Made by a program: the position numbers and the translations under genes
Assembly: GCA_017744365.1 (NCBI GenBank)
Contig: JAGIBL010000002.1
Location: forward strand, 1 to 64,000
Origin: Nocardioidaceae bacterium
GTDB lineage: Bacteria; Actinomycetota; Actinomycetes; Propionibacteriales; Nocardioidaceae
Length of the DNA: 64,000 nt
Reading direction: 5' to 3'
Part shown: positions 1 through 64,000 of the stretch, piece by piece
Numbering within the stretch: position 1 is the stretch's first letter
Layout: every line of letters begins with the position of its first letter
The notes under the pieces: generated by a model
Databases searched by the model: none
Told to the model about the DNA's origin: nothing
Seen by the model: the letters and a program-made list of their open reading frames with translations, nothing else

Positions 1-308
1 CCGGCATCATCCCCGCCGTCCTCGGCTCGAAGTCCCAGGTCCTCGACCTGGGCCGCAAGACCCGCCTCCACACCGAAGCCCAGCGCATCGCCTTGATGCT
101 GCGCGACCAAGGCTGCCGCACCGAGGGGTGTGACTGGCCACCCGGCATGTGCCACAGCCACCACGGCATCCCCTGGAGCCGGGGCGGCGGGACCAACGTC
201 AAGGACGGCATGCTGCTCTGCCCCCGACACCACACCCTGGCCCACGACAGCCGATACCAGCTGAAGGCCGCCAAATCCGGTCGCGTCACCTTCACCAAGC
301 GAACGTGA
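1..308 (+). CDS. HNH endonuclease domain protein of the 13E12/DUF222 group, C-terminal part
   Basis: The reading frame is open from the left edge, so only the C-terminal hundred or so residues are present. They carry the usual linker of actinobacterial DUF222-HNH proteins (VLDLGRKTRLHTEAQR), then a zinc/HNH core with paired cysteines (GCRTEGCDWPP), the catalytic-type CHSHHGIPWSRGG stretch and a closing CPRHH. The N-terminal DUF222 part lies outside the window. Such proteins occur in many copies in Nocardioides, Mycobacterium and relatives, and most have no known role. The gene is unrelated in direction and content to the catabolic genes that follow. Confidence 0.85.
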   Translation, partial: GIIPAVLGSKSQVLDLGRKTRLHTEAQRIALMLRDQGCRTEGCDWPPGMCHSHHGIPWSRGGGTNVKDGMLLCPRHHTLAHDSRYQLKAAKSGRVTFTKRT

Positions 309-522
309 GCAAACCGGACGACAGCCCGTGATGACGCACCTGGTCGAGGACAGCAGCCAGCACCGCGTCGTCAGGCGGTGGAGGGTCCATCGACCGCAGG
401 CCGCGCCGAGGCACGTGCGCGCGTGCGCCTGACCCCCTCGCGACCGACCAGCACTGTCACGATCCAGGACCTCGAGCGGCTCTGGACCTGGCACCTCGTC
501 GTCCACGGTGCCCGACAAGTCA
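309..522. other. Intergenic gap, no gene seen
   Basis: This stretch separates the HNH gene from the end of the first minus-strand operon, so the two genes converge. No frame shows protein-like composition and no strong hairpin is visible. It presumably contains the transcription ends of both units. Confidence 0.5.
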
Positions 523-1317
523 TCAGACGGCTGGCGCGTCACTCCTCGGGCGCCAGCGGAGCAGGAGGCGCTCGATGAGCACGAGCACGCCGTACAGGAC
601 CGTCGAGGCGACCGCGACCAGGATGACCGCGGCGAAGACGAGGTCGGAGCTGAAGGTGGAGTAGGCCACGATGATCTGGTAGCCCAGCCCCTCCTTGGAG
701 GCGACGAACTCGCCGATGACCGCGCCCACGATGGCGATCGGCAGGGCGATCTTGAAGCCGTCGAACATCATCGGCAGCGAGTTCGGCAGCCGGACCTTGA
801 CGAAGGTGCGGACGCGGCCGGCGCGGAGCAGGCGGAAGTAGTCGAGCAGGTCGGCGTCCACCTCGGCCAGGCCGCGGGCGGTGTTGACCACGACCGGGAA
901 GAACGAGAGCAGGAACGCCATCCCGATCTTCGAGTTCACCCCGAGGCCGAGCCAGAGGATGAGCACCGGCGCGAGCGCTACCTTCGGCGTGGCGTTGAGC
1001 GCCACCAGGCTGGGCATGATGAGCCCGCGCAGCAGCGGCGAGTAGACCATCACGGTCGCCAGCGCCAGGCCCACGACGATGGAGAGCGCGAAGCCGGCCA
1101 GCGACTCGTACAGGGTCACCCAGAGTGCCGGCCACAGGAACGAGTCGTTCTCCCAGAACGCCTGCCACACCGCGCCGGGTGTCGGCACGACGTACGCCTG
1201 CAGGTCGAAGACCTCGATCGCCACCGCCCAGCAGGCCACGAAGCCGGCCACCAGCACCACGGCGATGAGGACGGAGCGGACCAGCGGAGCCGCCAGCGAG
1301 CGCACCCGGTCACTCAT
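523..1317 (-). CDS. ABC transporter permease, nitrate/sulfonate/thiamine-precursor type
   Basis: A 264-residue inner-membrane permease of the BPD_transp_1 family, about the size of SsuC/TauC. A hydrophobic N-terminal helix (VLIAVVLVAGFVACW) is followed by further membrane segments, and the cytoplasmic coupling loop lies in the middle. It would form the channel of an importer with the ATPase (1310-2080) and binding protein (2077-3108). Its start overlaps the ATPase stop by 8 bp, which suggests translational coupling. It is the last gene of the long minus-strand catabolic array. The substrate cannot be read from the permease; the system resembles SsuABC/ThiXYZ-type importers. Confidence 0.9.
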   Translation of the reverse strand: MSDRVRSLAAPLVRSVLIAVVLVAGFVACWAVAIEVFDLQAYVVPTPGAVWQAFWENDSFLWPALWVTLYESLAGFALSIVVGLALATVMVYSPLLRGLIMPSLVALNATPKVALAPVLILWLGLGVNSKIGMAFLLSFFPVVVNTARGLAEVDADLLDYFRLLRAGRVRTFVKVRLPNSLPMMFDGFKIALPIAIVGAVIGEFVASKEGLGYQIIVAYSTFSSDLVFAAVILVAVASTVLYGVLVLIERLLLRWRPRSDAPAV

Positions 1318-2080
1318 GGTCCGTCCCGACGATCTGCGCGCGCAGGTGCACGCTGAGCTCGGCGAACCGCGGGTCGGCGTAGGTGTGCGCGCCGCGCGGG
1401 CGGGGCAGGTCGTTCTCGATCACCTCGACGATCCGGCCCGGCCGCGGCGACATCACCACGATCCGGTCGCCGAGCAGGACCGCCTCGTCGATGTTGTGGG
1501 TGACCAGCACGACCGTCTTGCGGGTCTCGGACCAGATCTCCTGCAGCAGCAGATTCAGCCGCTCGCGGGTGATCGCATCCAGCGCGCCGAACGGCTCGTC
1601 CATGAGCAGCAGCGGCGGGTCGGTGAGCAGCGCCCGGCAGATCGCCACCCGCTGCTGCATCCCGCCGGAGAGCTGGTGCGGGTACGCGTCCTCGAACCCG
1701 GCCAGCCCGGTGCTGTCGATCAGCCCGAGCGCGGCCTCGCGAGCACCGTCGGTCCGGAGCACCTCGGTGGGCACCAGCACGTTGCGCAGCACCGAGCGCC
1801 ACGGCAGCAGCACCGGCTTCTGGAACACCATCCCGATCCCGCCGCGCTCGTCGAGCCCGGGCGAGCGGTCCAGCGATCCCTCGGTCGGGTCGAGCAGGCC
1901 GGCGATGATCTTGAGCAGCGTCGACTTGCCGCACCCGCTCGCCCCGACCAGGACCAGGAACTCGCCGTCGCGCAGGTCCAGGTCGACCTGGTCGAGCGCA
2001 TTCACCTCCCGGCCGGAGGTCCGGTACCGGTGCGAGACGTTCTGGAGGGAGAGCAGGGTGCCGGTCGCCACCGCCGTCAC
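1310..2080 (-). CDS. ABC transporter ATP-binding protein, SsuB/TauB-like
   Basis: A 256-residue nucleotide-binding subunit. The Walker A motif GASGCGKST is at residues 47-54, followed by a Q-loop (MVFQKP), the signature LSGGMQQRV and a Walker B with the family-typical LLLMDEPFGALD. This matches the nitrate/sulfonate/taurine importer ATPases. It overlaps the binding-protein gene by 4 bp on one side and the permease on the other, so the three genes are one translational unit. It should energise uptake of a small organic molecule used by the upstream catabolic genes. Confidence 0.92.
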   Translation of the reverse strand: MTAVATGTLLSLQNVSHRYRTSGREVNALDQVDLDLRDGEFLVLVGASGCGKSTLLKIIAGLLDPTEGSLDRSPGLDERGGIGMVFQKPVLLPWRSVLRNVLVPTEVLRTDGAREAALGLIDSTGLAGFEDAYPHQLSGGMQQRVAICRALLTDPPLLLMDEPFGALDAITRERLNLLLQEIWSETRKTVVLVTHNIDEAVLLGDRIVVMSPRPGRIVEVIENDLPRPRGAHTYADPRFAELSVHLRAQIVGTDHE

Positions 2081-3108
2081 TGGCCGCTGCCGATGTAGCT
2101 GTTGTCGTAGAGCGAGTCGGGCGAGGCCGTCGTGGTCAGCTTCTCGGTGTTCTTCAGGAACTCCAGCGAGTAGGTGACGAAGCCCGGGTCGATGGCGCCG
2201 GTGTTGCCCTGCTCCATCTCCTTGAAGCCGTCCCAGGCGGCCGCGATGCTCTCCTGGTCGGTCTGCGGCGAGACCTTCTTCAGGGCCTGGTAGATGTCGT
2301 CGGCCGAGGCGTTCGCGACCGCGTCCTGCATCGACTTGTCGAAGGCGGTGACCACGCGCTTGACCAGGTCCGGGTCGGACTTCACCAGGGCGTCACGGAC
2401 GATGAGCATCTTGCCGTAGTCCTTGTAGCCCCACGACGAGAGCGCGGTGCAGGACAGGTCCTTGCCGGCCTTCTTCGCGGTGATCTTGTTCTCCGCGATC
2501 GAGTCCGGGATCGCCGACTCGGCGGTGTCGACCGCGCCGCTGAGCAGCTGCGGGATCAGCACCGAGATGTCCAGCAGCCGTACGTCGACCTTGCTGGTGT
2601 CCACGCCGTTCTGCTTGAGCACGTACGGCACCGTGGTGCGCCCGTTGCTGAACGAGACGGTCGCGAAGGACTTGCCGGCCATGTCCTGCGGCGAGCTCAG
2701 CGGCTTCAGCGAGGCGATGCAGATCTGCGGGTCCGGCACCCAGACGTAGACGGCCGTCGTGTCGGTCTGGCCCTGGATCTTCTGGCGCAGGTAGCTGGAC
2801 AGGTCGGTGAACGCGAAGTCCACCTTGCCCTGGTTGATCTGCTGCATGGCCAGGTCGCCGCCGCGGCCGGGGATCACCTCGAGGTCGACGCCGTTGTCGG
2901 CGAAGAAGCCCTTGTCGGTGCCGTACGCGAGCGGGCCGTAGGACCCGTTGTAGATGAAGTCCAGGATCACCTTGACGTGGTCCTGCTGCTTGCCGGACGC
3001 GGCCCGCTTCTCGCTCTTCCCGGGCGAGGACGAGGAGCCGCAACCGGCGAGGGCGAGCGCGGACACCAGGGCAAGGGCGGCCAGGGCCGGAGATCGACGC
3101 AGAGTCAT
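2077..3108 (-). CDS. ABC transporter substrate-binding lipoprotein, NMT1/SsuA-like
   Basis: A 343-residue exported protein. The signal peptide ends in a lipobox (ALALAGC, lipidated Cys about residue 23), then a Ser/Lys linker and an NMT1/THI5-like fold: GPLAYGTDKGFFADNG near the mature N-terminus is the classic family segment. ATG 3108 was chosen because it begins directly with the signal peptide; the frame is open further upstream but that part looks non-coding. The start lies 70 bp from a TTCC-N7-GGAA palindrome, the proposed IclR operator. Thus this importer may have its own promoter inside the larger array. Confidence 0.9.
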   Translation of the reverse strand: MTLRRSPALAALALVSALALAGCGSSSSPGKSEKRAASGKQQDHVKVILDFIYNGSYGPLAYGTDKGFFADNGVDLEVIPGRGGDLAMQQINQGKVDFAFTDLSSYLRQKIQGQTDTTAVYVWVPDPQICIASLKPLSSPQDMAGKSFATVSFSNGRTTVPYVLKQNGVDTSKVDVRLLDISVLIPQLLSGAVDTAESAIPDSIAENKITAKKAGKDLSCTALSSWGYKDYGKMLIVRDALVKSDPDLVKRVVTAFDKSMQDAVANASADDIYQALKKVSPQTDQESIAAAWDGFKEMEQGNTGAIDPGFVTYSLEFLKNTEKLTTTASPDSLYDNSYIGSGQ

Positions 3109-3156
3109 GAGTCCGGAACGTAGTGGCGCCTTCGCGAGCGCGGTCGCCGGCGGACC

Positions 3157-3187
3157 CGAAGATTCCGCGGGGTCGAAGATTCCGCGG
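3157..3187. repeat. Direct repeat of 14 bp, 17-bp period
   Basis: CGAAGATTCCGCGG occurs twice, at 3157-3170 and 3174-3187, in the gap between the ThDP-enzyme gene and the binding-protein gene. The second copy supplies the left half of the TTCC-N7-GGAA palindrome at 3179-3195. The repeat may give a second, half-site contact for the same regulator. Confidence 0.8.
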
Positions 3188-3195
3188 ACCGGAAT
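3179..3195. promoter_or_regulatory. Candidate IclR operator, site A
   Basis: ATTCCG-CGGAC-CGGAAT is a perfect inverted repeat with 6-bp arms and a 5-bp spacer, seen as TTCC-N7-GGAA. It lies 70 bp upstream of the NMT1-like binding-protein start. Three further sites with identical TTCC-N7-GGAA geometry lie in front of other genes of the cluster. The assignment to the IclR regulator at 23560-24330 is inference. Confidence 0.6.
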
Positions 3196-3200
3196 GCGGG

Positions 3201-3815
3201 CTACACGTGCGGCTGGCCCGCGTGCACGACGATCCCCTCGAGCTTCTCGACGTGCCGGATGAACCGGTACTTGTCCTCGACGCCGTCGGTGTAGCGGCGC
3301 TTCTCCTGCGGCCACACCTCCATGCCGGGCTCGATCTTGGCGACCACGAAGCCGAGCTCGTCGTCCTCGAGCTGGCTGCGCAGCAGCGCCCGCAGGGTGT
3401 CCTCGTCGGTGACGGTGGCGGTGTTGAGCACGCCCGCGCCCTCGGCGATCTTCTCCAGGTCGGCGTTGCGCGAGGTCAGCGTCGGGGCGCTGCCGATGCA
3501 CTCGTAGAGGCCGTTGTCGAGGACCACGATCGTCAGGTTCGAGGGCCGTTCCGCGCCCAGGGTGCAGAGGATGCCGAGGTTCATCAGCACCGAGCCGTCG
3601 GTCTCGATCGCGACGATCCGGCGGTGCGGCAGCGCGATCGCCAGGCCGAGCGCGGTCGAGCTGACCGAGCCGAGGATGCTCACCGAGATGGTGTTGTCCT
3701 CCCCGCCGGGGCGGTGGTTCCACCAGTCGTCGAGGATGCCGCCGATCGAGGAGACGAACAGGTCCTCGGTGGTGGTCTCCTCGCCCAGCACCCGGGCCAC
3801 GTCGACGCGCTTCAC
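3201..3815 (-). CDS. ThDP-dependent decarboxylase beta subunit (sulfopyruvate/phosphonopyruvate decarboxylase type)
   Basis: A 204-residue protein holding the C-terminal thiamine-diphosphate-binding domain: TDGS at residues 72-75 and LDNGLY about 25 residues later form the Mg-ThDP motif. Size and split arrangement match ComE-like beta subunits. GTG 3815 is chosen because GGAGG stands just upstream and the start overlaps the stop of the alpha gene by 4 bp. With the alpha subunit it would act on a 2-oxo acid. The partner Mo-hydroxylase and aldehyde dehydrogenase genes suggest a 2-oxo acid to aldehyde or acid step in the same pathway, but the substrate is unknown. Confidence 0.82.
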   Translation of the reverse strand: MKRVDVARVLGEETTTEDLFVSSIGGILDDWWNHRPGGEDNTISVSILGSVSSTALGLAIALPHRRIVAIETDGSVLMNLGILCTLGAERPSNLTIVVLDNGLYECIGSAPTLTSRNADLEKIAEGAGVLNTATVTDEDTLRALLRSQLEDDELGFVVAKIEPGMEVWPQEKRRYTDGVEDKYRFIRHVEKLEGIVVHAGQPHV

Positions 3816-4363
3816 GCCACTCCTCCTTCGATGCACTCGCCGGTCATCACCAGGCAGACCGGCCACTGGCTGGCGTCCGCGTGCAGGAACGCCTTCTCCA
3901 CCGACGAGGCCAGCTGGTCGATGCGGTCGACGATCCGGTACGGGATCCGCAGGGCGTCCAGCAGCGGGCCCATCACCTGGCTGTGGTTGTGCCCCCACCA
4001 GTTCGGCTCGCCGAAGTCGCCGCGATAGCTGACCACCATCACCAGCGGCACGTGGTGGGCGAACGCCAGCCGGGCGATCGGTTCGCAGGCCTGCCGCAGC
4101 CCCGAGTTCTCGGTGATCATCAGCGCGCGCTTGCCGCCGAGGTAGGCCCCGGCGACCAGCCCGGGCAGGTCCGCCTCGTTGCTGACCCGGACCAGCCGGA
4201 TGTCCTCGGCACGGTCGATGCCGACGTACACGGACTTCAGCAGCGACTCCGGCAGGGTGCCGACCAGGGTGACGTTCGCCTGCCGCAAGGCGTCGACGAA
4301 GGCCACCGCGTACGGCGGCAGCTCCGCCGTCGGCTGGGACTGCTCGTGCTCGGTCACGGTCAT
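3812..4363 (-). CDS. ThDP-dependent decarboxylase alpha subunit (PYR domain)
   Basis: A 183-residue protein equivalent to the N-terminal PYR domain of ThDP enzymes, like ComD of sulfopyruvate decarboxylase. The catalytic glutamate is in VSNEADLPGL (Glu about residue 63), followed by GAYLGGKRALMITENSGL. ATG 4363 overlaps the stop of the Mo-hydroxylase large subunit and the gene's own stop overlaps the beta gene, so the chain is coupled. It needs the beta subunit to make a full active site. The true substrate could be an aryl- or alkyl-2-oxo acid. Confidence 0.82.
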   Translation of the reverse strand: MTVTEHEQSQPTAELPPYAVAFVDALRQANVTLVGTLPESLLKSVYVGIDRAEDIRLVRVSNEADLPGLVAGAYLGGKRALMITENSGLRQACEPIARLAFAHHVPLVMVVSYRGDFGEPNWWGHNHSQVMGPLLDALRIPYRIVDRIDQLASSVEKAFLHADASQWPVCLVMTGECIEGGVA

Positions 4364-6702
4364 TGCTCTCCTCGTTCGTCGAGTCCGTCGAGTTCGGCGA
4401 TCAGGTCCCACGGCCGCACCGGCACGTGGAACAGGTCGCGGCCGGTCGCCCGGCGCAGGGCGCTCACCACCGCCGGGGTGCTGGAGATCGTGGCCGGCTC
4501 GCCGGCGCCCTTCACGCCGTACGGCGCCTCCGGATCCGGGATCTCCAGGATGGTCGTGGTCATCGGCGGCAGGTCCAGCACCGTCGGGATCAGGTAGTCG
4601 GTGAAGGAGGCGTTGCGGATCCGGCCGCGCTCGACCTGGATCTCCTCCATCAGCGCCAGCCCGACGCCCTGCGCGGTGCCGCCCTGCATCTGGCCCTCGA
4701 CGGCGACCGGGTGGATCGCCTTGCCGACGTCCTGCACCACGTCGAGCCGGACCAGCCGGGTCAGCCCGGTCTCGGTGTCGACGTCGGCGACCGCCCGGTG
4801 CCCGGCGAAGATGAACTGGAGGTGCGGCTCGCCCTGCCCGTCCACCCCGTACGGCGTCGTCGGGCGGTGGTCGAAGCGGCGGACCGCCTCGAGGCCCTCC
4901 TCGCCCACCAGGGCGGTCAGCGGCGCGACCAGGGCGTCCTCGGCGTAGAGGCCGCCGTCGCGCAGCAGCGCCTCGTGGCCGTGCTCCAGCAGCGATCCGG
5001 CCCGGTGCCCGAAGGACTCGTGCGCGCGCTCGATGAGCTCCTCGCGCAGCGCCCGGCAGGCGGCCTGCACGGCGCCGCCGGTCATGTAGGTCTGCCGGCT
5101 GGCCGAGGACGAGCCGGCAGACCCCAGCGAGGTGTCCACCGGCAGCGCCACCACGTCGGCGACGCCGAGCTCGCTGCGCACGATCTGCACCACGACGGTG
5201 CTCAGCCCCTGGCCGATCTCGGCCGCGGCGGTCTGCACCTGGGCGACCACCCGGACCTCGCTGCCGTCGCGGACCGGCAGCAGCCGCACCCGCGCGGTCG
5301 CGTAGTCGCGGATGCCCTCGGGCATGCCGCCGGCCTTGAAGCCGATGCCGTAGCCGACGCCGCGGCGGATGCCCTCGCCGTGGGTCACGTTGCCGACCCC
5401 GCCGGGCATCTCGAGCAGCCCGGCCGCGGGATCGAGCGGCGGGACGCCCACCAGGTCGCGCAGCTCCTCCAGGATCCGCCGGGCCGGGACCACGCCCCGG
5501 ATCGGCTGCCCGGTCGGCAGCAGGTCGCCCTCCTCCAGCACGTTGCGCAGCCGCAGCTCGACCGGGTCCATCCCCAGGGCATCGGCGAGCCGGTCCATCT
5601 GGGCCTCGTGACCGATGGCCGCCTGGACCGCGCCGAAGCCGCGCATCGCCCCGCACGGCGGGTTGTTCGTGTACACCACCCGCGAGGTGATCTCGACGTC
5701 GTCGCAGACGTACGGGCCGACGGCGAACGCGGCTGCGTTCGAGACGACCGCCCAGGACGTCGAGGCGTAGGCGCCGCCGTCCAGGTCGATGGCGCAGCGG
5801 ACGTAGAGCAGGGTGCCGTCGGCGCGGGCGCCGTGCTCGTAGCGCAGCACAGCCGGGTGCCGGTGCACGTGCCCGACGAAGGACTCCTCGCGGGAGTAGA
5901 CCATCTTCACCGGACGGCCCGACGCCAGCGCCAGCAGGCACAGGTGCGCGTGCAGGGTGATGTCCTCGCGGGCACCGAAGGCACCGCCGACGCCGGCCAG
6001 GGTGACGTCGATCTTGGCCGGCGGCAGGTCGAGCACCGCGGCCAGCTGGTTACGGTCGGCGTGGATCCACTGGCTGTTCACCAGCAGCTGGACGCCGCCG
6101 TCCTCGCGCGGGATCGCCAGCCCGGACTCGGTGCCGAGCGGCGCCTGGTCCTGCATCCCGACGGTGTAGCTGCCGGTGACGACGACATCGGCTGCGTGCC
6201 GGGACGGGTCGCCGCGGCGGATGTCGATGGCCCGGACCAGGTTGCCGTCCGGGTGCAGCGGCGGGGTCCGCGGGTCGAGCGCCTCCTCGACGGTGCCGAC
6301 CGGGTCGAGCTCGGTGTAGACGACGTCGACGAGCGCGGCTGCTCTCCGGGCCGCCTCGGGGGTCTCGGCGGCGACCAGGGCGACCGCCTCGCCGATGTAC
6401 CGGACCACGTCGCCGGCCAGCACCGGCTGGTCGTCGACGACGAGCCCGAAGCCGTTGCGGCCCGGCACGTCGGCGGCGGTCAGCACCGCGACGACGCCGT
6501 CGGCTGCACGGGCCCGGCTGATGTCGACGTGCTCGACCCGGGCATGGGCGTGCGGGCTGCGCACGGTGTGCCCCCAGAGCATCTCCGGCGCGGAGAGGTC
6601 GGAGGAGAACGCGAACAGGCCGCGGACCTTGAGGTCGCCGTCGGGGCGGACCGGCGAGGTGCCGATGCCGCCGGGACGCGAGGCCGTGGACAGCACCGTC
6701 AC
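4360..6702 (-). CDS. Molybdenum hydroxylase large (molybdopterin-binding) subunit
   Basis: A 780-residue protein of the xanthine dehydrogenase/aldehyde oxidase family. An N-terminal a/b-hammerhead region (VRGLFAFSSDLSAPEMLWG) precedes the Mo-cofactor domains, in which GGAFGAREDITLHA and AMRGFGAVQA are recognisable cofactor-binding loops; the C-terminal GVKGAGEPATISS is the segment that carries the conserved catalytic glutamate in this family. GTG 6702 overlaps the stop of the small subunit. With the FeS and FAD subunits it should hydroxylate a heteroaromatic ring or oxidise an aldehyde in the cytoplasm. Its place beside a Rieske oxygenase favours an N-heteroaromatic or aromatic aldehyde substrate, which is inference. 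Confidence 0.9.
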   Translation of the reverse strand: MTVLSTASRPGGIGTSPVRPDGDLKVRGLFAFSSDLSAPEMLWGHTVRSPHAHARVEHVDISRARAADGVVAVLTAADVPGRNGFGLVVDDQPVLAGDVVRYIGEAVALVAAETPEAARRAAALVDVVYTELDPVGTVEEALDPRTPPLHPDGNLVRAIDIRRGDPSRHAADVVVTGSYTVGMQDQAPLGTESGLAIPREDGGVQLLVNSQWIHADRNQLAAVLDLPPAKIDVTLAGVGGAFGAREDITLHAHLCLLALASGRPVKMVYSREESFVGHVHRHPAVLRYEHGARADGTLLYVRCAIDLDGGAYASTSWAVVSNAAAFAVGPYVCDDVEITSRVVYTNNPPCGAMRGFGAVQAAIGHEAQMDRLADALGMDPVELRLRNVLEEGDLLPTGQPIRGVVPARRILEELRDLVGVPPLDPAAGLLEMPGGVGNVTHGEGIRRGVGYGIGFKAGGMPEGIRDYATARVRLLPVRDGSEVRVVAQVQTAAAEIGQGLSTVVVQIVRSELGVADVVALPVDTSLGSAGSSSASRQTYMTGGAVQAACRALREELIERAHESFGHRAGSLLEHGHEALLRDGGLYAEDALVAPLTALVGEEGLEAVRRFDHRPTTPYGVDGQGEPHLQFIFAGHRAVADVDTETGLTRLVRLDVVQDVGKAIHPVAVEGQMQGGTAQGVGLALMEEIQVERGRIRNASFTDYLIPTVLDLPPMTTTILEIPDPEAPYGVKGAGEPATISSTPAVVSALRRATGRDLFHVPVRPWDLIAELDGLDERGEQ

Positions 6703-7175
6703 GACGCGTCCTCGTGGAGGGTCTCGCGCGCGTCCGCCATCGCCTCGAGGATCTTCGTGTAGCCGGTGCAGCGGCACAGGTTCCCGGCCAGGCCCTCGCG
6801 GATCGTCTCGTCGTCCGCGTCCGGGTCGGCGGCGAGGATGCCGGTGCCGGCGACGACGAAGCCGGGCGTGCAGAATCCGCACTGCACCCCGCCCTTCTCG
6901 ACCATCGAGCGGCGCACCTGCGCGCAGACGCGGTCCTGCTCGAGGCCCTCGACGGTGCGGACCCGGCGCCCGGTCGCCTGCCCGGCCATCACCAGGCAGG
7001 AGCAGACCACCTCGTCGTCGAGCATCACCGAGCAGGAGCCGCACTCCCCTTGCTCGCAGGCGTTCTTGGCGCCGTACAGGGCGAGCCGGTCGCGCAGCAC
7101 CGAGAGCAGGCTCTCCCAGACCGGGACGTCGGGCAGGTGGTGGTCTCGGCCGTTCACGTGCAAGTCGAGGTTCAT
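6699..7175 (-). CDS. Molybdenum hydroxylase 2Fe-2S subunit
   Basis: A 158-residue CoxS/XdhC-type subunit with two [2Fe-2S] centres. The N-terminal plant-ferredoxin-like cluster uses C40, C45, C48 and C60 (ACEQGECGSC), and the C-terminal four-helix domain carries C99, C102 (GGVQCGFCTPGF), C134 and C136 (NLCRCTGY). All eight ligands are present, so it should be functional. It relays electrons from the Mo site to FAD. It overlaps both neighbours by 4 bp, as expected for a stoichiometric complex. Confidence 0.95.
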   Translation of the reverse strand: MNLDLHVNGRDHHLPDVPVWESLLSVLRDRLALYGAKNACEQGECGSCSVMLDDEVVCSCLVMAGQATGRRVRTVEGLEQDRVCAQVRRSMVEKGGVQCGFCTPGFVVAGTGILAADPDADDETIREGLAGNLCRCTGYTKILEAMADARETLHEDAS

Positions 7176-8029
7176 GCCGCTCCTTCCAGGCACCAGGTCA
7201 GGCAGCGCCGGGCCATCACGGCGACGGTGTGCGCGCGGTAGGCCGCGGTGCCGCGGACGTCGTCGATGGGGGTGGCGCAGCGGCGCACCTCGGCGGCGAA
7301 CTCCTCGACCAGCTCGGCCGAGGGCGGTTCGTACTCGCCCGCGGGCCAGAGCGCGGCGGTCAGCAGCTCCTCGGCGCTGGTCGCCCTGATCGGGGTCGGC
7401 CCGACCGAGCCCAGGCCGACGCCCACCCGTCGTACGGCGGGGTCGACCACCACGCCCAGCGAGGCGACCGCGATCACCATGGCGTTGCGGGTGCCGATCT
7501 TGGCGAACTCCTGCCGCGATCCCGCCCGCACCGGGATCGTCACGGCGCTGACGACCTCGTCGGCGGCGAGCACGCTGCGGCCGGGGCCGGTGAAGAACGT
7601 GTGCACCGGCAGGGTGCGGACGCCGGCGGACGAAGCCAGCTCCACGGTCGCGTCCAGCGCGATCAGAGCCGGGTGCGCGTCCCCGGCCGGCGAGGCGGTG
7701 CCGAGGTTGCCGCCCAGCGTCGCGGTCGCGCGGATCTGCGGCGAGCCGACGCCACGGGCCGCCCGCGCGAGACCGGGCACCAGCGAGGCGAGCTCGGTCT
7801 CGATGCGCGCGAAGGTCACGCCGGCGCCGATCCGCAGGACGTCGCCGGCCATCTTCCACGCACGCAGCTCGGCCACGTCGCCGAGGTCGATCACCGCGTC
7901 CGGCCGGAGGCGCCCGAAGTTGACCCCGACCATCACGTCGGTGCCGCCGGCGAGCAGCAGGGCGTCGGGGTTCGCGGCGCGCAGGTCGAGCAGCTCGGCG
8001 AGGGAGGCGGGCCGGGCGAAGGCGCTCAC
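7172..8029 (-). CDS. Molybdenum hydroxylase FAD-binding subunit
   Basis: A 285-residue CoxM-type subunit. The first FAD-binding loop (LLLAGGTDVMVGVNFG) and the second (ATLGGNLGTASPAGD) are both present, followed by the C-terminal CO-dehydrogenase flavoprotein domain. The GTG start overlaps the stop of the upstream 79-residue gene. It completes the L-M-S trimer and hands electrons to an acceptor that cannot be identified here. Confidence 0.93.
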   Translation of the reverse strand: MSAFARPASLAELLDLRAANPDALLLAGGTDVMVGVNFGRLRPDAVIDLGDVAELRAWKMAGDVLRIGAGVTFARIETELASLVPGLARAARGVGSPQIRATATLGGNLGTASPAGDAHPALIALDATVELASSAGVRTLPVHTFFTGPGRSVLAADEVVSAVTIPVRAGSRQEFAKIGTRNAMVIAVASLGVVVDPAVRRVGVGLGSVGPTPIRATSAEELLTAALWPAGEYEPPSAELVEEFAAEVRRCATPIDDVRGTAAYRAHTVAVMARRCLTWCLEGAA

Positions 8030-8265
8030 TCGGCCTCCAGCGCGTCGGTGGCGTCGCCGGTCTCGCTGAACGCGCCCACCAGCAGGCCGATCTTGGCCGC
8101 GTCCAGGGATGCGATCGCCTCCAGGGCGGTGGCGTCCAGGGTGACCTCGTCGCCGGTCCGGTCGCTGGAGACCACCAGCCGGGCGCTGGCCCCGCGCCGG
8201 TCCACGCGCACCCGCACCGCGGTGTACTCGTTGACCAGCCGGATGAGCTCCTCGGGCTCCGACAT
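8026..8265 (-). CDS. Small conserved-looking protein of unknown function, 79 residues
   Basis: Begins MSEPEELIRLVNEYTAVRVR and contains an acidic C-terminus (DALEAE). It has no membrane segment or cysteine motif. It is tightly placed between the oxygenase beta gene (14-bp gap) and the FAD subunit (4-bp overlap), so it is very likely translated. Short proteins next to Rieske oxygenase genes of actinobacteria are sometimes labelled dihydrodiol dehydrogenase, but nothing in this sequence supports an enzyme. It could be an accessory or assembly factor for the oxygenase or the Mo enzyme. Confidence 0.75.
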   Translation of the reverse strand: MSEPEELIRLVNEYTAVRVRVDRRGASARLVVSSDRTGDEVTLDATALEAIASLDAAKIGLLVGAFSETGDATDALEAE

Positions 8266-8279
8266 CTCTGCTCCCCCGC

Positions 8280-8768
8280 TCAGTACAGCAGCGCGATCTG
8301 CGCCAGGTCGGGACGGTCCACGTCCAGCAGCACCGTACGGCGGACCAGCCGGGGCTCCCCCGAGACGTCCACGATGTCCTCGCGCAGCGCCGAGGTGATC
8401 GTCGATCCCTCCGGCACCCGGGAGCGGAACACGATCTCGTCGGCGGAGACGGCCAGCCGGTGCGGCTGGTCGGTCTCGGCGACCCGGACCGCGGTCAGGT
8501 GCCGCCGGTGGAAGGCCGGCGGCCGGTCCGCCCAGGCGAAGTCGGTGAGGATCCGCTCGAAGCGCAGGGTCAGCGAGCTCACCGACTCCCAGGCGAGCAG
8601 GGACCGCTCGCTGTGCCGCGGCTGGGCCGGGTCGTCGCGCAGCACCGGCATCGGCATCAGGTACTCGAAGTCCTCGTGCAGCAGACCCAGCCACTCGTCG
8701 TACCGCTCGGCGTTCATCAGGTGCGTCTCGTGGTGGATGAACTCCACGATCTCGTCGCGGGTGCTCAT
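8280..8768 (-). CDS. Aromatic-ring-hydroxylating dioxygenase beta subunit
   Basis: A 162-residue NTF2-fold protein of the BphE/NahAd type. It starts with the typical acidic helix and HxxHLMNxERYDEWLGLL segment, has a central RRHLTAVRV strand and ends in LDVDRPDLAQIALLY. The beta subunit plays a structural role in alpha3-beta3 oxygenases. ATG 8768 overlaps the alpha-subunit stop by 4 bp. The length matches the family. Confidence 0.93.
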   Translation of the reverse strand: MSTRDEIVEFIHHETHLMNAERYDEWLGLLHEDFEYLMPMPVLRDDPAQPRHSERSLLAWESVSSLTLRFERILTDFAWADRPPAFHRRHLTAVRVAETDQPHRLAVSADEIVFRSRVPEGSTITSALREDIVDVSGEPRLVRRTVLLDVDRPDLAQIALLY

Positions 8769-10063
8769 GCCCGGTCCTCCATCGCGGCCAGGTAGGTCCG
8801 GTAGAACCAGCGCTGGTTCACCTCGCTGATGTCGGCGCCGACCACCGAGCCGGGACCGTCGAACCACGGCGTGAACGGGGCCACGTCGCGGGCGAGGTCG
8901 AAGTTGGCGGGCACCTGGTGACCGGTCTCGACGCCGCCGTTGACCTGGAGCATCCGGCGGAAGTTCTCCAGGTCGTCGCTCTCGAAGAACGCGGTGGCAC
9001 CGTGCTGGCGCTGCATCGTCTTGAACGCCGAGAGCTTCCACTCCTCGGGGTAGTCCGCCGGGGTGACCAGCCAGTTCAGCTCCTCGGTCTCGTTGACGCC
9101 GAGCGGGTTGAACAGCCGCACCTGCAGCATCGCGGCGTCGGTCTCGCCGGCGTCGAAGCCCCCGGCACGCGGCGTGTGCACGAAGGCCATGTTGGGGTAG
9201 ACGAGCCCGTGCACCACCGTGGAGTGCGCGAACATCCGCGCCTGCTCGGGGCTCAGCTGCTGCTCGATCTCCGGCCAGCGGTCCTCGGGGTAGCCCGGGA
9301 ACGCGCGCGGCTGGTCGTCGTCCACGGCGGTCCGCTGCGCGCGCAGCGCGTGCCCGTGCTCGAACTGGACGCAGACGCCCTCGACCGCCCCGGCCTGCGC
9401 GCCCATCAGCCCCATCTCGAAGCCGGCCCGGTGCGCGTGCCGCAGGTGGTAGCCGTCGCCGGCCAGGTTGTCGGCCTCCAGCTTCCAGTTGCCCAGGTGG
9501 GTGAACCGGAACGACCCGTACGGCGCATCCGTGCCCGCCGCGGAGACCCCGAGCATGCACTCCAGGTAGAAGGCCATGTCGCCGAGGTACTCGGCCAGCG
9601 AGCAGAGCTCGGTGTCGAAGGTGGCGAAGACCAGCCCGTGGAAGGACGAGACCCGCGCCGCGCGCAGCCCGAGCGAGGACTTGTCGAAGTCCTTGCCGTA
9701 CAGCTCGCGGCCGCGCGGCACCCCGCGCAGGGTGCCGTCGTTGCCGAAGGTCCAGCCGTGGTAGCCGCAGCGGAAGTGCGAGCTGTTGCCGATGTCGGCC
9801 TTGCACAGCAGGGTGCCCCGGTGGGTGCAGGCGTTGAGCAGCACCTGCAGCTCGCCGGCCTCGGTGCGGACCAGGATGACCTCGTCGGTGCCCATCTTCC
9901 GGGTCACGTAGTCACCGGGTGCGGGCACCTCGGACTCGTGGCCGACCAGCAGCCAGGAGTGCCGGAAGACCTTCTCCAGCTCCTGGCGCCAGACACCGGC
10001 GTCGGCGAAGTAGGCGCGCGGGACGTCGAACCGGTCGTCCACGCTCACGGTCAGCTCTGGCAT
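8765..10063 (-). CDS. Rieske ring-hydroxylating dioxygenase alpha subunit
   Basis: A 432-residue catalytic subunit. The Rieske [2Fe-2S] ligands are C79-x-H81 (CTHRGTLLC) and C99-x2-H102 (CGYHGW). The mononuclear iron ligands D203 is followed by H206 and H211 in GDGYHLRHAH. It should add O2 to an aromatic ring to give a cis-diol or hydroxylated product, using electrons from the ferredoxin and NuoF-like protein at 18.7-20.2 kb. ATG 10063 is preceded by AAGGAAA. The frame is open further upstream but that part is not protein-like. Substrate range cannot be read directly. Confidence 0.95.
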   Translation of the reverse strand: MPELTVSVDDRFDVPRAYFADAGVWRQELEKVFRHSWLLVGHESEVPAPGDYVTRKMGTDEVILVRTEAGELQVLLNACTHRGTLLCKADIGNSSHFRCGYHGWTFGNDGTLRGVPRGRELYGKDFDKSSLGLRAARVSSFHGLVFATFDTELCSLAEYLGDMAFYLECMLGVSAAGTDAPYGSFRFTHLGNWKLEADNLAGDGYHLRHAHRAGFEMGLMGAQAGAVEGVCVQFEHGHALRAQRTAVDDDQPRAFPGYPEDRWPEIEQQLSPEQARMFAHSTVVHGLVYPNMAFVHTPRAGGFDAGETDAAMLQVRLFNPLGVNETEELNWLVTPADYPEEWKLSAFKTMQRQHGATAFFESDDLENFRRMLQVNGGVETGHQVPANFDLARDVAPFTPWFDGPGSVVGADISEVNQRWFYRTYLAAMEDRA

Positions 10064-10088
10064 CGGGTTTCCTTCTGGCTCGGGGAGT

Positions 10089-10792
<704 letters not shown>

Positions 10793-10793
<1 letters not shown>

Positions 10794-11569
10794 CAGGCCA
10801 CCCCTTCCGTCGCGTCGGCACCGAGGTAGGCGTCCACCACGGCCGGGTCGTTGGCCACCTCGGCCGGGGTGCCCTCGGCGATCAGGTGGCCGAAGTCGAG
10901 CACCGAGATCCGGTCGGCGACGCCCATGACCAGGGGCATGTCGTGCTCGACCAGCAGCACCGCGGCGCCGCGGTCGCGGATCGCCCGGACCAGGTCGGCC
11001 AGCTGCTGCTTCTCCTGCGGGTTGAAGCCGGCGCCGGGCTCGTCGAGGAGCAGCACCGCGGGGTCGGTGGCCAGCGCGCGGGCGATCTCCAGCAGCCGCT
11101 GCTTCCCGTACGGCAGCGCGCCGGCGACGTGCTCGCGCTCGCCGGCCAGGCCGACGAACTCGATCGCCTCCAGTGCCGCCTCACGGGCGGCCCGGCCCGC
11201 TCGCCGGGCGCGCGGGGTGCCCAGCATCGAGGCCAGCGGGCCGACCCCGTTCTGCGCCTCGGCGCCGACCAGCACGTTCTCCAGCACGGTCGCCTCGGCG
11301 AAGAGCTGCAGGTTCTGGAAGGTCCGGGCCAGCCCGCAGCGCGCGACGTCGCTGGGCCGGCGGGCCCGGCGGGTGCGCCCGCCCACGGTGACGGTGCCCG
11401 AGGTCGCCGCGGTGGCACCCGAGCAGACGTTGAGCAGGCTGGTCTTGCCGGCGCCGTTGGGGCCGATCAGCGCGTGGATGGTGTGCGGGCGGACGGTCAG
11501 GTCGACATCCTCCAGCGCGGTCACCCCGCCGTAGCGCAGGGTGAGAGCGCGAGTCTCGAGCGCGTTCAT
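10793..11569 (-). CDS. livG: Branched-chain amino-acid-type ABC transporter ATPase LivG
   Basis: A 258-residue ATPase with Walker A GPNGAGKT near residues 37-44, a LivG-type insertion, the degenerate signature LPYGKQRLLEIAR and Walker B LLLDEPGAGFN, all characteristic of LivG. ATG 11569 overlaps the LivM stop and its stop touches the LivF start. It forms a heterodimer with LivF. Confidence 0.93.
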
Positions 11570-12555
11570 CCGGTCACCGCCTCGGTGGTCGGGCGGGCTG
11601 CTCGGCGGCCCCGCGGTCGTCGTACGAGGGAGAGGGCGGAGGACGCCAGCCCGGCCAGCCCCTTCGGCGCCCACAGCACCATCACGAAGAGCAGCACGCC
11701 GTAGATCAGCTGCCAGTACTTGTCGCCCACCCGGGCCATCTCCGGCAGGTAGGTGAGGATCACCGCGCCCAGGATCGGCCCGGCGATGGTGCCCGGACCG
11801 CCGACCACCAGCATGGCCAGCACGGTGAGCATCAGCGCGAAGGAGAAGACGTCCGGCGCGACGTAGCCGTAGGTGTGCGCGTACAGGCTGCCGGCCACCG
11901 CGCCGTACGCGGCGGAGAGCACCAGGGTCAGCGTCTTGAGCCGGTCGGTGCGGATGCCCAGCGACTCCGCGGCCCGCTCGCTCTGTCGCAGCGCCGAGGC
12001 CTGGCGGCCCAGCTTGGTGGCGCGGAACCGGGCCATCAGGGCGGCGCCGATGGCGAGCACGACCAGCGCGAGGTAGTACTGCTGCTCGGGCTCGGCGAGC
12101 TCGATCCCGAACGCGGTCGGCACCGGGATGCCGACGACGCCGTTGGAGCCACCGGTCACGTCGATCCAGTTGGTGGCGACCACCTGGACGATCACCCCGA
12201 AGCCCAGCGTGGCCAGGGTCAGGTAGTGCGCGTGCAGGCCGTTGGTCAGCACCGAGACCACCAGCGCCGCGACCGAGGCCACCAGCACGCCGGCCAGCAT
12301 CGCGAGCAGCGGCGAGACGTCGTGCTTCGTGGTCAGCAGCGCGCTGGCGTAGGCGCCGATGGCGAAGAAGCCGACGTGGCCCAGGGAGAGCCGGCGGGTG
12401 AAGCCGACGGTGTAGTTGAAGCCGAGGACCAGCAGCGCGTTGATGAGCGCCAGCTGGAGCACGCCGAGGTCGTAGCGGCTGGTGACCACCAGGGGGGCCA
12501 CGATGGCGACCGCGAGCACGGCGACCAGGCCGGAGCCTTTCAGCAGGCTGTTCAT
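11566..12555 (-). CDS. livM: Branched-chain amino-acid-type ABC transporter permease LivM
   Basis: A 329-residue membrane protein with multiple hydrophobic helices. The family segments GFTRRLSLGHVGFFAIGAYA and LAMLVVGGPGTIAGPILGA are visible. It ends in a basic tail (RRPRGRRAAR). ATG 12555 overlaps the LivH stop. It pairs with LivH to form the pore. Confidence 0.93.
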   Translation of the reverse strand: MNSLLKGSGLVAVLAVAIVAPLVVTSRYDLGVLQLALINALLVLGFNYTVGFTRRLSLGHVGFFAIGAYASALLTTKHDVSPLLAMLAGVLVASVAALVVSVLTNGLHAHYLTLATLGFGVIVQVVATNWIDVTGGSNGVVGIPVPTAFGIELAEPEQQYYLALVVLAIGAALMARFRATKLGRQASALRQSERAAESLGIRTDRLKTLTLVLSAAYGAVAGSLYAHTYGYVAPDVFSFALMLTVLAMLVVGGPGTIAGPILGAVILTYLPEMARVGDKYWQLIYGVLLFVMVLWAPKGLAGLASSALSLVRRPRGRRAARPTTEAVTG

Positions 12556-13415
12556 CACACACGCTCCTGGACCCGGCCGAGGATGCCCTGCGGGCGGACG
12601 AGCAGCACCACGAAGAGCAGCCCGAAGATGATCGCGTCGACGTAGGAGGAGCTGATGTACGTGGTGGTGTACACCTCCAGCAGGCCCAGCGAGAGGCCGC
12701 CGATGATCGCGCCGACCGCGCTGCCGAACCCGCCGATCACCACGGCGACGTAGAGCTTGAGGGTCAGCGGGCTGCCGGAGTCGCTGGCCAGGATCACGAT
12801 GGGCGCGAGCAGCACCCCCGCGACGCCGGCGTACGACGACGCGATGCCGACGGTCAGCGCGGTCATCCGGTCCACCTTGATGCCCATGAGCCGGGCGGTG
12901 TCCGGGTCCTGCGCCGAGGCCCGCAGCTGGTAGCCGAGCCGGGTCCGCTGGAACAGCCACCACTGGAAGCCGCACATCAGCGCGGTGAAGCCGACCACCA
13001 GGATGCTCTGCCACGGCACCGAGGAGCCGAGCAGGTCGACCCGGCCGCGGACCAGCGGCGCCAGCGTGCGCGGCTCCGGGCCGAGCACGATCAGCAGCAG
13101 GCTGGAGACGATCACGCTGACCGCGATGCTGATCGTGATCGCGGAGCTGAAGTTCTTGCGGCGCAGCGGCTTGAGCGCGACCTTCTCCAGCACCAGGCCG
13201 AGCGGGAACATCGCCACCGGCACCGCGGCCAGCACCAGCAGCGGCGGCGTGCCCACGGCGGTGGCGGTCGCGGCGGCGGCCATGCCGCCCAGCACGACCA
13301 GGTCGCCGTGCGCGAAGTTGACCACCCCGGTGCTGTTGAACACGAGCACGAAGCCCAGCCCGGCCAGGCAGTAGATGGACCCGAGGGTCACCCCGGCGAC
13401 GATCAGGTCGACCAT
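12555..13415 (-). CDS. livH: Branched-chain amino-acid-type ABC transporter permease LivH
   Basis: A 286-residue permease. It begins MVDLIVAGVTLGSIYCLAGL and contains the LivH hallmark VVNFAHGDLVVLGGM and the coupling loop around RLMGIKVDRM. It is the first gene after the 118-bp gap that contains operator site B, so a secondary promoter for livHMGF and everything downstream is likely here. Confidence 0.93.
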   Translation of the reverse strand: MVDLIVAGVTLGSIYCLAGLGFVLVFNSTGVVNFAHGDLVVLGGMAAAATATAVGTPPLLVLAAVPVAMFPLGLVLEKVALKPLRRKNFSSAITISIAVSVIVSSLLLIVLGPEPRTLAPLVRGRVDLLGSSVPWQSILVVGFTALMCGFQWWLFQRTRLGYQLRASAQDPDTARLMGIKVDRMTALTVGIASSYAGVAGVLLAPIVILASDSGSPLTLKLYVAVVIGGFGSAVGAIIGGLSLGLLEVYTTTYISSSYVDAIIFGLLFVVLLVRPQGILGRVQERV

Positions 13416-13493
13416 GGCGGTGGCGCCTCCTCTCTGTCGACTTCGGCCAATCTTTTGGCGCGCGGTAAGAAATGCCCAGCGGATCGGGCGAAG

Positions 13494-13510
13494 GTTCCTC
13501 TGTCCGGAAC
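13494..13510. promoter_or_regulatory. Candidate IclR operator, site B
   Basis: GTTCC-TCTGTCC-GGAAC, a perfect inverted repeat with the TTCC-N7-GGAA geometry, 79 bp upstream of the livH start. Additional GGAA half-sites follow at about 13518 and 13529, and GGAAA-N7-TTTCC spans 13529-13545 at the end of the SDR gene. The site marks a probable internal promoter of the long array. Confidence 0.6.
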
Positions 13511-13533
13511 GCGGGCCGGAATGCCCCTGGAAA

Positions 13534-14304
13534 TCAGGACTTTCCGCGACCGACGGAGAGCCCGCCGTCGGGGCGGAGCACCTCCCCGGTCATGCCGCGC
13601 GCGGCCGGCGAGGCGAGGAACAGGTACAGCTCGGCGAGCTCGGAGGGACGCATCACCACGTGCAGCGGGTTGAGCCGTTCGACGAGCCCGTGGATGGTCT
13701 CGGCGTCGGCGAAGACAGGCTGCTCGTCGGTGGCCCCGGCCGCGGCGAGGCCGGTGATGACACCGCCGGGCGCCACCGCGTTGACCCGTACGACGGGTGC
13801 GAGATCGATCGCGAGGTGGCGGACCAGCCCGAGGGCGGCGTGCTTGGCCGCCACGTAGGCCAGCCCGGCGCCGTTGCCCTGCACCTCGTAGGAGGCGTCG
13901 GAGAGCGTGAAGGTCATGCAGCCGCCGGACTCCAGCAGCGCCGGCCGGGCGGCGTGCGCGCCCAGGGCGTAGCCGAGCACGTCCACCTCGAGGACGCGGG
14001 TGAGCACCCGTCGTACGGTCTCGGCGTCGGCCTCGCCGAGGCGCAGGCCGCCGTCGTGGATGCCGGCGTTGCCGACGAAGTGGTCGAGCCGGCCGGCCAG
14101 CGCGAGCACCCGGGCGACCGCGCGCTCGTTGTCCTCGGCGACGGTCACGTCCCCGGCGACGACCTCGATGCCCGCGCCCAGAGGAGTGTCGGGCGCGTGC
14201 CGGTCGAGCACCACCACGACGTCGCCGAGCGCGGCGTGCGCGCGGGCCACCGCGAGCCCGATCCCCGAGCAGCCGCCGGTGACCAGGACCCCGCGTGCCG
14301 TCAC
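13534..14304 (-). CDS. SDR-family cis-dihydrodiol dehydrogenase-like protein
   Basis: A 256-residue classical short-chain dehydrogenase. The NAD-binding VTGGCSGIGLAVA motif is at the N-terminus, NAG in HFVGNAGIHDGG, and the catalytic YVAAK follows a serine-containing strand. Next to Rieske and extradiol dioxygenases it most likely re-aromatises the cis-diol to a catechol, like BphB/NahB. GTG 14304 overlaps the extradiol dioxygenase stop by 4 bp. A different alcohol dehydrogenation cannot be excluded. Confidence 0.85.
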   Translation of the reverse strand: MTARGVLVTGGCSGIGLAVARAHAALGDVVVVLDRHAPDTPLGAGIEVVAGDVTVAEDNERAVARVLALAGRLDHFVGNAGIHDGGLRLGEADAETVRRVLTRVLEVDVLGYALGAHAARPALLESGGCMTFTLSDASYEVQGNGAGLAYVAAKHAALGLVRHLAIDLAPVVRVNAVAPGGVITGLAAAGATDEQPVFADAETIHGLVERLNPLHVVMRPSELAELYLFLASPAARGMTGEVLRPDGGLSVGRGKS

Positions 14305-15218
14305 AGCGGTGCGGGGGTCCAGAGGCCCGGGTCGGTGGTGCCGTGCATCTCGGCCAGGATCACCTCGTCGAACGGGTTCGAGGTGCCCCACTGGTCGGTG
14401 TCCTCGGGGCTGGTCGTGTAGACCTTCGGCGTCCAGCCGTGCTCCTCGTCGATCTCCTGGAGCGCGGTGGTGTACTCCAGCACGTACCGGGTGCCCGGGT
14501 CCTGGAAGTAGGCGAAGGTGTTGTCGCCGGCGCCGTGCCGGCCCGGACCCCAGAGCATCGCGTGCCCCTGCCGGAGCATCGACCCGGTGGCCCGCATGAA
14601 CTCGTCGAGCCCGCGCATCTCGAAGGAGACGTGGTTGAGCGAGGTCCGCTCGGAGCGGGCGAAGGCGAGCAGGTGGTGGGTGCTGCCGGTGCGCATGAAG
14701 CAGAAGAAGTCCTCGACCCAGTCGGAGACCTTGAAGCCCAGCGCGTCGGCGTAGAACATCCGGGTCTTGTCCAGGTCCTGGGTGTTGAAGACGACGTGGC
14801 TGATCTTGCGCGGCCGCGGCTCGCCCTCGGCGACCTCGCGGAACGGGCGCAGGTCCAGGTCCGCGGAGACCTCGACGGTGCGGCCGTCGCAGTCGAAGAA
14901 CCGGAAGCCGTAGCCGGCGCCGCGGTCCTGCCGCGGTCCGGGCTCGTCGATCATCCGGGCCTGCGGGTGCTCGCTGACGCGCTTGGCGTACAGCTCCACC
15001 TCGGCGGCCGAGTCGACGGCGAGGCTGACCGCGTCCACCCGCGGGACCTCGGCCTGGCGCAGCCGGATGACGTAGGACTCGGGGCAGCCCGATCCCAGGT
15101 AGAGCCGCTCGTCGTCGCGGTCCACCTCCTCCAGGCCCCAGCTGCGCGAGAAGAACTCCCGCGCCTGGCGCAGGTCCTGGACCGCGATCCCGACGCTCCG
15201 GACATGTGTGATGGGCAT
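14301..15218 (-). CDS. Extradiol ring-cleavage dioxygenase, type I (VOC fold)
   Basis: A 305-residue two-domain vicinal-oxygen-chelate protein, the size of BphC/catechol 2,3-dioxygenases. The probable Fe(II) ligands are H141 (KISHVVF), H196 (SLNHVSFE) and E248 (YVLEYT) in the catalytic C-terminal domain; the N-terminal domain is degenerate as usual. It should cleave the catecholic ring next to the hydroxyls to give a semialdehyde or 2-oxo-dienoate. It is coupled to the SDR gene. Confidence 0.92.
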   Translation of the reverse strand: MPITHVRSVGIAVQDLRQAREFFSRSWGLEEVDRDDERLYLGSGCPESYVIRLRQAEVPRVDAVSLAVDSAAEVELYAKRVSEHPQARMIDEPGPRQDRGAGYGFRFFDCDGRTVEVSADLDLRPFREVAEGEPRPRKISHVVFNTQDLDKTRMFYADALGFKVSDWVEDFFCFMRTGSTHHLLAFARSERTSLNHVSFEMRGLDEFMRATGSMLRQGHAMLWGPGRHGAGDNTFAYFQDPGTRYVLEYTTALQEIDEEHGWTPKVYTTSPEDTDQWGTSNPFDEVILAEMHGTTDPGLWTPAPL

Positions 15219-15235
15219 TCCGTCATCCTCCCCCG

Positions 15236-16711
15236 CTACGCGTACGGCGTCGCGACGTACTTCGTCTCCATGAACTCGAGCATCCCCTCGTGCGCGCCCT
15301 CGCGACCCAGGCCGCTCTCCTTGCTGCCACCGAAGGGCGCGGCCGGGTCCGAGACCAGCCCGCAGTTGAGGCCTACCATCCCCGACTCCAGCCGGCGGCT
15401 GACGGCCAGGGCCTGCTCCAGCCCACCTGTGTAGACGTAGGAGACCAGGCCGGCCTCGGAGTCGTTGGCCAGGGCGAGCCCCTCCTCGACCGTGCCGAAC
15501 CGGGTCACCGCGGCGACCGGGCCGAAGATCTCGGTGGTGGCGAGCTCACTGGCCGGGTCGACGTGGTCGAGCAAGGTCGGTGGGTAGTAGTAGCCGTCCC
15601 CCTCGGGCCGGGTGCCGCCGACGCGCAACGTCGCTCCGGCCGCGACCGCCCGGTCGACCAGGTCGGCGACCCGGTCCCGCTCGACGGCGGAGACCAGCGG
15701 GCCGACCTGGGTCTCCTCGGCCAGGCCGGGTCCGACGCGCAGGTCCTCGATGCGCTGCTGGATCCGGGTCACGAACTCCTCGGCGACACCGTCCTGGACC
15801 AGGATCCGGTTGGCCGCGGTGCAGGCACTGCCGCCGTTGCGGAACTTGGCCAGCATGAAGCCCTCGACCGCGGCGTCCAGGTCGGCGTCCTCGAGGACGA
15901 CGAACGGGGCGTTCCCGCCGAGCTCCATCGACGAGCGCATCACCGACTTCGCGGCCTGCTCGAGCAGGATCTTGCCGACCTCGGTGGAGCCGGTGAACGA
16001 GATCGCGCGGACCCGCGGGTCGGCCATCATCCGGGCCACCGCGGGGCCCGTGCCGCGGGGCAGCACCACGTTGACCACGCCGTCGGGGATGCCGGCCTCG
16101 CGGACCACGTCGGCGACGTACAGGGCGGCCAGCGGAGTCTCCATCGCCGGCTTGAGCACGACCGTGCAGCCGGCGGCCAGCGCAGGCGCGATCTTCCGGG
16201 TGGCCATCGCGGCCGGGAAGTTCCACGGGGTGACCAGCAGCGCGACGCCGACCGGCTCGTGCGAGACCAGGATCCAGTTCTTCCCGGCCGGCGAGCGGCG
16301 CATGTCGCCCGGGGTCCGGACGGCCTCCTCGGCGAACCAGCGGAAGAACTCGGCGGCGTAGGCGGCCTCGCCGCGCGCGTCGGCCAGCGACTTGCCGTTC
16401 TCCAGGGTGATGAGCCGGGCCAGGTCCTCGGTCTCGGCGACCAGGATCTCCCAGACCCGGCGGAGCAGCTCGCCACGCTCGCGGGCCGGCCGCGCGGCCC
16501 AGGCCTGCTGCGCCTGGGCGGCCGCCTCGACGGCCGCGTCACACTCCTCGTCGGTCATCGTGGCGACGGTGGCGAGCACGCTCCCGTCCACCGGGTTCAG
16601 CACCGGCCGGTCACCGCCGCCGCCACGCAGCCACTGGCCGCCGACGTACGAGGTCACCTCGCCGCCGGCCAGGTCGTGGCGCGAGAGCGTCGGCACGAGC
16701 GTCGTACTCAC
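15236..16711 (-). CDS. NAD(P)-dependent aldehyde dehydrogenase, GabD-like
   Basis: A 491-residue ALDH. The general base is E263 (MELGGN) and the nucleophile C297 (NGGSACTAANR); the cofactor segment TPWNFP and the FTGSTEVGK loop are intact. By sequence style it belongs to the succinate-semialdehyde dehydrogenase group, but in this operon it more likely oxidises the aldehyde released by the lyase at 17688-18710. Its start overlaps the upstream gene's stop. Confidence 0.92.
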   Translation of the reverse strand: MSTTLVPTLSRHDLAGGEVTSYVGGQWLRGGGGDRPVLNPVDGSVLATVATMTDEECDAAVEAAAQAQQAWAARPARERGELLRRVWEILVAETEDLARLITLENGKSLADARGEAAYAAEFFRWFAEEAVRTPGDMRRSPAGKNWILVSHEPVGVALLVTPWNFPAAMATRKIAPALAAGCTVVLKPAMETPLAALYVADVVREAGIPDGVVNVVLPRGTGPAVARMMADPRVRAISFTGSTEVGKILLEQAAKSVMRSSMELGGNAPFVVLEDADLDAAVEGFMLAKFRNGGSACTAANRILVQDGVAEEFVTRIQQRIEDLRVGPGLAEETQVGPLVSAVERDRVADLVDRAVAAGATLRVGGTRPEGDGYYYPPTLLDHVDPASELATTEIFGPVAAVTRFGTVEEGLALANDSEAGLVSYVYTGGLEQALAVSRRLESGMVGLNCGLVSDPAAPFGGSKESGLGREGAHEGMLEFMETKYVATPYA

Positions 16712-17691
16712 AGGTTCTCCTTCACAGCGGACAGCGGGTCGATGCGGCGGCCGAAGCCGGCCTCGGCGGCGTGCTGGACGATCCGCGCGGCCAGCACGAG
16801 GTCCTGCTCCGGAGAGCCGATGGACTTGTAGACGACACGGCCGGCGGGGGCGGGCTCGCCGAGCGCGGTGCCGAGCAGGGTGGTACCGCTCGGGTCCCAG
16901 CCGCCGTCGACGGCCTCGATGGCGTCGCCGGACTCCTCGAGCACGTCGAAGGTGTCGAGCACGACGCGGTCGGCGTGGGCGAGCACGGCGCCCTCGAGCT
17001 CGCGCTGCACCGGCAGCGTCGAGCCGATCGAGGCGACCAGGCCGACGTGGGCGAGGTCGTCGTGGGTGAGCACCACCCGGCCGCCGGAGTTGGTGGCCAC
17101 GTAGACGACGTCGACGTCGGCGAGCACCTTCTCCACCGAGTCCGAGACCGCGACGACGTGGCCGGTCTCGGTGTGCACGGCGTCGGCGAACTGCTCCCGG
17201 TTGGCGGCGCTGCGGCTGGTTGCCCGGATCTCGTCGAGGCGGACCACGCGGCTCAGCGCCTGGACCCCGGCGAGCGCCTCCGAGCCGGTGCCGACCACGC
17301 CGAGCCGGACCGAGCCCCGCTCGCCAAGCAGGTGCCGGACCGCGACCGCGGCGGTGGCGGCGGTGCGCAGCGTGGTGATCCGGGCCGCGTCCACGATGCC
17401 GAGCGGCCGTCCGGTCGCGGTGTCGAAGACGTGCACGGCGTAGCGGACCAGCCGGTCCCCGGCCAGGTGGAACTCCTTGTAGCCGAAGACGCCCAGGGTG
17501 GAGACCTCCGCGGACATCACCCGCATCCAGCCGCCCTCGAAGAACAGCTGCGAGCGGCGGGTGGCCACCGCGCCCTCGGCCACGGCCACCGCGGCGTCGC
17601 GGGCGGCCTCGATGGCCAGGTCCATGGTCACGTGCTCGGCGATGTCCTCCGACGAGACGTGCAGCGGCTGCGGGTCGGTGCTCAGCTTCAT
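16708..17691 (-). CDS. Ornithine cyclodeaminase/mu-crystallin family protein
   Basis: A 327-residue protein with the family fold: an N-terminal helical region, the GWMRVMSAE strand, then a Rossmann domain with LGVVGTGSEALAGVQAL. Members are ornithine cyclodeaminases, ketimine reductases or NAD(P)-dependent amino-acid dehydrogenases. Its position between the lyase and aldehyde dehydrogenase genes suggests an imine or amine intermediate in the pathway, consistent with a nitrogen-containing substrate. Which reaction it performs is not evident. Confidence 0.82.
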   Translation of the reverse strand: MKLSTDPQPLHVSSEDIAEHVTMDLAIEAARDAAVAVAEGAVATRRSQLFFEGGWMRVMSAEVSTLGVFGYKEFHLAGDRLVRYAVHVFDTATGRPLGIVDAARITTLRTAATAAVAVRHLLGERGSVRLGVVGTGSEALAGVQALSRVVRLDEIRATSRSAANREQFADAVHTETGHVVAVSDSVEKVLADVDVVYVATNSGGRVVLTHDDLAHVGLVASIGSTLPVQRELEGAVLAHADRVVLDTFDVLEESGDAIEAVDGGWDPSGTTLLGTALGEPAPAGRVVYKSIGSPEQDLVLAARIVQHAAEAGFGRRIDPLSAVKENL

Positions 17692-18710
17692 CCGCGGATC
17701 CGCCCCTCGAAGAACAGCGCGTCGGCCTCGTCGGTGATCGGCAGGCCGGACTCGATCGCGGCCGAGCGCAGCAACCTCATCTGCCGGTCGTGCAGCCGGG
17801 TGTGCGGGCTGCGCACCGGGCCGCCGTTGAAGCCCTGCAGCCAGCCCTGGTACTTCCACAGCAGCCGGTGCACGAACGAGGTGCCGGCGTTGGCCTCGCG
17901 CATGAGCGACCCGGTGGCGGCCCGGGCCGGGTGCACCTGCCAGTACAGCTCCATCGCCTCGTCGTACCGGTCCGGGTCCTGGGCGAGCGCGTGGATGCGC
18001 GGCACCACGTCGCCGAAGTACTCGTAGTTGGAGGTGCCCATCCAGGGCATCCCGAAGGTGCTGCTCCACGCCGGCGCGTTCATCTCCAGCGGGTCCGCGA
18101 CGATGACCCGGTCGCTGAACCGGCGGAACACCTCGGCCAGGCCGGCCACGCCCGGGTCGCCGATCTCGTTCTTGATCGCGACCACGTTCGGGATGGTGTC
18201 GACGATCTCCTCCAGCCAGGCCGGCGCGAAGCCGGAGGGGTGCAGCCGCATGAAGTTCCACAGGTTCATCGCGAACACGACGACACCGAGGTCGGCGGCC
18301 TCGGCGATCGCCCGGGTGTACTCGACGATCTCCTTGTAGTGCTGGGGGTAGAACGTGATCGGGTACGACGGCATCACCAGGTCGACGCCCTTGCTCGCCG
18401 CCATCGCGGCGATCGCCTGGTTCTCGGCCAGCGTGCCCGCCGCCGCCTGCACGATCGTCACCAGGTCGTCGCCGGCCTCCTCGACGGAGATCTCGACGAA
18501 GCGCTCGAGCTCCTCCGCGGTGGTGCCGCACTCGCCGACGATGAGGAAGCCGGTGAAGCCCAGCTCCCGCTCCCGGCGGATGTCGTGCCGGATCGCGGCC
18601 TCGTTGAGGCGCGTCTGGTCGACGGTGAACGAGGGCAGGACGCACCCGCTCACCCCGCGCAGGTTCTCCATCGCCCAGGCACGGGCCTCTCCTGGCTGGA
18701 ACTTGGCCAT
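17688..18710 (-). CDS. DapA/hydratase-aldolase superfamily lyase
   Basis: A 340-residue class I aldolase-fold protein. The Schiff-base lysine is probably K180 (NVVAIKNEIGDP). The segment IVGECGTTAEE resembles the GECATL motif of trans-o-hydroxybenzylidenepyruvate hydratase-aldolases (NahE/PhdJ) more than the GTTGE of DapA, and the length also fits that group. The YNxP tyrosine segment of DapA is replaced by FAMNLWN. After extradiol cleavage, such an enzyme would release pyruvate and an aldehyde. The exact family is uncertain. Confidence 0.75.
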   Translation of the reverse strand: MAKFQPGEARAWAMENLRGVSGCVLPSFTVDQTRLNEAAIRHDIRRERELGFTGFLIVGECGTTAEELERFVEISVEEAGDDLVTIVQAAAGTLAENQAIAAMAASKGVDLVMPSYPITFYPQHYKEIVEYTRAIAEAADLGVVVFAMNLWNFMRLHPSGFAPAWLEEIVDTIPNVVAIKNEIGDPGVAGLAEVFRRFSDRVIVADPLEMNAPAWSSTFGMPWMGTSNYEYFGDVVPRIHALAQDPDRYDEAMELYWQVHPARAATGSLMREANAGTSFVHRLLWKYQGWLQGFNGGPVRSPHTRLHDRQMRLLRSAAIESGLPITDEADALFFEGRIRG

Positions 18711-18744
18711 CTCTGGTCTTCCTTTCGGCAGCGCTGCGCGCGGG

Positions 18745-18936
18745 TCAGTCGGTGGTCTTGATCGCCTGGGCGGGGCAGGCGGCGACGGCGCGCAGCACGC
18801 CCGGCCCCTGCCCCTCCGGCACGTCGTGGTCGGCGATGACGGGGTAGCCCCACTCGTCGAGCTCGAAGACCTCCGGCGCCTCCTCGGCGCACAGCCCGTA
18901 GGCCTGGCACTTGGTCATGTCGACGTCGACTCTCAT
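18745..18936 (-). CDS. Ferredoxin, 3Fe-4S type
   Basis: A 63-residue ferredoxin with three cysteines in the spacing of actinobacterial 3Fe-4S proteins: C10-x5-C16 (KCQAYGLC) and C54-P (AACPAQAIK). A fourth cysteine for a 4Fe cluster is absent. It overlaps the NuoF-like gene by 4 bp and is likely the electron carrier between that reductase and the Rieske oxygenase about 9 kb downstream in the array. Confidence 0.9.
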   Translation of the reverse strand: MRVDVDMTKCQAYGLCAEEAPEVFELDEWGYPVIADHDVPEGQGPGVLRAVAACPAQAIKTTD

Positions 18937-20228
18937 CTGTCCTCCTGGATGTCGGTGGGGTGGATCTCGGCAGGCCACGGGACCGCGAACGCGGTCGCCT
19001 CCGGCCGTGCGGGGTGGTCGGTGCACCAGGCGCAGGGCGCCTCCAGGTGCCGGGTCACGGTGGCGGTGCGCTGCTCGGCCAGGCTGGTCACCAGGCCGCA
19101 GGCGGCGTCGAGGGTGCCGCAGTCGCCGCGGCCGCGGAGGCTGGTCGCCCAGCCGGTGAGCTTGCGTACGTCGTCCGCGCCGGCGGTGCCCGCGGTGAGC
19201 GCGTCCACGACCCCGGCCATCGACGGGATCCCCTTGAAGCACGGGCCGCACTGCTCGGCGTTCTCCCGCTCCAGGTAGCGCAGCACCTGCGCGACCGCGG
19301 TCACCGGGCAGGTCTCGTGCAGCACCAGCACGATGCCGCAGCCGAGCACGTCGGGATGGGCGCGCGCGGCCAGCTCGCGCAGCGGGTGCCGGCGCGTGGC
19401 GGCCGAGGCGAACCGGCCGAAGAAGCCGCCGAGGAGCACCTCGCCGGGCTCGATGCCGAGCCAGCCGAGGACGTCGTCGAGGGTGAGCTCGCCGGGCACC
19501 TCGACGACTGCGTGCCGGCCGTGGTCGGTGCTCACGGTGAGCAGCAGAGTCGGCTCCGGCGCACCCCGCACCAGCCGGGCGAGCTGGGCCAGCGTCTCCA
19601 CGTTGCTGACCAGGGTCGGCCGGCCCTGGACCCCTTCCTCGTAGGGACGCGGCGGCTTGTGGGTCGGCTTGGCCGGGCCGCCGGAGAGCCAGCGGACCAC
19701 CGCGGACTCCTCGCCGCTGACGTAGCCGGGCGGTGCGGCGACCACCTGGACCTCGGGTGTGAGGGTCCGCGCCGCGGCGGCGATCCGCTCGCGGGCGGTG
19801 GCGTCGCTGACGTAGGCGTAGCGGCTGTGCGCGCCCAGGGCGTCGCCGACCAGCCGGAGCCCGTCCAGCGCGACCTCGGGGGCGAGCGTCATCAGCACCC
19901 GGTCCTTGGCGCTGGCCGGCTCCCCCTCCTCGCCGTTGAGCACCACGACCGGGGCCAGCCCGGTCCGGGCGGCTTGCTCGGCCACCGCGCGCAGCTTGAC
20001 CGCGAACGGGAACCCGGCACCGCCGCGACCGCGCAGGCCGGCGGCCTCGGCCACCGCGACCAGGGCGTCGAGCGACTGCCCGGAGTCGGTGGCGGGGGCC
20101 GTGGTGGTGGGGCCGGAGCCGAGCAGTGACCCACACGTGCTCAGCCCCGGCCAGACTCGGACCTGCAGGGGGTCTCCGGCAGGGGTGGGTGCCGGGCCCC
20201 GAGGCCCGGCCGCCGTCTCAGCTCGCAC
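18933..20228 (-). CDS. NuoF-like NADH-dependent flavo-iron-sulfur oxidoreductase
   Basis: A 431-residue relative of the 51-kDa NADH-binding subunit of complex I. The FMN/NADH loop GRGGAGFP is at residues 67-74 and the SLBB-like domain follows. Of the four cysteines that bind the 4Fe-4S cluster N3 in NuoF, three are visible (C327, C330, C370); the first is replaced in NAEQCGPC. No other complex I genes are near. Coupled to the 3Fe-4S ferredoxin, it probably serves as ferredoxin reductase for the oxygenase. The GTG start overlaps the binding-protein stop by 11 bp; a start some 20 codons later is possible because the first residues are low-complexity. Confidence 0.85.
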   Translation of the reverse strand: MRAETAAGPRGPAPTPAGDPLQVRVWPGLSTCGSLLGSGPTTTAPATDSGQSLDALVAVAEAAGLRGRGGAGFPFAVKLRAVAEQAARTGLAPVVVLNGEEGEPASAKDRVLMTLAPEVALDGLRLVGDALGAHSRYAYVSDATARERIAAAARTLTPEVQVVAAPPGYVSGEESAVVRWLSGGPAKPTHKPPRPYEEGVQGRPTLVSNVETLAQLARLVRGAPEPTLLLTVSTDHGRHAVVEVPGELTLDDVLGWLGIEPGEVLLGGFFGRFASAATRRHPLRELAARAHPDVLGCGIVLVLHETCPVTAVAQVLRYLERENAEQCGPCFKGIPSMAGVVDALTAGTAGADDVRKLTGWATSLRGRGDCGTLDAACGLVTSLAEQRTATVTRHLEAPCAWCTDHPARPEATAFAVPWPAEIHPTDIQEDR

Positions 20229-21384
20229 CGGGCTCGAACTCCAGGTCCATGGTGGTGACCGGCGCGGCCTTCTTGTGCGCGTCGAACTGCAGCACCGAGA
20301 CGGTGTGGAAGAGGTTGCCGTCCTTGTCGGCGGCGAGCCTGCCGGTCAGCCCGGTGGTGTCCAGGCCGGCCAGGGCCTTGCGCAGGTCGTCGGCGGACTT
20401 GGCACCGTCGGCGACCAGCTTGCCCAGCGTCATCACCGAGTCGTACATGACGGCGGTGTAGACGTCGGGGGCCTTGCCGTACTTGGCCTGGTAGGCCGCG
20501 GTGAACTCCTGCACCTTCGGGTCGTCCTGCTTCAGCGAGACACCCGGGGAGTAGATCCCGGAGACCTCGTCGTCGGTGAGCAGCTCCAGCGTCGAGGGCG
20601 AGGTGATGCCCGGCGCCGCGAAGATCTTGCCGGTGAACCCGGCCCGGCGCAGGCCCTTGATCGCGACGGCGAGCGGGGAGCCGGTGAGCAGCTGCACGAA
20701 GACGGCATCCGCGCCGGCCCGCTTGATCCGGGCCACCTGGCCGGTGACGTCGACGGCGTTCTGGTCGACCGACTCGTTGGCGACGACGTCGATGCCCTTC
20801 TCCCCCGCCGCGGCGAGCAGCGCCTTGGCGTCGCCCTGGCCGAACGCGGTGCTGTCGGCGAGGATGGCCGGCTTCTTCACGCCGAGCTGGTCGAAGGCGT
20901 AGGCCGAGGTGGCCTGCACCGACATGTCCGAGCTCGGGAAGTTGCGGAAGATGTACTTGTTGTCGTTCTCGGTGATCGCGGTGGTGGCCGCCGTGGTCAG
21001 CATCGGGATGCGGGCCCGCTCGACCTCCTGGCGGATCGCCAGCATCATCGTGCCGATGATCGGGCCGACCACGACGTCGGGGTCCTCGCGCAGCACCTTG
21101 CGGTAGGCGTTGAGGGCCGAGGTGTTCGCCTCGCCGGCGTCCTCCTTGGCGACGATGTCCAGGTCGGCGGTGCCGTCCTTCTTCAGCTGCTCGACCGCGA
21201 GCTCGACGGCCTTCTGCTGGTTCTGGCCGAAGACGGCGGCCGGCCCGGTGGTGGTGAGCACGGTCGCGATGCGCGCACTGGGCAGTCCGGAGTCCGAGCC
21301 CCCGGAACCGCCCGCGCCGCACCCGGTGGTGGCGGCCAGCATCGACGCCGCGGCCACACCTGCGGCCAGGGTCCTGCGCTTCAT
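20218..21384 (-). CDS. Branched-chain-type ABC substrate-binding lipoprotein
   Basis: A 388-residue Peripla_BP_6-like receptor. The lipobox AATTGC puts the lipidated Cys at residue 22. Mature segments ATVLTTTGPAAVFG and VVGPIIGTMM are typical. It is the probable partner of LivHMGF at 10.1-13.4 kb, although the genes are separated by the catabolic enzymes. AGGAGG precedes ATG 21384. It is the first gene of the long minus-strand array. Confidence 0.92.
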   Translation of the reverse strand: MKRRTLAAGVAAASMLAATTGCGAGGSGGSDSGLPSARIATVLTTTGPAAVFGQNQQKAVELAVEQLKKDGTADLDIVAKEDAGEANTSALNAYRKVLREDPDVVVGPIIGTMMLAIRQEVERARIPMLTTAATTAITENDNKYIFRNFPSSDMSVQATSAYAFDQLGVKKPAILADSTAFGQGDAKALLAAAGEKGIDVVANESVDQNAVDVTGQVARIKRAGADAVFVQLLTGSPLAVAIKGLRRAGFTGKIFAAPGITSPSTLELLTDDEVSGIYSPGVSLKQDDPKVQEFTAAYQAKYGKAPDVYTAVMYDSVMTLGKLVADGAKSADDLRKALAGLDTTGLTGRLAADKDGNLFHTVSVLQFDAHKKAAPVTTMDLEFEPGAS

Positions 21385-21692
21385 CGAAGTTCCTCCTGCG
21401 ATCTGGCGCGGCGAGCCCCAGGCGGCTGCCGCGTGACGGCGACGACTCTCGTCCCGGGCAGCGGCGCCGATCCACGCGAGCCCGCAGAGATTTCTCTGGG
21501 CAGAAAAAACGGGCCTTCGTTCCGGGTGCTGGTTCTGCCGCTGCCGCGTCCGGAGGTCCCGGAGGGCCGGTACGTCGGGAGGCTGCCGTTTTTCCGTCCT
21601 GCGGAATGTGAGTCGGCCCACGCCGCCCCCGGACGGCCCGTTTCCTAGAGTCGCGGCACCCCGGTCGGCGGGGCTGAGCAGCAGGAGGAACC
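21385..21692. promoter_or_regulatory. Divergent promoter region
   Basis: This 308-bp gap separates the binding-protein gene (minus) from the acetamidase gene (plus) and must hold both promoters. It contains operator site C near the plus-strand gene, a weaker TTCC-N7-GGTT copy at 21520-21534 nearer the minus gene, and a small palindrome TTTCT-N6-AGAAA at 21491-21506. No coding frame is convincing. Confidence 0.65.
21592..21606. promoter_or_regulatory. Candidate IclR operator, site C
   Basis: TTCCG-TCCTG-CGGAA, with TTCC-N7-GGAA geometry, 86 bp upstream of the acetamidase start in the divergent promoter region. It has the same arms and spacer as sites A, B and D. Confidence 0.6.
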
Positions 21693-22685
21693 ATGGCCAG
21701 GCATCACGAGCTCCGGGCGTCGGCCGAGACGGTCCGTCTCGGGGTCGTCGACCGCACCGACACCCCCGTTCTCACCATCGAGTCCGGTGACACGGTCAGC
21801 CTGGACACCTGGTCGGCGTGGGGGAACCGGGTCACCCCGGAGCTGACCCTGGAGGACGTGGGCCGCTACTTCGGCGAGTCGAACGGCGCCGGCCCGCACG
21901 ACCTGACCGGCCCGATCGCGGTGCACGGTGCCCGGCCGGGCGACGTGCTCCGGGTCGACGTGCTGGACCTGCGGCTGCGCCCGCACGCGTTCAACCTCAG
22001 CCTGCCCGGCCACCTCGGCATCGGCGCCCTCGCCGAGGACTTCGCCGAGGGCCAGGTCCGGCACTTCCAGCTCTCCGGCAACAGCGTCGAGTTCGCGCCG
22101 GGCGTGCGGGTCCCGATCCGCCCGTTCCTCGGCTACATGGGGGTCGCGCCGCAGGCCGACGGCCCGCACAGCTCGATCCCGCCGGGCTCGCACGGCGGCA
22201 ACATCGACGTCCCGGACCTGGTCGTCGGGTCCTCGCTGTTCCTGCCGGTCTGGGCCGACGGCGCGCTGTTCTGCGCCGGCGACGCGCACGCCGCCCAGGG
22301 GTACGGCGAGGTGAACCTCACCGCGCTGGAGGCCTCCGCCGAGGAGGCGGTGCTCCGGTTCACCCTGCTGCGCGGCGGTCCCGCGCTGACCAGTCCGCGG
22401 GCCGAGACCCCGGCCGAGGTGCTCTCGCTGGCCTTCGCCGACACCCTCGACAAGGCCGCCAAGGGCGCGCTGCGCGACCTGGTCGCCGAGCTGTCCCGGC
22501 TGCACCCCGAGCTCGAGCCGATGGACGCCTACTCGCTGTGCTCGATGGTCGCGGACCTCAAGGCCAGCCAGGTCGTCAACGCCGAGGTGGGCGTGCAGGC
22601 CAGCGTGGCCAAGGACGTCTTCAGCCCCGCGCTGCCGTGGTTCACCGAGGGATCGGGCTGGACGGTCGTCGAGGCCCTGTCGTGA
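21693..22685 (+). CDS. Acetamidase/formamidase family protein
   Basis: A 330-residue FmdA/AmdA-type amidohydrolase. The metal-site segments SHGGNIDVPDL and GDAHAAQGYGEVN are clear. These enzymes release ammonia from short amides or formamides. It opens the plus-strand unit with the deacetylase and IclR genes and its stop overlaps the deacetylase GTG by 4 bp. It suggests that an amide or formamide arises during degradation. Confidence 0.92.
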   Translation: MARHHELRASAETVRLGVVDRTDTPVLTIESGDTVSLDTWSAWGNRVTPELTLEDVGRYFGESNGAGPHDLTGPIAVHGARPGDVLRVDVLDLRLRPHAFNLSLPGHLGIGALAEDFAEGQVRHFQLSGNSVEFAPGVRVPIRPFLGYMGVAPQADGPHSSIPPGSHGGNIDVPDLVVGSSLFLPVWADGALFCAGDAHAAQGYGEVNLTALEASAEEAVLRFTLLRGGPALTSPRAETPAEVLSLAFADTLDKAAKGALRDLVAELSRLHPELEPMDAYSLCSMVADLKASQVVNAEVGVQASVAKDVFSPALPWFTEGSGWTVVEALS

Positions 22686-23563
22686 CCGCGTACTCCCCCA
22701 TCGTCGACCGGCCCGCGGTCAGCTGGCCGGACGAGAAGCCGGTCGCGTTCTACCTGGGCGTGAACCTGGAGCACTTCGCTCCCGGCCCGGCGATCAACAT
22801 CTACCCGCGGACCAACGGCCTGGACCCGGACGTGCTCAACCAGGGCTGGCGCGACTACGGCGCCCGGGTCGGGATCTGGCGGATGATCGAGAGCCTGGAC
22901 CGGCGCGGGGTGCCGGTGACCGGCCTGCTCAACGCGGCCGTCTGCGCCGAGCAGCCGGAGATCGTGGCGGCCGGGGTCGAGCGCGGCTGGACCTGGGTCG
23001 CGCACGGCTGGCAGAACAACGTGCTGCTCGCGGACCTGCCCCCCGAGGACGAGGAAGCCCACCTGCGCACGTCGGTGGAGACGATCGCCCGGGCGACGGG
23101 ATCCCGGCCACGCGGCTGGCTCGGCCCGGCACTGACCCAGACCCACCGGACCGAGGAGCTGCTGACCGGCCTCGGCATCGAGTACGTGCTCGACTGGTGC
23201 CACGACGACCTGCCCGGCTGGCGCCGCCCCGGACTGCTCTCGGTGCCGTTCAGCGTCGAGGTCAACGACCTGACGATCTTCCTGCTGCGGGGCCAGTCCG
23301 GGCCCGAGCTGGTCCGGGTGGTCAAGGACCAGGCCGCCCAGCTGCGCCGCGAGGGCGGCGGCCGGGTGATGGCACTCTCGGTGCACCCGTTCCTGACCGG
23401 GCAGGCGTTCCGGCAGCGCTACCTCGACGAGGCCCTGGACCACCTGCTGGGCCTGGACGACGTGTGGGTCACCACCGCGGACGATATCGCGTCGTCGTAC
23501 GGGAGGGCGGTGGCGGAAACGTCCCTCAGTGCGGAAAACTCGGGAAGTATCGTTCCGTCATGA
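22682..23563 (+). CDS. Polysaccharide-deacetylase family protein, PuuE/allantoinase-like
   Basis: A 293-residue NodB-homology protein. The N-terminal FYLGVNLEHFAPGPA and the WVAHGWQNN segment resemble cofactor-independent allantoinase PuuE and related C-N hydrolases rather than secreted chitin deacetylases; no signal peptide is present. It probably opens a cyclic amide or removes an acyl group from nitrogen in the cytoplasm. Its stop overlaps the IclR ATG (ATGA). Confidence 0.85.
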   Translation: MTAYSPIVDRPAVSWPDEKPVAFYLGVNLEHFAPGPAINIYPRTNGLDPDVLNQGWRDYGARVGIWRMIESLDRRGVPVTGLLNAAVCAEQPEIVAAGVERGWTWVAHGWQNNVLLADLPPEDEEAHLRTSVETIARATGSRPRGWLGPALTQTHRTEELLTGLGIEYVLDWCHDDLPGWRRPGLLSVPFSVEVNDLTIFLLRGQSGPELVRVVKDQAAQLRREGGGRVMALSVHPFLTGQAFRQRYLDEALDHLLGLDDVWVTTADDIASSYGRAVAETSLSAENSGSIVPS

Positions 23564-24330
23564 CGAACGAATCGGGCAACAGCCTCGCCTCCGTCACCAA
23601 CGCCCTCCGGCTGCTCTCGATGCTCTCCTCGCAGCCCGAGCTCCGCGTCGTGGACGTCTCGCGTCGTCTCGGGATCGCCCCCTCGACCTCGCACCGGCTG
23701 CTCTCCTGCCTCAAGGAGGAGGGCTTCATGCAGCAGGCGCGCAGCTCGAAGCGGTACATGGTCGGCCCGGAGCTGCTTCGGCTGGCCCGGCACTTCAGCT
23801 CGCAGAACAGCCTGGAGCGGCTGGCCCGGCCGCACCTGGTCTCGCTGTGCCGGCTGGTCGACGAGGCGGTGAACCTGCAGATCCTGGTCGGCCACGAGGT
23901 GCTCTGCCTCGATGCGGTCGTCGAGGACCGGCACGACCTGCACGTGAAGCGGATCGCCGGCCGCCGGGTCGCCGCGCACGCCTCCGCCGCCGGCAAGGTG
24001 CTGCTCGCGGCGCTGCCGACAAGTGCCCGGCAGGCGCTCTACTCCGAGCACGGCCTGCCCTCGATCACCGACCGGACCATCGTGGACGACGAGGAGTTCG
24101 AGGCCGAGCTGGCCCGGGTCCGCGCCGCCGGCTACGCCACCAACCTGGGCGAGCGCGAGGACGGCGTGCACGCGGTCGCGGTCCCCGTGCTCGACCTCAA
24201 CGACAACCCGATGGCCGCCCTCGCGGTCGCCGCCCCCGCGGTCCGGCTCCCCAAGGCCCGGGTCCCCGGCCTGGTCCGCGACCTGCGCCGCGCCCGCGCC
24301 GCCATCACCGCCGAGTACTTCGCCCGCTGA
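23560..24330 (+). CDS. IclR-family transcriptional regulator
   Basis: A 256-residue regulator with an N-terminal winged helix (about residues 8-60, VSRRLGIAPSTSHRLLSCLK as recognition region) and a C-terminal IclR effector domain containing HASAAGKVLLA. It is translationally coupled to the amide-hydrolase genes. A perfect 10-bp palindrome CGTCATGACG covers its start codon and several GGAA/TTCC half-sites stand just upstream. It is the only regulator inside region 1, so it is the natural candidate for the TTCC-N7-GGAA sites. IclR proteins can activate or repress; which applies is unknown. Confidence 0.92.
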   Translation: MTNESGNSLASVTNALRLLSMLSSQPELRVVDVSRRLGIAPSTSHRLLSCLKEEGFMQQARSSKRYMVGPELLRLARHFSSQNSLERLARPHLVSLCRLVDEAVNLQILVGHEVLCLDAVVEDRHDLHVKRIAGRRVAAHASAAGKVLLAALPTSARQALYSEHGLPSITDRTIVDDEEFEAELARVRAAGYATNLGEREDGVHAVAVPVLDLNDNPMAALAVAAPAVRLPKARVPGLVRDLRRARAAITAEYFAR

Positions 24331-24454
24331 ACCAAAACCCCCGACTCGCCCCACCAAAACCCCCGACTCGCCCCACCAAAACCCCCGACTCGCGAATCAG
24401 GGGTTTTGGTCCGCCGAGTCCGGCCTTCTGGTCCGCCGAGTCCGGCCTTCTGGT
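24331..24454. repeat. Tandem 22-bp repeats with inverted copy, probable bidirectional terminator
   Basis: Between convergent genes, ACCAAAACCCCCGACTCG begins three units at 24331, 24353 and 24375 (22-bp period), followed at 24393-24410 by a nearly perfect inverted copy (16 of 18), which can form a strong hairpin. Then CCGCCGAGTCCGGCCTTCTGGT occurs twice (24411-24432 and 24433-24454). The reverse complement of this second unit resembles the first (ACCA-AA---CC-GACTCG). The last copy runs up to the amidase stop codon. Confidence 0.85.
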
Positions 24455-25884
24455 CAGGCGGTGACGGGAGGACGGCGGTCGATCCAGGGGTGGGCGGCCT
24501 CGAAGGCGGCCGAGGCGCGCAGCACCACGTCGTCGGCCAGGCGGCGGCCCGAGATCATCAGCCCCACCGGCAGGCCGTCCTCGGTGAACCCGGCCGGGAT
24601 CGAGGCCGAGGGCTGGCCGGTCAGGTTCATCGGCAGCACGAACGGCGAGGAGTCCTGCGGGCTGGCCGGCGCGAAGTCCTCGGCCGGCCAGGGCAGCACC
24701 GCGATCGTCGGGGTGAGCAGCAGGTCGTAGGTCTCCATCAGCTCGGCCATCCGGTTGACCACCTGCTTGCGCACCATCCCCGAGGTGGTCAGCTGGTCCA
24801 CGGTCCAGTCCATCTCCAGGAACCCGACGATGTGCGGGGAGATCCGGTCCCGGTGCTGCTCGACCATCCGGCGCATCCCGACCATGTCGGTCTCGGCGAC
24901 CAGCATCGCCCAGAACGCCTCGTACGGGTCGGGCCAGGGCGCGACCACCTCGTCGACGACACAGCCGAGGTCCTTCTCGAAGACCTCCACCGCACGTCGT
25001 ACGACGGAGGCGACCCGCGGGTCCACCTCGGCGTACCCGAAGTCGGGCGAGAAGGCGATGCGCAGCCCGGCGACGTCACCCCGCGTCGCGGCCAGCCAGT
25101 CGAAGTCCGCGCGCGGCAGCGAGTGCCGGTCGCGCAGGTGCGGGCCGCTGCACGCCGCCATCAGCAGCGCGCTGTCCTGGACGGTCCGGCTCAGCGGGCC
25201 GATGTGCTCCATCGACTCGAAGCTGGACAGCCCCGGGTAGGTGTCCTCGCGGCAGCCCGGGTAGAGCGGGATCCGGCCCATCGTCGCCTTCAGCCCGTAC
25301 ACGCCGCAGAACGAGGCCGGCGCGCGCACCGACCCGGCGGCGTCGCTGCCCAGGGCCAGCGGGGTGATCCGGGCCGCGACCGAGGCGGCCGAGCCCGCGC
25401 TGGAGCCACCCGTGGTCAGCGCGGTGTCCCACGGGTTCCGGGTCGCCCCGAAGACCGGGTTGGTGCCGTTGCCGGCGAAGCCGAGCTCGGGGGTGTTCGT
25501 CTTGCCGACGATGAGCGCGTCCGCGGCACGGAGCCGCTCGACCACGATGTCGTCCTGGTCCGGCTGGAAGCCCTCGTAGGCGTGGCTGCCCGCGACCATC
25601 GGCAGGTCCTTGACGAAGATCAGGTCCTTGACCGCGACCGGCACCCCGGCCAGCGGGCCGAGCTTCTCACCGGCGGCCTGCCGGTCGGCCAGCGCCCGCG
25701 CGTGCGCGCGGAGCAGGTCGTGGTCCAGGACGCAGTAGGCGTTGAGCGCCGGGTTCAGCGCGTCCACCGCGTCGATGACGGCGTCGGCCACCTCGACGGG
25801 CGAGAGCTCGCCCGCGCGGACGGCGGCGGCGATCTCGGTGGCGGTCAGGTCGGTGACGGAGGTCGCTGAGGTCTCGGTGGTCAT
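24454..25884 (-). CDS. Amidase, amidase-signature family
   Basis: A 476-residue serine amidase. The Ser-cisSer-Lys triad is K86 (VAVKDL), S161 (TTGGSSAGSAA) and S185 (GSDAAGSVRAP). It hydrolyses an amide bond in the cytoplasm; the family covers aryl- and alkyl-amides. ATG 25884 is chosen from its start context. It follows the M24 gene with a 10-bp gap and belongs to the sugar-type ABC operon, which carries operator site D. Not GatA, because no gatB or gatC is near. Confidence 0.93.
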   Translation of the reverse strand: MTTETSATSVTDLTATEIAAAVRAGELSPVEVADAVIDAVDALNPALNAYCVLDHDLLRAHARALADRQAAGEKLGPLAGVPVAVKDLIFVKDLPMVAGSHAYEGFQPDQDDIVVERLRAADALIVGKTNTPELGFAGNGTNPVFGATRNPWDTALTTGGSSAGSAASVAARITPLALGSDAAGSVRAPASFCGVYGLKATMGRIPLYPGCREDTYPGLSSFESMEHIGPLSRTVQDSALLMAACSGPHLRDRHSLPRADFDWLAATRGDVAGLRIAFSPDFGYAEVDPRVASVVRRAVEVFEKDLGCVVDEVVAPWPDPYEAFWAMLVAETDMVGMRRMVEQHRDRISPHIVGFLEMDWTVDQLTTSGMVRKQVVNRMAELMETYDLLLTPTIAVLPWPAEDFAPASPQDSSPFVLPMNLTGQPSASIPAGFTEDGLPVGLMISGRRLADDVVLRASAAFEAAHPWIDRRPPVTA

Positions 25885-25894
25885 CGGTTTCCCC

Positions 25895-27022
25895 TTACCA
25901 GTAACGGACATCGCTGGTGCTGAGCACCTCGGCACCGTCCTCGGTGACCAGCACGTTCTGCTCGAAGTAGACGCTGCCGACCCCGGGGCGCCCGGCCATC
26001 GTCTCGACCGACATGGTCATCCCGGCCCGCACCTCGCGCTGCTCGAAGGGCAGCACGAACGGCCACTCGAAGCCGAGCCCGATCCCGTGGCCGTGCCCGA
26101 AGACCTCGCTCTGCGGCGTGTTCACGCCCTGCTCGACCAGCACGCTCTCGACGACCTGGTAGAGGTCGGCGCCGGTGATGCCCGGCCGCAGCGCGGCGAT
26201 GCCGGCGTCGACCGCGCCGATCGCGGCCTCGAGCAGCTCCGTCTGCGCCTGACTCGGCCGGCCGCCGGTCACCAGGCTGCGCGCCGCGTCGAACATGTAG
26301 CCGTCGACGTACCCGGCGTGGTCGACGTGGAACAGGTCGCCCTCCTCCAGACGCCGCCCGTCCCAGCGCGGCAGCTGTCCCGAGCAGTAGAAGTCGCTGT
26401 CCGGGCCGGAGGCGATCATCGCGTCGATCGGCACCATGCCGCGCTCCACGCCGTACGCGTACGACGCCGCCACGGCCTCGGCCTCGGTGGTGCCCGGCCG
26501 CAGTGCCGCCGCGGTGATGGCGTCCACCGCCCCGCGCCCGATCGCGGCGGCCGCGCGGATCAGCTCGACCTCCGCGGGCGACTTGACCACGCGCAGGTCC
26601 ACGACGGCCTCGTCGAGCATCTCGAACCGGTCCGGCCCGCACAGCCGGATCAGCTCCAGGTAGGTCTGGGCCAGCAGCGCGGGCCCGCCGACCAGGCCGA
26701 ACCGGGTGCGGCTGCCGAGCTCGGCCAGCACCGAGGCCACGGCGGCCGGCAGGTCGAAGGCGAACCGGACGTCGGAGACCTGCACCAGGTCGCGGCGCGG
26801 GTCGAGGATGTCCACGACCAGCACCGGGTCGCCGTCCACCGGGAGCACCAGCGCGGCCTGGGACCGGTTGAAGCGCGGGTAGTAGTGCGCCAGGTAGAAG
26901 AGGTCGGAGGCCGAGTCCGAGTGCCCTCCCTTGGCCCAGACGACGACGCCGTCGAGCCCCTCGGCTCGGCAGCGCGCCACCAGGGCCTCCCGGCGGGCGG
27001 CGAACTCGGAAGCAGCGATCAC
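25895..27022 (-). CDS. M24-family metallohydrolase (Xaa-Pro peptidase/creatinase type)
   Basis: A 375-residue pita-bread-fold protein. An N-terminal creatinase-like domain is followed by the catalytic domain with ligand segments FHVDHAGYVDG, MFDAARS, GHGHGIGLG, SVETMAG and YFEQNVLV. Members are Xaa-Pro dipeptidases, creatinases or ectoine hydrolases. GTG 27022 has GAGGAGA upstream. Alongside the amidase it probably cleaves an imported N-acyl or amidine compound. Confidence 0.88.
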   Translation of the reverse strand: MIAASEFAARREALVARCRAEGLDGVVVWAKGGHSDSASDLFYLAHYYPRFNRSQAALVLPVDGDPVLVVDILDPRRDLVQVSDVRFAFDLPAAVASVLAELGSRTRFGLVGGPALLAQTYLELIRLCGPDRFEMLDEAVVDLRVVKSPAEVELIRAAAAIGRGAVDAITAAALRPGTTEAEAVAASYAYGVERGMVPIDAMIASGPDSDFYCSGQLPRWDGRRLEEGDLFHVDHAGYVDGYMFDAARSLVTGGRPSQAQTELLEAAIGAVDAGIAALRPGITGADLYQVVESVLVEQGVNTPQSEVFGHGHGIGLGFEWPFVLPFEQREVRAGMTMSVETMAGRPGVGSVYFEQNVLVTEDGAEVLSTSDVRYW

Positions 27023-27036
27023 GACGACGTCTCTCC

Positions 27037-28557
27037 TCAGGATGCGGCCGCGGACAGGATCCGGCGGTGGGTCTTGTCGGGGCCCTGCAGGGTCTGCGCC
27101 AGCCGGCCGCGGCGCATCACCAGCACCCGGTCGCACAGGCCCTCGAGCTCCTCGTAGTCGTTGGAGACGACCAGGACGCCGGCACCGGCCTCGGCCAGGT
27201 CGCGGATGGCCCGCAGGATGTGCTGCCGCGAGCCGACGTCGACGCCCTGGGTGGGCGCGTGCAGCACGATCACCGAGCCACGGCTCTCCTCGATGCGGCC
27301 GAGCAGCACCTTCTGCTGGTTGCCTCCGGAGAGGTTCCGCAACGGCGCCAGATCGCTGGCGCAGACCACCTCGTAGCGGGCGACGATGCCGGCCGACTCG
27401 GTCTCCTCGGCCCGGAAGTCCAGCCCGTGCCAGCGGCGCAGACGGCGCAGGTTGCCCAGGGTGGCGTTCTCGCGCACGGTCGCGTTCGGCACCGCGCTCT
27501 GGCCGAGCCGGTCCGCGGCGAGCAGGCTGATCCCGGCGGACCGGGCCCAGCGCGGGGTCGGCCGGGTCGAGGAGACCCCGTCCACGACCACCTCGGCGGC
27601 GGCCGGCCGGGCCCCGACCAGCAGGTACGGCACGTCCTCGTGGCCGGCGCCGACCAGCCCGGTCAGGCCGACCACCTCGCGCTCGTGCACCCGGAAGGCC
27701 AGGTCGTGCACGGCCGCGCCGGCCAGCGACCGCACGTCGAGCAGCACCCCGCCCGGCGTCGAGGCGGCCTCCAGGTCGGCGCGTTCGAAGTCGTCGCCGA
27801 CGATCATCCGGACCAGGCCGTCGACCTCGAGGCCGGCGGTGCTCGCGGAGTCGGCGACCCGGCCGTCGCGCAGCACGGTGACCCGGTCGGTGAGGCTGAG
27901 CACCTCCTCCATGTCGTGGGAGACGAACAGCACCGCGACCCCGGCCCGCGCGGCCCGGCGGACCGCGTCGAAGAGACGCTCCGTCTCGCTCATGGTCAGC
28001 GAGGTGGTCGGCTCGTCGAGCACGATCACCTTCGAACGGGAACCCTCGGCCGAGCCGAGCGCCCGAGCCAGCCCGACCAGCGCCCGCTCGCCGGGCCCGA
28101 GCTCGGCGACCAGGGCGGACGGGTCGATGTGACCGGCGCCGAGACGCCCGAGCATCTCGGCAGCCGACGTCCGCATCGAGCGGTAGTCGACCCAGCAACC
28201 GAGACGCCGCCGGTAGTGCCCGGCGAACAGGTTCTCGGTGACCGACAGGCTCGGGCACAGCCCGATGTCCTGGTGCATGAACCGCAGCCCCGCGTCGTAC
28301 CGCTGGGCATGGGAGTCCGACGCCCCGATCTCGGTGCCGTCCACCCGGATCGTGCCCTCGTCGGCCTTGTAGAGGCCGGAGAGGATCTTGATGAGGGTGG
28401 ACTTCCCGGAGCCGTTGATGCCGAGCAGGCCGTGGATCTCCCCCGGTCGCAGGGTGAGGTCCACCTCCCGGAGCACCCGCACGGGGCCGAAGGAGTTGCT
28501 CAGCCCGGAGATCTCCAGGGCCGGCACGTCGACAGCCGGGACGTCGGACTCGATCAC
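27037..28557 (-). CDS. Sugar-type ABC transporter ATPase (RbsA/MglA-like, two domains)
   Basis: A 506-residue double ATPase. The first domain has Walker A LLGINGSGKST (about residues 44-52), a divergent signature and VIVLDEPTTSLT. The second has the usual degenerate Walker A and NLSGGNQQKVLLG as signature. GTG 28557 overlaps the binding-protein stop by 4 bp. The transporter belongs to the CUT2 family by sequence, but with amidase and M24 partners the cargo need not be a sugar. Confidence 0.92.
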   Translation of the reverse strand: MIESDVPAVDVPALEISGLSNSFGPVRVLREVDLTLRPGEIHGLLGINGSGKSTLIKILSGLYKADEGTIRVDGTEIGASDSHAQRYDAGLRFMHQDIGLCPSLSVTENLFAGHYRRRLGCWVDYRSMRTSAAEMLGRLGAGHIDPSALVAELGPGERALVGLARALGSAEGSRSKVIVLDEPTTSLTMSETERLFDAVRRAARAGVAVLFVSHDMEEVLSLTDRVTVLRDGRVADSASTAGLEVDGLVRMIVGDDFERADLEAASTPGGVLLDVRSLAGAAVHDLAFRVHEREVVGLTGLVGAGHEDVPYLLVGARPAAAEVVVDGVSSTRPTPRWARSAGISLLAADRLGQSAVPNATVRENATLGNLRRLRRWHGLDFRAEETESAGIVARYEVVCASDLAPLRNLSGGNQQKVLLGRIEESRGSVIVLHAPTQGVDVGSRQHILRAIRDLAEAGAGVLVVSNDYEELEGLCDRVLVMRRGRLAQTLQGPDKTHRRILSAAAS

Positions 28558-29693
28558 GCGATGCCCCAGAGCTTCTTGAAGCCCTCGATGAAGCTGTCGC
28601 CGTACACCGCACGCTCGTCGTTGACGTCGATGTCCTTGAGCATCGCGGTGTCCAGGTAGCGGTAGGGCACCAGCGGGTTGCCCGGCGGCAGCTTGAGCAT
28701 CGCGCGCATCGACTGGTCCACGGTGGCCCACGCCGACCACTCCTCGGAGACGCCCGGGTCGGCGGTGAACACGTCGCCCTGCTTGACCAGCGCGAGCCCG
28801 GCCGAGCCGCCGTTGTGGCTGCTGACGTGGACCTTGCCGACCGCACCGGCCTGCTGCACTCCGGCGGTGGCGAAGATGGCCATCCCGTCGAACAGGGTGA
28901 GCACGTAGTTCAGGTTCGGGTTGGCCCGGATGCTGGTGACCACCAGCGGCGTGATCTGGGTGCCCCAGTCGGCCAGCGGCACGTTCTTGACCTGGAGCTT
29001 GCAGCCCTTGCACGCCTCGAGGACCTCCTTGATGCCCTTGACCACCGGCGGCTCCGGCGCCAGGCCCTCGGAGTCGACGAACAGCACGTTCGCCTTGCCG
29101 TTGGTGTCCAGCACCGCCTTGCTCGCGATCAGCCGGCCGCCGAGCTCGAGGTCAGTGCCGACCGAGGCGTAGAACTCCTCGCCGGCGCCCTGGCCCGGGG
29201 CGTTCATGTCGATCGGGTTGTTGAGCACGTTGATGACCGGGATGCCGGCCGCCTTGGCGTCGCGCAGCTTGTCGCGGACCAGGTCGGTCGGGACGCCGAG
29301 GATGAGGATCACGTCGGACTTCTGGGTGATGCCGACCTGGATGCCCTGCTGCATGCCGGTGACCTGGTCGTCGGCGTTGGAGACGGTCACCTTGATGCCG
29401 AGGGTGGCGCCGACCTCCTTCACGTACTTCGCCACGTGCGCCAGGATCGGAACCGCCAGGTTGACCGCGACGATGTGGATCGACTTGCCGCGCGCCTTGG
29501 CGGCGTCGATCGCCGGGCCCGGCGCGGTGAAGGTCAGCTCCGCCGAGGCGGCCTCGGTGGCGGTCTTGGCGGCGTCGACCGCCGCGGTGTCGCCCTTGCC
29601 GGAGGTGTCGCCGCCGCCGCTGCTCGACCCGCAGGCCGCCAGGACGATCGCGAGCACGACAGCCAGTGCGGGCATGACGAGCTTGGAGCGCAT
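28554..29693 (-). CDS. Sugar-type ABC substrate-binding lipoprotein (Peripla_BP_4)
   Basis: A 379-residue receptor with lipobox VLAAC (lipidated Cys about residue 21) and the RbsB-like fold: SIHIVAVNLAVPILAHVAKY, then VINVLNNP. The start is ambiguous. ATG 29693 is preferred because GAAAGGA lies about 6 bases upstream; ATGs at 29699 and 29708 would add three or five residues. It is encoded between the permease and ATPase genes. Confidence 0.88.
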   Translation of the reverse strand: MRSKLVMPALAVVLAIVLAACGSSSGGGDTSGKGDTAAVDAAKTATEAASAELTFTAPGPAIDAAKARGKSIHIVAVNLAVPILAHVAKYVKEVGATLGIKVTVSNADDQVTGMQQGIQVGITQKSDVILILGVPTDLVRDKLRDAKAAGIPVINVLNNPIDMNAPGQGAGEEFYASVGTDLELGGRLIASKAVLDTNGKANVLFVDSEGLAPEPPVVKGIKEVLEACKGCKLQVKNVPLADWGTQITPLVVTSIRANPNLNYVLTLFDGMAIFATAGVQQAGAVGKVHVSSHNGGSAGLALVKQGDVFTADPGVSEEWSAWATVDQSMRAMLKLPPGNPLVPYRYLDTAMLKDIDVNDERAVYGDSFIEGFKKLWGIA

Positions 29694-29731
29694 ACGCATT
29701 CCTTTCATCTTCAGTGGAGGTGAGAGGTGGC

Positions 29732-30793
29732 TCAGCGCCCGCCGGATCTCCGGCTGAGCTTGGCCACCGTCACCGCGATCACGAGCACTCCCCCGCTGAA
29801 GACCTGCGTCACCCAGTCAGGCGATCCGAGCATCTGGAGTCCTTGCGTGCCGACCGTCAGCAGGTAGACGGCCAGGAAGGTGCCGACGACGCCGAAGCGG
29901 CCGCGGTGCACCGTGGCGCCCAGGAAGGTCGCCGCGTACGCCGGCAGCAGGTACGGGCCGCCGTACGACGTGGAGGCCGCGCCGGTCTGGGCGACCAGGA
30001 TGACGCCGGCCACCCCGGCGCCGACCGACGCGGTCAGGAAGGCACCGACGCGGATCTTGTCGACCTTGAGGCCGACCAGCCGGGCGGCGGTCTGCGCCTC
30101 GCCGACGAAGTAGATGTGCCGGCCGGTGGCGGTGCGCTGCAGCAGGAACCAGCCCACGGCGAGCAGGCCGAGCGCGTAGAAGAACGGGATCCCGATGCCG
30201 CCGATCTGGGTCTGCCCGAACTTGGTGACCGACTCCGGCAGGCCGCCGATGGTGGTCGGTCCGACGGTGCCCAGCGCGATGCCGGTGACGACGGTGCCCA
30301 TGCCGAGGGTGGTCACCAGCGAGTCGACCCCGAAGCCGACCACGAACATCGCGTTCACCAGGCCGACCGCGGCGGCCAGCCCGACCGCGATGAGCACGGC
30401 GAGCAGCACGTTCATGTCGTGCTTGGTGGTCAGCGAGGCGACCACGCCGGCGGAGAGGCCGAGCACCGCCGCGGCGGAGAGGTCGAACTCGCCGGCCGCG
30501 CTGAGCACGGTGAGCCCGAAGGCCAGGATCACCAGCACCGCCTGGGTGGTGAGCAGCGACTGGAAGTTCGCGCTGGTGCCGAAGGTGTCCGGGCGCAGCG
30601 CCGAGAACAGCACGGCCAGCCCGACCAGGCCGACCGGAACCGCGAGCGAGCCGGAGCGGAGCAGGTCGACGACCCGGTCACCGGCAGAACGGTGACGTCC
30701 CGCCACGGCTCCCGGCAGCGTCGTGCTGTCGGGGTTCTCCGCCTCGTTCTTCGCGTCCGTCGCGCGCGGCACGGAGTCGCTGGTTCGGATCAC
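29732..30793 (-). CDS. Sugar-type ABC transporter permease (RbsC-like)
   Basis: A 353-residue CUT2 permease with about ten hydrophobic segments. The family segment SAAGEFDLSAAAVLGLSAG and the LVGLKVDKIRVGAF loop are recognisable. The first 40 residues are a charged cytoplasmic tail. It is the first gene of the permease, binding-protein, ATPase, M24, amidase operon, and operator site D lies 88 bp upstream. Confidence 0.92.
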   Translation of the reverse strand: MIRTSDSVPRATDAKNEAENPDSTTLPGAVAGRHRSAGDRVVDLLRSGSLAVPVGLVGLAVLFSALRPDTFGTSANFQSLLTTQAVLVILAFGLTVLSAAGEFDLSAAAVLGLSAGVVASLTTKHDMNVLLAVLIAVGLAAAVGLVNAMFVVGFGVDSLVTTLGMGTVVTGIALGTVGPTTIGGLPESVTKFGQTQIGGIGIPFFYALGLLAVGWFLLQRTATGRHIYFVGEAQTAARLVGLKVDKIRVGAFLTASVGAGVAGVILVAQTGAASTSYGGPYLLPAYAATFLGATVHRGRFGVVGTFLAVYLLTVGTQGLQMLGSPDWVTQVFSGGVLVIAVTVAKLSRRSGGR

Positions 30794-30881
30794 AGGGCCT
30801 CTCCTGTCCGGCGATTCGCTGGTTGGTTGCAGGCAAGAATCGAGCGAGGCGAATGCCGGTGCTGCTGAGTGGAGGGTGAAA

Positions 30882-30896
30882 TTCCTCTAGGGGGAA
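30882..30896. promoter_or_regulatory. Candidate IclR operator, site D
   Basis: TTCC-TCTAGGG-GGAA, 88 bp upstream of the permease start and just after the stop of the next minus-strand gene (30927). Same arms and spacer length as sites A-C. It ties this operon to the aromatic cluster even though it lies beyond the IclR gene and the convergent repeats. Confidence 0.55.
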
Positions 30897-30926
30897 CGAC
30901 GCGGCGGAGCCCGAGTCAGAGGGAGG

Positions 30927-32351
30927 TCAGCGGGAGCGCAGCGCGGCCTCGGCGGCGTTGAACCCGCCCATGCCGTGCACGCCGCCGCCCGGCGGGGTGG
31001 CCGACGAGCACAGGAAGACGCCCGGGATGCCGGTGGCGTAGGGGTGCAGCGTGGTGCGCGGCCGCAGCGCGATCTGCCGAGCCGTGTTGGCGCCGGCGCT
31101 GATGTCACCGCCCACGTAGTTCGCGTTGTACGACGCCAGCTCGACGGGCCCGCGGACGTGGGTGGCCAGGACCCGGTCGCGGAAGCCGGGCGCGAACCGC
31201 TCGATCTGCCGTACGACGTGCTCCGTCGCGTCTCCGGTGTAGCCGTGCGGCACGTGCGCGTAGGCCCACAGCGGGTTCGCCGAGCCGGCCGAGCGGGACG
31301 GGTCCGCGAGGTACTGCTGGCCGACGAGCACGAACGGGCGCTCCGCCAGCGCGCCGCGCACGGTGGCCGCCTCGGCTGCGACGACCTCGGCCGCGGAGCC
31401 GCCCAGGTGCAGCGTCCCGGCCCGGCGCGCGTCGGCGTTGGTCCAGGGCACGTCGCCCTCGATCGCGAAGTCGACCTTGTACGCCGCGGGCCCGAACCGG
31501 TAGCGCTCGAAGGCCCGCCGTACCCGTCCCGGCAGCCGCTCGCCGGCGATCCGGACGACCGCGTCGGGGGCGACGTCGAGCAGGACGAAGTCGGGCTCTC
31601 GGCCGTCGAGGTCGCGCAGCTGGTCGAGGCCGGTCACCCTCACGCCGGTCTTCACCGTGCCGCCGAGGCCGGCGAGCAGGGCGGTCATCGCGGCCGCGAT
31701 CGCCTGGGAGCCGCCGACGGCGACCGGCCAGCCGGCCCGGTGCCCGGCCGCGGTCAGCATCAGCCCGACCGAGCCGCTCAGCGGGGTGTCCAGCCGGCCG
31801 AAGGCGTGGGCCGCCGCGCCCAGGAAGAGCGCTTTCGCCGGCTCGTCGTCCCAGCGGCGGGCGATCGTCGTGGCGGGCAGCAGCGCGCGCAGGCCGAAGC
31901 GCGCCAGCAGCAGCGGATGCCGCGGCCGGTGCGCCACCGGCCGCAGGACGTCCTCGAGCAGGTCGTCGAGTCCGCGGGCCAGCGGGCCGAAGAGCCGCTG
32001 CCAGGACCGGGCGTCCGCGCCGAGCGAGGCCAGGGTCAGGTCCATCTCGCGGGAGAGCACCCCGGCCCGCCCGTCGTCGAGCGGGTGCACCAGGTCGATC
32101 TCGGGCCAGGCCCACCGCAGCCCGTACCGGTCCAGCCCGAGCGTGGAGAGGAACGGCGAGACCACGCCGGTCGGGTGGAAGGCGGCACAGTCGTCGTGCA
32201 GCAGGCCGGGCAGGGTGAGCTCGGAGGTCCGGGTGCCACCGCCGGGCCGGTCGGCCGCCTCCAGGACGGTGACCTCGATGCCCTCCTGGGCGAGGCGGAT
32301 GGCGGCGGCCAGGCCGTTGGGCCCGCTGCCGACCACCACCGCGGACGTCAT
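30927..32351 (-). CDS. FAD-dependent oxidoreductase, phytoene-dehydrogenase-like
   Basis: A 474-residue NAD(P)/FAD protein of the CrtI-like/PYROXD2 group. The N-terminal dinucleotide fold VVVGSGPNGLAAAIRLA is followed by the second glycine stretch VLEAADRPGGGTRT, and the C-terminal FAD segment is GGGVHGMGGFNAAEAAL. No carotenoid genes are nearby. The substrate is unknown, and the gene appears to be transcribed alone or with its upstream neighbour. Confidence 0.9.
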   Translation of the reverse strand: MTSAVVVGSGPNGLAAAIRLAQEGIEVTVLEAADRPGGGTRTSELTLPGLLHDDCAAFHPTGVVSPFLSTLGLDRYGLRWAWPEIDLVHPLDDGRAGVLSREMDLTLASLGADARSWQRLFGPLARGLDDLLEDVLRPVAHRPRHPLLLARFGLRALLPATTIARRWDDEPAKALFLGAAAHAFGRLDTPLSGSVGLMLTAAGHRAGWPVAVGGSQAIAAAMTALLAGLGGTVKTGVRVTGLDQLRDLDGREPDFVLLDVAPDAVVRIAGERLPGRVRRAFERYRFGPAAYKVDFAIEGDVPWTNADARRAGTLHLGGSAAEVVAAEAATVRGALAERPFVLVGQQYLADPSRSAGSANPLWAYAHVPHGYTGDATEHVVRQIERFAPGFRDRVLATHVRGPVELASYNANYVGGDISAGANTARQIALRPRTTLHPYATGIPGVFLCSSATPPGGGVHGMGGFNAAEAALRSR

Positions 32352-32382
32352 GGGCGCAGCCTTTCACGCGCGCGCGTGCGGC

Positions 32383-32742
32383 TCAGCCCTGGTCCTTGAT
32401 CAGGTGCAGCAGCCAGTCTCGCTCGGTCCGGATCAGGGCGTAGCGCCGGTCGGCGCCGTAGCCGTGCAGGGTGAACAGGATCCGACGGTCGTTGCGGTCG
32501 TGCTCCTCCCACCAGCCGGTGTCGGCGATGAGCTTGCTCGGGTCGGTGTAGGTGAGGTGGGCGAGGTCGTGGTCGTTGACCTCGATGGCGAGGTGGTCGT
32601 CGCGGCTGTCGGTGGGCAGCCCGCGGGGCACCGCCCAGGAGCGGAGCACGCCGCCCTCCTCCAGGCGCAGGTCGAAGTGCGGCCGCGGCCTGCGGTGGTC
32701 GTGCAGGACGAAGGCCGGCCGGTGCGGACGCCCGCTCGCCAT
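32383..32742 (-). CDS. Stand-alone 3'-phosphoesterase (LigD PE-domain) protein
   Basis: A 119-residue protein equivalent to the PE domain of the bacterial NHEJ ligase LigD. The metal-site segment FVLHDHRRPRPHFDLRLE is present, with VPRGLPTD and the C-terminal LIRTERDWLLHLIKD strand. In LigD this domain trims 3' phosphates and ribonucleotides from DNA ends. No ligase, polymerase or Ku gene is adjacent, so it would act independently or with distant partners. Confidence 0.88.
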   Translation of the reverse strand: MASGRPHRPAFVLHDHRRPRPHFDLRLEEGGVLRSWAVPRGLPTDSRDDHLAIEVNDHDLAHLTYTDPSKLIADTGWWEEHDRNDRRILFTLHGYGADRRYALIRTERDWLLHLIKDQG

Positions 32743-32782
32743 CTTTCGAGCGTACGCCGGACCGGCCGGCCCGCTGCCCTCC

Positions 32783-33868
32783 TCAGGACCGGGAGAAGAA
32801 GACCTTCAGGTCCGCGGCGATGTCCTCGGGCACCTCCAGCGCGGCGAAGTGGCCGCCGCGGCCGAACTCCGACCAGTGCTCGATCCGGGCGTTGTCGCGC
32901 TCGGCCAGCGAGCGGATCGTCTGGAAGTCGTCGGCGAAGACGGCCACGCCGATGCGTCCCTGCGAGACGACCGTCTCGCGGGCCGCGCGTGCCTCCTCGT
33001 AGTGGTAGCGCACCGCGCCGGCGGAGCTGTTGGTCAGCCAGTACAGCGAGACCTGCTCGAGCACCTGCTCGGGGCGGACCAGGCTGGTGCCGTTGCCGAA
33101 GCTCTCGAACAGCTCGTTGTAAGCCAGCTGGCCGACCGGCGAGTCCGAGAGGCCGGCCGCCACGGTCTGCGGCCGGGAGCCGTTCATCGCGTTGTAGCCG
33201 CCGACCTTCTGGAACCACTGCAGGTGCTCGAGCGCGGCGTACTCCTTCGGGCCGAAGCCGTCGAGCTCGGACGGATCGCCGGAGGGGAACGAGAACAGCT
33301 GCAGCACGTGCGCGCCCAGGAAGCCGTCGGGGTTGAGCACGGCCAGCTCGCGGGCGACCATCGCGCCGCCGTCGCTGCCGTGGACGCCGTACGAGTCGTA
33401 GCCGAGCTCGCGCATCAGCTCGTCGTACGCGCGGGCGACCCGGTCCATCGTCCAGCCGCCGTCGACCAGTGGCGTCGAGAACGCGAACCCGGGCATCGAG
33501 GGGATCACCAGGTGGAAGGAGTCGGTGAGCAGCTCGACCATCGGCAGGAACTCCAGGAACGAGCCCGGGTAGGTGTGCGCCAGCAGCAGCGGGGTCGCGT
33601 CGGAGTTGGCGGATCGCACGTGCACGAAGTGGATCGGCTGGCCGTCGACGTCGGCGACGAAGTTGGGGTGGGCGTTGATCCGGTCCTCGACCGAGCGCCA
33701 GTCGAGCTGCTGCCACTGGCCGACCATGTCGCGCAGGTAGGACTCCGGCGTGCCGTAGTCCCAGGAGTCGCCGGGCGCGGCCGGGGCGAACCGGGTGTTC
33801 TCGAGCCGGAGCTGGAGGTCGTCGAGGTCGGACTGGGCAATGCTCGCGGTGAAGGAGGTGATGTTCAT
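32783..33868 (-). CDS. Epoxide hydrolase, microsomal-type (EHN plus alpha/beta hydrolase)
   Basis: A 361-residue protein. An N-terminal EHN region (DLDDLQLRLENTRFAP and WDYGTPESYLRDMV) leads into an alpha/beta-hydrolase core with the nucleophile in VHGSDGGAMVA and the terminal histidine in GRGGHFAALEVPE. It would open epoxides to diols in the cytoplasm. ATG 33868 is preferred; a GTG nine bases upstream is also possible and no clear Shine-Dalgarno is present. A WYL regulator diverges from it. Confidence 0.9.
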   Translation of the reverse strand: MNITSFTASIAQSDLDDLQLRLENTRFAPAAPGDSWDYGTPESYLRDMVGQWQQLDWRSVEDRINAHPNFVADVDGQPIHFVHVRSANSDATPLLLAHTYPGSFLEFLPMVELLTDSFHLVIPSMPGFAFSTPLVDGGWTMDRVARAYDELMRELGYDSYGVHGSDGGAMVARELAVLNPDGFLGAHVLQLFSFPSGDPSELDGFGPKEYAALEHLQWFQKVGGYNAMNGSRPQTVAAGLSDSPVGQLAYNELFESFGNGTSLVRPEQVLEQVSLYWLTNSSAGAVRYHYEEARAARETVVSQGRIGVAVFADDFQTIRSLAERDNARIEHWSEFGRGGHFAALEVPEDIAADLKVFFSRS

Positions 33869-33889
33869 GAGCACCACGCTAGGAGGGAT

Positions 33890-33907
33890 TCAGGAAAGGT
33901 TCGTTCC
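33890..33907. promoter_or_regulatory. Everted repeat in the epoxide hydrolase/WYL promoter
   Basis: The short divergent gap contains GGAA-AGGTTCG-TTCC (arms facing outward, spacer 7). It is the reverse arrangement of the IclR candidate and is more likely an autoregulatory site for the WYL protein, or chance. Confidence 0.35.
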
Positions 33908-33922
33908 GCTATTTTGGACCTC

Positions 33923-34888
33923 GTGGCAGAAACTTCCGGACGTCTTCTCGCCCTGCTCGGACTGCTCCAGTCGCGCGCGGACTGGGGCGGCGCCGAGCTC
34001 GCCGGCCGCCTCGGCGTGACCGGCCGGACGGTCCGCAACGACGTGGCCCGGCTGCGCGACCTCGGCTACCCGGTCGAGGCGGTGCGCGGGCCCGGCGGGC
34101 GGTACCGGCTCGGTGTCGGCACCAAGCTGCCGCCGCTGCTGCTCGACGACGAGGAGGCCGTCGCGGTCGCGGTCGGCCTGCGCGCGGCCACCGCGGTCAC
34201 CGGCGTCGAGGAGGCCAGCGCGCGGGCGCTGGCCAAGCTGGAGCAGGTCCTGCCCACCCGCGTACGACGACGGCTGACCGCGCTGCGCAAGGCCTCCTCG
34301 GCCGGCCCGGTCAACACCGACTCCAACGTCGAGGACCCCGCCGTCGACCCCGGCCTGCTCACCGACCTGGCCACCGTGATCGGCGAGGGCCAGGGCCTGC
34401 GAGCCGACTACCGGGGCGAGCTGCGCGAGATCGAGCCGTACCACCTGGTCGCCTGGCAGCGCCGCTGGTACCTCGTGGGCCGCGACGTCCGCACCGGCCG
34501 GTGGGCGCCGTACCGGGTGGACTGGCTGCGGCTGCGCGTGCCCGGCGGCCGCCGGTTCACCCCGGCCGAGCCGCCGTTCGACCTCACCGAGTTCGTGGTC
34601 CGCGAGGTCGCCCGGACCGGCTGGGCCGTGCACGCCCGGCTGGTCATCGACGCACCGGCGGAGGAGGTGTTCGCCCGGATCAACCCGGCCGTCGGCACCG
34701 TAGAGCCGCGCGGCGCGGACCGCAGCGTCCTGGTCACCGGCGGGGACAGCCTCGAGGTGGTCGCGGTCTGGATCAGCATGCTCGGCCTCGACTTCACCGT
34801 GGAGAGCCCCGACGAGCTGGTCGAGCACCTGCGGGTGCTCCGGGACCGGTACACCCGCGCGCTCAGACGACCTGGACGGCGTCCTTGA
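33923..34888 (+). CDS. WYL-domain transcriptional regulator
   Basis: A 321-residue DeoR/HTH_11-type regulator: winged helix at residues 1-60 (LAGRLGVTGRTVRNDVARL), a WYL domain in the middle (EIEPYHLVAWQRRWYLVGRD) and a WCX C-terminal region. GTG 33923 is chosen because the helix-turn-helix starts directly after it. It probably controls the divergent epoxide hydrolase gene. Its last 26 bases overlap the end of the convergent HigA-like gene. Confidence 0.9.
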   Translation: MAETSGRLLALLGLLQSRADWGGAELAGRLGVTGRTVRNDVARLRDLGYPVEAVRGPGGRYRLGVGTKLPPLLLDDEEAVAVAVGLRAATAVTGVEEASARALAKLEQVLPTRVRRRLTALRKASSAGPVNTDSNVEDPAVDPGLLTDLATVIGEGQGLRADYRGELREIEPYHLVAWQRRWYLVGRDVRTGRWAPYRVDWLRLRVPGGRRFTPAEPPFDLTEFVVREVARTGWAVHARLVIDAPAEEVFARINPAVGTVEPRGADRSVLVTGGDSLEVVAVWISMLGLDFTVESPDELVEHLRVLRDRYTRALRRPGRRP

Positions 34889-35183
34889 GGTTCGTCGGGA
34901 CCTTCTCGGGGAACGACAACACCAGATGACGGTCGAGCGCCGCGGCTACCCGGGCCAGGGTGTCGATCCGGTTGCGAGCCCCGCCGCCCTCCTCGAGCCG
35001 CGAGATCACCGACTGCGTCGTCCCCATCCGCCCGGCCAGCTCGCGCTGGCTCAGGCCGGCCGCTGTCCGCAGGTCGTAGATCAGCTGACCGAGGGCGAGG
35101 TCCTGCTCGACACCGGCCCGGGTCTGCGCCGACGGCGCTCGGCGCTCACCCCGGACGTCGGACCAGCGGGAGTAGTTGGCCAT
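34863..35183 (-). CDS. XRE-family HigA-like antitoxin
   Basis: A 106-residue protein with one helix-turn-helix: LRTAAGLSQRELAGRMG and TTQSVISRLEEGG. ATG 35183 has AAGGAGGAG upstream. It stands 11 bp downstream of a very short RelE/HigB-like gene, the higBA order, and a palindrome lies upstream of both. Its 3' end overlaps the convergent WYL gene by 26 bases. Confidence 0.88.
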   Translation of the reverse strand: MANYSRWSDVRGERRAPSAQTRAGVEQDLALGQLIYDLRTAAGLSQRELAGRMGTTQSVISRLEEGGGARNRIDTLARVAAALDRHLVLSFPEKVPTNLKDAVQVV

Positions 35184-35194
35184 CGTCTCCTCCT

Positions 35195-35332
35195 TCACGG
35201 GAACCGCCGCCGGCACTCCGCGGCGACCTCACGGGCCCGGCGGTCGACGACCACCACGACCCGGTCCCACTCATGTTCCGGGAGCGATCCGAGCCACACG
35301 ACCACCTCGTCGTGAAGCTCGACATCGCCCAT
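35195..35332 (-). pseudogene. Truncated HigB/RelE-like toxin, 45 residues
   Basis: ATG 35332 opens a 45-residue frame beginning MGDVELHDEVVVWLGSLP and ending RRRFP. The start resembles the N-terminal strand and helix of HigB-type toxins (ELHDEV-W----EH), which are normally around 110 residues and carry the active-site basic residues in the missing part. The frame ends just before the antitoxin gene. A frameshift or internal deletion is likely; a genuinely short protein is the alternative. Confidence 0.5.
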
Positions 35333-35359
35333 CCGTCAAAGATCGCATCGACACGATAA

Positions 35360-35373
35360 TCGCACAATTGCGA
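35360..35373. promoter_or_regulatory. Palindrome upstream of the toxin-antitoxin remnant
   Basis: TCGCA-CAAT-TGCGA is a perfect inverted repeat, 27 bp upstream of the toxin-like start, in a locally AT-richer stretch. Antitoxins of the HigA type usually bind such a site to repress their own promoter. Confidence 0.5.
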
Positions 35374-35410
35374 TCGTCATTTCGACCCGAGAATTCTTGC
35401 CCGCGCTGGC

Positions 35411-36409
35411 TCACTCCCCCGAGCGGCGATAGCTCCCCGGGGTCCGCCCGGTCCACCGCCGGAAGGCGCGGACGAAGTTGCTCGGGTCGGCGTACCCGAG
35501 CCGGGCGGCGATCTGCTCGACGCTCGCCGTCGTCGTACGCAGCAGCCGGAGGCCCTCGCGCCGCCGCACGTCGTCGGCGATCGCGGTGAACGTCGTCCCG
35601 TGGCCGGCGAGGTGCCGCTTGAGGGTCCGCGGCGAGAGCGCGAGCGCCGCGGCCACCTCGACCAGTCCCGTCCCGGGCGAGGACTGGACCAGCGCCCGCA
35701 CCCAGGAAGCGGGGTCCCCGGACAGCCCCAGCTCCTCGAGCTCGGCGCGGAACTGCCCTTCCAGCAGCGCGGCTGCCTCCGGGTCCGCGGTGACGGGGCG
35801 GGCCTCCAGGAACCGCTCCGGGAAGCGGACCTGGTTCACGCCCTGGTCGAAGCGGACCGCGGGCAGCCGGTCCCGGTAGCGCCGGTAGTAGCCGGGCTCC
35901 GGGCCCTCGAACCAGAGCTCGAGGTCGCCCAGGGTCATCGCCTCGGCCGTGAGGAACGGCCCGATCCGCGCCAGGCCGACCAGGAACAGGTCGAACGTGC
36001 ACTGCCGCACCGGGCCGAGCGGCGTCGTCGCGCTCGCCTGCAGTGCGGCCCAGTCGCCGTCGACGACGAGGTCCAGGGTCAGCATCGGCAGCCGCAGCCG
36101 GCTGTACTTCGCACCCCACTCGGCGGCGGCGCGGATCGAGTCGACGCTCATCAGGGCGAGCCCGATCAACCCGTGCGAGGTCAGGCTGCTGTGCAGGCCG
36201 ATCTCGTAACCGAGCGCGGGCTCGCCGGTCAGCTCGAGCGCACAGAGGAGCAGGGTGCCGGCCTCGGTCGCGGAGAGCCGTTCGCCGGTCCCGCCGAGAC
36301 GGTCGGCGCCGAGCCCGGCCGCGGCCAGCAGCTCCTCGCCGACCCCGTGCGCGCGGGCGACGTCCTGGATCAGCCGGCCGTAACCGACCGGCACCAGCGG
36401 CCTGTCCAT
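35411..36409 (-). CDS. AraC-family transcriptional regulator
   Basis: A 332-residue regulator: an N-terminal Arabinose_bd-type domain (AAAGLGADRLGG to about residue 200) and a C-terminal double helix-turn-helix, with LALSPRTLKRHLAGHGTTF and IAARLGYADPSNFVRAFRRW as the two halves. ATG 36409 is used; GTG 36424 with TAGGA upstream would add five residues. It diverges from the secreted esterase gene, which it may control. Confidence 0.9.
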   Translation of the reverse strand: MDRPLVPVGYGRLIQDVARAHGVGEELLAAAGLGADRLGGTGERLSATEAGTLLLCALELTGEPALGYEIGLHSSLTSHGLIGLALMSVDSIRAAAEWGAKYSRLRLPMLTLDLVVDGDWAALQASATTPLGPVRQCTFDLFLVGLARIGPFLTAEAMTLGDLELWFEGPEPGYYRRYRDRLPAVRFDQGVNQVRFPERFLEARPVTADPEAAALLEGQFRAELEELGLSGDPASWVRALVQSSPGTGLVEVAAALALSPRTLKRHLAGHGTTFTAIADDVRRREGLRLLRTTTASVEQIAARLGYADPSNFVRAFRRWTGRTPGSYRRSGE

Positions 36410-36544
36410 GTCCACCGGCTTCACCTGCGCATTCCTACAACCAGGTGGCCCCGGATGACAATCAACTCGGCCCGCGCTGCCATGGCCCGCGACCGCCTCG
36501 GCCGAGCACGGTGGGTGCCGACGGCGACGTACGAGGAGGACGGC

Positions 36545-37492
36545 ATGGAAGCGATCGGGCGACGAGGGCTGTTCAAGCTGGCCGGGGGCGCCGCGGCGCT
36601 CACCGCCCTGGGATCGGTCGGCCTGGCCGGCCGGGCCGACGCGGCGGTCAACGGCTTCGGCCTCACCATCACCGACTTCGCGGCGTTCGACCGGTTGCAG
36701 TACTACCGGTTCTCCACCCGCGAGATCTCCTGGCAGCCGGCCGTCAACGTGCTGCTCCCCGAGGACTACTTCGCGAACCCGACCCGGCGCTACCCGGTCA
36801 TGTACCTGCTGCACGGCGGCGCCCAGGACTTCCGCAAGTTCGACATGGAGGACGACATCCGGGGGCTGACCGTCGGCCGGCCGCTGATCGTGGTGATGCC
36901 CGACGGCGGCACCGCGGGCTGGTACAGCAACCCGGTCACCAGCTTCAACGGCCCGCACAACTGGGAGAGCTTCCACATCAACCAGCTGATCCCGTGGATC
37001 GACGCGAACTTCCGGACCTTCGCCGAGTACGACGGCCGCGCCGTCTCCGGCTTCTCCATGGGCGGCTTCGGCGCGCTCAAGTACGCCGCGAAGTACTACG
37101 GCCACTTCGCCTCGGTCAGCGCGCACTCCGGACCGGCAAGCCTGCGCCGCGACGGCGGCCTCGTGGTGCACTGGGCCAACCAGAGCTCGAAGGTCGACCT
37201 GTACGGCGGCACGGTCTACGGCGAACCGTTCTGGAACCAGCAGCGGGTCACCGCCGACAACCCGGTGGAGCGCATCGACAGCTACTGGAACAAGCGGATC
37301 TTCCTGGTCTGCGGCCTCGACGAGGACGTGAACGAGACCCCGGTGCGCAACGGGCAGCGGGAGTGGCGCGGCATCCTGGCCGCCCGCGGCATCCCGCACG
37401 AGTGGTACGAGCTGCCGGGCGCGCACTTCGTACGACGGGACATGCTGCAGCGCGACATCGACGGCGTGATCGCCCGGCTGCGCAAGGCCTGA
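36545..37492 (+). CDS. Tat-exported alpha/beta-hydrolase esterase (esterase D/antigen 85-like)
   Basis: A 315-residue protein. The N-terminus carries a twin-arginine signal (GRRGLFKLAGG) with AGRADA as probable cleavage site. The mature part is a putative-esterase fold: VMYLLHGG, DGRAVSGFSMGGFGALKYA with the nucleophilic serine, and a histidine in GAHFVRRD. It should cleave an ester outside the cell. GAGGAGG precedes ATG 36545. Confidence 0.92.
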   Translation: MEAIGRRGLFKLAGGAAALTALGSVGLAGRADAAVNGFGLTITDFAAFDRLQYYRFSTREISWQPAVNVLLPEDYFANPTRRYPVMYLLHGGAQDFRKFDMEDDIRGLTVGRPLIVVMPDGGTAGWYSNPVTSFNGPHNWESFHINQLIPWIDANFRTFAEYDGRAVSGFSMGGFGALKYAAKYYGHFASVSAHSGPASLRRDGGLVVHWANQSSKVDLYGGTVYGEPFWNQQRVTADNPVERIDSYWNKRIFLVCGLDEDVNETPVRNGQREWRGILAARGIPHEWYELPGAHFVRRDMLQRDIDGVIARLRKA

Positions 37493-37508
37493 GCCTCCGG
37501 GGGACGCC

Positions 37509-37566
37509 GAGCGGGCAGTTTGTACGGCGCGGTCGGCGCCGACCGGGCCGTACGAACTGCCCGCTC
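37509..37566. terminator. Long palindrome, copy 1; bidirectional terminator-like element
   Basis: GAGCGGGCAGTTTGTACGG (37509-37527) pairs with its inverted copy at 37548-37566 (18 of 19 bases); the loop itself contains the perfect palindrome CGGTCGGCGCCGACCG (37530-37545). It sits between two convergent genes. A second copy of the same arms is at 43486-43543. Confidence 0.8.
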
Positions 37567-37583
37567 GCGGGGATTGCTCGCGC

Positions 37584-38276
37584 CTAGACAGCGAGGCGGC
37601 GCACCCGCTCGAGCGTTCCCTCCTGCGTGGCAGCGATGTGCTCGGCCATGAGCTGCGTGGCACGCGCTGCGTCGCCGGCGCGGATCGCGGCGACCAGCTC
37701 GACGTGCTCGTGGTGCAGGCCGTGGGCGTCGACGTCCTGGCCGATCCGGAACAGCCGCAGCGCCTGACCGGACAGCGACCTGCTGATCGAGGCGAGCAGC
37801 CGGTTGCCGGACGCGTCCACGACGGCCTGGTGGAAGGCCATGTTGAGGTGCGCGGCCTGCTTGGCGTCCCCGCTCCCGGTGGCCTCCCGGGCCTGCTCCA
37901 TGAGCCGGTCGAAGCCGGCCAGGTCGGCCTCGGTCCGGCGTTCGGCGGCCGCGCCGGCGGCCACCGACTCCAGGCTGATCCGCACCTCGAAGAGATCCTT
38001 GGCGGTGTCCACGTCGAGCACCGAGACCAGGGCGCCGCGCCGCGGCAGCACCTCGACCAGGCCCTCGGCGGCGAGCTGCTGGATGGCCTCGCGCACGACG
38101 ATCCGGGACACGTCGAGCTGCTCGGCCAGGTCGCGCTCGACCAGCCGGTCCCCGGGCGCGAGCTCGGACTCGATGATCCGGTCGCGGAGCTCGTCGCAGG
38201 CCAGCTCGCGCAGCGACCGGTAGCGGGATCCAGGGGTGGCTCCCGGGGCCGCCTCTCCGTTCGTCTGGCTGCTCAC
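37584..38276 (-). CDS. GntR-family regulator, FadR/FCD subgroup
   Basis: A 230-residue regulator. The winged helix covers about residues 20-85 (VERDLAEQLDVSRIVVREAI), followed by an all-helical FCD domain with metal-site histidines (NMAFHQAVVDASGNR and MAEHIAA). GTG 38276 is supported by AAGGAG five bases upstream. It diverges from the deaminase-like gene and a classic FCD-type palindrome lies between them. Confidence 0.92.
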   Translation of the reverse strand: MSSQTNGEAAPGATPGSRYRSLRELACDELRDRIIESELAPGDRLVERDLAEQLDVSRIVVREAIQQLAAEGLVEVLPRRGALVSVLDVDTAKDLFEVRISLESVAAGAAAERRTEADLAGFDRLMEQAREATGSGDAKQAAHLNMAFHQAVVDASGNRLLASISRSLSGQALRLFRIGQDVDAHGLHHEHVELVAAIRAGDAARATQLMAEHIAATQEGTLERVRRLAV

Positions 38277-38392
38277 GACACTCCTTCGCGCTCCGTTCGT
38301 CTCGGATCCGAGACGAGTCCGCCGGGCCTCCCCTTCCGGCGAACCGGACCCCCGGGGGAGCGTGGGCCTTGCCACATCGTAGACTACGATCT

Positions 38393-38404
38393 ATGGTATA
38401 CCAT
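38393..38404. promoter_or_regulatory. GntR (FCD-type) operator
   Basis: ATGGTATACCAT is a perfect 12-bp palindrome whose core TGGTATACCA matches the ExuR/UxuR-type FCD operator. It lies 24 bp before the deaminase-like start, in a locally AT-rich stretch, so it would overlap the promoter or the early transcript. A partial extra half-site TACCAT follows at about 38406. Confidence 0.75.
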
Positions 38405-38428
38405 CTACCATCGACCAAGGAGATAGCC

Positions 38429-39613
38429 ATGGCAGGCTCCGTTCTCGTCCGTCAGGCCCGGCTTCCGGGCCGCCCGGCTGCCGAGGACGTGCTCGTCCTG
38501 GACGGCCGGATCGCCGAGCCTGAGGCGACCGCTCCCGCGGACATCGCGGTCGTCGACGCCGAGGGCCTGCTCCTGCTGCCGGGGTTCGTCGACGCGCACT
38601 GCCACGTGGACAAGACCCTCTGGAGCGGCCCCTGGGTGCCGCACGCCGCCGGCCCGCGGCTGGTAGACCGGATCGCGAACGAGCGGGCCCGGCGTACCGA
38701 GCTGGGACTCCCCTCCGCCACCCACGCCGCCGCGCTGTTGGCGCACATGGCCACCCTCGGCACCACCCGGGTGCGCACCCACACCGACGTCGACCCGGCC
38801 ACCGGACTGGCCGGCATCGAGGCGGTCGCGAAGGCTGCCGCGGCGGTCGCCGGGCTCGTCGACGTCGAGCAGGTCGCCTTCCCGCAGGACGGCGTGATCC
38901 GCCGGCCCGGCACCCTCGAGCTGCTCGAGGAGGCGCTCGCCGCGGGCGCGACCACGCTGGGCGGCATCGACCCGGCCGGCGTCGACCAGGACCCGGTCCG
39001 CCAGCTCGACGCCCTCTTCGACCTCGCCGCCCGGCACGGCGCCGGCATCGACATGCACCTGCACGACACCGGCACCCTGGGCGCCTGGGAGATGGACCTG
39101 GTCGCCGAGCGCACCGTCGGCCACGGCCTGCAGGGCAAGGTCACCCTCAGCCACGCCGACGCACTCGGCACCGTCCCCGACTCCGAGCGGCACCGGCTGC
39201 TCGACGTGCTCGCCGAGGCCGGCATCAACGTCGTCACCGCGGCGGTCTACAACGTGCCGGTTCCCTCGGTCGTCGAGCTGCGCGACCGCGGCGTCACCCT
39301 CGCCTGCGGCAGCGACGGCATCCGCGACCTGTGGGGCCCGTACGGCAACGGCGACATGCTCGAGCGCGCCATGCACGTGGCCTACCGCAACGGCGTGCGC
39401 CGCGACGAGGACATCGCCCTGGCCCTGGACGCTGCCACGTACGGCGCCGCCCGGGTGCTCGGGCTCTCGTCGTACGGGCTGGAGCCGGGGTCGGTCGCCG
39501 ACCTGGTGCTGGTGCCTGCCCGCACCGTCGCCGAGGCCGTCGTGGCCCGCCCGCCGCGCGCGGTGGTCGTGAAGAACGGCGACGTGATCGCCCGCGACGG
39601 ACGGCTCGTCTGA
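38429..39613 (+). CDS. Cytosine deaminase-like amidohydrolase
   Basis: A 394-residue TIM-barrel amidohydrolase. The metal site DAHCHVDKTLW is the CodA/AtzC-type HxH-DK signature; HLHDTG, TLSHADALG and GSDGIRDLWGPYGNGDM are the other active-site segments of that group. It should deaminate a pyrimidine- or triazine-like ring or cleave an N-alkyl group. AAGGAG precedes ATG 38429. The stop overlaps the MFS start by one base. Confidence 0.88.
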   Translation: MAGSVLVRQARLPGRPAAEDVLVLDGRIAEPEATAPADIAVVDAEGLLLLPGFVDAHCHVDKTLWSGPWVPHAAGPRLVDRIANERARRTELGLPSATHAAALLAHMATLGTTRVRTHTDVDPATGLAGIEAVAKAAAAVAGLVDVEQVAFPQDGVIRRPGTLELLEEALAAGATTLGGIDPAGVDQDPVRQLDALFDLAARHGAGIDMHLHDTGTLGAWEMDLVAERTVGHGLQGKVTLSHADALGTVPDSERHRLLDVLAEAGINVVTAAVYNVPVPSVVELRDRGVTLACGSDGIRDLWGPYGNGDMLERAMHVAYRNGVRRDEDIALALDAATYGAARVLGLSSYGLEPGSVADLVLVPARTVAEAVVARPPRAVVVKNGDVIARDGRLV

Positions 39614-40809
39614 TGCACCAGGCCCTCTCGCTCCGGCGGCGGCCGGCCGTGGCTCTCGCCCTGGTCGCCGCCGGGTCCAACCTGCGGCCGGCGATCACCA
39701 GCCTGTCGCCGCTGATGCCCGAGCTGCGCCGCAGTTACCACATCCCGGCACAGTCGACCGTGCTCGTGGTGGCGCTGCCGGTGCTGCTGCTCGGCATCGG
39801 CTCCTCGGCCGGTCCGGCGCTGGCCCGCCGCCTCGGCAGCCCGGAACGCGCCGTGGCCGGGGGACTGTTCGCGATCGCCGCCGGCATCGCGCTGCGCTGC
39901 GCGTGGTCGCCGCTGATCCTGCCCGGCACCGTGCTGGCCGCCCTCGGCATCACCGTGGTCGCGGTGCTGCTGCCCGCCATCGTGCGCGGCCACGGGCTCG
40001 CGGGTGGACCGGCCACGGCGGCGTACGGCGCGGCCATGTCGGTCGGCGCGGCCGCGGCCCCGGCCCTGTCCGGCCTGCTCGTCGACGCCGGCGTGCCGAC
40101 CCGCGCCTCGACCGGCGTCTGGGCGCTGCTCGCGCTGGCCGCGGCCGTCGTCTGGTTGGCCCTGCCGGCCAGCGACGCGGTCCCGACCGAGAGCGGCGCC
40201 GGACGGGTGCCGCGCGCCGAGGTGGCCGCCCTGGCCGGCCTGTTCGCCCTGCAGGCCCTGCTGTTCTTCGCCATCGTCGCCTGGCTGCCCGACTACGTGC
40301 GTGCGCACGGAACAGACGCGGCCGGCGCCGGCCTGGTGCTGGCGCTCTTCAGCGGGGTCGGCGTCGGTGCCGCCGCGCTGGTGCCGCTGGCGGCCGCGCA
40401 TCCGCGGACCCGCCCACTGCTGGTGGTCACGATGGCCCTCGGTGCCGCCGCCGGGTTCGCCCTGCTCGCCGCGGGCGCCAGCCCGGTGCTGGCGGCCCTG
40501 GTGCTCGGCCTGAGCCAGGCCAGCTTCTTCCCGCTGACCGTCTCGCTGTTCGTGCTCCGCGCGCCGGAGCACCGGACGGCGGCGACCCTGTCCGCCGTCT
40601 CCCAGGGCATCGGCTTCACCGCCGCCGCCTGCTGCCTCGTCGGCCTCGCCGGCGTCCGTCTCCTCGCCGACTGGCCCGCCTTCTGGGCGGTGCTCTCGGT
40701 CCTCGCCGCGGCCCAGCTCCCGATCGGACTGCGCGCCGCGGCCCCGCACCACCTGTCCACCGAGGGCGCCCGACCGGCACCCGAGCCCACCGTCACGTCC
40801 GTCCAGTAA
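39613..40809 (+). CDS. MFS transporter, CynX/NimT family
   Basis: A 398-residue membrane protein with about twelve hydrophobic segments. The N-terminal AAGSNLRPAITSLSPLMPEL is the hallmark of CynX-like (cyanate/nitroimidazole) transporters. It may move the product or substrate of the deaminase-like enzyme, to which it is coupled. Confidence 0.88.
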   Translation: MHQALSLRRRPAVALALVAAGSNLRPAITSLSPLMPELRRSYHIPAQSTVLVVALPVLLLGIGSSAGPALARRLGSPERAVAGGLFAIAAGIALRCAWSPLILPGTVLAALGITVVAVLLPAIVRGHGLAGGPATAAYGAAMSVGAAAAPALSGLLVDAGVPTRASTGVWALLALAAAVVWLALPASDAVPTESGAGRVPRAEVAALAGLFALQALLFFAIVAWLPDYVRAHGTDAAGAGLVLALFSGVGVGAAALVPLAAAHPRTRPLLVVTMALGAAAGFALLAAGASPVLAALVLGLSQASFFPLTVSLFVLRAPEHRTAATLSAVSQGIGFTAAACCLVGLAGVRLLADWPAFWAVLSVLAAAQLPIGLRAAAPHHLSTEGARPAPEPTVTSVQ

Positions 40810-40846
40810 GCCCGTCCGCTCACGCCCAGCCCACCCGGAGAGAACC

Positions 40847-41758
40847 ATGAAGAAGAACCTCGTCATCACCGCCACCGCAGGCCTGCTGCTGGCCACCGGT
40901 CTCAGCGCGTGCACCAACGCCTCGGAGAAGCTCGCGACCACGCCGGGCAAGGAGGCCTCGGCCGCGCCCGCGAAGGTCGAGGTCGACCAGGCCGCCGCCG
41001 GCCTGGTGCCCGCCGAGTTCAAGTCCCGCGGGACCGTCCGGGTCGCGATGGACGCCTCCTACCCGCCGTTCGAGATGTTCGCCCCGGACAACAAGACGAT
41101 CGTCGGCTTCGACGCCGAGTTCGCCACCGCGGTCGCCGCCAAGCTCGGCCTGAAGGCGGAGCTGGTGAACGTCGGCTTCGACACCATCCTCACCGGGCTC
41201 GCCGCCGGCCGGTACGACCTGGCCGAGTCCAGCTTCTCGGTCACCCCGGAACGCGAGAAGGTCGTCGACTTCGTCGAGTACCTGCAGGGCGGTGCCGGGA
41301 TCGCCGTCCGGCCCGGCAACCCCGATGACCTGAAGATGGACCCGATGGTCCTGTGCGGCCACACGATCGCCGCGCAGAAGGGCACCACGCAGGCGATCGA
41401 GCAGCTGCCAGCGATCGCGAAGCAGTGCACCGACGCCGGCAAGAAGGCCGTGCGCGCCGAGCTGTTCCCCTCCCAGAACGACGCCGTGCTGGCGCTGGCC
41501 AGCAGCCGGGTCGACGGGATGATGGCCGACAGCACCGCGATCTCCTACCAGGGCCACCTCTCCGGCGGGAAGTTCGAGCTGGCCCCCGGCGACATCTACG
41601 AGGCCCGGCCGACCGGCATCGCGCTGCGCAAGGGCACCGGCCTGCAGGCCGCGGTCAGCGCGGCGGTCAAGGCCCTGTACGCCGACGGCACCGTGAAGGC
41701 GCTCGCGCAGAAGTGGGACATCCCGGCGTCCAACTTCGCGCCCGAGCCGGGGAACTGA
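40847..41758 (+). CDS. Polar amino-acid-type ABC substrate-binding lipoprotein
   Basis: A 303-residue SBP_bac_3 receptor. The lipobox TGLSAC gives a lipidated Cys about residue 22; VAMDASYPPFEMF and GFDAEFATAVAAKLGL are typical. It is followed at once by its permease and ATPase genes and lies in the GntR-controlled group. Confidence 0.92.
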   Translation: MKKNLVITATAGLLLATGLSACTNASEKLATTPGKEASAAPAKVEVDQAAAGLVPAEFKSRGTVRVAMDASYPPFEMFAPDNKTIVGFDAEFATAVAAKLGLKAELVNVGFDTILTGLAAGRYDLAESSFSVTPEREKVVDFVEYLQGGAGIAVRPGNPDDLKMDPMVLCGHTIAAQKGTTQAIEQLPAIAKQCTDAGKKAVRAELFPSQNDAVLALASSRVDGMMADSTAISYQGHLSGGKFELAPGDIYEARPTGIALRKGTGLQAAVSAAVKALYADGTVKALAQKWDIPASNFAPEPGN

Positions 41759-41759
41759 G

Positions 41760-42680
41760 ATGAGCGTCATGACCTCGATCCCCGTGGCCGCGGACACCGA
41801 CCTCACCACCGTCCCGCGCCGGCACCCGCTGCGCTGGCTGACCGGGCTGCTGCTCCTCGTCGTGATCGGCCTGCTGGTCGCCGACGTCGCCACCAACCCG
41901 CGGTTCGGCTGGGCCGTGGTGTGGCTGTACTTCCAGGACGTCTCGATCTTCCACGGCCTGCTGACCACCCTGGAGCTGACCGTCATCTGCATGGCGATCG
42001 GCATCGTGCTCGCGGTGGCGCTCGCGGTGATGCGGCTGTCGGCCAACCCGGTGGTGCGCACCTTCGCGTTCGGCTACGTCTCCTTCTTCCGGGGGACGCC
42101 GGTGCTGGTGCAGCTGCTGTTCTGGTTCAACCTGGCCGCGCTCTACCCGGTCATCTCCTTCGGCCTGCCCGGGGTGCACCTGGACGCGAACACGCTGATC
42201 ACCCCGTTCATGGCGGCGGTCCTCGGGCTCGGGCTCAACGAGGCGGCGTACATGTCGGAGATCGTCCGGGCCGGCATCCTCTCGGTCGACCACGGCCAGA
42301 CCGAGGCCGCCGGCGCGCTGGGCCTGACCCGCGGCCAGACGCTGCGCCGGGTGGTGCTGCCGCAGGCGATGCGGGTGATCGTGCCGCCGACCGGCAACGA
42401 GACCATCGGCATGCTCAAGACCACCGCGCTGGTCAGCGTGCTCGCCGTGCACGACCTGCTGTACTCCAGCCAGATCATCTACGCGAAGAACTTCCAGACG
42501 ATCCCGCTGCTGATCGTGGCCAGCCTCTGGTACCTGGTGGTCACGACCGTCCTGGGCGTCGGCCAGTACTACCTCGAGCGCCGCTACGCCCGGGGCAACC
42601 GGACCTTGCCGCCGACGCCGCTGCAGCGGCTGCGCCGGCTGGTCGGCACCCACGCCAACGTGGACAGGAGCCTGCGATGA
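41760..42680 (+). CDS. Polar amino-acid-type ABC transporter permease
   Basis: A 306-residue HisM/GlnP-like permease. The [17 protein letters not shown] and [19 protein letters not shown] segments are diagnostic, and the EAA loop is [20 protein letters not shown]. One protein would form a homodimeric channel. Its stop overlaps the ATPase start by 4 bp. Confidence 0.93.
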
Positions 42681-43480
42681 CCATCACCGTGAACAGCCGT
42701 ACGACGGCGACCGCGCCGTCCCCCGCGATGGTGCGCGCGGTCGGCGTGCGCAAGTCCTTCGGCAGCAACGAGGTGCTGCAGGGCATCGACCTCACCGTCG
42801 AGCAGGGCGAGGTGGTCTGCCTCATCGGGCCGTCGGGCTCGGGCAAGAGCACCTTCCTGCGCTGCATCAACCACCTCGAGCGCACCGACGGCGGCCAGCT
42901 CTGGGTGGCCGGAGCGCCGGTCGGCTACGAGCTGCGCGGCACCCGGCTGCACGAGCTCAAGGACCGGGACGTGTGCCGGCAGCGCACCGGCGTCGGCATG
43001 GTGTTCCAGCACTTCAACCTGTTCCCGCACATGACCGTGCTGGAGAACCTGATGGAGGCGCCGGTCCGCGCGCTCCGGCAGCCCAAGGCCCGGGTGCGCG
43101 AGCGCGCGCTCGGGCTGCTCGAGAAGGTCGGCCTGGCCGAGAAGGCGTCGGCCTACCCGCGCAGCCTGTCCGGTGGCCAGCAGCAGCGGGTGGCGATCGC
43201 CCGGGCGCTGTGCATGGAGCCCCGGCTGATGCTCTTCGACGAGCCCACCTCCGCGCTCGACCCCGAGCTCGTCGGCGACGTGCTCGCGGTGATGCGCGAC
43301 CTGGCAGCCAGCGGGATGACGATGGTCGTGGTCACCCACGAGATCGGCTTCGCCCGTGACGTGGCCGACCGGGTGGCGTTCTTCGACGGCGGCAGGATCG
43401 TCGAGATCGGCCCCCCGGCCCAGGTCCTCGGCAACCCCGAGCACCCCCGCACGCGGGAGTTCCTGGCCGCCGTCCGTTGA
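42677..43480 (+). CDS. Polar amino-acid-type ABC transporter ATPase
   Basis: A 267-residue GlnQ/HisP-like ATPase. Walker [11 protein letters not shown]-loop [13 protein letters not shown], signature [12 protein letters not shown] and Walker [16 protein letters not shown] are all present. It is the last gene of the GntR-controlled series; the second long palindrome begins six bases after its stop and probably terminates the transcript. Confidence 0.93.
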
Positions 43481-43485
43481 GCGCC

Positions 43486-43543
43486 GAGCGGGCAGTTTGT
43501 ACGGGTGGGTCGACGCCGAGCCCGCCGTACAAACTGCCCGCTC
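43486..43543. terminator. Long palindrome, copy 2; terminator-like element
   Basis: GAGCGGGCAGTTTGTACGG (43486-43504) and its perfect inverted copy (43525-43543, 19 of 19) flank a 20-base loop. The arms equal those at 37509-37566, with a different loop and identical total length of 58 bases. It lies directly after the ABC operon. Confidence 0.8.
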
Positions 43544-43594
43544 GCGAGGGAAATTGAGGTGCTTGGGGTCGCCAGGTGCAGCTAGACACGTGCC

Positions 43595-43807
43595 GTGGAG
43601 ATGCACGCGATGCACCGCTCTCGGGCCCTCGCGGAGGCTGGGTACGACCCGGCGGCCCGCGTCCTCCGGCTCCGCTTCGTCGGCGGCGGGCTGTACGAGT
43701 ACCTCGGCGTTCCGCCCGAGATCTTCGAGGGCTTGCGCACCTCGGCGCACCCGTGGACCGAGTGGCAGACCCGGATCAAGGAGCACGCCTTCCGGCGCCT
43801 GGACTGA
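43595..43807 (+). CDS. KTSC-domain small protein
   Basis: A 70-residue protein. The sequence SRALAEAGYDPAARVLRLRF, then GGLYEYLGVPPEIFE, matches the KTSC domain often found alone or fused to lysyl-tRNA synthetase; function unknown. The start may be GTG 43595 or ATG 43601. It is not obviously part of either neighbouring operon. Confidence 0.8.
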   Translation: MEMHAMHRSRALAEAGYDPAARVLRLRFVGGGLYEYLGVPPEIFEGLRTSAHPWTEWQTRIKEHAFRRLD

Positions 43808-43850
43808 GCCGAGGTCAGCCGAGAGTCACGCCGAGCGAGGAAGTCGAGGG

Positions 43851-44228
43851 TCAGTGCGCGTGGGCGTACTCGCGGTAGCGAGCCACCATGGCGCCGAGCA
43901 TGAACAGCGGCATCAGCACGTGGCCGGTCATCATCACGCCCATCTCCCCGAGCATCCCGCCCCAGAGGAACGGGAACAGCACCACGAATCCGGCGTACAT
44001 GGCGAGGGCCATCTCCACGATGGGCCGCATCCGGTGCCCGCGGCGCAGCATCCAGAGCACCATGGGGACGGTCATCGCGGTCGCCATCGCGAGCAGGTCG
44101 ACCTCGAGGATCCTGGTCCAGTCGCCCCGGTCACCAGACGTCAGCAGCCTCCAGACCGGGTAGAGGGTCGCCATCCCGAGGAGCATCGCCACCACCATCT
44201 CGAGGTAGTGACGGACGAAGGCACGCAC
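43851..44228 (-). CDS. Small integral membrane protein, unknown function
   Basis: A 125-residue protein with about four hydrophobic segments, including VVAMLLGMATLYPVWRLL and YAGFVVLFPFLWGGML, and many methionines (GVMMTGHVLMPLFMLG). It ends in a histidine-rich AHAH. GTG 44228 is chosen because it begins the hydrophobic part. It lies five bases after the alpha/beta-hydrolase gene and is probably co-transcribed with it. No known family was recognised. Confidence 0.75.
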   Translation of the reverse strand: MRAFVRHYLEMVVAMLLGMATLYPVWRLLTSGDRGDWTRILEVDLLAMATAMTVPMVLWMLRRGHRMRPIVEMALAMYAGFVVLFPFLWGGMLGEMGVMMTGHVLMPLFMLGAMVARYREYAHAH

Positions 44229-44233
44229 GACGC

Positions 44234-45043
44234 TCAGACCGCGACGGCGCGGTCGGCGGTGCGCAGGTGCGGCAGCAGGTGCAGCAGCACCGCCCCGGCG
44301 TCCTCGATCATCGACAGGTGGCCGACGTCGCGGAGCGCGGCGTGGCTGCCGCGCAGCCGCTCGGCGATCCAGGCGCCCTCCTCCAGCGAGCAGGTCACGT
44401 CGTGCTCGCCGGTGACCCACAGAGCAGGGCAGCGTACGTCGTCGAGCCAGCCCGTCGCGTCCGCGACGTAGGCCGCCCGGAGCACCCGGGTCACCACGTC
44501 GGCGCCGTGCCGGTTGGTGAGCCGGCGGACGGTGTCGACCACGTCCTCGGCGCTTCCGGGCGCGACCGCCTCGCGGGCCAGCCCGGCGAAGAGCTCACGG
44601 ACGGCGTTCTCGTCGGCGGGCGCCGGCGAGTCGCCCTGCTCCCCCGGGCCGGGCCGCACCGAGCTGCCGAAGCCGGCGACCGACCGCACCACGCCCGGCC
44701 GGGACGCGGCGACACCGACCGCGATGGCACCGCCCAGCGATCCGCCGACGACGTGCACGTCGGACACATCGAGGTGGTCGACGACGTCGGCGCAGTCGGC
44801 GACCCACGCCTCGATCGAGAACTCCGGGTCGTCGGTGGATCCGCCGTGGCCTGCCAGGTCGACCAGGATGCAGGTCCGTTCCGCGGCGAGGTCGGGGACC
44901 ACCCCGAGCCAGCACTCCTTGCGCATGTTGATCGGGTGGATCAGCAGCACGGGCGGCCGGGCGCGACCGCGGCCCTCGGCAGCGATCGTGGCGACGTCGA
45001 GGACGTTGCCTCGCGAGGTGGTGACTTCTTCGAGACGCAGCAT
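44234..45043 (-). CDS. Alpha/beta hydrolase
   Basis: A 269-residue enzyme. LLIHPINMRKECW contains the oxyanion segment, HVVGGSLGGAIAVGVA the nucleophilic serine, WVTGEHD the acid and DVGHLSMIED the histidine. It resembles 3-oxoadipate enol-lactonase/ring-cleavage hydrolases. Its ATG is 28 bp from the perfect 25-bp palindrome at 45072-45096, so it should be under tight control of the TetR regulator encoded beside it. Confidence 0.9.
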   Translation of the reverse strand: MLRLEEVTTSRGNVLDVATIAAEGRGRARPPVLLIHPINMRKECWLGVVPDLAAERTCILVDLAGHGGSTDDPEFSIEAWVADCADVVDHLDVSDVHVVGGSLGGAIAVGVAASRPGVVRSVAGFGSSVRPGPGEQGDSPAPADENAVRELFAGLAREAVAPGSAEDVVDTVRRLTNRHGADVVTRVLRAAYVADATGWLDDVRCPALWVTGEHDVTCSLEEGAWIAERLRGSHAALRDVGHLSMIEDAGAVLLHLLPHLRTADRAVAV

Positions 45044-45071
45044 CCGCGGGCTCCCGGGGGTCAGGTCGTCA

Positions 45072-45096
45072 GTGTATGTAATCAGATTACATACAC
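45072..45096. promoter_or_regulatory. TetR operator, site 1 (perfect 25-bp palindrome)
   Basis: GTGTATGTAATC-A-GATTACATACAC: twelve-base arms pair perfectly around a central A. It lies between the alpha/beta-hydrolase start and the end of the tetR gene, in strikingly AT-rich sequence. Its core TGTAATC-N-GATTACA recurs at 54743 and 60771. Confidence 0.85.
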
Positions 45097-45119
45097 CGGC
45101 GCGTGCTGACCAGGGTTCG

Positions 45120-45839
45120 CTACGTGCGCTTTCTCGCGGGCGTCTTCTTCGCCGGAGCCTTCTTCGCCGCGGCCTTCTTGGCCGGCGCCTTCGCCGGGCC
45201 GGCGAGCCGCGCTCGCACCATGTCCTTGAACGACGCCAGCGACTTCTCGACCTCACGCCGGTCCGCGGTGATGAGCAGGTCACCCATGAGACCACGCACG
45301 GTCGCCAGCACCAGCCGCGCGACGGCGTCGGCCTCGGCCCCGCTCAGCTGACCGTCCAGGCTGCGCCGGAAGTAGTGCACCCACTGGCCGACCGCGGTGC
45401 TCGAGAACTCCTGGAACTTGTCCGGCTCCTCGAAGCTGCGGGAGGTGAGGTGGAAGAAGAACTGCATGTCGGTCGGGTTCGCCGTGTAGTGGCCCCACCA
45501 CCGGTCGATCGCGTCCGTGATGGTGCCGACCGGCTCGCTCTCGAGCTGGGTGACGATGTCGTCCCGCAGCGCGTGCACGATCCGGCCGAGCAGCTCGTCC
45601 TTGCCGCCGAAGTAGTAGACGAGCATCCGGCTGCTGGTGCCGAGCCGAGGCGCCAGGTTGTCCAGGGAGAACCCGGCGAGCCCCTGCTCCCGGACGATCT
45701 CGATGATCTGGCCGAGCAGCACCTCGGCCTTCACGTTGTTGGCCTGCGCCCGCGCCGGCGCCTTGTCGGCGGAGGCTGAGCGCGGCTTCCGGGCCCGCGG
45801 AGCCGTCGCGGCGCCCTTCTTCGCGTCCTTGTTCAGCAT
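45120..45839 (-). CDS. TetR-family regulator with lysine-rich tail
   Basis: A 239-residue regulator. A basic N-terminal extension (about 35 residues) precedes the helix-turn-helix (SLDNLAPRLGTSSRMLVYYFGG), then an all-helical ligand domain, and finally a tail of repeated Lys/Ala/Pro (KAPAKKAAAKKAPAKKTPAR), as in histone-H1-like proteins. It overlaps the end of the M20 gene and so lies at the end of the operon begun at 54707. It is the best candidate to bind the TGTAATC-N-GATTACA palindromes. Confidence 0.9.
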   Translation of the reverse strand: MLNKDAKKGAATAPRARKPRSASADKAPARAQANNVKAEVLLGQIIEIVREQGLAGFSLDNLAPRLGTSSRMLVYYFGGKDELLGRIVHALRDDIVTQLESEPVGTITDAIDRWWGHYTANPTDMQFFFHLTSRSFEEPDKFQEFSSTAVGQWVHYFRRSLDGQLSGAEADAVARLVLATVRGLMGDLLITADRREVEKSLASFKDMVRARLAGPAKAPAKKAAAKKAPAKKTPARKRT

Positions 45840-47005
45840 TCCGTCCCGTCCGTCACCTGGTTGAGCCGCCGGATCGCCAGCTCCGACAGCAGGCTAGTGA
45901 TGTCCGGGACGACCGAGTCGTCGAACCGCGCTTCGGGCGAGTGATTTGTGGGCAGCTGGTTGGGTTCGCCCGGTAGCGCCGCACCGACCAGCACGAAGGC
46001 GCCGCCGGTCTCGTCGAGGAAGAGCGAGAAGTCCTCCGAGATCATCTCCGGCACCACCAGCTCGGAGAACCGGTCCTCCCCGAACAGGTCCGTGACGGTC
46101 CCCCGGACCAGCGCGGCGCCGCTCGCGTCGGCCACCGTCGGCCCGAGGTCGGGCCCGACCTGCGACCGCAGCTCGAGCCCGAAGCCCTGGGCGATCGACT
46201 GGGCGATGCCGCGGATCTTCTCGAAGGCGGCGTGCGTGGTCGCGCTGCTGGTGGCGCGCAGGCTCACCTTGAGCAGCGCACGGTTCGGGATCACGTTCGC
46301 GGCGGTGCCGGCCTCGATCGCGCCGACGGTGACCACGATCGGGTCGCTCGGCGAGCTGTTCTGCGCCACGAACGTCTGGATCGCCTGGACCACCAGCGCG
46401 GCCGTCGAGACCGGGTCCAGCGCGGTGTGCGGCCGCGCGGCGTGACCACCGCGGCCGACCAGCTCCAGCTCGAACAGCATCGCCGCGCCCATCACCTCGC
46501 CCTCGCGGCAGAAGAACGTGCCGGCGGGTGCGTAGGACAGCACGTGCACGCCGTACGACGCCAGCGGACGCTGCCCGGTGACCAGGTGCGCCTTCTCCTC
46601 GATCATCAGCTCGGCGCCGCCGGCCCCCTCCTCCCCCGGCTGGAAGACGGCGAGCACGCTGCCGCGGAACTCCGCACGTCGCCGGCTCAGCTCGTGCACC
46701 GCGCCGACCAGGCCGGCCATGTGCAGGTCGTGCCCGCAGGCGTGCATGGCGCCGTTCTCCGAGCTGAACGGCTCCCCCGAGGCCTCCACCACCGGCAGGC
46801 CGTCCATGTCCGCGCGCAGCAGCACCGTCGGTCCGGGACCGGCACCGGGGATCACCACCGAGACCGACGAGCACCGGTCGCTGGTGTGCGTCTCCAGGTC
46901 GAGTGGTGCCAGCGCGTCCAGGACCGCCTGGCGCGTGCGGGGAAGGTCGAGCGCCAGCTCGGGCATGCGGTGCAGGGCGCGGCGGAGCTCGATCAGGTCG
47001 ATCAC
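45833..47005 (-). CDS. M20-family amidohydrolase (amino-acylase/peptidase D type)
   Basis: A 390-residue zinc enzyme. The metal segments are ACGHDLHMAGL and EEGAGGAELMI; the dimerisation domain with GRGGHAARPHTALDP and the terminal NHSPEARFDD are typical of indole-acetyl-amino-acid/N-acyl hydrolases. It removes an acyl group from an amino acid or amide. GTG 47005 overlaps the ATPase stop. It follows the oligopeptide-type transporter genes and may act on the imported compound. Confidence 0.92.
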   Translation of the reverse strand: MIDLIELRRALHRMPELALDLPRTRQAVLDALAPLDLETHTSDRCSSVSVVIPGAGPGPTVLLRADMDGLPVVEASGEPFSSENGAMHACGHDLHMAGLVGAVHELSRRRAEFRGSVLAVFQPGEEGAGGAELMIEEKAHLVTGQRPLASYGVHVLSYAPAGTFFCREGEVMGAAMLFELELVGRGGHAARPHTALDPVSTAALVVQAIQTFVAQNSSPSDPIVVTVGAIEAGTAANVIPNRALLKVSLRATSSATTHAAFEKIRGIAQSIAQGFGLELRSQVGPDLGPTVADASGAALVRGTVTDLFGEDRFSELVVPEMISEDFSLFLDETGGAFVLVGAALPGEPNQLPTNHSPEARFDDSVVPDITSLLSELAIRRLNQVTDGTEC

Positions 47006-47928
47006 GGTGTGCCTGCTTTCTGGGGTGAGTCGGCCGCCGTGCAGGCGGCATGGTGGTGAGGACCGATCTCGTGGAGTCCGGGTCCGTGCTCCGCGCACGG
47101 GCCGGGGACCGGGCACGAGGTGATGACGAGGAAGCCGTCGGCGTCGCGGGGCAGGTCGATGACGCCGTCCCAGGGCACCCGCGGGTCGGCGATCGGGACG
47201 GCCGAGATCAGCGCCTGGGTGTAGGGGTGCACCGGGTCGGCGAGCACCGCGGCGGCCGGGCCGCTCTCGACGACGAGGCCGCGGTACATCACCGCGATGT
47301 GCGTGGCCAGCCGGCGGACGCTGGAGATGTCGTGGGTGATCATCAGGTAGCCGACCCCGGTTCGCTTCTGCAGGTCGGCCAGCAGCGCGAGGATCCGGCC
47401 GCGGACGGTCTGGTCCAGGCTGGCGGTCGGCTCGTCGAGGATGACCACCTCGGGGTCGGAGACCACCGCCCGCGCGATCGCGACGCGCTGGGCCTGCCCG
47501 CCGGAGACCTGCCGGGGGTACCGGTCCAGGATCTCCTCGGCCAGCCCCACCTGCGCGACGATCTCGCGGGCGCGCCGGTCGGCCTCCTCCTCGCCCACGC
47601 CCAGGTGCCGCAGCGGCTCCGCGATGCTGCGGCGGATCCGCCAGCTCGGATCCAGCGACTGCACGGGGTGCTGGAAGACCATCTGCACCCGCTGCCCGGT
47701 GCCCGCCTCCGCCCGGTCCTCTCCCGACGGGCGCCAGGAGATGGTGCCGCTGGTGGCGCGCTGCAGCCCGGCGGCGACCTTCGCGATCGTGGTCTTGCCG
47801 CTGCCGGACTCTCCCACCACGGCCAGCGTCTCGCCACGGCGCACGTGCAAGGTCACCCCGCGCACCGCGTGGTTGCGGCGGGCCCGGGATCCGTAGACCA
47901 CCTCGATGTCAGCGAGCACGAGCTCCAT
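47002..47928 (-). CDS. Oligopeptide-type ABC transporter ATPase, DppF-like
   Basis: A 308-residue ATPase with Walker A VGESGSGKTT, signature [14 protein letters not shown], Walker B VVILDEPTASLDQ and an oligo_HPY C-terminal extension (VLADPVHPYTQALISAVP). Oligo_HPY extensions identify peptide/nickel-type importers. It overlaps the DppD-like gene by 20 bp. Confidence 0.92.
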   Translation of the reverse strand: MELVLADIEVVYGSRARRNHAVRGVTLHVRRGETLAVVGESGSGKTTIAKVAAGLQRATSGTISWRPSGEDRAEAGTGQRVQMVFQHPVQSLDPSWRIRRSIAEPLRHLGVGEEEADRRAREIVAQVGLAEEILDRYPRQVSGGQAQRVAIARAVVSDPEVVILDEPTASLDQTVRGRILALLADLQKRTGVGYLMITHDISSVRRLATHIAVMYRGLVVESGPAAAVLADPVHPYTQALISAVPIADPRVPWDGVIDLPRDADGFLVITSCPVPGPCAEHGPGLHEIGPHHHAACTAADSPQKAGTP

Positions 47929-48730
47929 CGGTCACCCCCTCGGCCGGCCGGACGTCGCCCGCTGCTGCGAGCAGCTCGCGGGTGTAGGGGTCCCGCGGGC
48001 GGTGGAACACGTCGTCCACGCCGGCGAACTCGCGCAGGTCGCCGTGGAGCATCACCGCCACCCGCTGGCACATCTGCGCGATCACGCCCATGTCGTGGGA
48101 GACGAACAGGACGCCGATCCCGTGCTCGGCCACGGTGGTCCGGATCAGCTGCAGGATCTGCGCCTGCACGGTCACGTCCAGGCCGGTGGTCGGCTCGTCG
48201 GCGATGAGCAGGCTCGGCCGCAGCGAGATCGCCATCGCGATCATCACCCGCTGGTTCATGCCGCCGGAGAGCTGGTGCGGGAAGCGGCCCAGCACGTTCT
48301 CGGGGTTGCTGATGCCGACCGAGCGGAGCAGCTCGACGGCGCGGCTCCGGCGCGCCCTCCGGTCGCTCCCCCGGCCGGCCGACCGGTCCAGGAAGCGGAG
48401 CAGCCGGTCGATCTGGGCGCCGATCCTCGCGGTGGGGTTCAGCGCCGCGGTCGGGTTCTGGAAGATCATCGAGGCGTTCGGCCGCCGCAGCATCCGCGGG
48501 CCGTCGAGGAAGCGAACCCCGTCCAGCGAGGCCTCGCCGCCAGTGACGGCGACGCCGCTCGGGAGAAGCCCGAGCAGGGAGAGCGCGGTCATCGTCTTGC
48601 CCGACCCCGACTCGCCGACGATGCCGACGACCTCGCCGGGGCCGACCTCGAGGTCCAGGTCGCGCACCAGCTCGACACCGGCGTCGGTGCCGATGCTCAG
48701 GCCGCGCACGCTCAGCAAGGGGGTCGTCAC
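47909..48730 (-). CDS. Oligopeptide-type ABC transporter ATPase, DppD-like
   Basis: A 273-residue ATPase. Walker A VGESGSGKTMTALSLLG, signature LSGGMNQRVMIAMA and Walker B LLIADEPTTGLDVTVQAQI are typical of DppD/OppD. The C-terminal oligo_HPY part is present in short form. GTG 48730 overlaps the DppC-like stop. Confidence 0.92.
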   Translation of the reverse strand: MTTPLLSVRGLSIGTDAGVELVRDLDLEVGPGEVVGIVGESGSGKTMTALSLLGLLPSGVAVTGGEASLDGVRFLDGPRMLRRPNASMIFQNPTAALNPTARIGAQIDRLLRFLDRSAGRGSDRRARRSRAVELLRSVGISNPENVLGRFPHQLSGGMNQRVMIAMAISLRPSLLIADEPTTGLDVTVQAQILQLIRTTVAEHGIGVLFVSHDMGVIAQMCQRVAVMLHGDLREFAGVDDVFHRPRDPYTRELLAAAGDVRPAEGVTDGARAR

Positions 48731-49575
48731 TGGAGCCTCCGGTCGAGCCAGTCGCCGATCACCTGGAAGGCCGCCGCGGTGAGCAGGATCATCAGGCCGG
48801 GGAAGAAGGACGGCCACCAGGCCCCGAGCAGGTTGTCGCCGACGCCATCGGCGATCATCGCTCCCCACTCGGCGTGCGGGGGCTGCACGCCGACGCCGAG
48901 GAACGAGAGCGCCGCGAAGTCGAGGATCGCCCAGGAAGCCACCAGGGTGGACTGGACGAACGGGTACTTGAACGAGTTCGGGAGCACGTGCTGGAAGGCG
49001 ATCTGCCGTGGCCGGGCGCCGCTGAGCCGGGCGGCGGCGATGTAGTCGGCGGCCCGGACCTCCAGCGCCTTCGAGCGGGTCAGCCGGACCAGCAGCGGGA
49101 TGAAGGCGATCACCACCGCGATGGCGGCGTACCAGGGGTCCTTGCCCAGCGAGGCGGCGATGACCAGCGCCAGCACCACCCCGGGGAAGGCCAGGAACAC
49201 GTCGGTCAGGCGCATGATGACCGCGTCGGTGGCGCCGCCGAAGGTCGCGCTCACCGACCCGATCAGCGAGCCGAGCACGAGCGCGGAGGCCGCCACGGCG
49301 AGCCCGAGCAGGATGTCGACGCGGGCTCCGGCCATGCAGCGCAGGAACACGTCGCGGCCGTAGTGGTCGGTGCCGAACGGGTGCCGCAGCGACGGTGAGA
49401 GCAGGCTCGGGTACTGCTGGGCCACGTTGCTGCTACCCGCGACCAGGGGCACGACCAGGCCGAGGAGCAGCAGCAGGACGAGCACGCCCATGGCCGCGAT
49501 CGCGGTCTTGTTGCCGGCGCGGAACCGGCTGGTCAGGGTGATGCGGAACCCGCTCGCGGTGTCGACGATCGCCAT
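48727..49575 (-). CDS. Oligopeptide-type ABC transporter permease, DppC-like
   Basis: A 282-residue permease with N-terminal OppC_N-like part (RFRAGNKTAIAAMGVLVLLLL) and HPFGTDHYGRDVFLRCMAGAR, the hallmark of DppC-type subunits. The EAA loop is around DYIAAARLSGARPRQIAFQH. One base separates it from the DppB-like stop region. Confidence 0.93.
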   Translation of the reverse strand: MAIVDTASGFRITLTSRFRAGNKTAIAAMGVLVLLLLLGLVVPLVAGSSNVAQQYPSLLSPSLRHPFGTDHYGRDVFLRCMAGARVDILLGLAVAASALVLGSLIGSVSATFGGATDAVIMRLTDVFLAFPGVVLALVIAASLGKDPWYAAIAVVIAFIPLLVRLTRSKALEVRAADYIAAARLSGARPRQIAFQHVLPNSFKYPFVQSTLVASWAILDFAALSFLGVGVQPPHAEWGAMIADGVGDNLLGAWWPSFFPGLMILLTAAAFQVIGDWLDRRLQ

Positions 49576-49576
49576 C

Positions 49577-50599
49577 TCAGCGCGCCTCCGCCAGGTTCAC
49601 GCGCGGATCGGCCCAGCTGTAGAGGAACTCCAGCGCGGTGTTGATGAGCACGTAGACGACTCCGATGACGATGACGTACCCGCGTAGCGCGTACAGGTCG
49701 TTGTTGGCCAGCGAGGCGTAGGCGTAGCCGCCGATGCCCGGCCAGGCGAAGAGCTGCTCGACGATCACGTCGCCACCGGCGAGCACGAAGCCGGCGACCA
49801 GGCCGACGTTGGTGATGACCGGCAGCAGCGAGTTGCGCAGCCCGTCGCGGAACAGGATCGACGTCCGGGAGTAGCCGAACGAGCGCGAGGTCCGGGCATA
49901 GTCCGACTCCAGGGCCTTGATGGTCGCCGACCGCACGATCTTGACCACCGAGGCCGAGGCCAGCCCGCCGAGGAGCAGCGCCGGCAGCAGCAGCGACCGA
50001 AGAGCGGCGCCGGCCGTGCCGAGGTCGCCGTGCAGCAGCGCGTCCACCACGTAGAACCCGGTGATGTCACCGGGCGGGCTGTACCCCCGGGGCAGCCGGC
50101 CGGTCGGGCTGTTGAAGACACCCAGGTCGTTGACCAGCGTGGTGATCGCGACCAGGGCGATCCAGAACACCGCCGTCGCGGTGGCCAGCACCACGTAGAC
50201 CTGGACCAGCCGGTCGACGAGCCGGTCCCGGTAGATCGCCGCCGCGACCCCGAGACCGACGCCGAGGACCACCGCGATCAGCAGCGCGGTGAGGCCGAGC
50301 TCGAGGGTGGCCGAGAACCGGCTCGTGATCTCCTCGCGCACCGGCTGGTCGTTGCGGACCGAGGAGCCGAGGTCGAGGTGGGCCAGGTCGCCCAGGTAGT
50401 GCGCGAACTGGGCCGGGACCGGATCGTCCAGTCCGTACCGCTCGCGTATCTGGGCGACCTGGTCCTCGGTCGCGTACTGGCCGGCCGCGATCCTGGCGGG
50501 GTCACCGGGAAGCAGCTGGGTGATGAAGAACGTCAGCACCGCCACCCCCAGGATGCTCAGGAGCGCGACACCGAGTCGCTTGCCGACCGTTCGGAGCAC
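49577..50599 (-). CDS. Oligopeptide-type ABC transporter permease, DppB-like
   Basis: A 340-residue permease. The first helix (LLSILGVAVLTFFITQLLPG) and PGDPARIAAGQYATEDQ are characteristic of DppB/OppB. The EAA loop (ESDYARTSRSFGYSRTSILF) is conserved. Seven bases separate it from the binding-protein gene. Confidence 0.93.
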   Translation of the reverse strand: MLRTVGKRLGVALLSILGVAVLTFFITQLLPGDPARIAAGQYATEDQVAQIRERYGLDDPVPAQFAHYLGDLAHLDLGSSVRNDQPVREEITSRFSATLELGLTALLIAVVLGVGLGVAAAIYRDRLVDRLVQVYVVLATATAVFWIALVAITTLVNDLGVFNSPTGRLPRGYSPPGDITGFYVVDALLHGDLGTAGAALRSLLLPALLLGGLASASVVKIVRSATIKALESDYARTSRSFGYSRTSILFRDGLRNSLLPVITNVGLVAGFVLAGGDVIVEQLFAWPGIGGYAYASLANNDLYALRGYVIVIGVVYVLINTALEFLYSWADPRVNLAEAR

Positions 50600-50606
50600 G
50601 TCGTAC

Positions 50607-52223
50607 CTACTTGGTGACGCGGAGCTGCTCGAAGCGCAGGTTCGCGTCGTTGGAGTGGGTGATGCCCTCGACCCCCTTGCGGGCGCCGACCAGGTAGTCC
50701 TGGGTGTAGAGGAACGCCCACGGCGCCTGGTCGATGATGATCTGCTGCGCCTGCTGGGACAGCTCGTGCCTTTCGGCGGTGTCGGTCGTCGCCATCGCCC
50801 GCTTCACCAGGTCGTCGACCTCGGCGTTGCTGAAGTTGGTGTAGTTGGTGAACGTGCCGGTCGTGAGCAGGAAGAACATCTGGTAGACCGAGTCCTGGCC
50901 CCACGAGTACCAGGTGTCCAGGTACATCTGCATCTTGCCGAGGTTGGCGTTGTAGTCGGCATCGGACATCTTGTTGATCTTGACGTTCACGCCGCCCTTC
51001 TTCAGCGCGCTCTGGATGAACACGGCGTCCTCGCTCAGCGTGGTGTCGCTGGCCGGCACCGAGAGGGTGAGCGAGAGGTTCTCGTGCCCGGCCTCGGCGA
51101 GCAGCTGCTCGGCCTTCGCCACGTCGGTCGGGTACGCGACCTTGTCGCCGGTCTCGTCCAGGGAGTCCTGCATCGGGTAGGGCACGGCACCGTACGCCGC
51201 TCCGGCGAAGCCGTTCATCACGTCGCTGCGCAGCGCGTCGTACGGCATCAGGTAGGAGAGCGCCTGGCGGACCTTGACGTCCTTGAGGGCCGGGTCGTTG
51301 TTGTTGAACCCGACGTACGCGATGGTGCTGTACTTCAGGTCGTACAGGTGCAGCTTGTCGTCCTTCTGCACCGCCTGGGCGATGTCCGGGGTGATGCCGT
51401 AGACCAGGTCGACCGCGCCGTTCTGCAGTGCCAGGAAGGCCTGCTGCGCGTCGGGCATGCTCTGCACGACCACCCGCGCGGGCGCGTCGCCGATGTCGGC
51501 GGCGGTGAAGTCGGGGTTCTTCTTGAGGGTCACGCTCTTGCCGGCGATCTGGCTCTCCACGACGTACGGGCCGGTCGGCGTCGCGTCGGTGGCCAGGAAC
51601 TTCGCGCCCCACGGGTCGTCCGCGCCGGCCGCGGCCTCCACCGCGGACTTGTCCAGGATCGCGAAGATCTGGAAGGCCAGCAGCTGCTCGATCAGTGGCG
51701 AGTAGTGGGTGACGCGCAGCTCGACGGTCCTGTCGTCGGTCGCCACGATCTGGGTCTTGGCGTCGGTGATGTTCAGCCACTGCCCGATCGCCTGCACGTA
51801 GCCGACGTCGGAGAGCGCCCGCTGCAGCGACCAGACCACGTCCTCGGAGGTCACCGGGTCGCCGTTGCCGAACTTCAGGCCGTCCTTGAGCACGAAGGTC
51901 AGCACCGTCTTGGCGGCGTTCCAGGTGGCCGACTCCGCGAGGTACGGCGCGCTCTGGCCGCTGTAGTCGAGGATGCCGTCCTTGCTGGCGTCGTACTTCT
52001 CCTGCAGCAGCGTGCCGTAGATGTTGCCGACCACGCCGTAGCCGGCGTCGCTCTTGAACTGGTGCGGGTCCAGGCTGTCCACCGTCTGGCTGTAGGCGAC
52101 GACCACCTCGTCGGCCGGCCCGCCGCCCCCGCCTCCGCCGCTGCTGCCGTTGCCGCAGGCGGCCGCGACGAGCAGTACGCCGGCGGCGAGGGTCGCGCCG
52201 AGCACCCGGCTCTTGTTCTTCAT
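50607..52223 (-). CDS. Oligopeptide-type ABC substrate-binding lipoprotein
   Basis: A 538-residue SBP_bac_5 receptor. The lipobox LVAAAC gives lipidated Cys at about residue 23, followed by a poly-glycine linker. Conserved segments are YSQTVDSLDPHQFKSDAGYG and VTSEDVVWSLQRA. Such receptors carry peptides, but also nickel, opines or other amides. ATG 52223 follows AGGAGAA. It heads the transporter part of the operon. Confidence 0.92.
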   Translation of the reverse strand: MKNKSRVLGATLAAGVLLVAAACGNGSSGGGGGGGPADEVVVAYSQTVDSLDPHQFKSDAGYGVVGNIYGTLLQEKYDASKDGILDYSGQSAPYLAESATWNAAKTVLTFVLKDGLKFGNGDPVTSEDVVWSLQRALSDVGYVQAIGQWLNITDAKTQIVATDDRTVELRVTHYSPLIEQLLAFQIFAILDKSAVEAAAGADDPWGAKFLATDATPTGPYVVESQIAGKSVTLKKNPDFTAADIGDAPARVVVQSMPDAQQAFLALQNGAVDLVYGITPDIAQAVQKDDKLHLYDLKYSTIAYVGFNNNDPALKDVKVRQALSYLMPYDALRSDVMNGFAGAAYGAVPYPMQDSLDETGDKVAYPTDVAKAEQLLAEAGHENLSLTLSVPASDTTLSEDAVFIQSALKKGGVNVKINKMSDADYNANLGKMQMYLDTWYSWGQDSVYQMFFLLTTGTFTNYTNFSNAEVDDLVKRAMATTDTAERHELSQQAQQIIIDQAPWAFLYTQDYLVGARKGVEGITHSNDANLRFEQLRVTK

Positions 52224-52242
52224 GGGTTCTCCTCGTTGTTGG

Positions 52243-53220
52243 TCAGCCGGCGTGCAGTGCCGAGCCGAGCTCCTGGATGTCCCCGAGAAGGGTGTCCGCG
52301 GAGATGGGCGCGAGCGCCACCTCGTCGGATCCCGCGTCGTGCAGGGCCTGGATCTGGGCGACGCAGGCGTCGACGTCACCGCAGACGCAGAGCTGGTCGA
52401 CCCACTTGTCGGGCATCTCGCTCACGAGTGCCTCCGGGCCGCCTCGGGCGACCAGGGCCCGCAGCTCCGCGGTGATGCCGAGCGCGTCGGTCATCGCGGC
52501 GCTCTCGCTGTCGGCCAGGTAGCCGCCGAGCAGCGGCCGGATCCGGGCCCGGGCCTCCTCCCGGGTCGGCGCCAGCGAGAGGAAGGCCAGCGTGGTGACC
52601 GGGGTGGCGGCGCCGCCGTGGGCGGCCATGATCTCCTTCTCGACCCGCACGAAGCTCGGGCTGCTGAACACCGAGAGCAGCAGCCCGTCGGAGATCTCGC
52701 CGGCGAGCGCGGTCATCTTCGGACCGGTGGCGCCGAGGTGCACCTCGGGCGGCGTCTCCGGGGCGAACTCGAGGTGAACGCCGTCGAAGGTGAAGCTGCC
52801 GAGCTCCTCGGACAGGGTCTGCCCGGCCCAGAGCGCACGCAGCGCCTCGACGGTGCCGCGGACCGCGCCGAGCGGCCGCCGGTGCTCGACGCCCTGCTGG
52901 TCGAGCCAGCCGAGGCCACCGGCGCCGATGCCGAGGGCGAACCGCCCCGGGTGCACCGCGGCGAGGGTACCGGCCTCCATCGCGAGCAGCGCGGGGTGCC
53001 GGGCGTAGACCGAGACCAGGCCGGTTCCGACCTGGATGCGCTCGGTGGCGGCGAGGACGGTGGCGGCGCCGGCGAACCCACCGGTGGCGAAGTAGTCCTC
53101 GGTCGACCAGACCCCGGAGAACCCGCCGGCCTCGACCGCGCGGGCCACCTCGACGAGCCGGCTGGGGTGGAAGGTGCTGCCGAGCACGTAGCTGACCCGG
53201 CCGCCGGTGGACTCGCTCAT
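52243..53220 (-). CDS. LLM-class F420/FMN-dependent oxidoreductase
   Basis: A 325-residue luciferase-like monooxygenase TIM barrel. GGFSGVWSTEDYF, LVSVYARHPALLAMEAGTLA and GRFALGIGAG are typical; HLGATGPKMTALAGEISDG is the cofactor-side loop. Actinobacterial members use F420 or FMN. RutA of pyrimidine degradation belongs to the same superfamily, which fits a role in oxidative ring opening here, though that is inference. It overlaps the DUF1028 gene. Confidence 0.9.
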   Translation of the reverse strand: MSESTGGRVSYVLGSTFHPSRLVEVARAVEAGGFSGVWSTEDYFATGGFAGAATVLAATERIQVGTGLVSVYARHPALLAMEAGTLAAVHPGRFALGIGAGGLGWLDQQGVEHRRPLGAVRGTVEALRALWAGQTLSEELGSFTFDGVHLEFAPETPPEVHLGATGPKMTALAGEISDGLLLSVFSSPSFVRVEKEIMAAHGGAATPVTTLAFLSLAPTREEARARIRPLLGGYLADSESAAMTDALGITAELRALVARGGPEALVSEMPDKWVDQLCVCGDVDACVAQIQALHDAGSDEVALAPISADTLLGDIQELGSALHAG

Positions 53221-54140
53221 GCCGCTGCCCTCCGCAGGATCTCGCTGACGCCGTACGGCAGGGTGCCGATCTCGGCCAGCCCGTCGACGAAGCGGCTCAG
53301 CTCCGGCCGGGCGGCCAGCGCCTCGGCGATCTTCGCGCAGCCCTCGTCCTCGCGGCCGGCGCGGAGCAGCAGCACCCCCTGCCAGGCGGCCGGCTCCGGG
53401 TCGCCGCCGAGTGCCGCGCGGGTCTCGTCGAGCCCGGCGAGCGCCCGCTCCAGCTCGGCACCGGTGACCGGCACCTCGCCGGTGACCAGGCCCGGCGCGA
53501 AGACCGACTCGAAGAAGATCCCGTACGCACGGTGGGTGCGCAGTGCGTCGACGAGCCGGGCGATCGGGTCGGCGTCGAGGTCGATCCGCAGGTCCACGAG
53601 GGTGCCCTGCCACGGCTGCGCCGCGCGCTCCCCCGTGACCACCCGCAGGGCCGCGGACATCCGGCCCCGGGCGTCACCGCCGGCACGGTCGCCGGCGCTC
53701 AGGCCGGCCAGCAGGCGGTCGGCCAGGTCGCCCTCGGCCGCGTCGAAGCCCTCGACCATCGCCGGCAGCACGTCGTCGTTGGCGAGCATGTTGCCGATCG
53801 CGATCACCGAGCCACGCACGACGCTGCCGCAGGACGGCACGCACCTGCTCCCGGTGTGCTGGGCGATCACGCCGTGCACGTCGAGGTAGGCGACCTGCCG
53901 GATCTCCCGGTCCGCGTCCTGGGCGAGCAGCTGGTCCAGCGCCTGCGACGGGGAGGCACCGGCGTCGATCAGGTCCAGCCCGCGCGGCCCGTAGGAGACC
54001 TCGACGAAGGACTGGGTGGCGATGGCGGCGACGCCGGGCCGGGTGTGGTCGGCCAGGGGGCCGGCACCGAAGGCGTGCGTCGCGGTGGCCACCCCCAGCT
54101 GTCCGGTGGTGGCGTCGCGTGCCAGCAGCGAGAACGTCAT
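53217..54140 (-). CDS. DUF1028 domain protein (Ntn-hydrolase-like)
   Basis: A 307-residue protein starting MTFSLLARDATTGQLGVATA, the DUF1028 N-terminus, with GRGLDLIDAG-like and GRCVP/IGNMLAN segments of the family. Structures of relatives show an Ntn-hydrolase fold; members occur next to amidase, peptide transporter and hydantoin-type genes. The last 80 residues are an additional helical region with a peptidoglycan-binding-like flavour. Enzymatic activity is not established. Confidence 0.85.
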   Translation of the reverse strand: MTFSLLARDATTGQLGVATATHAFGAGPLADHTRPGVAAIATQSFVEVSYGPRGLDLIDAGASPSQALDQLLAQDADREIRQVAYLDVHGVIAQHTGSRCVPSCGSVVRGSVIAIGNMLANDDVLPAMVEGFDAAEGDLADRLLAGLSAGDRAGGDARGRMSAALRVVTGERAAQPWQGTLVDLRIDLDADPIARLVDALRTHRAYGIFFESVFAPGLVTGEVPVTGAELERALAGLDETRAALGGDPEPAAWQGVLLLRAGREDEGCAKIAEALAARPELSRFVDGLAEIGTLPYGVSEILRRAAA

Positions 54141-54152
54141 GGCCCGGCGGTC

Positions 54153-54707
54153 CTACTGCCCGGCGCCGGTGTAGTCGGTGCGAAGGCCACGCGAGTACGG
54201 CGTGCCGCCCAGCCCACGCCGGTCGGTGGCCTCCTCGCGGGTCTTCGACGGCGGCGCCTCGTCGTCGGCCGGCCGGGTGGAGCAGTGGAAGTGCCACATC
54301 CGCCACTCCGGGGCGCCGGTGCCGTCGTCGCGCTTGTAGATCTCGGTCGAGCGGTAGTACGCCGGCCGGTCCTCACGCTCGGGGAGCTGGTTGCCCTCGC
54401 GGTCACGGACCCGCCAGGCCGGGAAGTCGCCCTCGGAGACGACGTAGGCCATGTCGCCGCAGACGTCGAGGCGCATCACGTAGTCCTCGCACAGGCCCCA
54501 CTCGTCGGTGGCGGCGTAGTGGGACCAGAGCGCGGCCAGCTCGTCGACTCCGAAGTACGGGTGGTCGTTGAGGTTGAACATGAGGAACGTGTCGTCGCCC
54601 TTGGCGAAGACCGTCCGCATCAGCGGGATGTTGATCTGGAAGTTCGCGAAGTACCAGTCGCGGTGCAGGCGAAGGATCTGCTCTTCGTCAGCGGTCAGGG
54701 TGGGCAT
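54153..54707 (-). CDS. NTF2/SnoaL-like protein, copy 1
   Basis: A 184-residue protein with NTF2-fold features: an N-terminal helix (EEQILRLHRDWYFANFQ), central strands with NDHPYFGVDELAALW, and a tail containing WRMWHFHC. ATG 54707 is preferred over an in-frame start 33 bases upstream because AAGGAC lies in front and the operator would otherwise fall on the start. It is the first gene after operator site 2. A close paralogue begins near the right edge of the window. The role may be a small hydratase/isomerase or a ligand carrier. Confidence 0.82.
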   Translation of the reverse strand: MPTLTADEEQILRLHRDWYFANFQINIPLMRTVFAKGDDTFLMFNLNDHPYFGVDELAALWSHYAATDEWGLCEDYVMRLDVCGDMAYVVSEGDFPAWRVRDREGNQLPEREDRPAYYRSTEIYKRDDGTGAPEWRMWHFHCSTRPADDEAPPSKTREEATDRRGLGGTPYSRGLRTDYTGAGQ

Positions 54708-54742
54708 CCAGGTTCGTCCTTCGATCGTCGTCGCGGGCAACT

Positions 54743-54757
54743 TGTAATCAGATTACA
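54743..54757. promoter_or_regulatory. TetR operator, site 2
   Basis: TGTAATC-A-GATTACA, a perfect 15-bp palindrome; the right half continues as GATTACATAC, the same as site 1. It covers the stop codon of the MmgE/PrpD gene and lies 35 bp before the NTF2-like start, so it marks the promoter of the transporter operon. Confidence 0.8.
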
Positions 54758-56081
54758 TACTGGGGCGGCCGGTGAACAGACCCTCTGCCGAGTTCGTTCG
54801 GACGAGTGCCTCCGGCAGGGCGAGATCCGCCACGTCGGCGGTCTCGGCGACGCCGACGAGGGCGTCGAAGACCTCGCCGTCGCCGCCGAGGCGGACGAAC
54901 TTCTCGCGCAGAACCGGCCGGCCGACCGGGTCGGCGTGGTGGCCGCGCGGGTTGTCGACGCGCGCCTCGGCGACGCCCCTCCGGGTCCGGATCCGTACGA
55001 CGGCCGGTGCCGCCCCGGGCCAGAGCGCGTCCAGCGCGGGGTCGCTACGCACCGTCACCGATGCGGCCAGCCGGGCCACCTCGGGCCGCCAGTCCATGTG
55101 CCCGGGATCCGTGCCACCGTGGTGGATCCGGGCGGCGACCGCGTACGGCAGCGAGAACCGGGTGGAGAGCGCATTGGGCTCGGCGGTTCGGGCCACCCGG
55201 AGGTTGTTCGTCACGGTCACCACCTCGACCGCCTCGACGTCGCCGGGCTCGGCGTCCAGCTCGGACCACGCCTGCGCCGTGGCGTCCAGGGCGGTGTGGG
55301 TCAGCGCGCAGGCCGAGTGCAGCTTGAGGTAGTTGCGCCGGATCCTCAGGGTCCCGGGCCGGACCGGCTCGGCGAGGGTGCTCGCCACGGCGACGTAGGG
55401 CGCCACCACCGAGAGGTGCGAGGCGAGCGAGCCCCGGAAGCCGGACCGGTGCAGGACCAGCGCCTGCACGCCGCTCCGGTTGGCGTGGCCGGCCCAGGTG
55501 TTGCGGGCGGTCGCGCCCTCGTAGCAGGCCTCCCAGCCGGTGAGCAGGGACTGCGTCGCCGCGATCCGGGCAAGCGCGACCGGGTCGGCACCGGCGAGCA
55601 TCGCCACCGCCGTCGCCGCGCCGATGCCGCCGAAGTGCCCGTGCGGATGCATCGGCGCGGGCAGCACGAACGACTCGAAGAGACGTGCCGCGACCTCGTA
55701 GCCGGCGACCAGGGCGGTCAGCAGCGCGGTGCCGGCGGCGTGCTCGACCTCGGCCACGGCGAGCGCGGCGGGGAGCACGTGCACGGCCGGATGCCCGGTG
55801 GGACGGAACCCCTCGTCGAGCTCGAGGAAGGTGCCCGCGGTCCCGTTGACCCAGGCGGCCGTGGCCGGGTCGCCCCGTCCCGACCGGAGTCCCAGCACGG
55901 GGTCGCGGACCAGCGCGGTCACCTCCGGGGACCGCGCCCCGGCCCCGATCACGCCGATCGTGTCGGCCAGCACGAGAGCGGCGTGCTCACGCACGCCGTC
56001 GGGCAGGTCGGCCCACGTCAGCGCGGCCGCCTCGCGGATCCGCTCCTCCAGCAGCGCGGCCAGGTCCGGCCGGTCAGGCAT
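54753..56081 (-). CDS. MmgE/PrpD family protein
   Basis: A 442-residue protein of the 2-methylcitrate dehydratase/iminosuccinate epimerase family. LADTIGVIGAGARSPEV, the GTFLELDEGFRPTGHPAVHV segment and YLKLHSACALTHTALDA are typical. In cis-epoxysuccinate and iminodisuccinate degradation, PrpD relatives act as lyases or epimerases of amino-dicarboxylate derivatives. It overlaps the hydantoinase-like gene's end by 8 bp. Confidence 0.9.
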   Translation of the reverse strand: MPDRPDLAALLEERIREAAALTWADLPDGVREHAALVLADTIGVIGAGARSPEVTALVRDPVLGLRSGRGDPATAAWVNGTAGTFLELDEGFRPTGHPAVHVLPAALAVAEVEHAAGTALLTALVAGYEVAARLFESFVLPAPMHPHGHFGGIGAATAVAMLAGADPVALARIAATQSLLTGWEACYEGATARNTWAGHANRSGVQALVLHRSGFRGSLASHLSVVAPYVAVASTLAEPVRPGTLRIRRNYLKLHSACALTHTALDATAQAWSELDAEPGDVEAVEVVTVTNNLRVARTAEPNALSTRFSLPYAVAARIHHGGTDPGHMDWRPEVARLAASVTVRSDPALDALWPGAAPAVVRIRTRRGVAEARVDNPRGHHADPVGRPVLREKFVRLGGDGEVFDALVGVAETADVADLALPEALVRTNSAEGLFTGRPSM

Positions 56082-57480
56082 GCGTGCGCACCGGGTGCGA
56101 GGCCGCCACGAACCGGCCGCGGCGCTCGCCGACGGGCTCGCCGTCGCGCATCGCCACCGTCCCGCCGAGCAGGCTCGCCACGACGCGGCCGCGCAGGGTC
56201 CAGCCGTCCCAGGTCGTCACCGGGTTGAGCGCGTGCATCCGCTCGTTGGTCACCTCGGTCCTGCCTTCGGGGTCGACCAGGGTGAGGTCGGCGTCGGCCC
56301 CGGGCCGCAGGGTGCCCTTGCGCGGCCACAGGCCGTAGAGCCGGGCCGTCGACCCGGACAGGACCGAGGCCAGCCGCTGCGGGGTGATCCGCCCGCGCAC
56401 CATCCCGTCGACCATCAGCGGGGCCAGCGTCTCCACGCCGAGGCCGCCGGCGGGTGCGTCCTCGAACCCGCGCAGCTTCTCGGCCACCAGGTGCGGCGCG
56501 TGGTCGGAGCCGACCGAGCCGATGGTCCCGTCGGCCAGGCCCGCCCAGAGCGCGTCCTGGTCGGACTGCCCCCGCACCGGCGGGTAGACCTTGATCGCCG
56601 GGCCGAGCCGCTCGGCGTCCGCGTCGGTGAGGGTCAGGTACTGCGGGCAGGTCTCGGCGGTGACCGCGGCACCGGCCGCACGGGCCTCGCGGACCACCCG
56701 GGTGCCGGCCTCCGAGGCCATGTGCACGACGTGGAAGCGGCAGCCGGTGGCCAGCGAGAACTGCGCACCCACGGCGATCGAGGTGGCCTCGGCGACCGCC
56801 GGCCGGGCGAGCAGCAGGTCCTCGTAGGTGGTGATCGGGTGCCCGAGGCGCTCGGCCGAGGTGGCCAGCACGTGCCGGTCCTCGCAGTGCGCGGCCAGCA
56901 GCCCGCCGTACCGGGCGACCTCGCGGAACAGCTCGAGCACCTCGCCGTTCTCCGGCGGCAGCAGCAGCGAGTCCGGCGGCGCGGCGGCGAAGTTGTAGAT
57001 CAGCCCCTTGGTCTCGCGGTCCAGGGCGTAGCCCCAGAAGAACTTGACCGCGACCGCGCCCGCCTCGTGCATCGGCGCGATCTGGTGGAGGTTCGCCGGG
57101 CCCAGCGCCATCCCCCACAGGCCGAAGTCGGTCCAGGCCTTCTGCTCGTGCGCCGCGCGCCGCTCCTCGAAGGTGGCCAGGTCGGTCACCGCCGGCACCG
57201 CGTTGGGCATCTCCAGGACGGTCGTGGTCCCTCCGCACAGAGCGCCGAGCGTGGAGTGGTGGAACGTCTCCTTGTGGGTGTTCCCGGGGTCGCGCGAGTG
57301 GACGTGCGGGTCGATGAAACCGGGGAACACCAGCAGGCCGGAGGCGTCCACGCGCTCGTCCGCGGCAACCGCGGCGCCGCGGTCCAGCCACGCCTCCACC
57401 CGGCCGTCGGCGAGCAGCAGGTCGCAGTCCACGATCCCGTCCTCGGTGACCGCGCGGCCGTTCGCAACCAGGAGCCTCAT
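56074..57480 (-). CDS. Dihydropyrimidinase/hydantoinase/allantoinase-like amidohydrolase
   Basis: A 468-residue binuclear-metal amidohydrolase. H59 and H61 (DPHVHSRDPG), the probable carbamylated K146 (GAVAVKFFWGY), H198 (AAHCEDRH), a further His in FHVVHMASEAG and D326 (GSDHAPH) give a full site. It opens cyclic ureides or imides (hydantoin, dihydropyrimidine, allantoin). Directly coupled to the HyuC/AllC-like gene, the usual next step. Confidence 0.93.
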   Translation of the reverse strand: MRLLVANGRAVTEDGIVDCDLLLADGRVEAWLDRGAAVAADERVDASGLLVFPGFIDPHVHSRDPGNTHKETFHHSTLGALCGGTTTVLEMPNAVPAVTDLATFEERRAAHEQKAWTDFGLWGMALGPANLHQIAPMHEAGAVAVKFFWGYALDRETKGLIYNFAAAPPDSLLLPPENGEVLELFREVARYGGLLAAHCEDRHVLATSAERLGHPITTYEDLLLARPAVAEATSIAVGAQFSLATGCRFHVVHMASEAGTRVVREARAAGAAVTAETCPQYLTLTDADAERLGPAIKVYPPVRGQSDQDALWAGLADGTIGSVGSDHAPHLVAEKLRGFEDAPAGGLGVETLAPLMVDGMVRGRITPQRLASVLSGSTARLYGLWPRKGTLRPGADADLTLVDPEGRTEVTNERMHALNPVTTWDGWTLRGRVVASLLGGTVAMRDGEPVGERRGRFVAASHPVRTHA

Positions 57481-58766
57481 GCGGCACCTCCGGTGGTGGC
57501 GGACTCCGCGGCGAGCATCGCCGCCCGCGCGTCGAGCCGCAGCATCGAGGCGGCGAGCAGGTCGGTGCCGACGGCGAGCTGGGCCGGTTCGGTCCATTCC
57601 TCCGGGACGTGCGAGAGCCCGTGCCGGCTGGGCACGAAGATCATCGCGGTGGGCACCACCCTGTTGACCATCTGCGCGTCGTGGCTGGCGCCGGAGGTGA
57701 GCACCCGGTACGGCAGCGCCAGCTCGGTCGCGGCCGCGGTGACCTCGTTGCGGACCCAGTCGGGCAGCACCACCGCGGAGGTGTCGGCCAGCAGCCGTGC
57801 CTCCAGCCGGGTGCCGCGACGCAGACAGGCCGCCCGCAGTCGGGCCACGATCTCGGCGACGGCGAGCCGCTGCCGGTCGGCGTCGACGTCGCGTACGTCC
57901 AGCGAGAACGTCACCCGCCCGGGGATGGTGGTGATCGAGCCCGGCTCGACGACCATCCGGCCCACCGACGCGCGGGTGCCGCGGTGCCGCGGGTCCAGGG
58001 CGAGCCGCTCGGCGATGAGCACCGCCTCCGCCGCGGCCGCGAGTGCGTCGGCGCGCCCCCGCATGGGCGTGCCGCCGGTGTGCGAAGCCTGGCCGAGGAC
58101 GGTCAGCTCGATCCGCGTCGAGCCGGAGATCAGGTCGACCACGCCGACGTCGACGCGGGCGGTCTCCAGCACCGAGCCCTGCTCCACGTGCAGCTCGACG
58201 AACGCCGACCACTCCCCCGGGTCCCAGGCGGAGGCGGCCGCGCGGTCCGGGTCGATCCCGACCGACCGCATCGCGTCGGCCAGCGAGATCCCGTCCCGGT
58301 CGCGGCGCTCGTCCAGCTCGGCCCGCGCGGAGAGCCCGGCGGCGAGCTTGGACCCGCAGCAGGCCTGGCCGAAACGGGCGCCCTCCTCGGCGGCGAACGC
58401 GACGAACCGCAGCGGGAGCTCCGTCACCGTGCCGGACTCGTGCAGCAGCCGGGCGACCTCGACCGCCGCCATGGTGCCGGCGATGCCGTCGAACCGGCCG
58501 CCGTGGTAGACCGAGTCGAGGTGGCTGCCGGTGCCGACCGCGGGTCCGTCGTTCCGGCCCGGCCGGGTGGCGATGGTGTTGCCGGCGGAGTCGACCCGGA
58601 CCTCGCAGCCGGTATCGCTCATCCAGGCGGCGAACTGCTCGTGGGCAGCGCGCTCGAGCCGCGTGTAGGCGAGCCGGGTGACGCCGCCGCCGGGCTCGGA
58701 GAGCGCGGCCATCGTCTGCAGCGTCGACCAGAGCCGCTCGGGGTCGGCCTGCGGGAACGCGCTCAC
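57477..58766 (-). CDS. Zn-dependent N-carbamoyl/ureide amidohydrolase (HyuC/AllC-like)
   Basis: A 429-residue M20-family hydrolase. VGTGSHLDSVYHGGRFDG and FAAEEGARFG are the metal-binding segments, and FVELHVEQGSVLE is the family hallmark of L-N-carbamoylase, beta-ureidopropionase and allantoate amidohydrolase. It would remove the carbamoyl group after ring opening. Both ends overlap neighbours by 4 bp. Confidence 0.92.
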   Translation of the reverse strand: MSAFPQADPERLWSTLQTMAALSEPGGGVTRLAYTRLERAAHEQFAAWMSDTGCEVRVDSAGNTIATRPGRNDGPAVGTGSHLDSVYHGGRFDGIAGTMAAVEVARLLHESGTVTELPLRFVAFAAEEGARFGQACCGSKLAAGLSARAELDERRDRDGISLADAMRSVGIDPDRAAASAWDPGEWSAFVELHVEQGSVLETARVDVGVVDLISGSTRIELTVLGQASHTGGTPMRGRADALAAAAEAVLIAERLALDPRHRGTRASVGRMVVEPGSITTIPGRVTFSLDVRDVDADRQRLAVAEIVARLRAACLRRGTRLEARLLADTSAVVLPDWVRNEVTAAATELALPYRVLTSGASHDAQMVNRVVPTAMIFVPSRHGLSHVPEEWTEPAQLAVGTDLLAASMLRLDARAAMLAAESATTGGAA

Positions 58767-59347
58767 CGGGCCGACCGCCCGCGAGTCGCGACGTGCCGCA
58801 GCTCGTCGTCGGAGAACAGGGCGTTGAGCCGTGCGGCGGCGTGCTCGAGCAGCTCGGCGGCCCCCTGACCGCGGTCGACGGCGGCGAGCACCCCGACGAC
58901 GGTGGCGCCGGCCGCGCGCACCGCCCGGACCGCACCGGCCGCGGAGGCGCCGGTGCCGGTGACGCCCTCGACGACGAGCACCCGCTCACCGGCGTGCAGC
59001 TCGCCGAAGCAGCCCAGCTCGCCGGCGCCGGCGGCGGTCCTGGCCACCACCAGCGGCAGCCCCGTCTCCAGCGCGAGCGCGGCGCCGAGCACCAGCGAGT
59101 GCGGGTCCCGACCGAGCAGCCGGTCCACGTCCGGGGGGACGTGCGCGGCCAGGATCGCGGCCAGCCGGCGCAGCACCGTCGGCTTGGTGAGGAACTGGTC
59201 GGCGTCGATGAACTCGCCGTGGGTGCCCCAGGCCGCGGAGACGAGGTCGGCCAGGAGCTCCTGCTGGCGTACCTGCAACGGCTGGAACACCCCCAGGTCG
59301 CTCGACGCGAGCGCGGTCAGGAAGTCGGTCTGCGGTGCCGAGGTCAT
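58763..59347 (-). CDS. Orotate phosphoribosyltransferase-like protein
   Basis: A 194-residue type I PRTase-fold protein resembling PyrE: HGEFIDADQFLTKPTVLRRL, DRLLGRDPHSLVLGAALALE and GERVLVVEGVTGTGASA correspond to its elements. The PRPP loop normally reads VDDVxTTG; here the acidic pair is E-G. Its setting in an operon of ring-opening hydrolases suggests either salvage of a pyrimidine-like compound or a non-catalytic ligand sensor. Overlaps both neighbours. Confidence 0.8.
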   Translation of the reverse strand: MTSAPQTDFLTALASSDLGVFQPLQVRQQELLADLVSAAWGTHGEFIDADQFLTKPTVLRRLAAILAAHVPPDVDRLLGRDPHSLVLGAALALETGLPLVVARTAAGAGELGCFGELHAGERVLVVEGVTGTGASAAGAVRAVRAAGATVVGVLAAVDRGQGAAELLEHAAARLNALFSDDELRHVATRGRSAR

Positions 59348-60759
59348 CCGGCGGTCCTTTCGATCGGAGGGAGGATCCCCGCGGCCTCGGCGGCGCGCCA
59401 GAGGACGGCCACGGCGTCGGCGGCCTCGGCGACGACGTGGTCCTCGTCGACCGCGACGCACCGGCCGCGCTCGACGACCAGGCGACCGTCGACCAGGACC
59501 ACGTCCACGTCGGAGGGCCGGGCGTTCCAGACCAGGTTGCGCAGCGGGTCCCGCACCGGTTGCACGTGCGGGCCGCTGAGGTCGACCGCGACCAAGTCGG
59601 CCAGGCAGCCCGGCGCGATCCGGCCGAGCCGGGGGTCGAGGGCGGCGCCGCCGGTGGCGGTGGCCGCGGTGAGCAGCGTCGCGGCGTCGGCGCGGCCGCC
59701 GTCCCCGCTGGTCAGCTTGGAGACGAAGCCCGCCGCGCGCAGCTCGCCGAAGTGGTCGAAGCTGTAGGCGTCGGTGCCGATGCCGGTGCGGACGCCGGCG
59801 CGGTGGAACCGGTCGAAGGCGACGGTGACGCCGCTGCGGGCGAAGGTGAGCGGGCAGTGCGCGACGGTGGCGCCGGCCTCGCGGACCAGGTCCAGCTCGG
59901 CGTCCTCCAGGTAGACGCCGTGCGCCAGCACCAGCCGCGGCCCGAGCAGACCGGCCCGGTCCAGGTACTCCACCGGCCTGCACCCGTGCCGCTCCCGGAC
60001 GACCTCCACCTCGTGCCGACTCTGGGCCACGTGGATGGAGGCGAACGAGTCCCGTTCCTCGACCAGGGCCGCGATCCGGCGCAGCAGTGCGGGCGAGCAG
60101 GTGTCGGTGGCGTGCGGGCCGAACCCGACCCGGACCGAGCCGTCGCGGCCCTGGTCGTAGGCCTCGGCCAGCTCCAGCACGGCGGCCAGCGAGGCGTCCT
60201 CGTCGCCCGTCTCGTACGCCGGCCGACCGTCGGCGCCGACGCCGCGCGCCGGCGTCGAGAACACGTACGGCGCGGCGAAGACGCGCAGGCCCAGCTCGAC
60301 GGCGGCGTCGAGGAGCCAGCGGTGCTGGGCGCGTGGCATGTCCAGGACACTGGTGGTGCCGGAGCGAAGCAGCTCGAGCACGGCCAGCCGGTACACCGCG
60401 GCGAGCTGCTCGGGTGCGAGGACCGTGCCCGCCAGGTCACCGAGCGGGAGCAGCAGGCTGTAGACGATGTTGTCCGCACTGACGGTCCCGGCCGCGCCGA
60501 CGTCGTCGACGATCCCCCGGAAGACCGGTCCGTTGATCGCGTGGTTGTGCAGGTTCACGAACCCGGGCAGCAGCAGCGCGTCCGGCAGGTCGAGATGCGC
60601 GCAGCCCTCGGGCACGACCCGGCCCGCGACGACCTCGCGCACCAGGTTGCCCTCGACCAGCACGGTGACGTCCTCGGCCGCGCGCACTCCCCCGGTCGCC
60701 GAGGGCAGCAGCGTCCAGCGGGCGGTGATCGCGGAACGACGGGGACTCATCCGGGGCAT
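59344..60759 (-). CDS. Amidohydrolase, deaminase type (AtzA/SsnA/guanine deaminase group)
   Basis: A 471-residue mononuclear-metal amidohydrolase. H71 and H73 (FVNLHNHAINGP), GFGPHATDTCSP, SIHVAQSRHEVEVV and GIGTDAYSFDHFGELR form the active site of the deaminase/chlorohydrolase group. It should deaminate or dehalogenate a heterocycle. ATG 60759 begins ten bases from operator site 3; ATG 60750 is an alternative. It heads the minus operon of hydrolases. Confidence 0.9.
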   Translation of the reverse strand: MPRMSPRRSAITARWTLLPSATGGVRAAEDVTVLVEGNLVREVVAGRVVPEGCAHLDLPDALLLPGFVNLHNHAINGPVFRGIVDDVGAAGTVSADNIVYSLLLPLGDLAGTVLAPEQLAAVYRLAVLELLRSGTTSVLDMPRAQHRWLLDAAVELGLRVFAAPYVFSTPARGVGADGRPAYETGDEDASLAAVLELAEAYDQGRDGSVRVGFGPHATDTCSPALLRRIAALVEERDSFASIHVAQSRHEVEVVRERHGCRPVEYLDRAGLLGPRLVLAHGVYLEDAELDLVREAGATVAHCPLTFARSGVTVAFDRFHRAGVRTGIGTDAYSFDHFGELRAAGFVSKLTSGDGGRADAATLLTAATATGGAALDPRLGRIAPGCLADLVAVDLSGPHVQPVRDPLRNLVWNARPSDVDVVLVDGRLVVERGRCVAVDEDHVVAEAADAVAVLWRAAEAAGILPPIERTAG

Positions 60760-60769
60760 TGCCTCTCGT

Positions 60770-60786
60770 ATGTAATCGGATTACAT
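60770..60786. promoter_or_regulatory. TetR operator, site 3
   Basis: ATGTAATC-G-GATTACAT, a perfect 17-bp palindrome between two divergent genes, 10 bp from the minus-strand start and 74 bp from the plus-strand start. It would control both units at once. Confidence 0.8.
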
Positions 60787-60860
60787 TTCGCAGCCTAACC
60801 AATCAACGGGCCACGTCAAGCCCCTTGCGCTGACGCGGTCCTGACGACCTGGAGGTCCTC

Positions 60861-62039
60861 GTGGGTGAGCTGCACCTGATCCGGAACGCACATCTCTACG
60901 ACCCGGACGACGTCGGCATGCGCGACGTGCTGATCGCCGGCGAGCGGGTGGTCGAGATCGGCGAGCGACTCGACACCGGTGGCCTGGAGGTCACCGAGCT
61001 CGACGCCGGCGGCCGCCCGGTGGTGCCCGGACTCGTCGACGGGCACCTGCACGTGATCGGCGGTGGCGGCAACGAGGGCTACGCCTCGCGCATCCCCGAG
61101 CTCTGGGTCGGCGAGCTCGTCCTCGCCGGCATCACCACCGTGGTCGCACCGCCCGGCCTGGACATGCTCGGCAAGAACCTGGAGGGGCTGCTCGCGAAGA
61201 TCTACGCGCTGGAGAGCGAGGGCGTCTCCGCCTACGCGATGACCGGCGGCTTCCAGCAGCCGTTCCGCACCGTCACCGGATCGCTGCTCACCGACGTGTT
61301 CACGATCGAGAAGATCATCGGGGTCAAGGTCGCGCTCGGCGAGGTCAAGTCCACGCCGTTCCAGGACGAGGAGCTGGTCGCGCTCGCCGGGCGGCTGCAC
61401 TTCCTGGCCGGCGCGACCGGCAAGGCCTGCCTGCTGCACGCGCACCTCGGTCAGTCGGCGGACCCGGCCCGCCAGTTCCTGCACGCGATGCGCACCTCCG
61501 GCGTGCCGTCGTACCGGTTCCAGGCGACGCACGCGAACTACACCGAGCACACGATGGCCGCGGCCGTCGAGGTCGCGGCGCTCGGCGGGTACGTCGACGT
61601 GAACCCGATCCTGACCCCGGACTTCGGCCACCCGAACGCCGTGCCCGCCGCCGATGCTGTGCTCCGGCTGCTCGCGGACGGCGTCGACCCGCGCCTGGTG
61701 ACCATGACCACCGACGGCAACGCGAGCGTGCCGATCCTGCGTGCCGACGGCAGCCGCGACGTCTACGAGAAGAGCCTGGACTGGCTCTGGCGCACGGTGG
61801 TCGAGCTCGTGCACGACCACGGCCGCCCGCTGGACCAGGCACTGTCCTTCGTCACGGCGAACCCGGCCCAGGTCCTCGGCCTGCCCCGCAAGGGTCGCGT
61901 GCGCGTCGGCGGCGATGCCGACCTGCTGGTGCTGGACGAGGCGCTCGCGATCACCGACGTCTTCGCCCGAGGCGCCCATGTCGTCTCCGGCGGCCGGCCC
62001 CTGGTGCTCTCGATGTACGAGCCCGGCCGGGAGTCATGA
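60861..62039 (+). CDS. Isoaspartyl-dipeptidase-like amidohydrolase (IadA family)
   Basis: A 392-residue amidohydrolase. VPGLVDGHLHVIGGGGNEG is diagnostic of the IadA (beta-aspartyl peptidase) group, with VKVALGEV providing the bridging lysine/acid, LLHAHLGQSADP and TMTTDGNASVP as further site segments. It would cleave an isoaspartyl-like or other amide bond. GTG 60861 follows GGAGG by five bases. Divergent from the deaminase-like gene and under operator site 3. Confidence 0.9.
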   Translation: MGELHLIRNAHLYDPDDVGMRDVLIAGERVVEIGERLDTGGLEVTELDAGGRPVVPGLVDGHLHVIGGGGNEGYASRIPELWVGELVLAGITTVVAPPGLDMLGKNLEGLLAKIYALESEGVSAYAMTGGFQQPFRTVTGSLLTDVFTIEKIIGVKVALGEVKSTPFQDEELVALAGRLHFLAGATGKACLLHAHLGQSADPARQFLHAMRTSGVPSYRFQATHANYTEHTMAAAVEVAALGGYVDVNPILTPDFGHPNAVPAADAVLRLLADGVDPRLVTMTTDGNASVPILRADGSRDVYEKSLDWLWRTVVELVHDHGRPLDQALSFVTANPAQVLGLPRKGRVRVGGDADLLVLDEALAITDVFARGAHVVSGGRPLVLSMYEPGRES

Positions 62040-62137
62040 CCCGGCCGGTCCAGGATCGCGATCGTCTCGGCGAACCCGTCGCGAGCATCCGCGGTCATGG
62101 CGTCGATCGCCTCGGACCGGCTCCTGCTGGTGGTCAC
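61763..62137 (-). pseudogene. Probable truncated gene, N-terminal remnant
   Basis: AGGAGG stands six bases before GTG 62137, which overlaps the stop of the upstream amidohydrolase gene by 4 bp, exactly as in the real operon junctions here. The first 33 residues look like protein (EAIDAMTADARDGFAETIAI), but the rest of the 124-codon frame runs antisense through the end of the convergent IadA-like gene and has shadow-like Ser/Arg composition. It is best read as the beginning of a gene whose remainder was lost when the IadA-like gene came to lie next to it. A short real protein is the alternative. Confidence 0.35.
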
Positions 62138-63492
62138 CTGGTTCCTCCTGGTCGGGCGGTGGTGTCGATGCCGGCGCTCCGCGCGAGGGCGCGCGCCCGG
62201 CCGGTGGCCTCGGCGCAGAGCGCTTCGACGTCGACGCGGGTGCACCGGCCGCGCTCGACGACGATCTCGCCGCCGACGATGGTCGTGGTCACGTCGGCGC
62301 CGCGGACCGCGTAGGTCAGCAGCGCGGTGGTGTCGTGGTGCGGGGTCAGGTGCGGGGCGCCGAGCCCGACCACGGTGACGTCCGCGAGCAGTCCGGGGAC
62401 CAGTGCGCCCGCGTCGAGACCGAGGAGCCGCGCTCCCCCGAGCGTGACCAGCTCCAGGGCGTCGGCACTGGACGCCGCGGCCGGGTCGAGGGTGCTGATC
62501 CGCTGCAGCAGCACGGCCTGCTTCATGCACTCGAACAGGTCCTGCCGGTGGTTGTAGGCGGCCCCGTCGGTGCCCAGGCCGACGACGGCGCCGGCCGCGC
62601 GCAGGGCCGCCAGGCGCAGCACGCCGTCGGCGCCGTACTGGTTGGAGACCGGGCAGTGCGCCACGCCGGCCCCGGCTTCGCCGAGCGCCGCCACCTCCGC
62701 GTCGTCGAGGTGGATCGCGTGCGCCAGCGTGGCCCGTGGGCCGAGGAGACCCTGCCGGTGCAGCCAGGCGACCGGGGTGGTCCCGTACGCCGCGCGGTAG
62801 GTGGCCGGGTCGCCCACGGTGGAGGCGCAGTGCGCATGCCAGCGGGTCCCGGTCTCGGCGGCGAGCTCGTCGGCCCCGCGCAGCAGCGCCTGGTCGGCGT
62901 ACGCGACGTTGTGCGGACCGCCCCAGACCCGCACCCGCGAGCCGGGCAGCCGGTCCTCGATGCACGCGCGTGTCAGCGCGAGCTCGGTGGGGGTGTCGTG
63001 CGCGAACAGCTCACCGGCGAGGCCGTGCCGGGTGGCCACGGGGCTGGGCGTCCCGGCCATGCCCCGGGCGACGACGCCGCGAAGGCCGACCTCCTCCCAC
63101 GCGTCCGCGACCAGCTGCACCGTCGCCGGGTCGGCCGGCGCGTAGTGGTGGTCGAGGACGGCCGTCGTACCCGCGAGCGCGGCCTCGGCCGCTGCGAGCA
63201 GCGTCGCGACCCGGGCATCCTCGGCGGTGAGGCGGCTCGCGTAGGGCCACAGGAATCCGGCCAGCCAGGACCAGAGCGCCCTGCCCTCGCCCAGGCTGCG
63301 GGCGAAGGTCTGGTAGGAGTGCGTGTGGGTGTCGACCAGCCCCGGCAGCACGATCGACCCACGGCAGTCCAGCACCCGCCGAGCCGAGGTGCGGACCATC
63401 TCCGGCGCGGTGGCGACGGCGGCGATCCGGTCGCCGCTGATCGCCACCGCGCCGTCGTGGAGGACCCGTCGGCCGGGGTCCATCGTGACCAC
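62134..63492 (-). CDS. Amidohydrolase, deaminase type, second copy
   Basis: A 452-residue protein of the SsnA/8-oxoguanine deaminase/AtzA group. H56 and H58 (LVDTHTHSYQ), WHAHCAST, LAHAIHLDD and GLGTDGAAYNHRQDLFE make the metal site. Family members start with a strand equivalent to DLLLLGGTVVTMDP; that strand is encoded, but its first eight residues lie upstream of the GTG start given here, without an ATG, GTG or TTG in frame, so translation may begin at one of the CTG codons near 63513. It is coupled to the NTF2-like gene upstream. Confidence 0.88.
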   Translation of the reverse strand: MVTMDPGRRVLHDGAVAISGDRIAAVATAPEMVRTSARRVLDCRGSIVLPGLVDTHTHSYQTFARSLGEGRALWSWLAGFLWPYASRLTAEDARVATLLAAAEAALAGTTAVLDHHYAPADPATVQLVADAWEEVGLRGVVARGMAGTPSPVATRHGLAGELFAHDTPTELALTRACIEDRLPGSRVRVWGGPHNVAYADQALLRGADELAAETGTRWHAHCASTVGDPATYRAAYGTTPVAWLHRQGLLGPRATLAHAIHLDDAEVAALGEAGAGVAHCPVSNQYGADGVLRLAALRAAGAVVGLGTDGAAYNHRQDLFECMKQAVLLQRISTLDPAAASSADALELVTLGGARLLGLDAGALVPGLLADVTVVGLGAPHLTPHHDTTALLTYAVRGADVTTTIVGGEIVVERGRCTRVDVEALCAEATGRARALARSAGIDTTARPGGTR

Positions 63493-63532
63493 GGTCCCGC
63501 CGAGCAGCAGCAGGTCCCAGGCCGGTGGATTC

Positions 63533-64000
63533 TCAGAGCTCGACGTACGTCCCCTGGCTGTACGGCGTGTTGCCGAGGCCGCGCTCGGCCGAGGAGCCCG
63601 ACGTCTTCGCGTCCGGGATCGCGTCGTCCTCGGGCCGCTCGGAGCAGTGGAAGTGCCACATCTTCCACTCCTTGCCGCCCTCGCCGTCGTCGCGCTTGTA
63701 GATCTCCGTGGAGCGGTAGCGGAAGGTCACGTCGATCTCCTCGTCGAGGAGGTTGCCGTCCTCGTCCTTGATGACCCACGAGGGGTAGATCCCCTCGGAG
63801 ACGACGTAGCCCATGTCTCCGACGACATCGACGCGCATGACGTAGTCCTCGCACTTGCCCCAGCGGTCCGTGCGCGCGTAGAAGCTCCACAGGTCGTCGA
63901 GCTCGTCGACGCCGAAGTACGGGTGCCCGTTGAGGTTGAACATCAGGTACTGGTCCGGCTTCGGCGGGTAGAGCGTTCGCATCAGCGGGATGTTGATGTT
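63533..64000 (-). CDS. NTF2/SnoaL-like protein, copy 2 (runs off the right edge)
   Basis: At least 155 codons, open to the end of the window; the visible start of the frame reads NINIPLMRTLYPP. Sequence and order of motifs match copy 1 at 54153-54707 throughout (NGHPYFGVDELDDLW, CEDYVMRVDVVGDMGYVVSEG, YRSTEIYKRDDG, MWHFHCSERP). The two copies bracket the hydrolase operon. The true start is outside the window. Confidence 0.82.
   Translation of the reverse strand, partial: NINIPLMRTLYPPKPDQYLMFNLNGHPYFGVDELDDLWSFYARTDRWGKCEDYVMRVDVVGDMGYVVSEGIYPSWVIKDEDGNLLDEEIDVTFRYRSTEIYKRDDGEGGKEWKMWHFHCSERPEDDAIPDAKTSGSSAERGLGNTPYSQGTYVEL

Follow-up and report, generated by a model that had tools for sequence, protein, structure and literature searches.

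The best described counterparts of the locus analysed here are TetR-family repressors that act on short palindromes. In the tetR/tetA system, a dimeric repressor of this family binds 15-bp palindromes (tetO) in promoters until a small molecule releases it, and two operators lie between the divergent genes (excerpts of PMC3511530). The same excerpts give the operator of SCO7222 from Streptomyces coelicolor as TGGAACGNCGTTCCA, a 15-bp palindrome of the form 7+1+7 that is present in several perfect copies. RutR of Escherichia coli, again a TetR-family repressor, acts through a palindrome of approximately 16 bp on a pyrimidine-degrading operon and is released by uracil (excerpts of PMC10891134).

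Our locus shares the 7+1+7 palindrome and its repetition. In the window, i.e. the whole 64-kb stretch of DNA that was analysed, exactly three TGTAATCNGATTACA palindromes were found with up to three mismatches allowed, compared to a mean of 0.06 sites per window across 100 dinucleotide shuffles. They lie where the earlier note had placed them, and each of them is perfect. When the 4.76-Mb genome was scanned with up to two mismatches, six places were found in total: these three, two just right of the window edge (C8:64111, an exact match, and C8:64214, with one mismatch) and a weak one with two mismatches on a different contig (C9:2974). The set of three sites proposed in the earlier note is thus real but incomplete, as five sites exist in total, two of them outside the window (Table 1). 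Four of the five are perfect palindromes. Together, they span 19.2 kb of the genome, and they account for five of the six places found. The half-site TGTAAT/ATTACA occurs ten times in 108 kb of this genome, each time as one half of the five sites. The genome scan that the earlier note had proposed hence finds the strong sites confined to the cluster; a scatter of sites over the genome, which would have spoken against a regulon, was looked for and is absent. A chance origin of the palindromes was rejected based on the shuffles, the whole-genome scan and a motif scan across the order.

Table 1. Genes of the cluster and putative operators, in order of position; features beyond 64000 lie outside the window.
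Feature	Position	Strand	Remarks
Alpha/beta hydrolase	44234..45043	-	Pfam; unit behind operator 1
Operator 1	45072..45096	.	perfect 25-bp palindrome around TGTAATCAGATTACA; precedes alpha/beta hydrolase; in 4/4 relatives
tetR, 239 aa, proposed repressor	45120..45839	-	Pfam PF00440; 75-77% identical orthologues in 4 relatives
M20-family amidohydrolase	45833..47005	-	Pfam; gene end overlaps tetR start
Opp-type ABC ATPase 1	47002..47928	-	Pfam ABC_tran + oligo_HPY
ABC ATPase 2	47909..48730	-	Pfam; GTG start
ABC permease, OppC-like	48727..49575	-	Pfam
ABC permease, OppB-like by position	49577..50599	-	Pfam BPD_transp_1
Family-5 solute-binding protein (SBP)	50607..52223	-	Pfam SBP_bac_5
Luciferase-like (LLM) oxidoreductase	52243..53220	-	Pfam, NCBIfam; F420-type models matched below cut-off
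DUF1028 protein	53217..54140	-	Pfam PF06267
NTF2a, SnoaL-like	54153..54707	-	below Pfam cut-off; first gene of operon ending in tetR
Operator 2	54743..54757	.	TGTAATCAGATTACA, perfect 15-bp; upstream of NTF2a (ATG 54707); in 4/4 relatives
MmgE/PrpD-family protein	54753..56081	-	Pfam; last gene of leftward unit from operator 3
Hydantoinase/allantoinase-type cyclic amidohydrolase	56074..57480	-	NCBIfam (all below cut-off), PDB sequence matches
Hydantoinase/carbamoylase-family amidase, allantoate amidohydrolase type	57477..58766	-	NCBIfam NF006771, TIGR01879 above cut-off
Phosphoribosyltransferase-like protein	58763..59347	-	Pfam below cut-off; NCBIfam PyrE-like below cut-off
TRZ/ATZ-type amidohydrolase	59344..60759	-	first gene leftward of operator 3
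Operator 3	60770..60786	.	17-bp palindrome around TGTAATCGGATTACA; between divergent amidohydrolase genes; in 4/4 relatives
Isoaspartyl-dipeptidase-like amidohydrolase	60861..62039	+	rightward of operator 3
8-oxoguanine deaminase/TRZ-type amidohydrolase	62134..63492	-	in unit behind operator 4
NTF2b	63533..64081	-	window edge at 64000 cuts gene
Operator 4	64110-64126		outside window; heads NTF2b + amidohydrolase unit
Operator 5	64214-64228		outside window; 1 mismatch; serine hydrolase site
Serine hydrolase	64251-65360	+	outside window

Judging from the sequence, we consider it very probable that the palindromes are operators of the cluster's own TetR repressor. They would govern six transcription units: the alpha/beta hydrolase, the ten-gene operon from NTF2a to tetR, the two divergent amidohydrolase units, NTF2b with its amidohydrolase, and the serine hydrolase. 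The 15-bp cores lie 11–75 bp upstream of start codons; for operator 1 this distance is 33 bp, and operator 2 shares bases with the MmgE/PrpD stop codon. Every gene found between 44 and 62 kb belongs to a unit that starts at a palindrome, and this layout, with its predicted starts, fits the earlier claim that the sites explain all transcription starts in that region. The regulon reaches further than described at the time, to about 65.4 kb, and includes the last two units listed above. The composition of the operon from 54.7 kb was corrected to NTF2a-DUF1028-LLM-SBP-two permeases-two ATPases-M20-tetR.

A syntenic cluster containing all 20 block genes is present in four genomes of another family (G430, G568, G534 and G607; the relatives). 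The palindrome occurs at the identical five places in all five genomes (25/25 sites), and 12 positions are invariant across these 25 sites. When the relatives' whole genomes were scanned with up to one mismatch, 20 of 21 places were inside the cluster. In their genus (g76), 4 of 12 genomes contain both the TetR orthologue and the motif and the other eight contain neither; this presence/absence pattern rests on one lineage besides the present genome, namely four genomes of one genus. The comparison with related genomes suggested in the earlier note thus agrees with its proposal, both in the conservation of the sites and in their co-occurrence with the TetR gene. In the own order, the exact motif was detected in 1 of 391 genomes, which is the present one, by a strict exact pattern that would miss variant sites like those of the relatives. 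The TetR orthologue was detected in 1 of 245 genomes of the own family. Since in many genomes these protein searches scored only a handful of top first-look candidates (7 in the homologue search, 11 in the family search), the absences of TetR are strong but not absolute. Distant TetR homologues (identity of at most 35%) were rejected as sharing the motif: at 25 loci out of 66 distant matches, searched about 1.5 kb to either side, the best match had 4–6 of the 12 positions wrong. The operator thus seems particular to this orthologue group. Likewise, G424 and G402, in which part of the cluster has a distant relative of four genes, have no site within five mismatches of the 17-bp consensus in 20 kb each. 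The confinement of the sites to the cluster with the regulator gene, together with the co-occurrence of motif and regulator, suggests a dedicated local (single-cluster) regulon.

The TetR protein has a TetR_N helix-turn-helix at residues 47–86 that scores above the Pfam gathering score (PF00440, 27.6 bits compared to a cut-off of 24), and the recognition-helix segment LGTSSRMLVYYFG is identical across the five orthologues. TetR_C_6 stays below threshold (16.3 bits compared to 27), and a poor model from the single sequence (mean pLDDT 53.6) has nine helices and no strands. Solved TetR structures gave 12 weak matches, all to regulators that bear just a generic name or a locus number, and an attempt to derive the inducer from them was rejected. 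Among 72,556 plasmid records, no plasmid-borne tetR was matched at E 1e-20; the matches listed for named genome records include a Variovorax protein that is 28% identical to TetR.

An alternative that we regard as unlikely is that a regulator encoded elsewhere uses the palindromes as its operators and that the local TetR has another target or none. The position of tetR, which is not divergent to a target, would be compatible with this, and our Pfam scan for DNA-binding domains covered the block genes and a few flanking genes. Within the 20 conserved block genes, however, tetR is the only one with such a domain, confinement of the sites to this cluster holds in five genomes, and motif and tetR are present or absent together across g76. 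Furthermore, the tetR stop codon TAA falls within operator 1 in all four relatives, whereas in the present genome the operator begins about 30 bp past the stop.

The operators most likely overlap with a -10 box, TAATCT, which has the form TAnnnT. A centre base of T, read along with transcription, gives the palindrome this TAnnnT hexamer, and it is found at 19 of 20 one-way sites in the five genomes, the exception being the serine-hydrolase site of the present genome (TAATTC). At the divergent site, just 2 of 10 directed views conform to TAnnnT. Matches to a -35 element are weak: with spacers of 16–19 bp, the best share 4 of 6 letters with TTGACA, in 6 of 30 promoter views. In three of four relatives, the hydrolase ATG starts with the final base of the 15-bp core, 12 bp downstream of the first T in TAATCT; this spacing is reported for leaderless genes in excerpts of PMC3160421.

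Under the proposed repression, a TetR dimer would occupy each of the five operators when no inducer is present and block RNA polymerase at six promoters; given the overlap with the -10 box, binding may compete directly with the polymerase. A substrate or intermediate of the pathway would then bind TetR and release it from the operators. This inducer is probably a cyclic amide-bearing nitrogen compound that is imported by the Opp-type transporter. As an operator-headed operon ends with tetR, synthesis of the repressor would be subject to its own negative feedback through an operator that lies about 9 kb upstream. Since tetR has no operator directly in front, such autoregulation would depend on transcription through the ten-gene operon.

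TetR might also bind the sites and activate rather than simply repress, which we rate slightly below a regulator encoded elsewhere; as activation and repression here share the same regulator, our estimates for the two are not strictly exclusive. Some TetR-family proteins do activate, and the excerpts of PMC3511530 describe AtrA as an activator of its divergent neighbour, whereas the short distances between cores and start codons and the TAnnnT hexamers at the one-way sites suit steric blocking. That the palindromes are terminators, repeats or recombination sites, as the symmetry of four of the five sites and the gene ends at operator 2 and, in relatives, at operator 1 could suggest, is hardly credible because the sites are confined to the cluster, with no strong copies elsewhere in the genome, and precede genes at five conserved places in each of the five genomes; their A/T-rich arms, one-base centre and lack of a T run behind also speak against it, and a terminator or repeat element was rejected as the promoter positions are fixed across the five genomes.

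Regarding function, the genes under the proposed TetR control probably serve the breakdown of a nitrogen-containing compound. More tentatively, and with considerable doubt, the regulon may comprise an entire and hitherto undescribed pathway that breaks down a cyclic nitrogen compound, with a repressor that senses the ring and an operator fused with the -10 box. Such a pathway would combine Opp-type uptake, TRZ-type deaminases and ring opening by hydantoinase and carbamoylase, with the LLM oxidoreductase, the two NTF2-like proteins, DUF1028 and MmgE/PrpD as further parts. One 15-bp word would then join the operator to the -10 box; in relatives, this word also takes in the tetR stop codon, and in three of the four the start codon of the next gene as well. 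The operators give a sequence-defined boundary to a cluster with families of unknown function (DUF1028 and the NTF2-like pair below the Pfam cut-off), and the shared operator suggests that the cluster genes act together. Release of the repressor from the 15-bp operator would be a direct assay for finding the substrate. As nearly all of the related genomes searched lack this pair of operator and repressor, it could serve as an orthogonal switch.

The operator letters are absent from the PMC literature searched. Half-site letters retrieved mostly DNA nanostructure papers among the matches listed; the sole TetR paper among these, on brpT, has them in primers only in the excerpts of PMC5207742. 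In PMC, a search for DUF1028 with amidohydrolase, LLM class and TetR found no paper holding DUF1028, and hydantoinase with Nocardioides found nothing. We claim novelty of the operator only against these PMC searches; a TetR repressor with a catabolic regulon is an ordinary, known kind of control.

When comparing the regulator to known repressors, we find that it reaches the NCBIfam equivalog cut-offs of neither BetI nor RutR. BetI, a choline-responsive TetR repressor, gives the best NCBIfam match (TIGR03384, residues 31–209), which is far below the cut-off (31.6 bits compared to 201.3; NF001978, 25.4 compared to 118), and no choline-use gene was recognised by Pfam among the 20 block genes. The RutR model NF011584 matches weakly over the N-terminal part (20.4 bits compared to 230; TIGR03613, 19.2 compared to 368). 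According to the excerpts of PMC10891134, carAB is a further target of RutR, which has boxes at other places too, whereas the sites here are confined to the cluster. Compared to SCO7222, the half-site differs, and the three copies described for SCO7222 are in one intergenic region whereas ours are distributed over the cluster. The tetR/tetA system resembles our locus in its paired operators between divergent genes, found here at 64111 and 64214. The operator letters are different, however, and the genes include no tetA-like pump; instead, the repressor gene is located at the end of a long, probably catabolic operon, and some 20 genes would share five operators.

The earlier note had named three palindromes in this stretch as marks of a candidate TetR regulon, and all three were recovered. 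With up to three mismatches, exactly three matches to TGTAATCNGATTACA occur in the window, all perfect; the chance expectation is a mean of 0.06 per window (100 shuffles). Across the whole 4.76-Mb genome, six places match with up to two mismatches, including these three. As the window is C8:1-64000, the five strong sites span 45077-64228. In the 108 kb of this genome that were searched, every half-site (ten in all) belongs to one of these five sites, and exact motif copies were found in one of 391 genomes of the order, namely this one, with four copies. The earlier finding is correct and reaches beyond what the window alone could reveal.

Palindromic sites (putative operators), the proposed repressor gene and adjoining genes (C8 is contig JAGIBL010000002.1; NTF2a and NTF2b are the two NTF2-like genes of the cluster)
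Feature	Position	Match	Genes
Operator 1	45072-45096	perfect palindrome, 25 bp	flanked by tetR and alpha/beta hydrolase
tetR	45120-45839 (-)		proposed repressor
Operator 2	54743-54757	perfect palindrome, 15 bp	leftward operon: NTF2a, DUF1028, LLM oxidoreductase, solute-binding protein, two permeases, two ATPases, M20 amidohydrolase, tetR
Operator 3	60770-60786	perfect palindrome, 17 bp	flanked by two divergent amidohydrolases; leftward unit continues with phosphoribosyltransferase-like gene, carbamoylase-type amidase, hydantoinase/allantoinase-type enzyme, MmgE/PrpD protein
Operator 4	64110-64126 (C8:64111)	exact match, just beyond window edge	upstream of NTF2b and deaminase-type amidohydrolase
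Operator 5	64214-64228 (C8:64214)	1 mismatch, just beyond window edge	upstream of beta-lactamase-fold serine hydrolase, opposite in direction to NTF2b unit
Weak match	C9:2974	2 mismatches, genome scan	

Reading the gene layout as headed by operators, we predict six units, which together take in the 20 genes lying between 44.2 and 65.4 kb. The operon from NTF2a to tetR is tight, with neighbouring genes overlapping or separated by at most about 20 bp. A small membrane-like protein with a sub-threshold GtrA-like match is encoded at 43851-44237, in overlap with the end of the alpha/beta hydrolase gene; both genes may lie on one transcript.

NTF2a was used to search 394 genomes of the class, and seven gave matches: the window's own, two distant genomes, and four from another family, all in genus g76, whose best matches are 81-84% identical. 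Each of the four g76 relatives carries all 20 genes in the same order, at about 68-87% identity. Three genes tested from just right of the block here had no match in 35 kb of each relative, except for one 25% alcohol-dehydrogenase match in G430. Comparison with related genomes, which the earlier note had proposed, recovered five sites in each relative, positioned as here (25 of 25 over five genomes). No further sites within five mismatches were found in the relatives' stretches examined, and genome-wide the cluster holds 20 of their 21 places matching TGTAATNNNATTACA with at most one mismatch.

The NTF2b unit of G430 (L023:8352-11514) has extra M20 and hydantoinase-type amidohydrolase genes and an LLM-like tblastn match, all missing in the window's genome; the other three relatives have M20, hydantoinase-type and LLM matches at the corresponding place. 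Two genomes from a third family hold a set of four genes (LLM, NTF2, alpha/beta hydrolase and DUF1028; L031:8514-11749, L032:7258-10485) that is distantly related to part of the cluster. The palindrome is absent from both loci; this set is perhaps the pathway core. Beyond the cluster, L007:10404-13486 has genes that by eye we take to resemble a BMP-family nucleoside ABC transporter, perhaps another purine-related locus.

Among the 20 genes, only tetR encodes a DNA-binding domain (Pfam scan); its product belongs to the TetR family and is neither a BetI nor a RutR equivalog. Homologues at E 1e-12 occur in 65 of the 394 genomes, of which five orthologues are 75-100% identical, with an identical recognition-helix segment, and all others at most 35%. 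At 25 of 66 such distant loci, those checked, no site lay within three of 12 mismatches. In g76, the orthologue is present in four of 12 genomes, the motif in the same four and neither in the other eight, a co-occurrence that covers the window's genome plus one other genus. Less probably, the palindromes are operators of a regulator unlinked to the cluster. In G430, the relative whose flanks were scanned (seven proteins), an AsnC-type regulator lies outside the conserved block, adjoining a large oxidoreductase gene. The 3' end of tetR here (45120-45200) encodes a tail rich in lysine, alanine and proline, which is shorter by about 20 residues in the four orthologues.

The orthologue was found in four of 22 genomes of the relatives' family and one of 245 of the window's own. 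This patchy occurrence suggests that the cluster reached the window's genome by horizontal transfer; loss elsewhere may also explain it.

Twelve positions, TGTAAT...ATTACA, are invariant in the 25 sites. Read along transcription, the centre base is T in 19 of the 20 sites that serve transcription in one direction only, which share descent and are thus not 20 independent cases; at the divergent operator 3 no such bias was found. This asymmetry would be expected if TAATCT were also a TAnnnT-type -10 box. Counted from the first T of TAATCT, the hydrolase ATG starts exactly 12 bp further on in three of the four relatives, the spacing that PMC3160421 reports for leaderless genes; in all four, the tetR stop codon lies inside the operator. 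The -35 boxes are weak, matching TTGACA in at best four of six letters; that of NTF2a, for example, is TAGTCA (4/6, 17 bp upstream) in the four relatives and TGTTCA (3/6) in the window's genome, whose serine-hydrolase site reads TAATTC, which conflicts with the -10 reading. Between NTF2b and the serine hydrolase, the two operators are separated by 48 bp in the four relatives and by 103 bp here; three of the four relatives have a perfect GGCACC-TCT-GGTGCC inverted repeat in this gap (L023:6305-6367 and equivalents).

From these sequences we infer that the TetR protein would act by plain steric repression at the operators, with TAATCT as an overlapping -10 box, that a pathway compound would induce the units, and that operator 2 would provide negative feedback on tetR. 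The operator sequence was not found in the published literature searched (PMC library). Judged by its sequence, the cluster is very probably a local TetR regulon, an ordinary kind of control.
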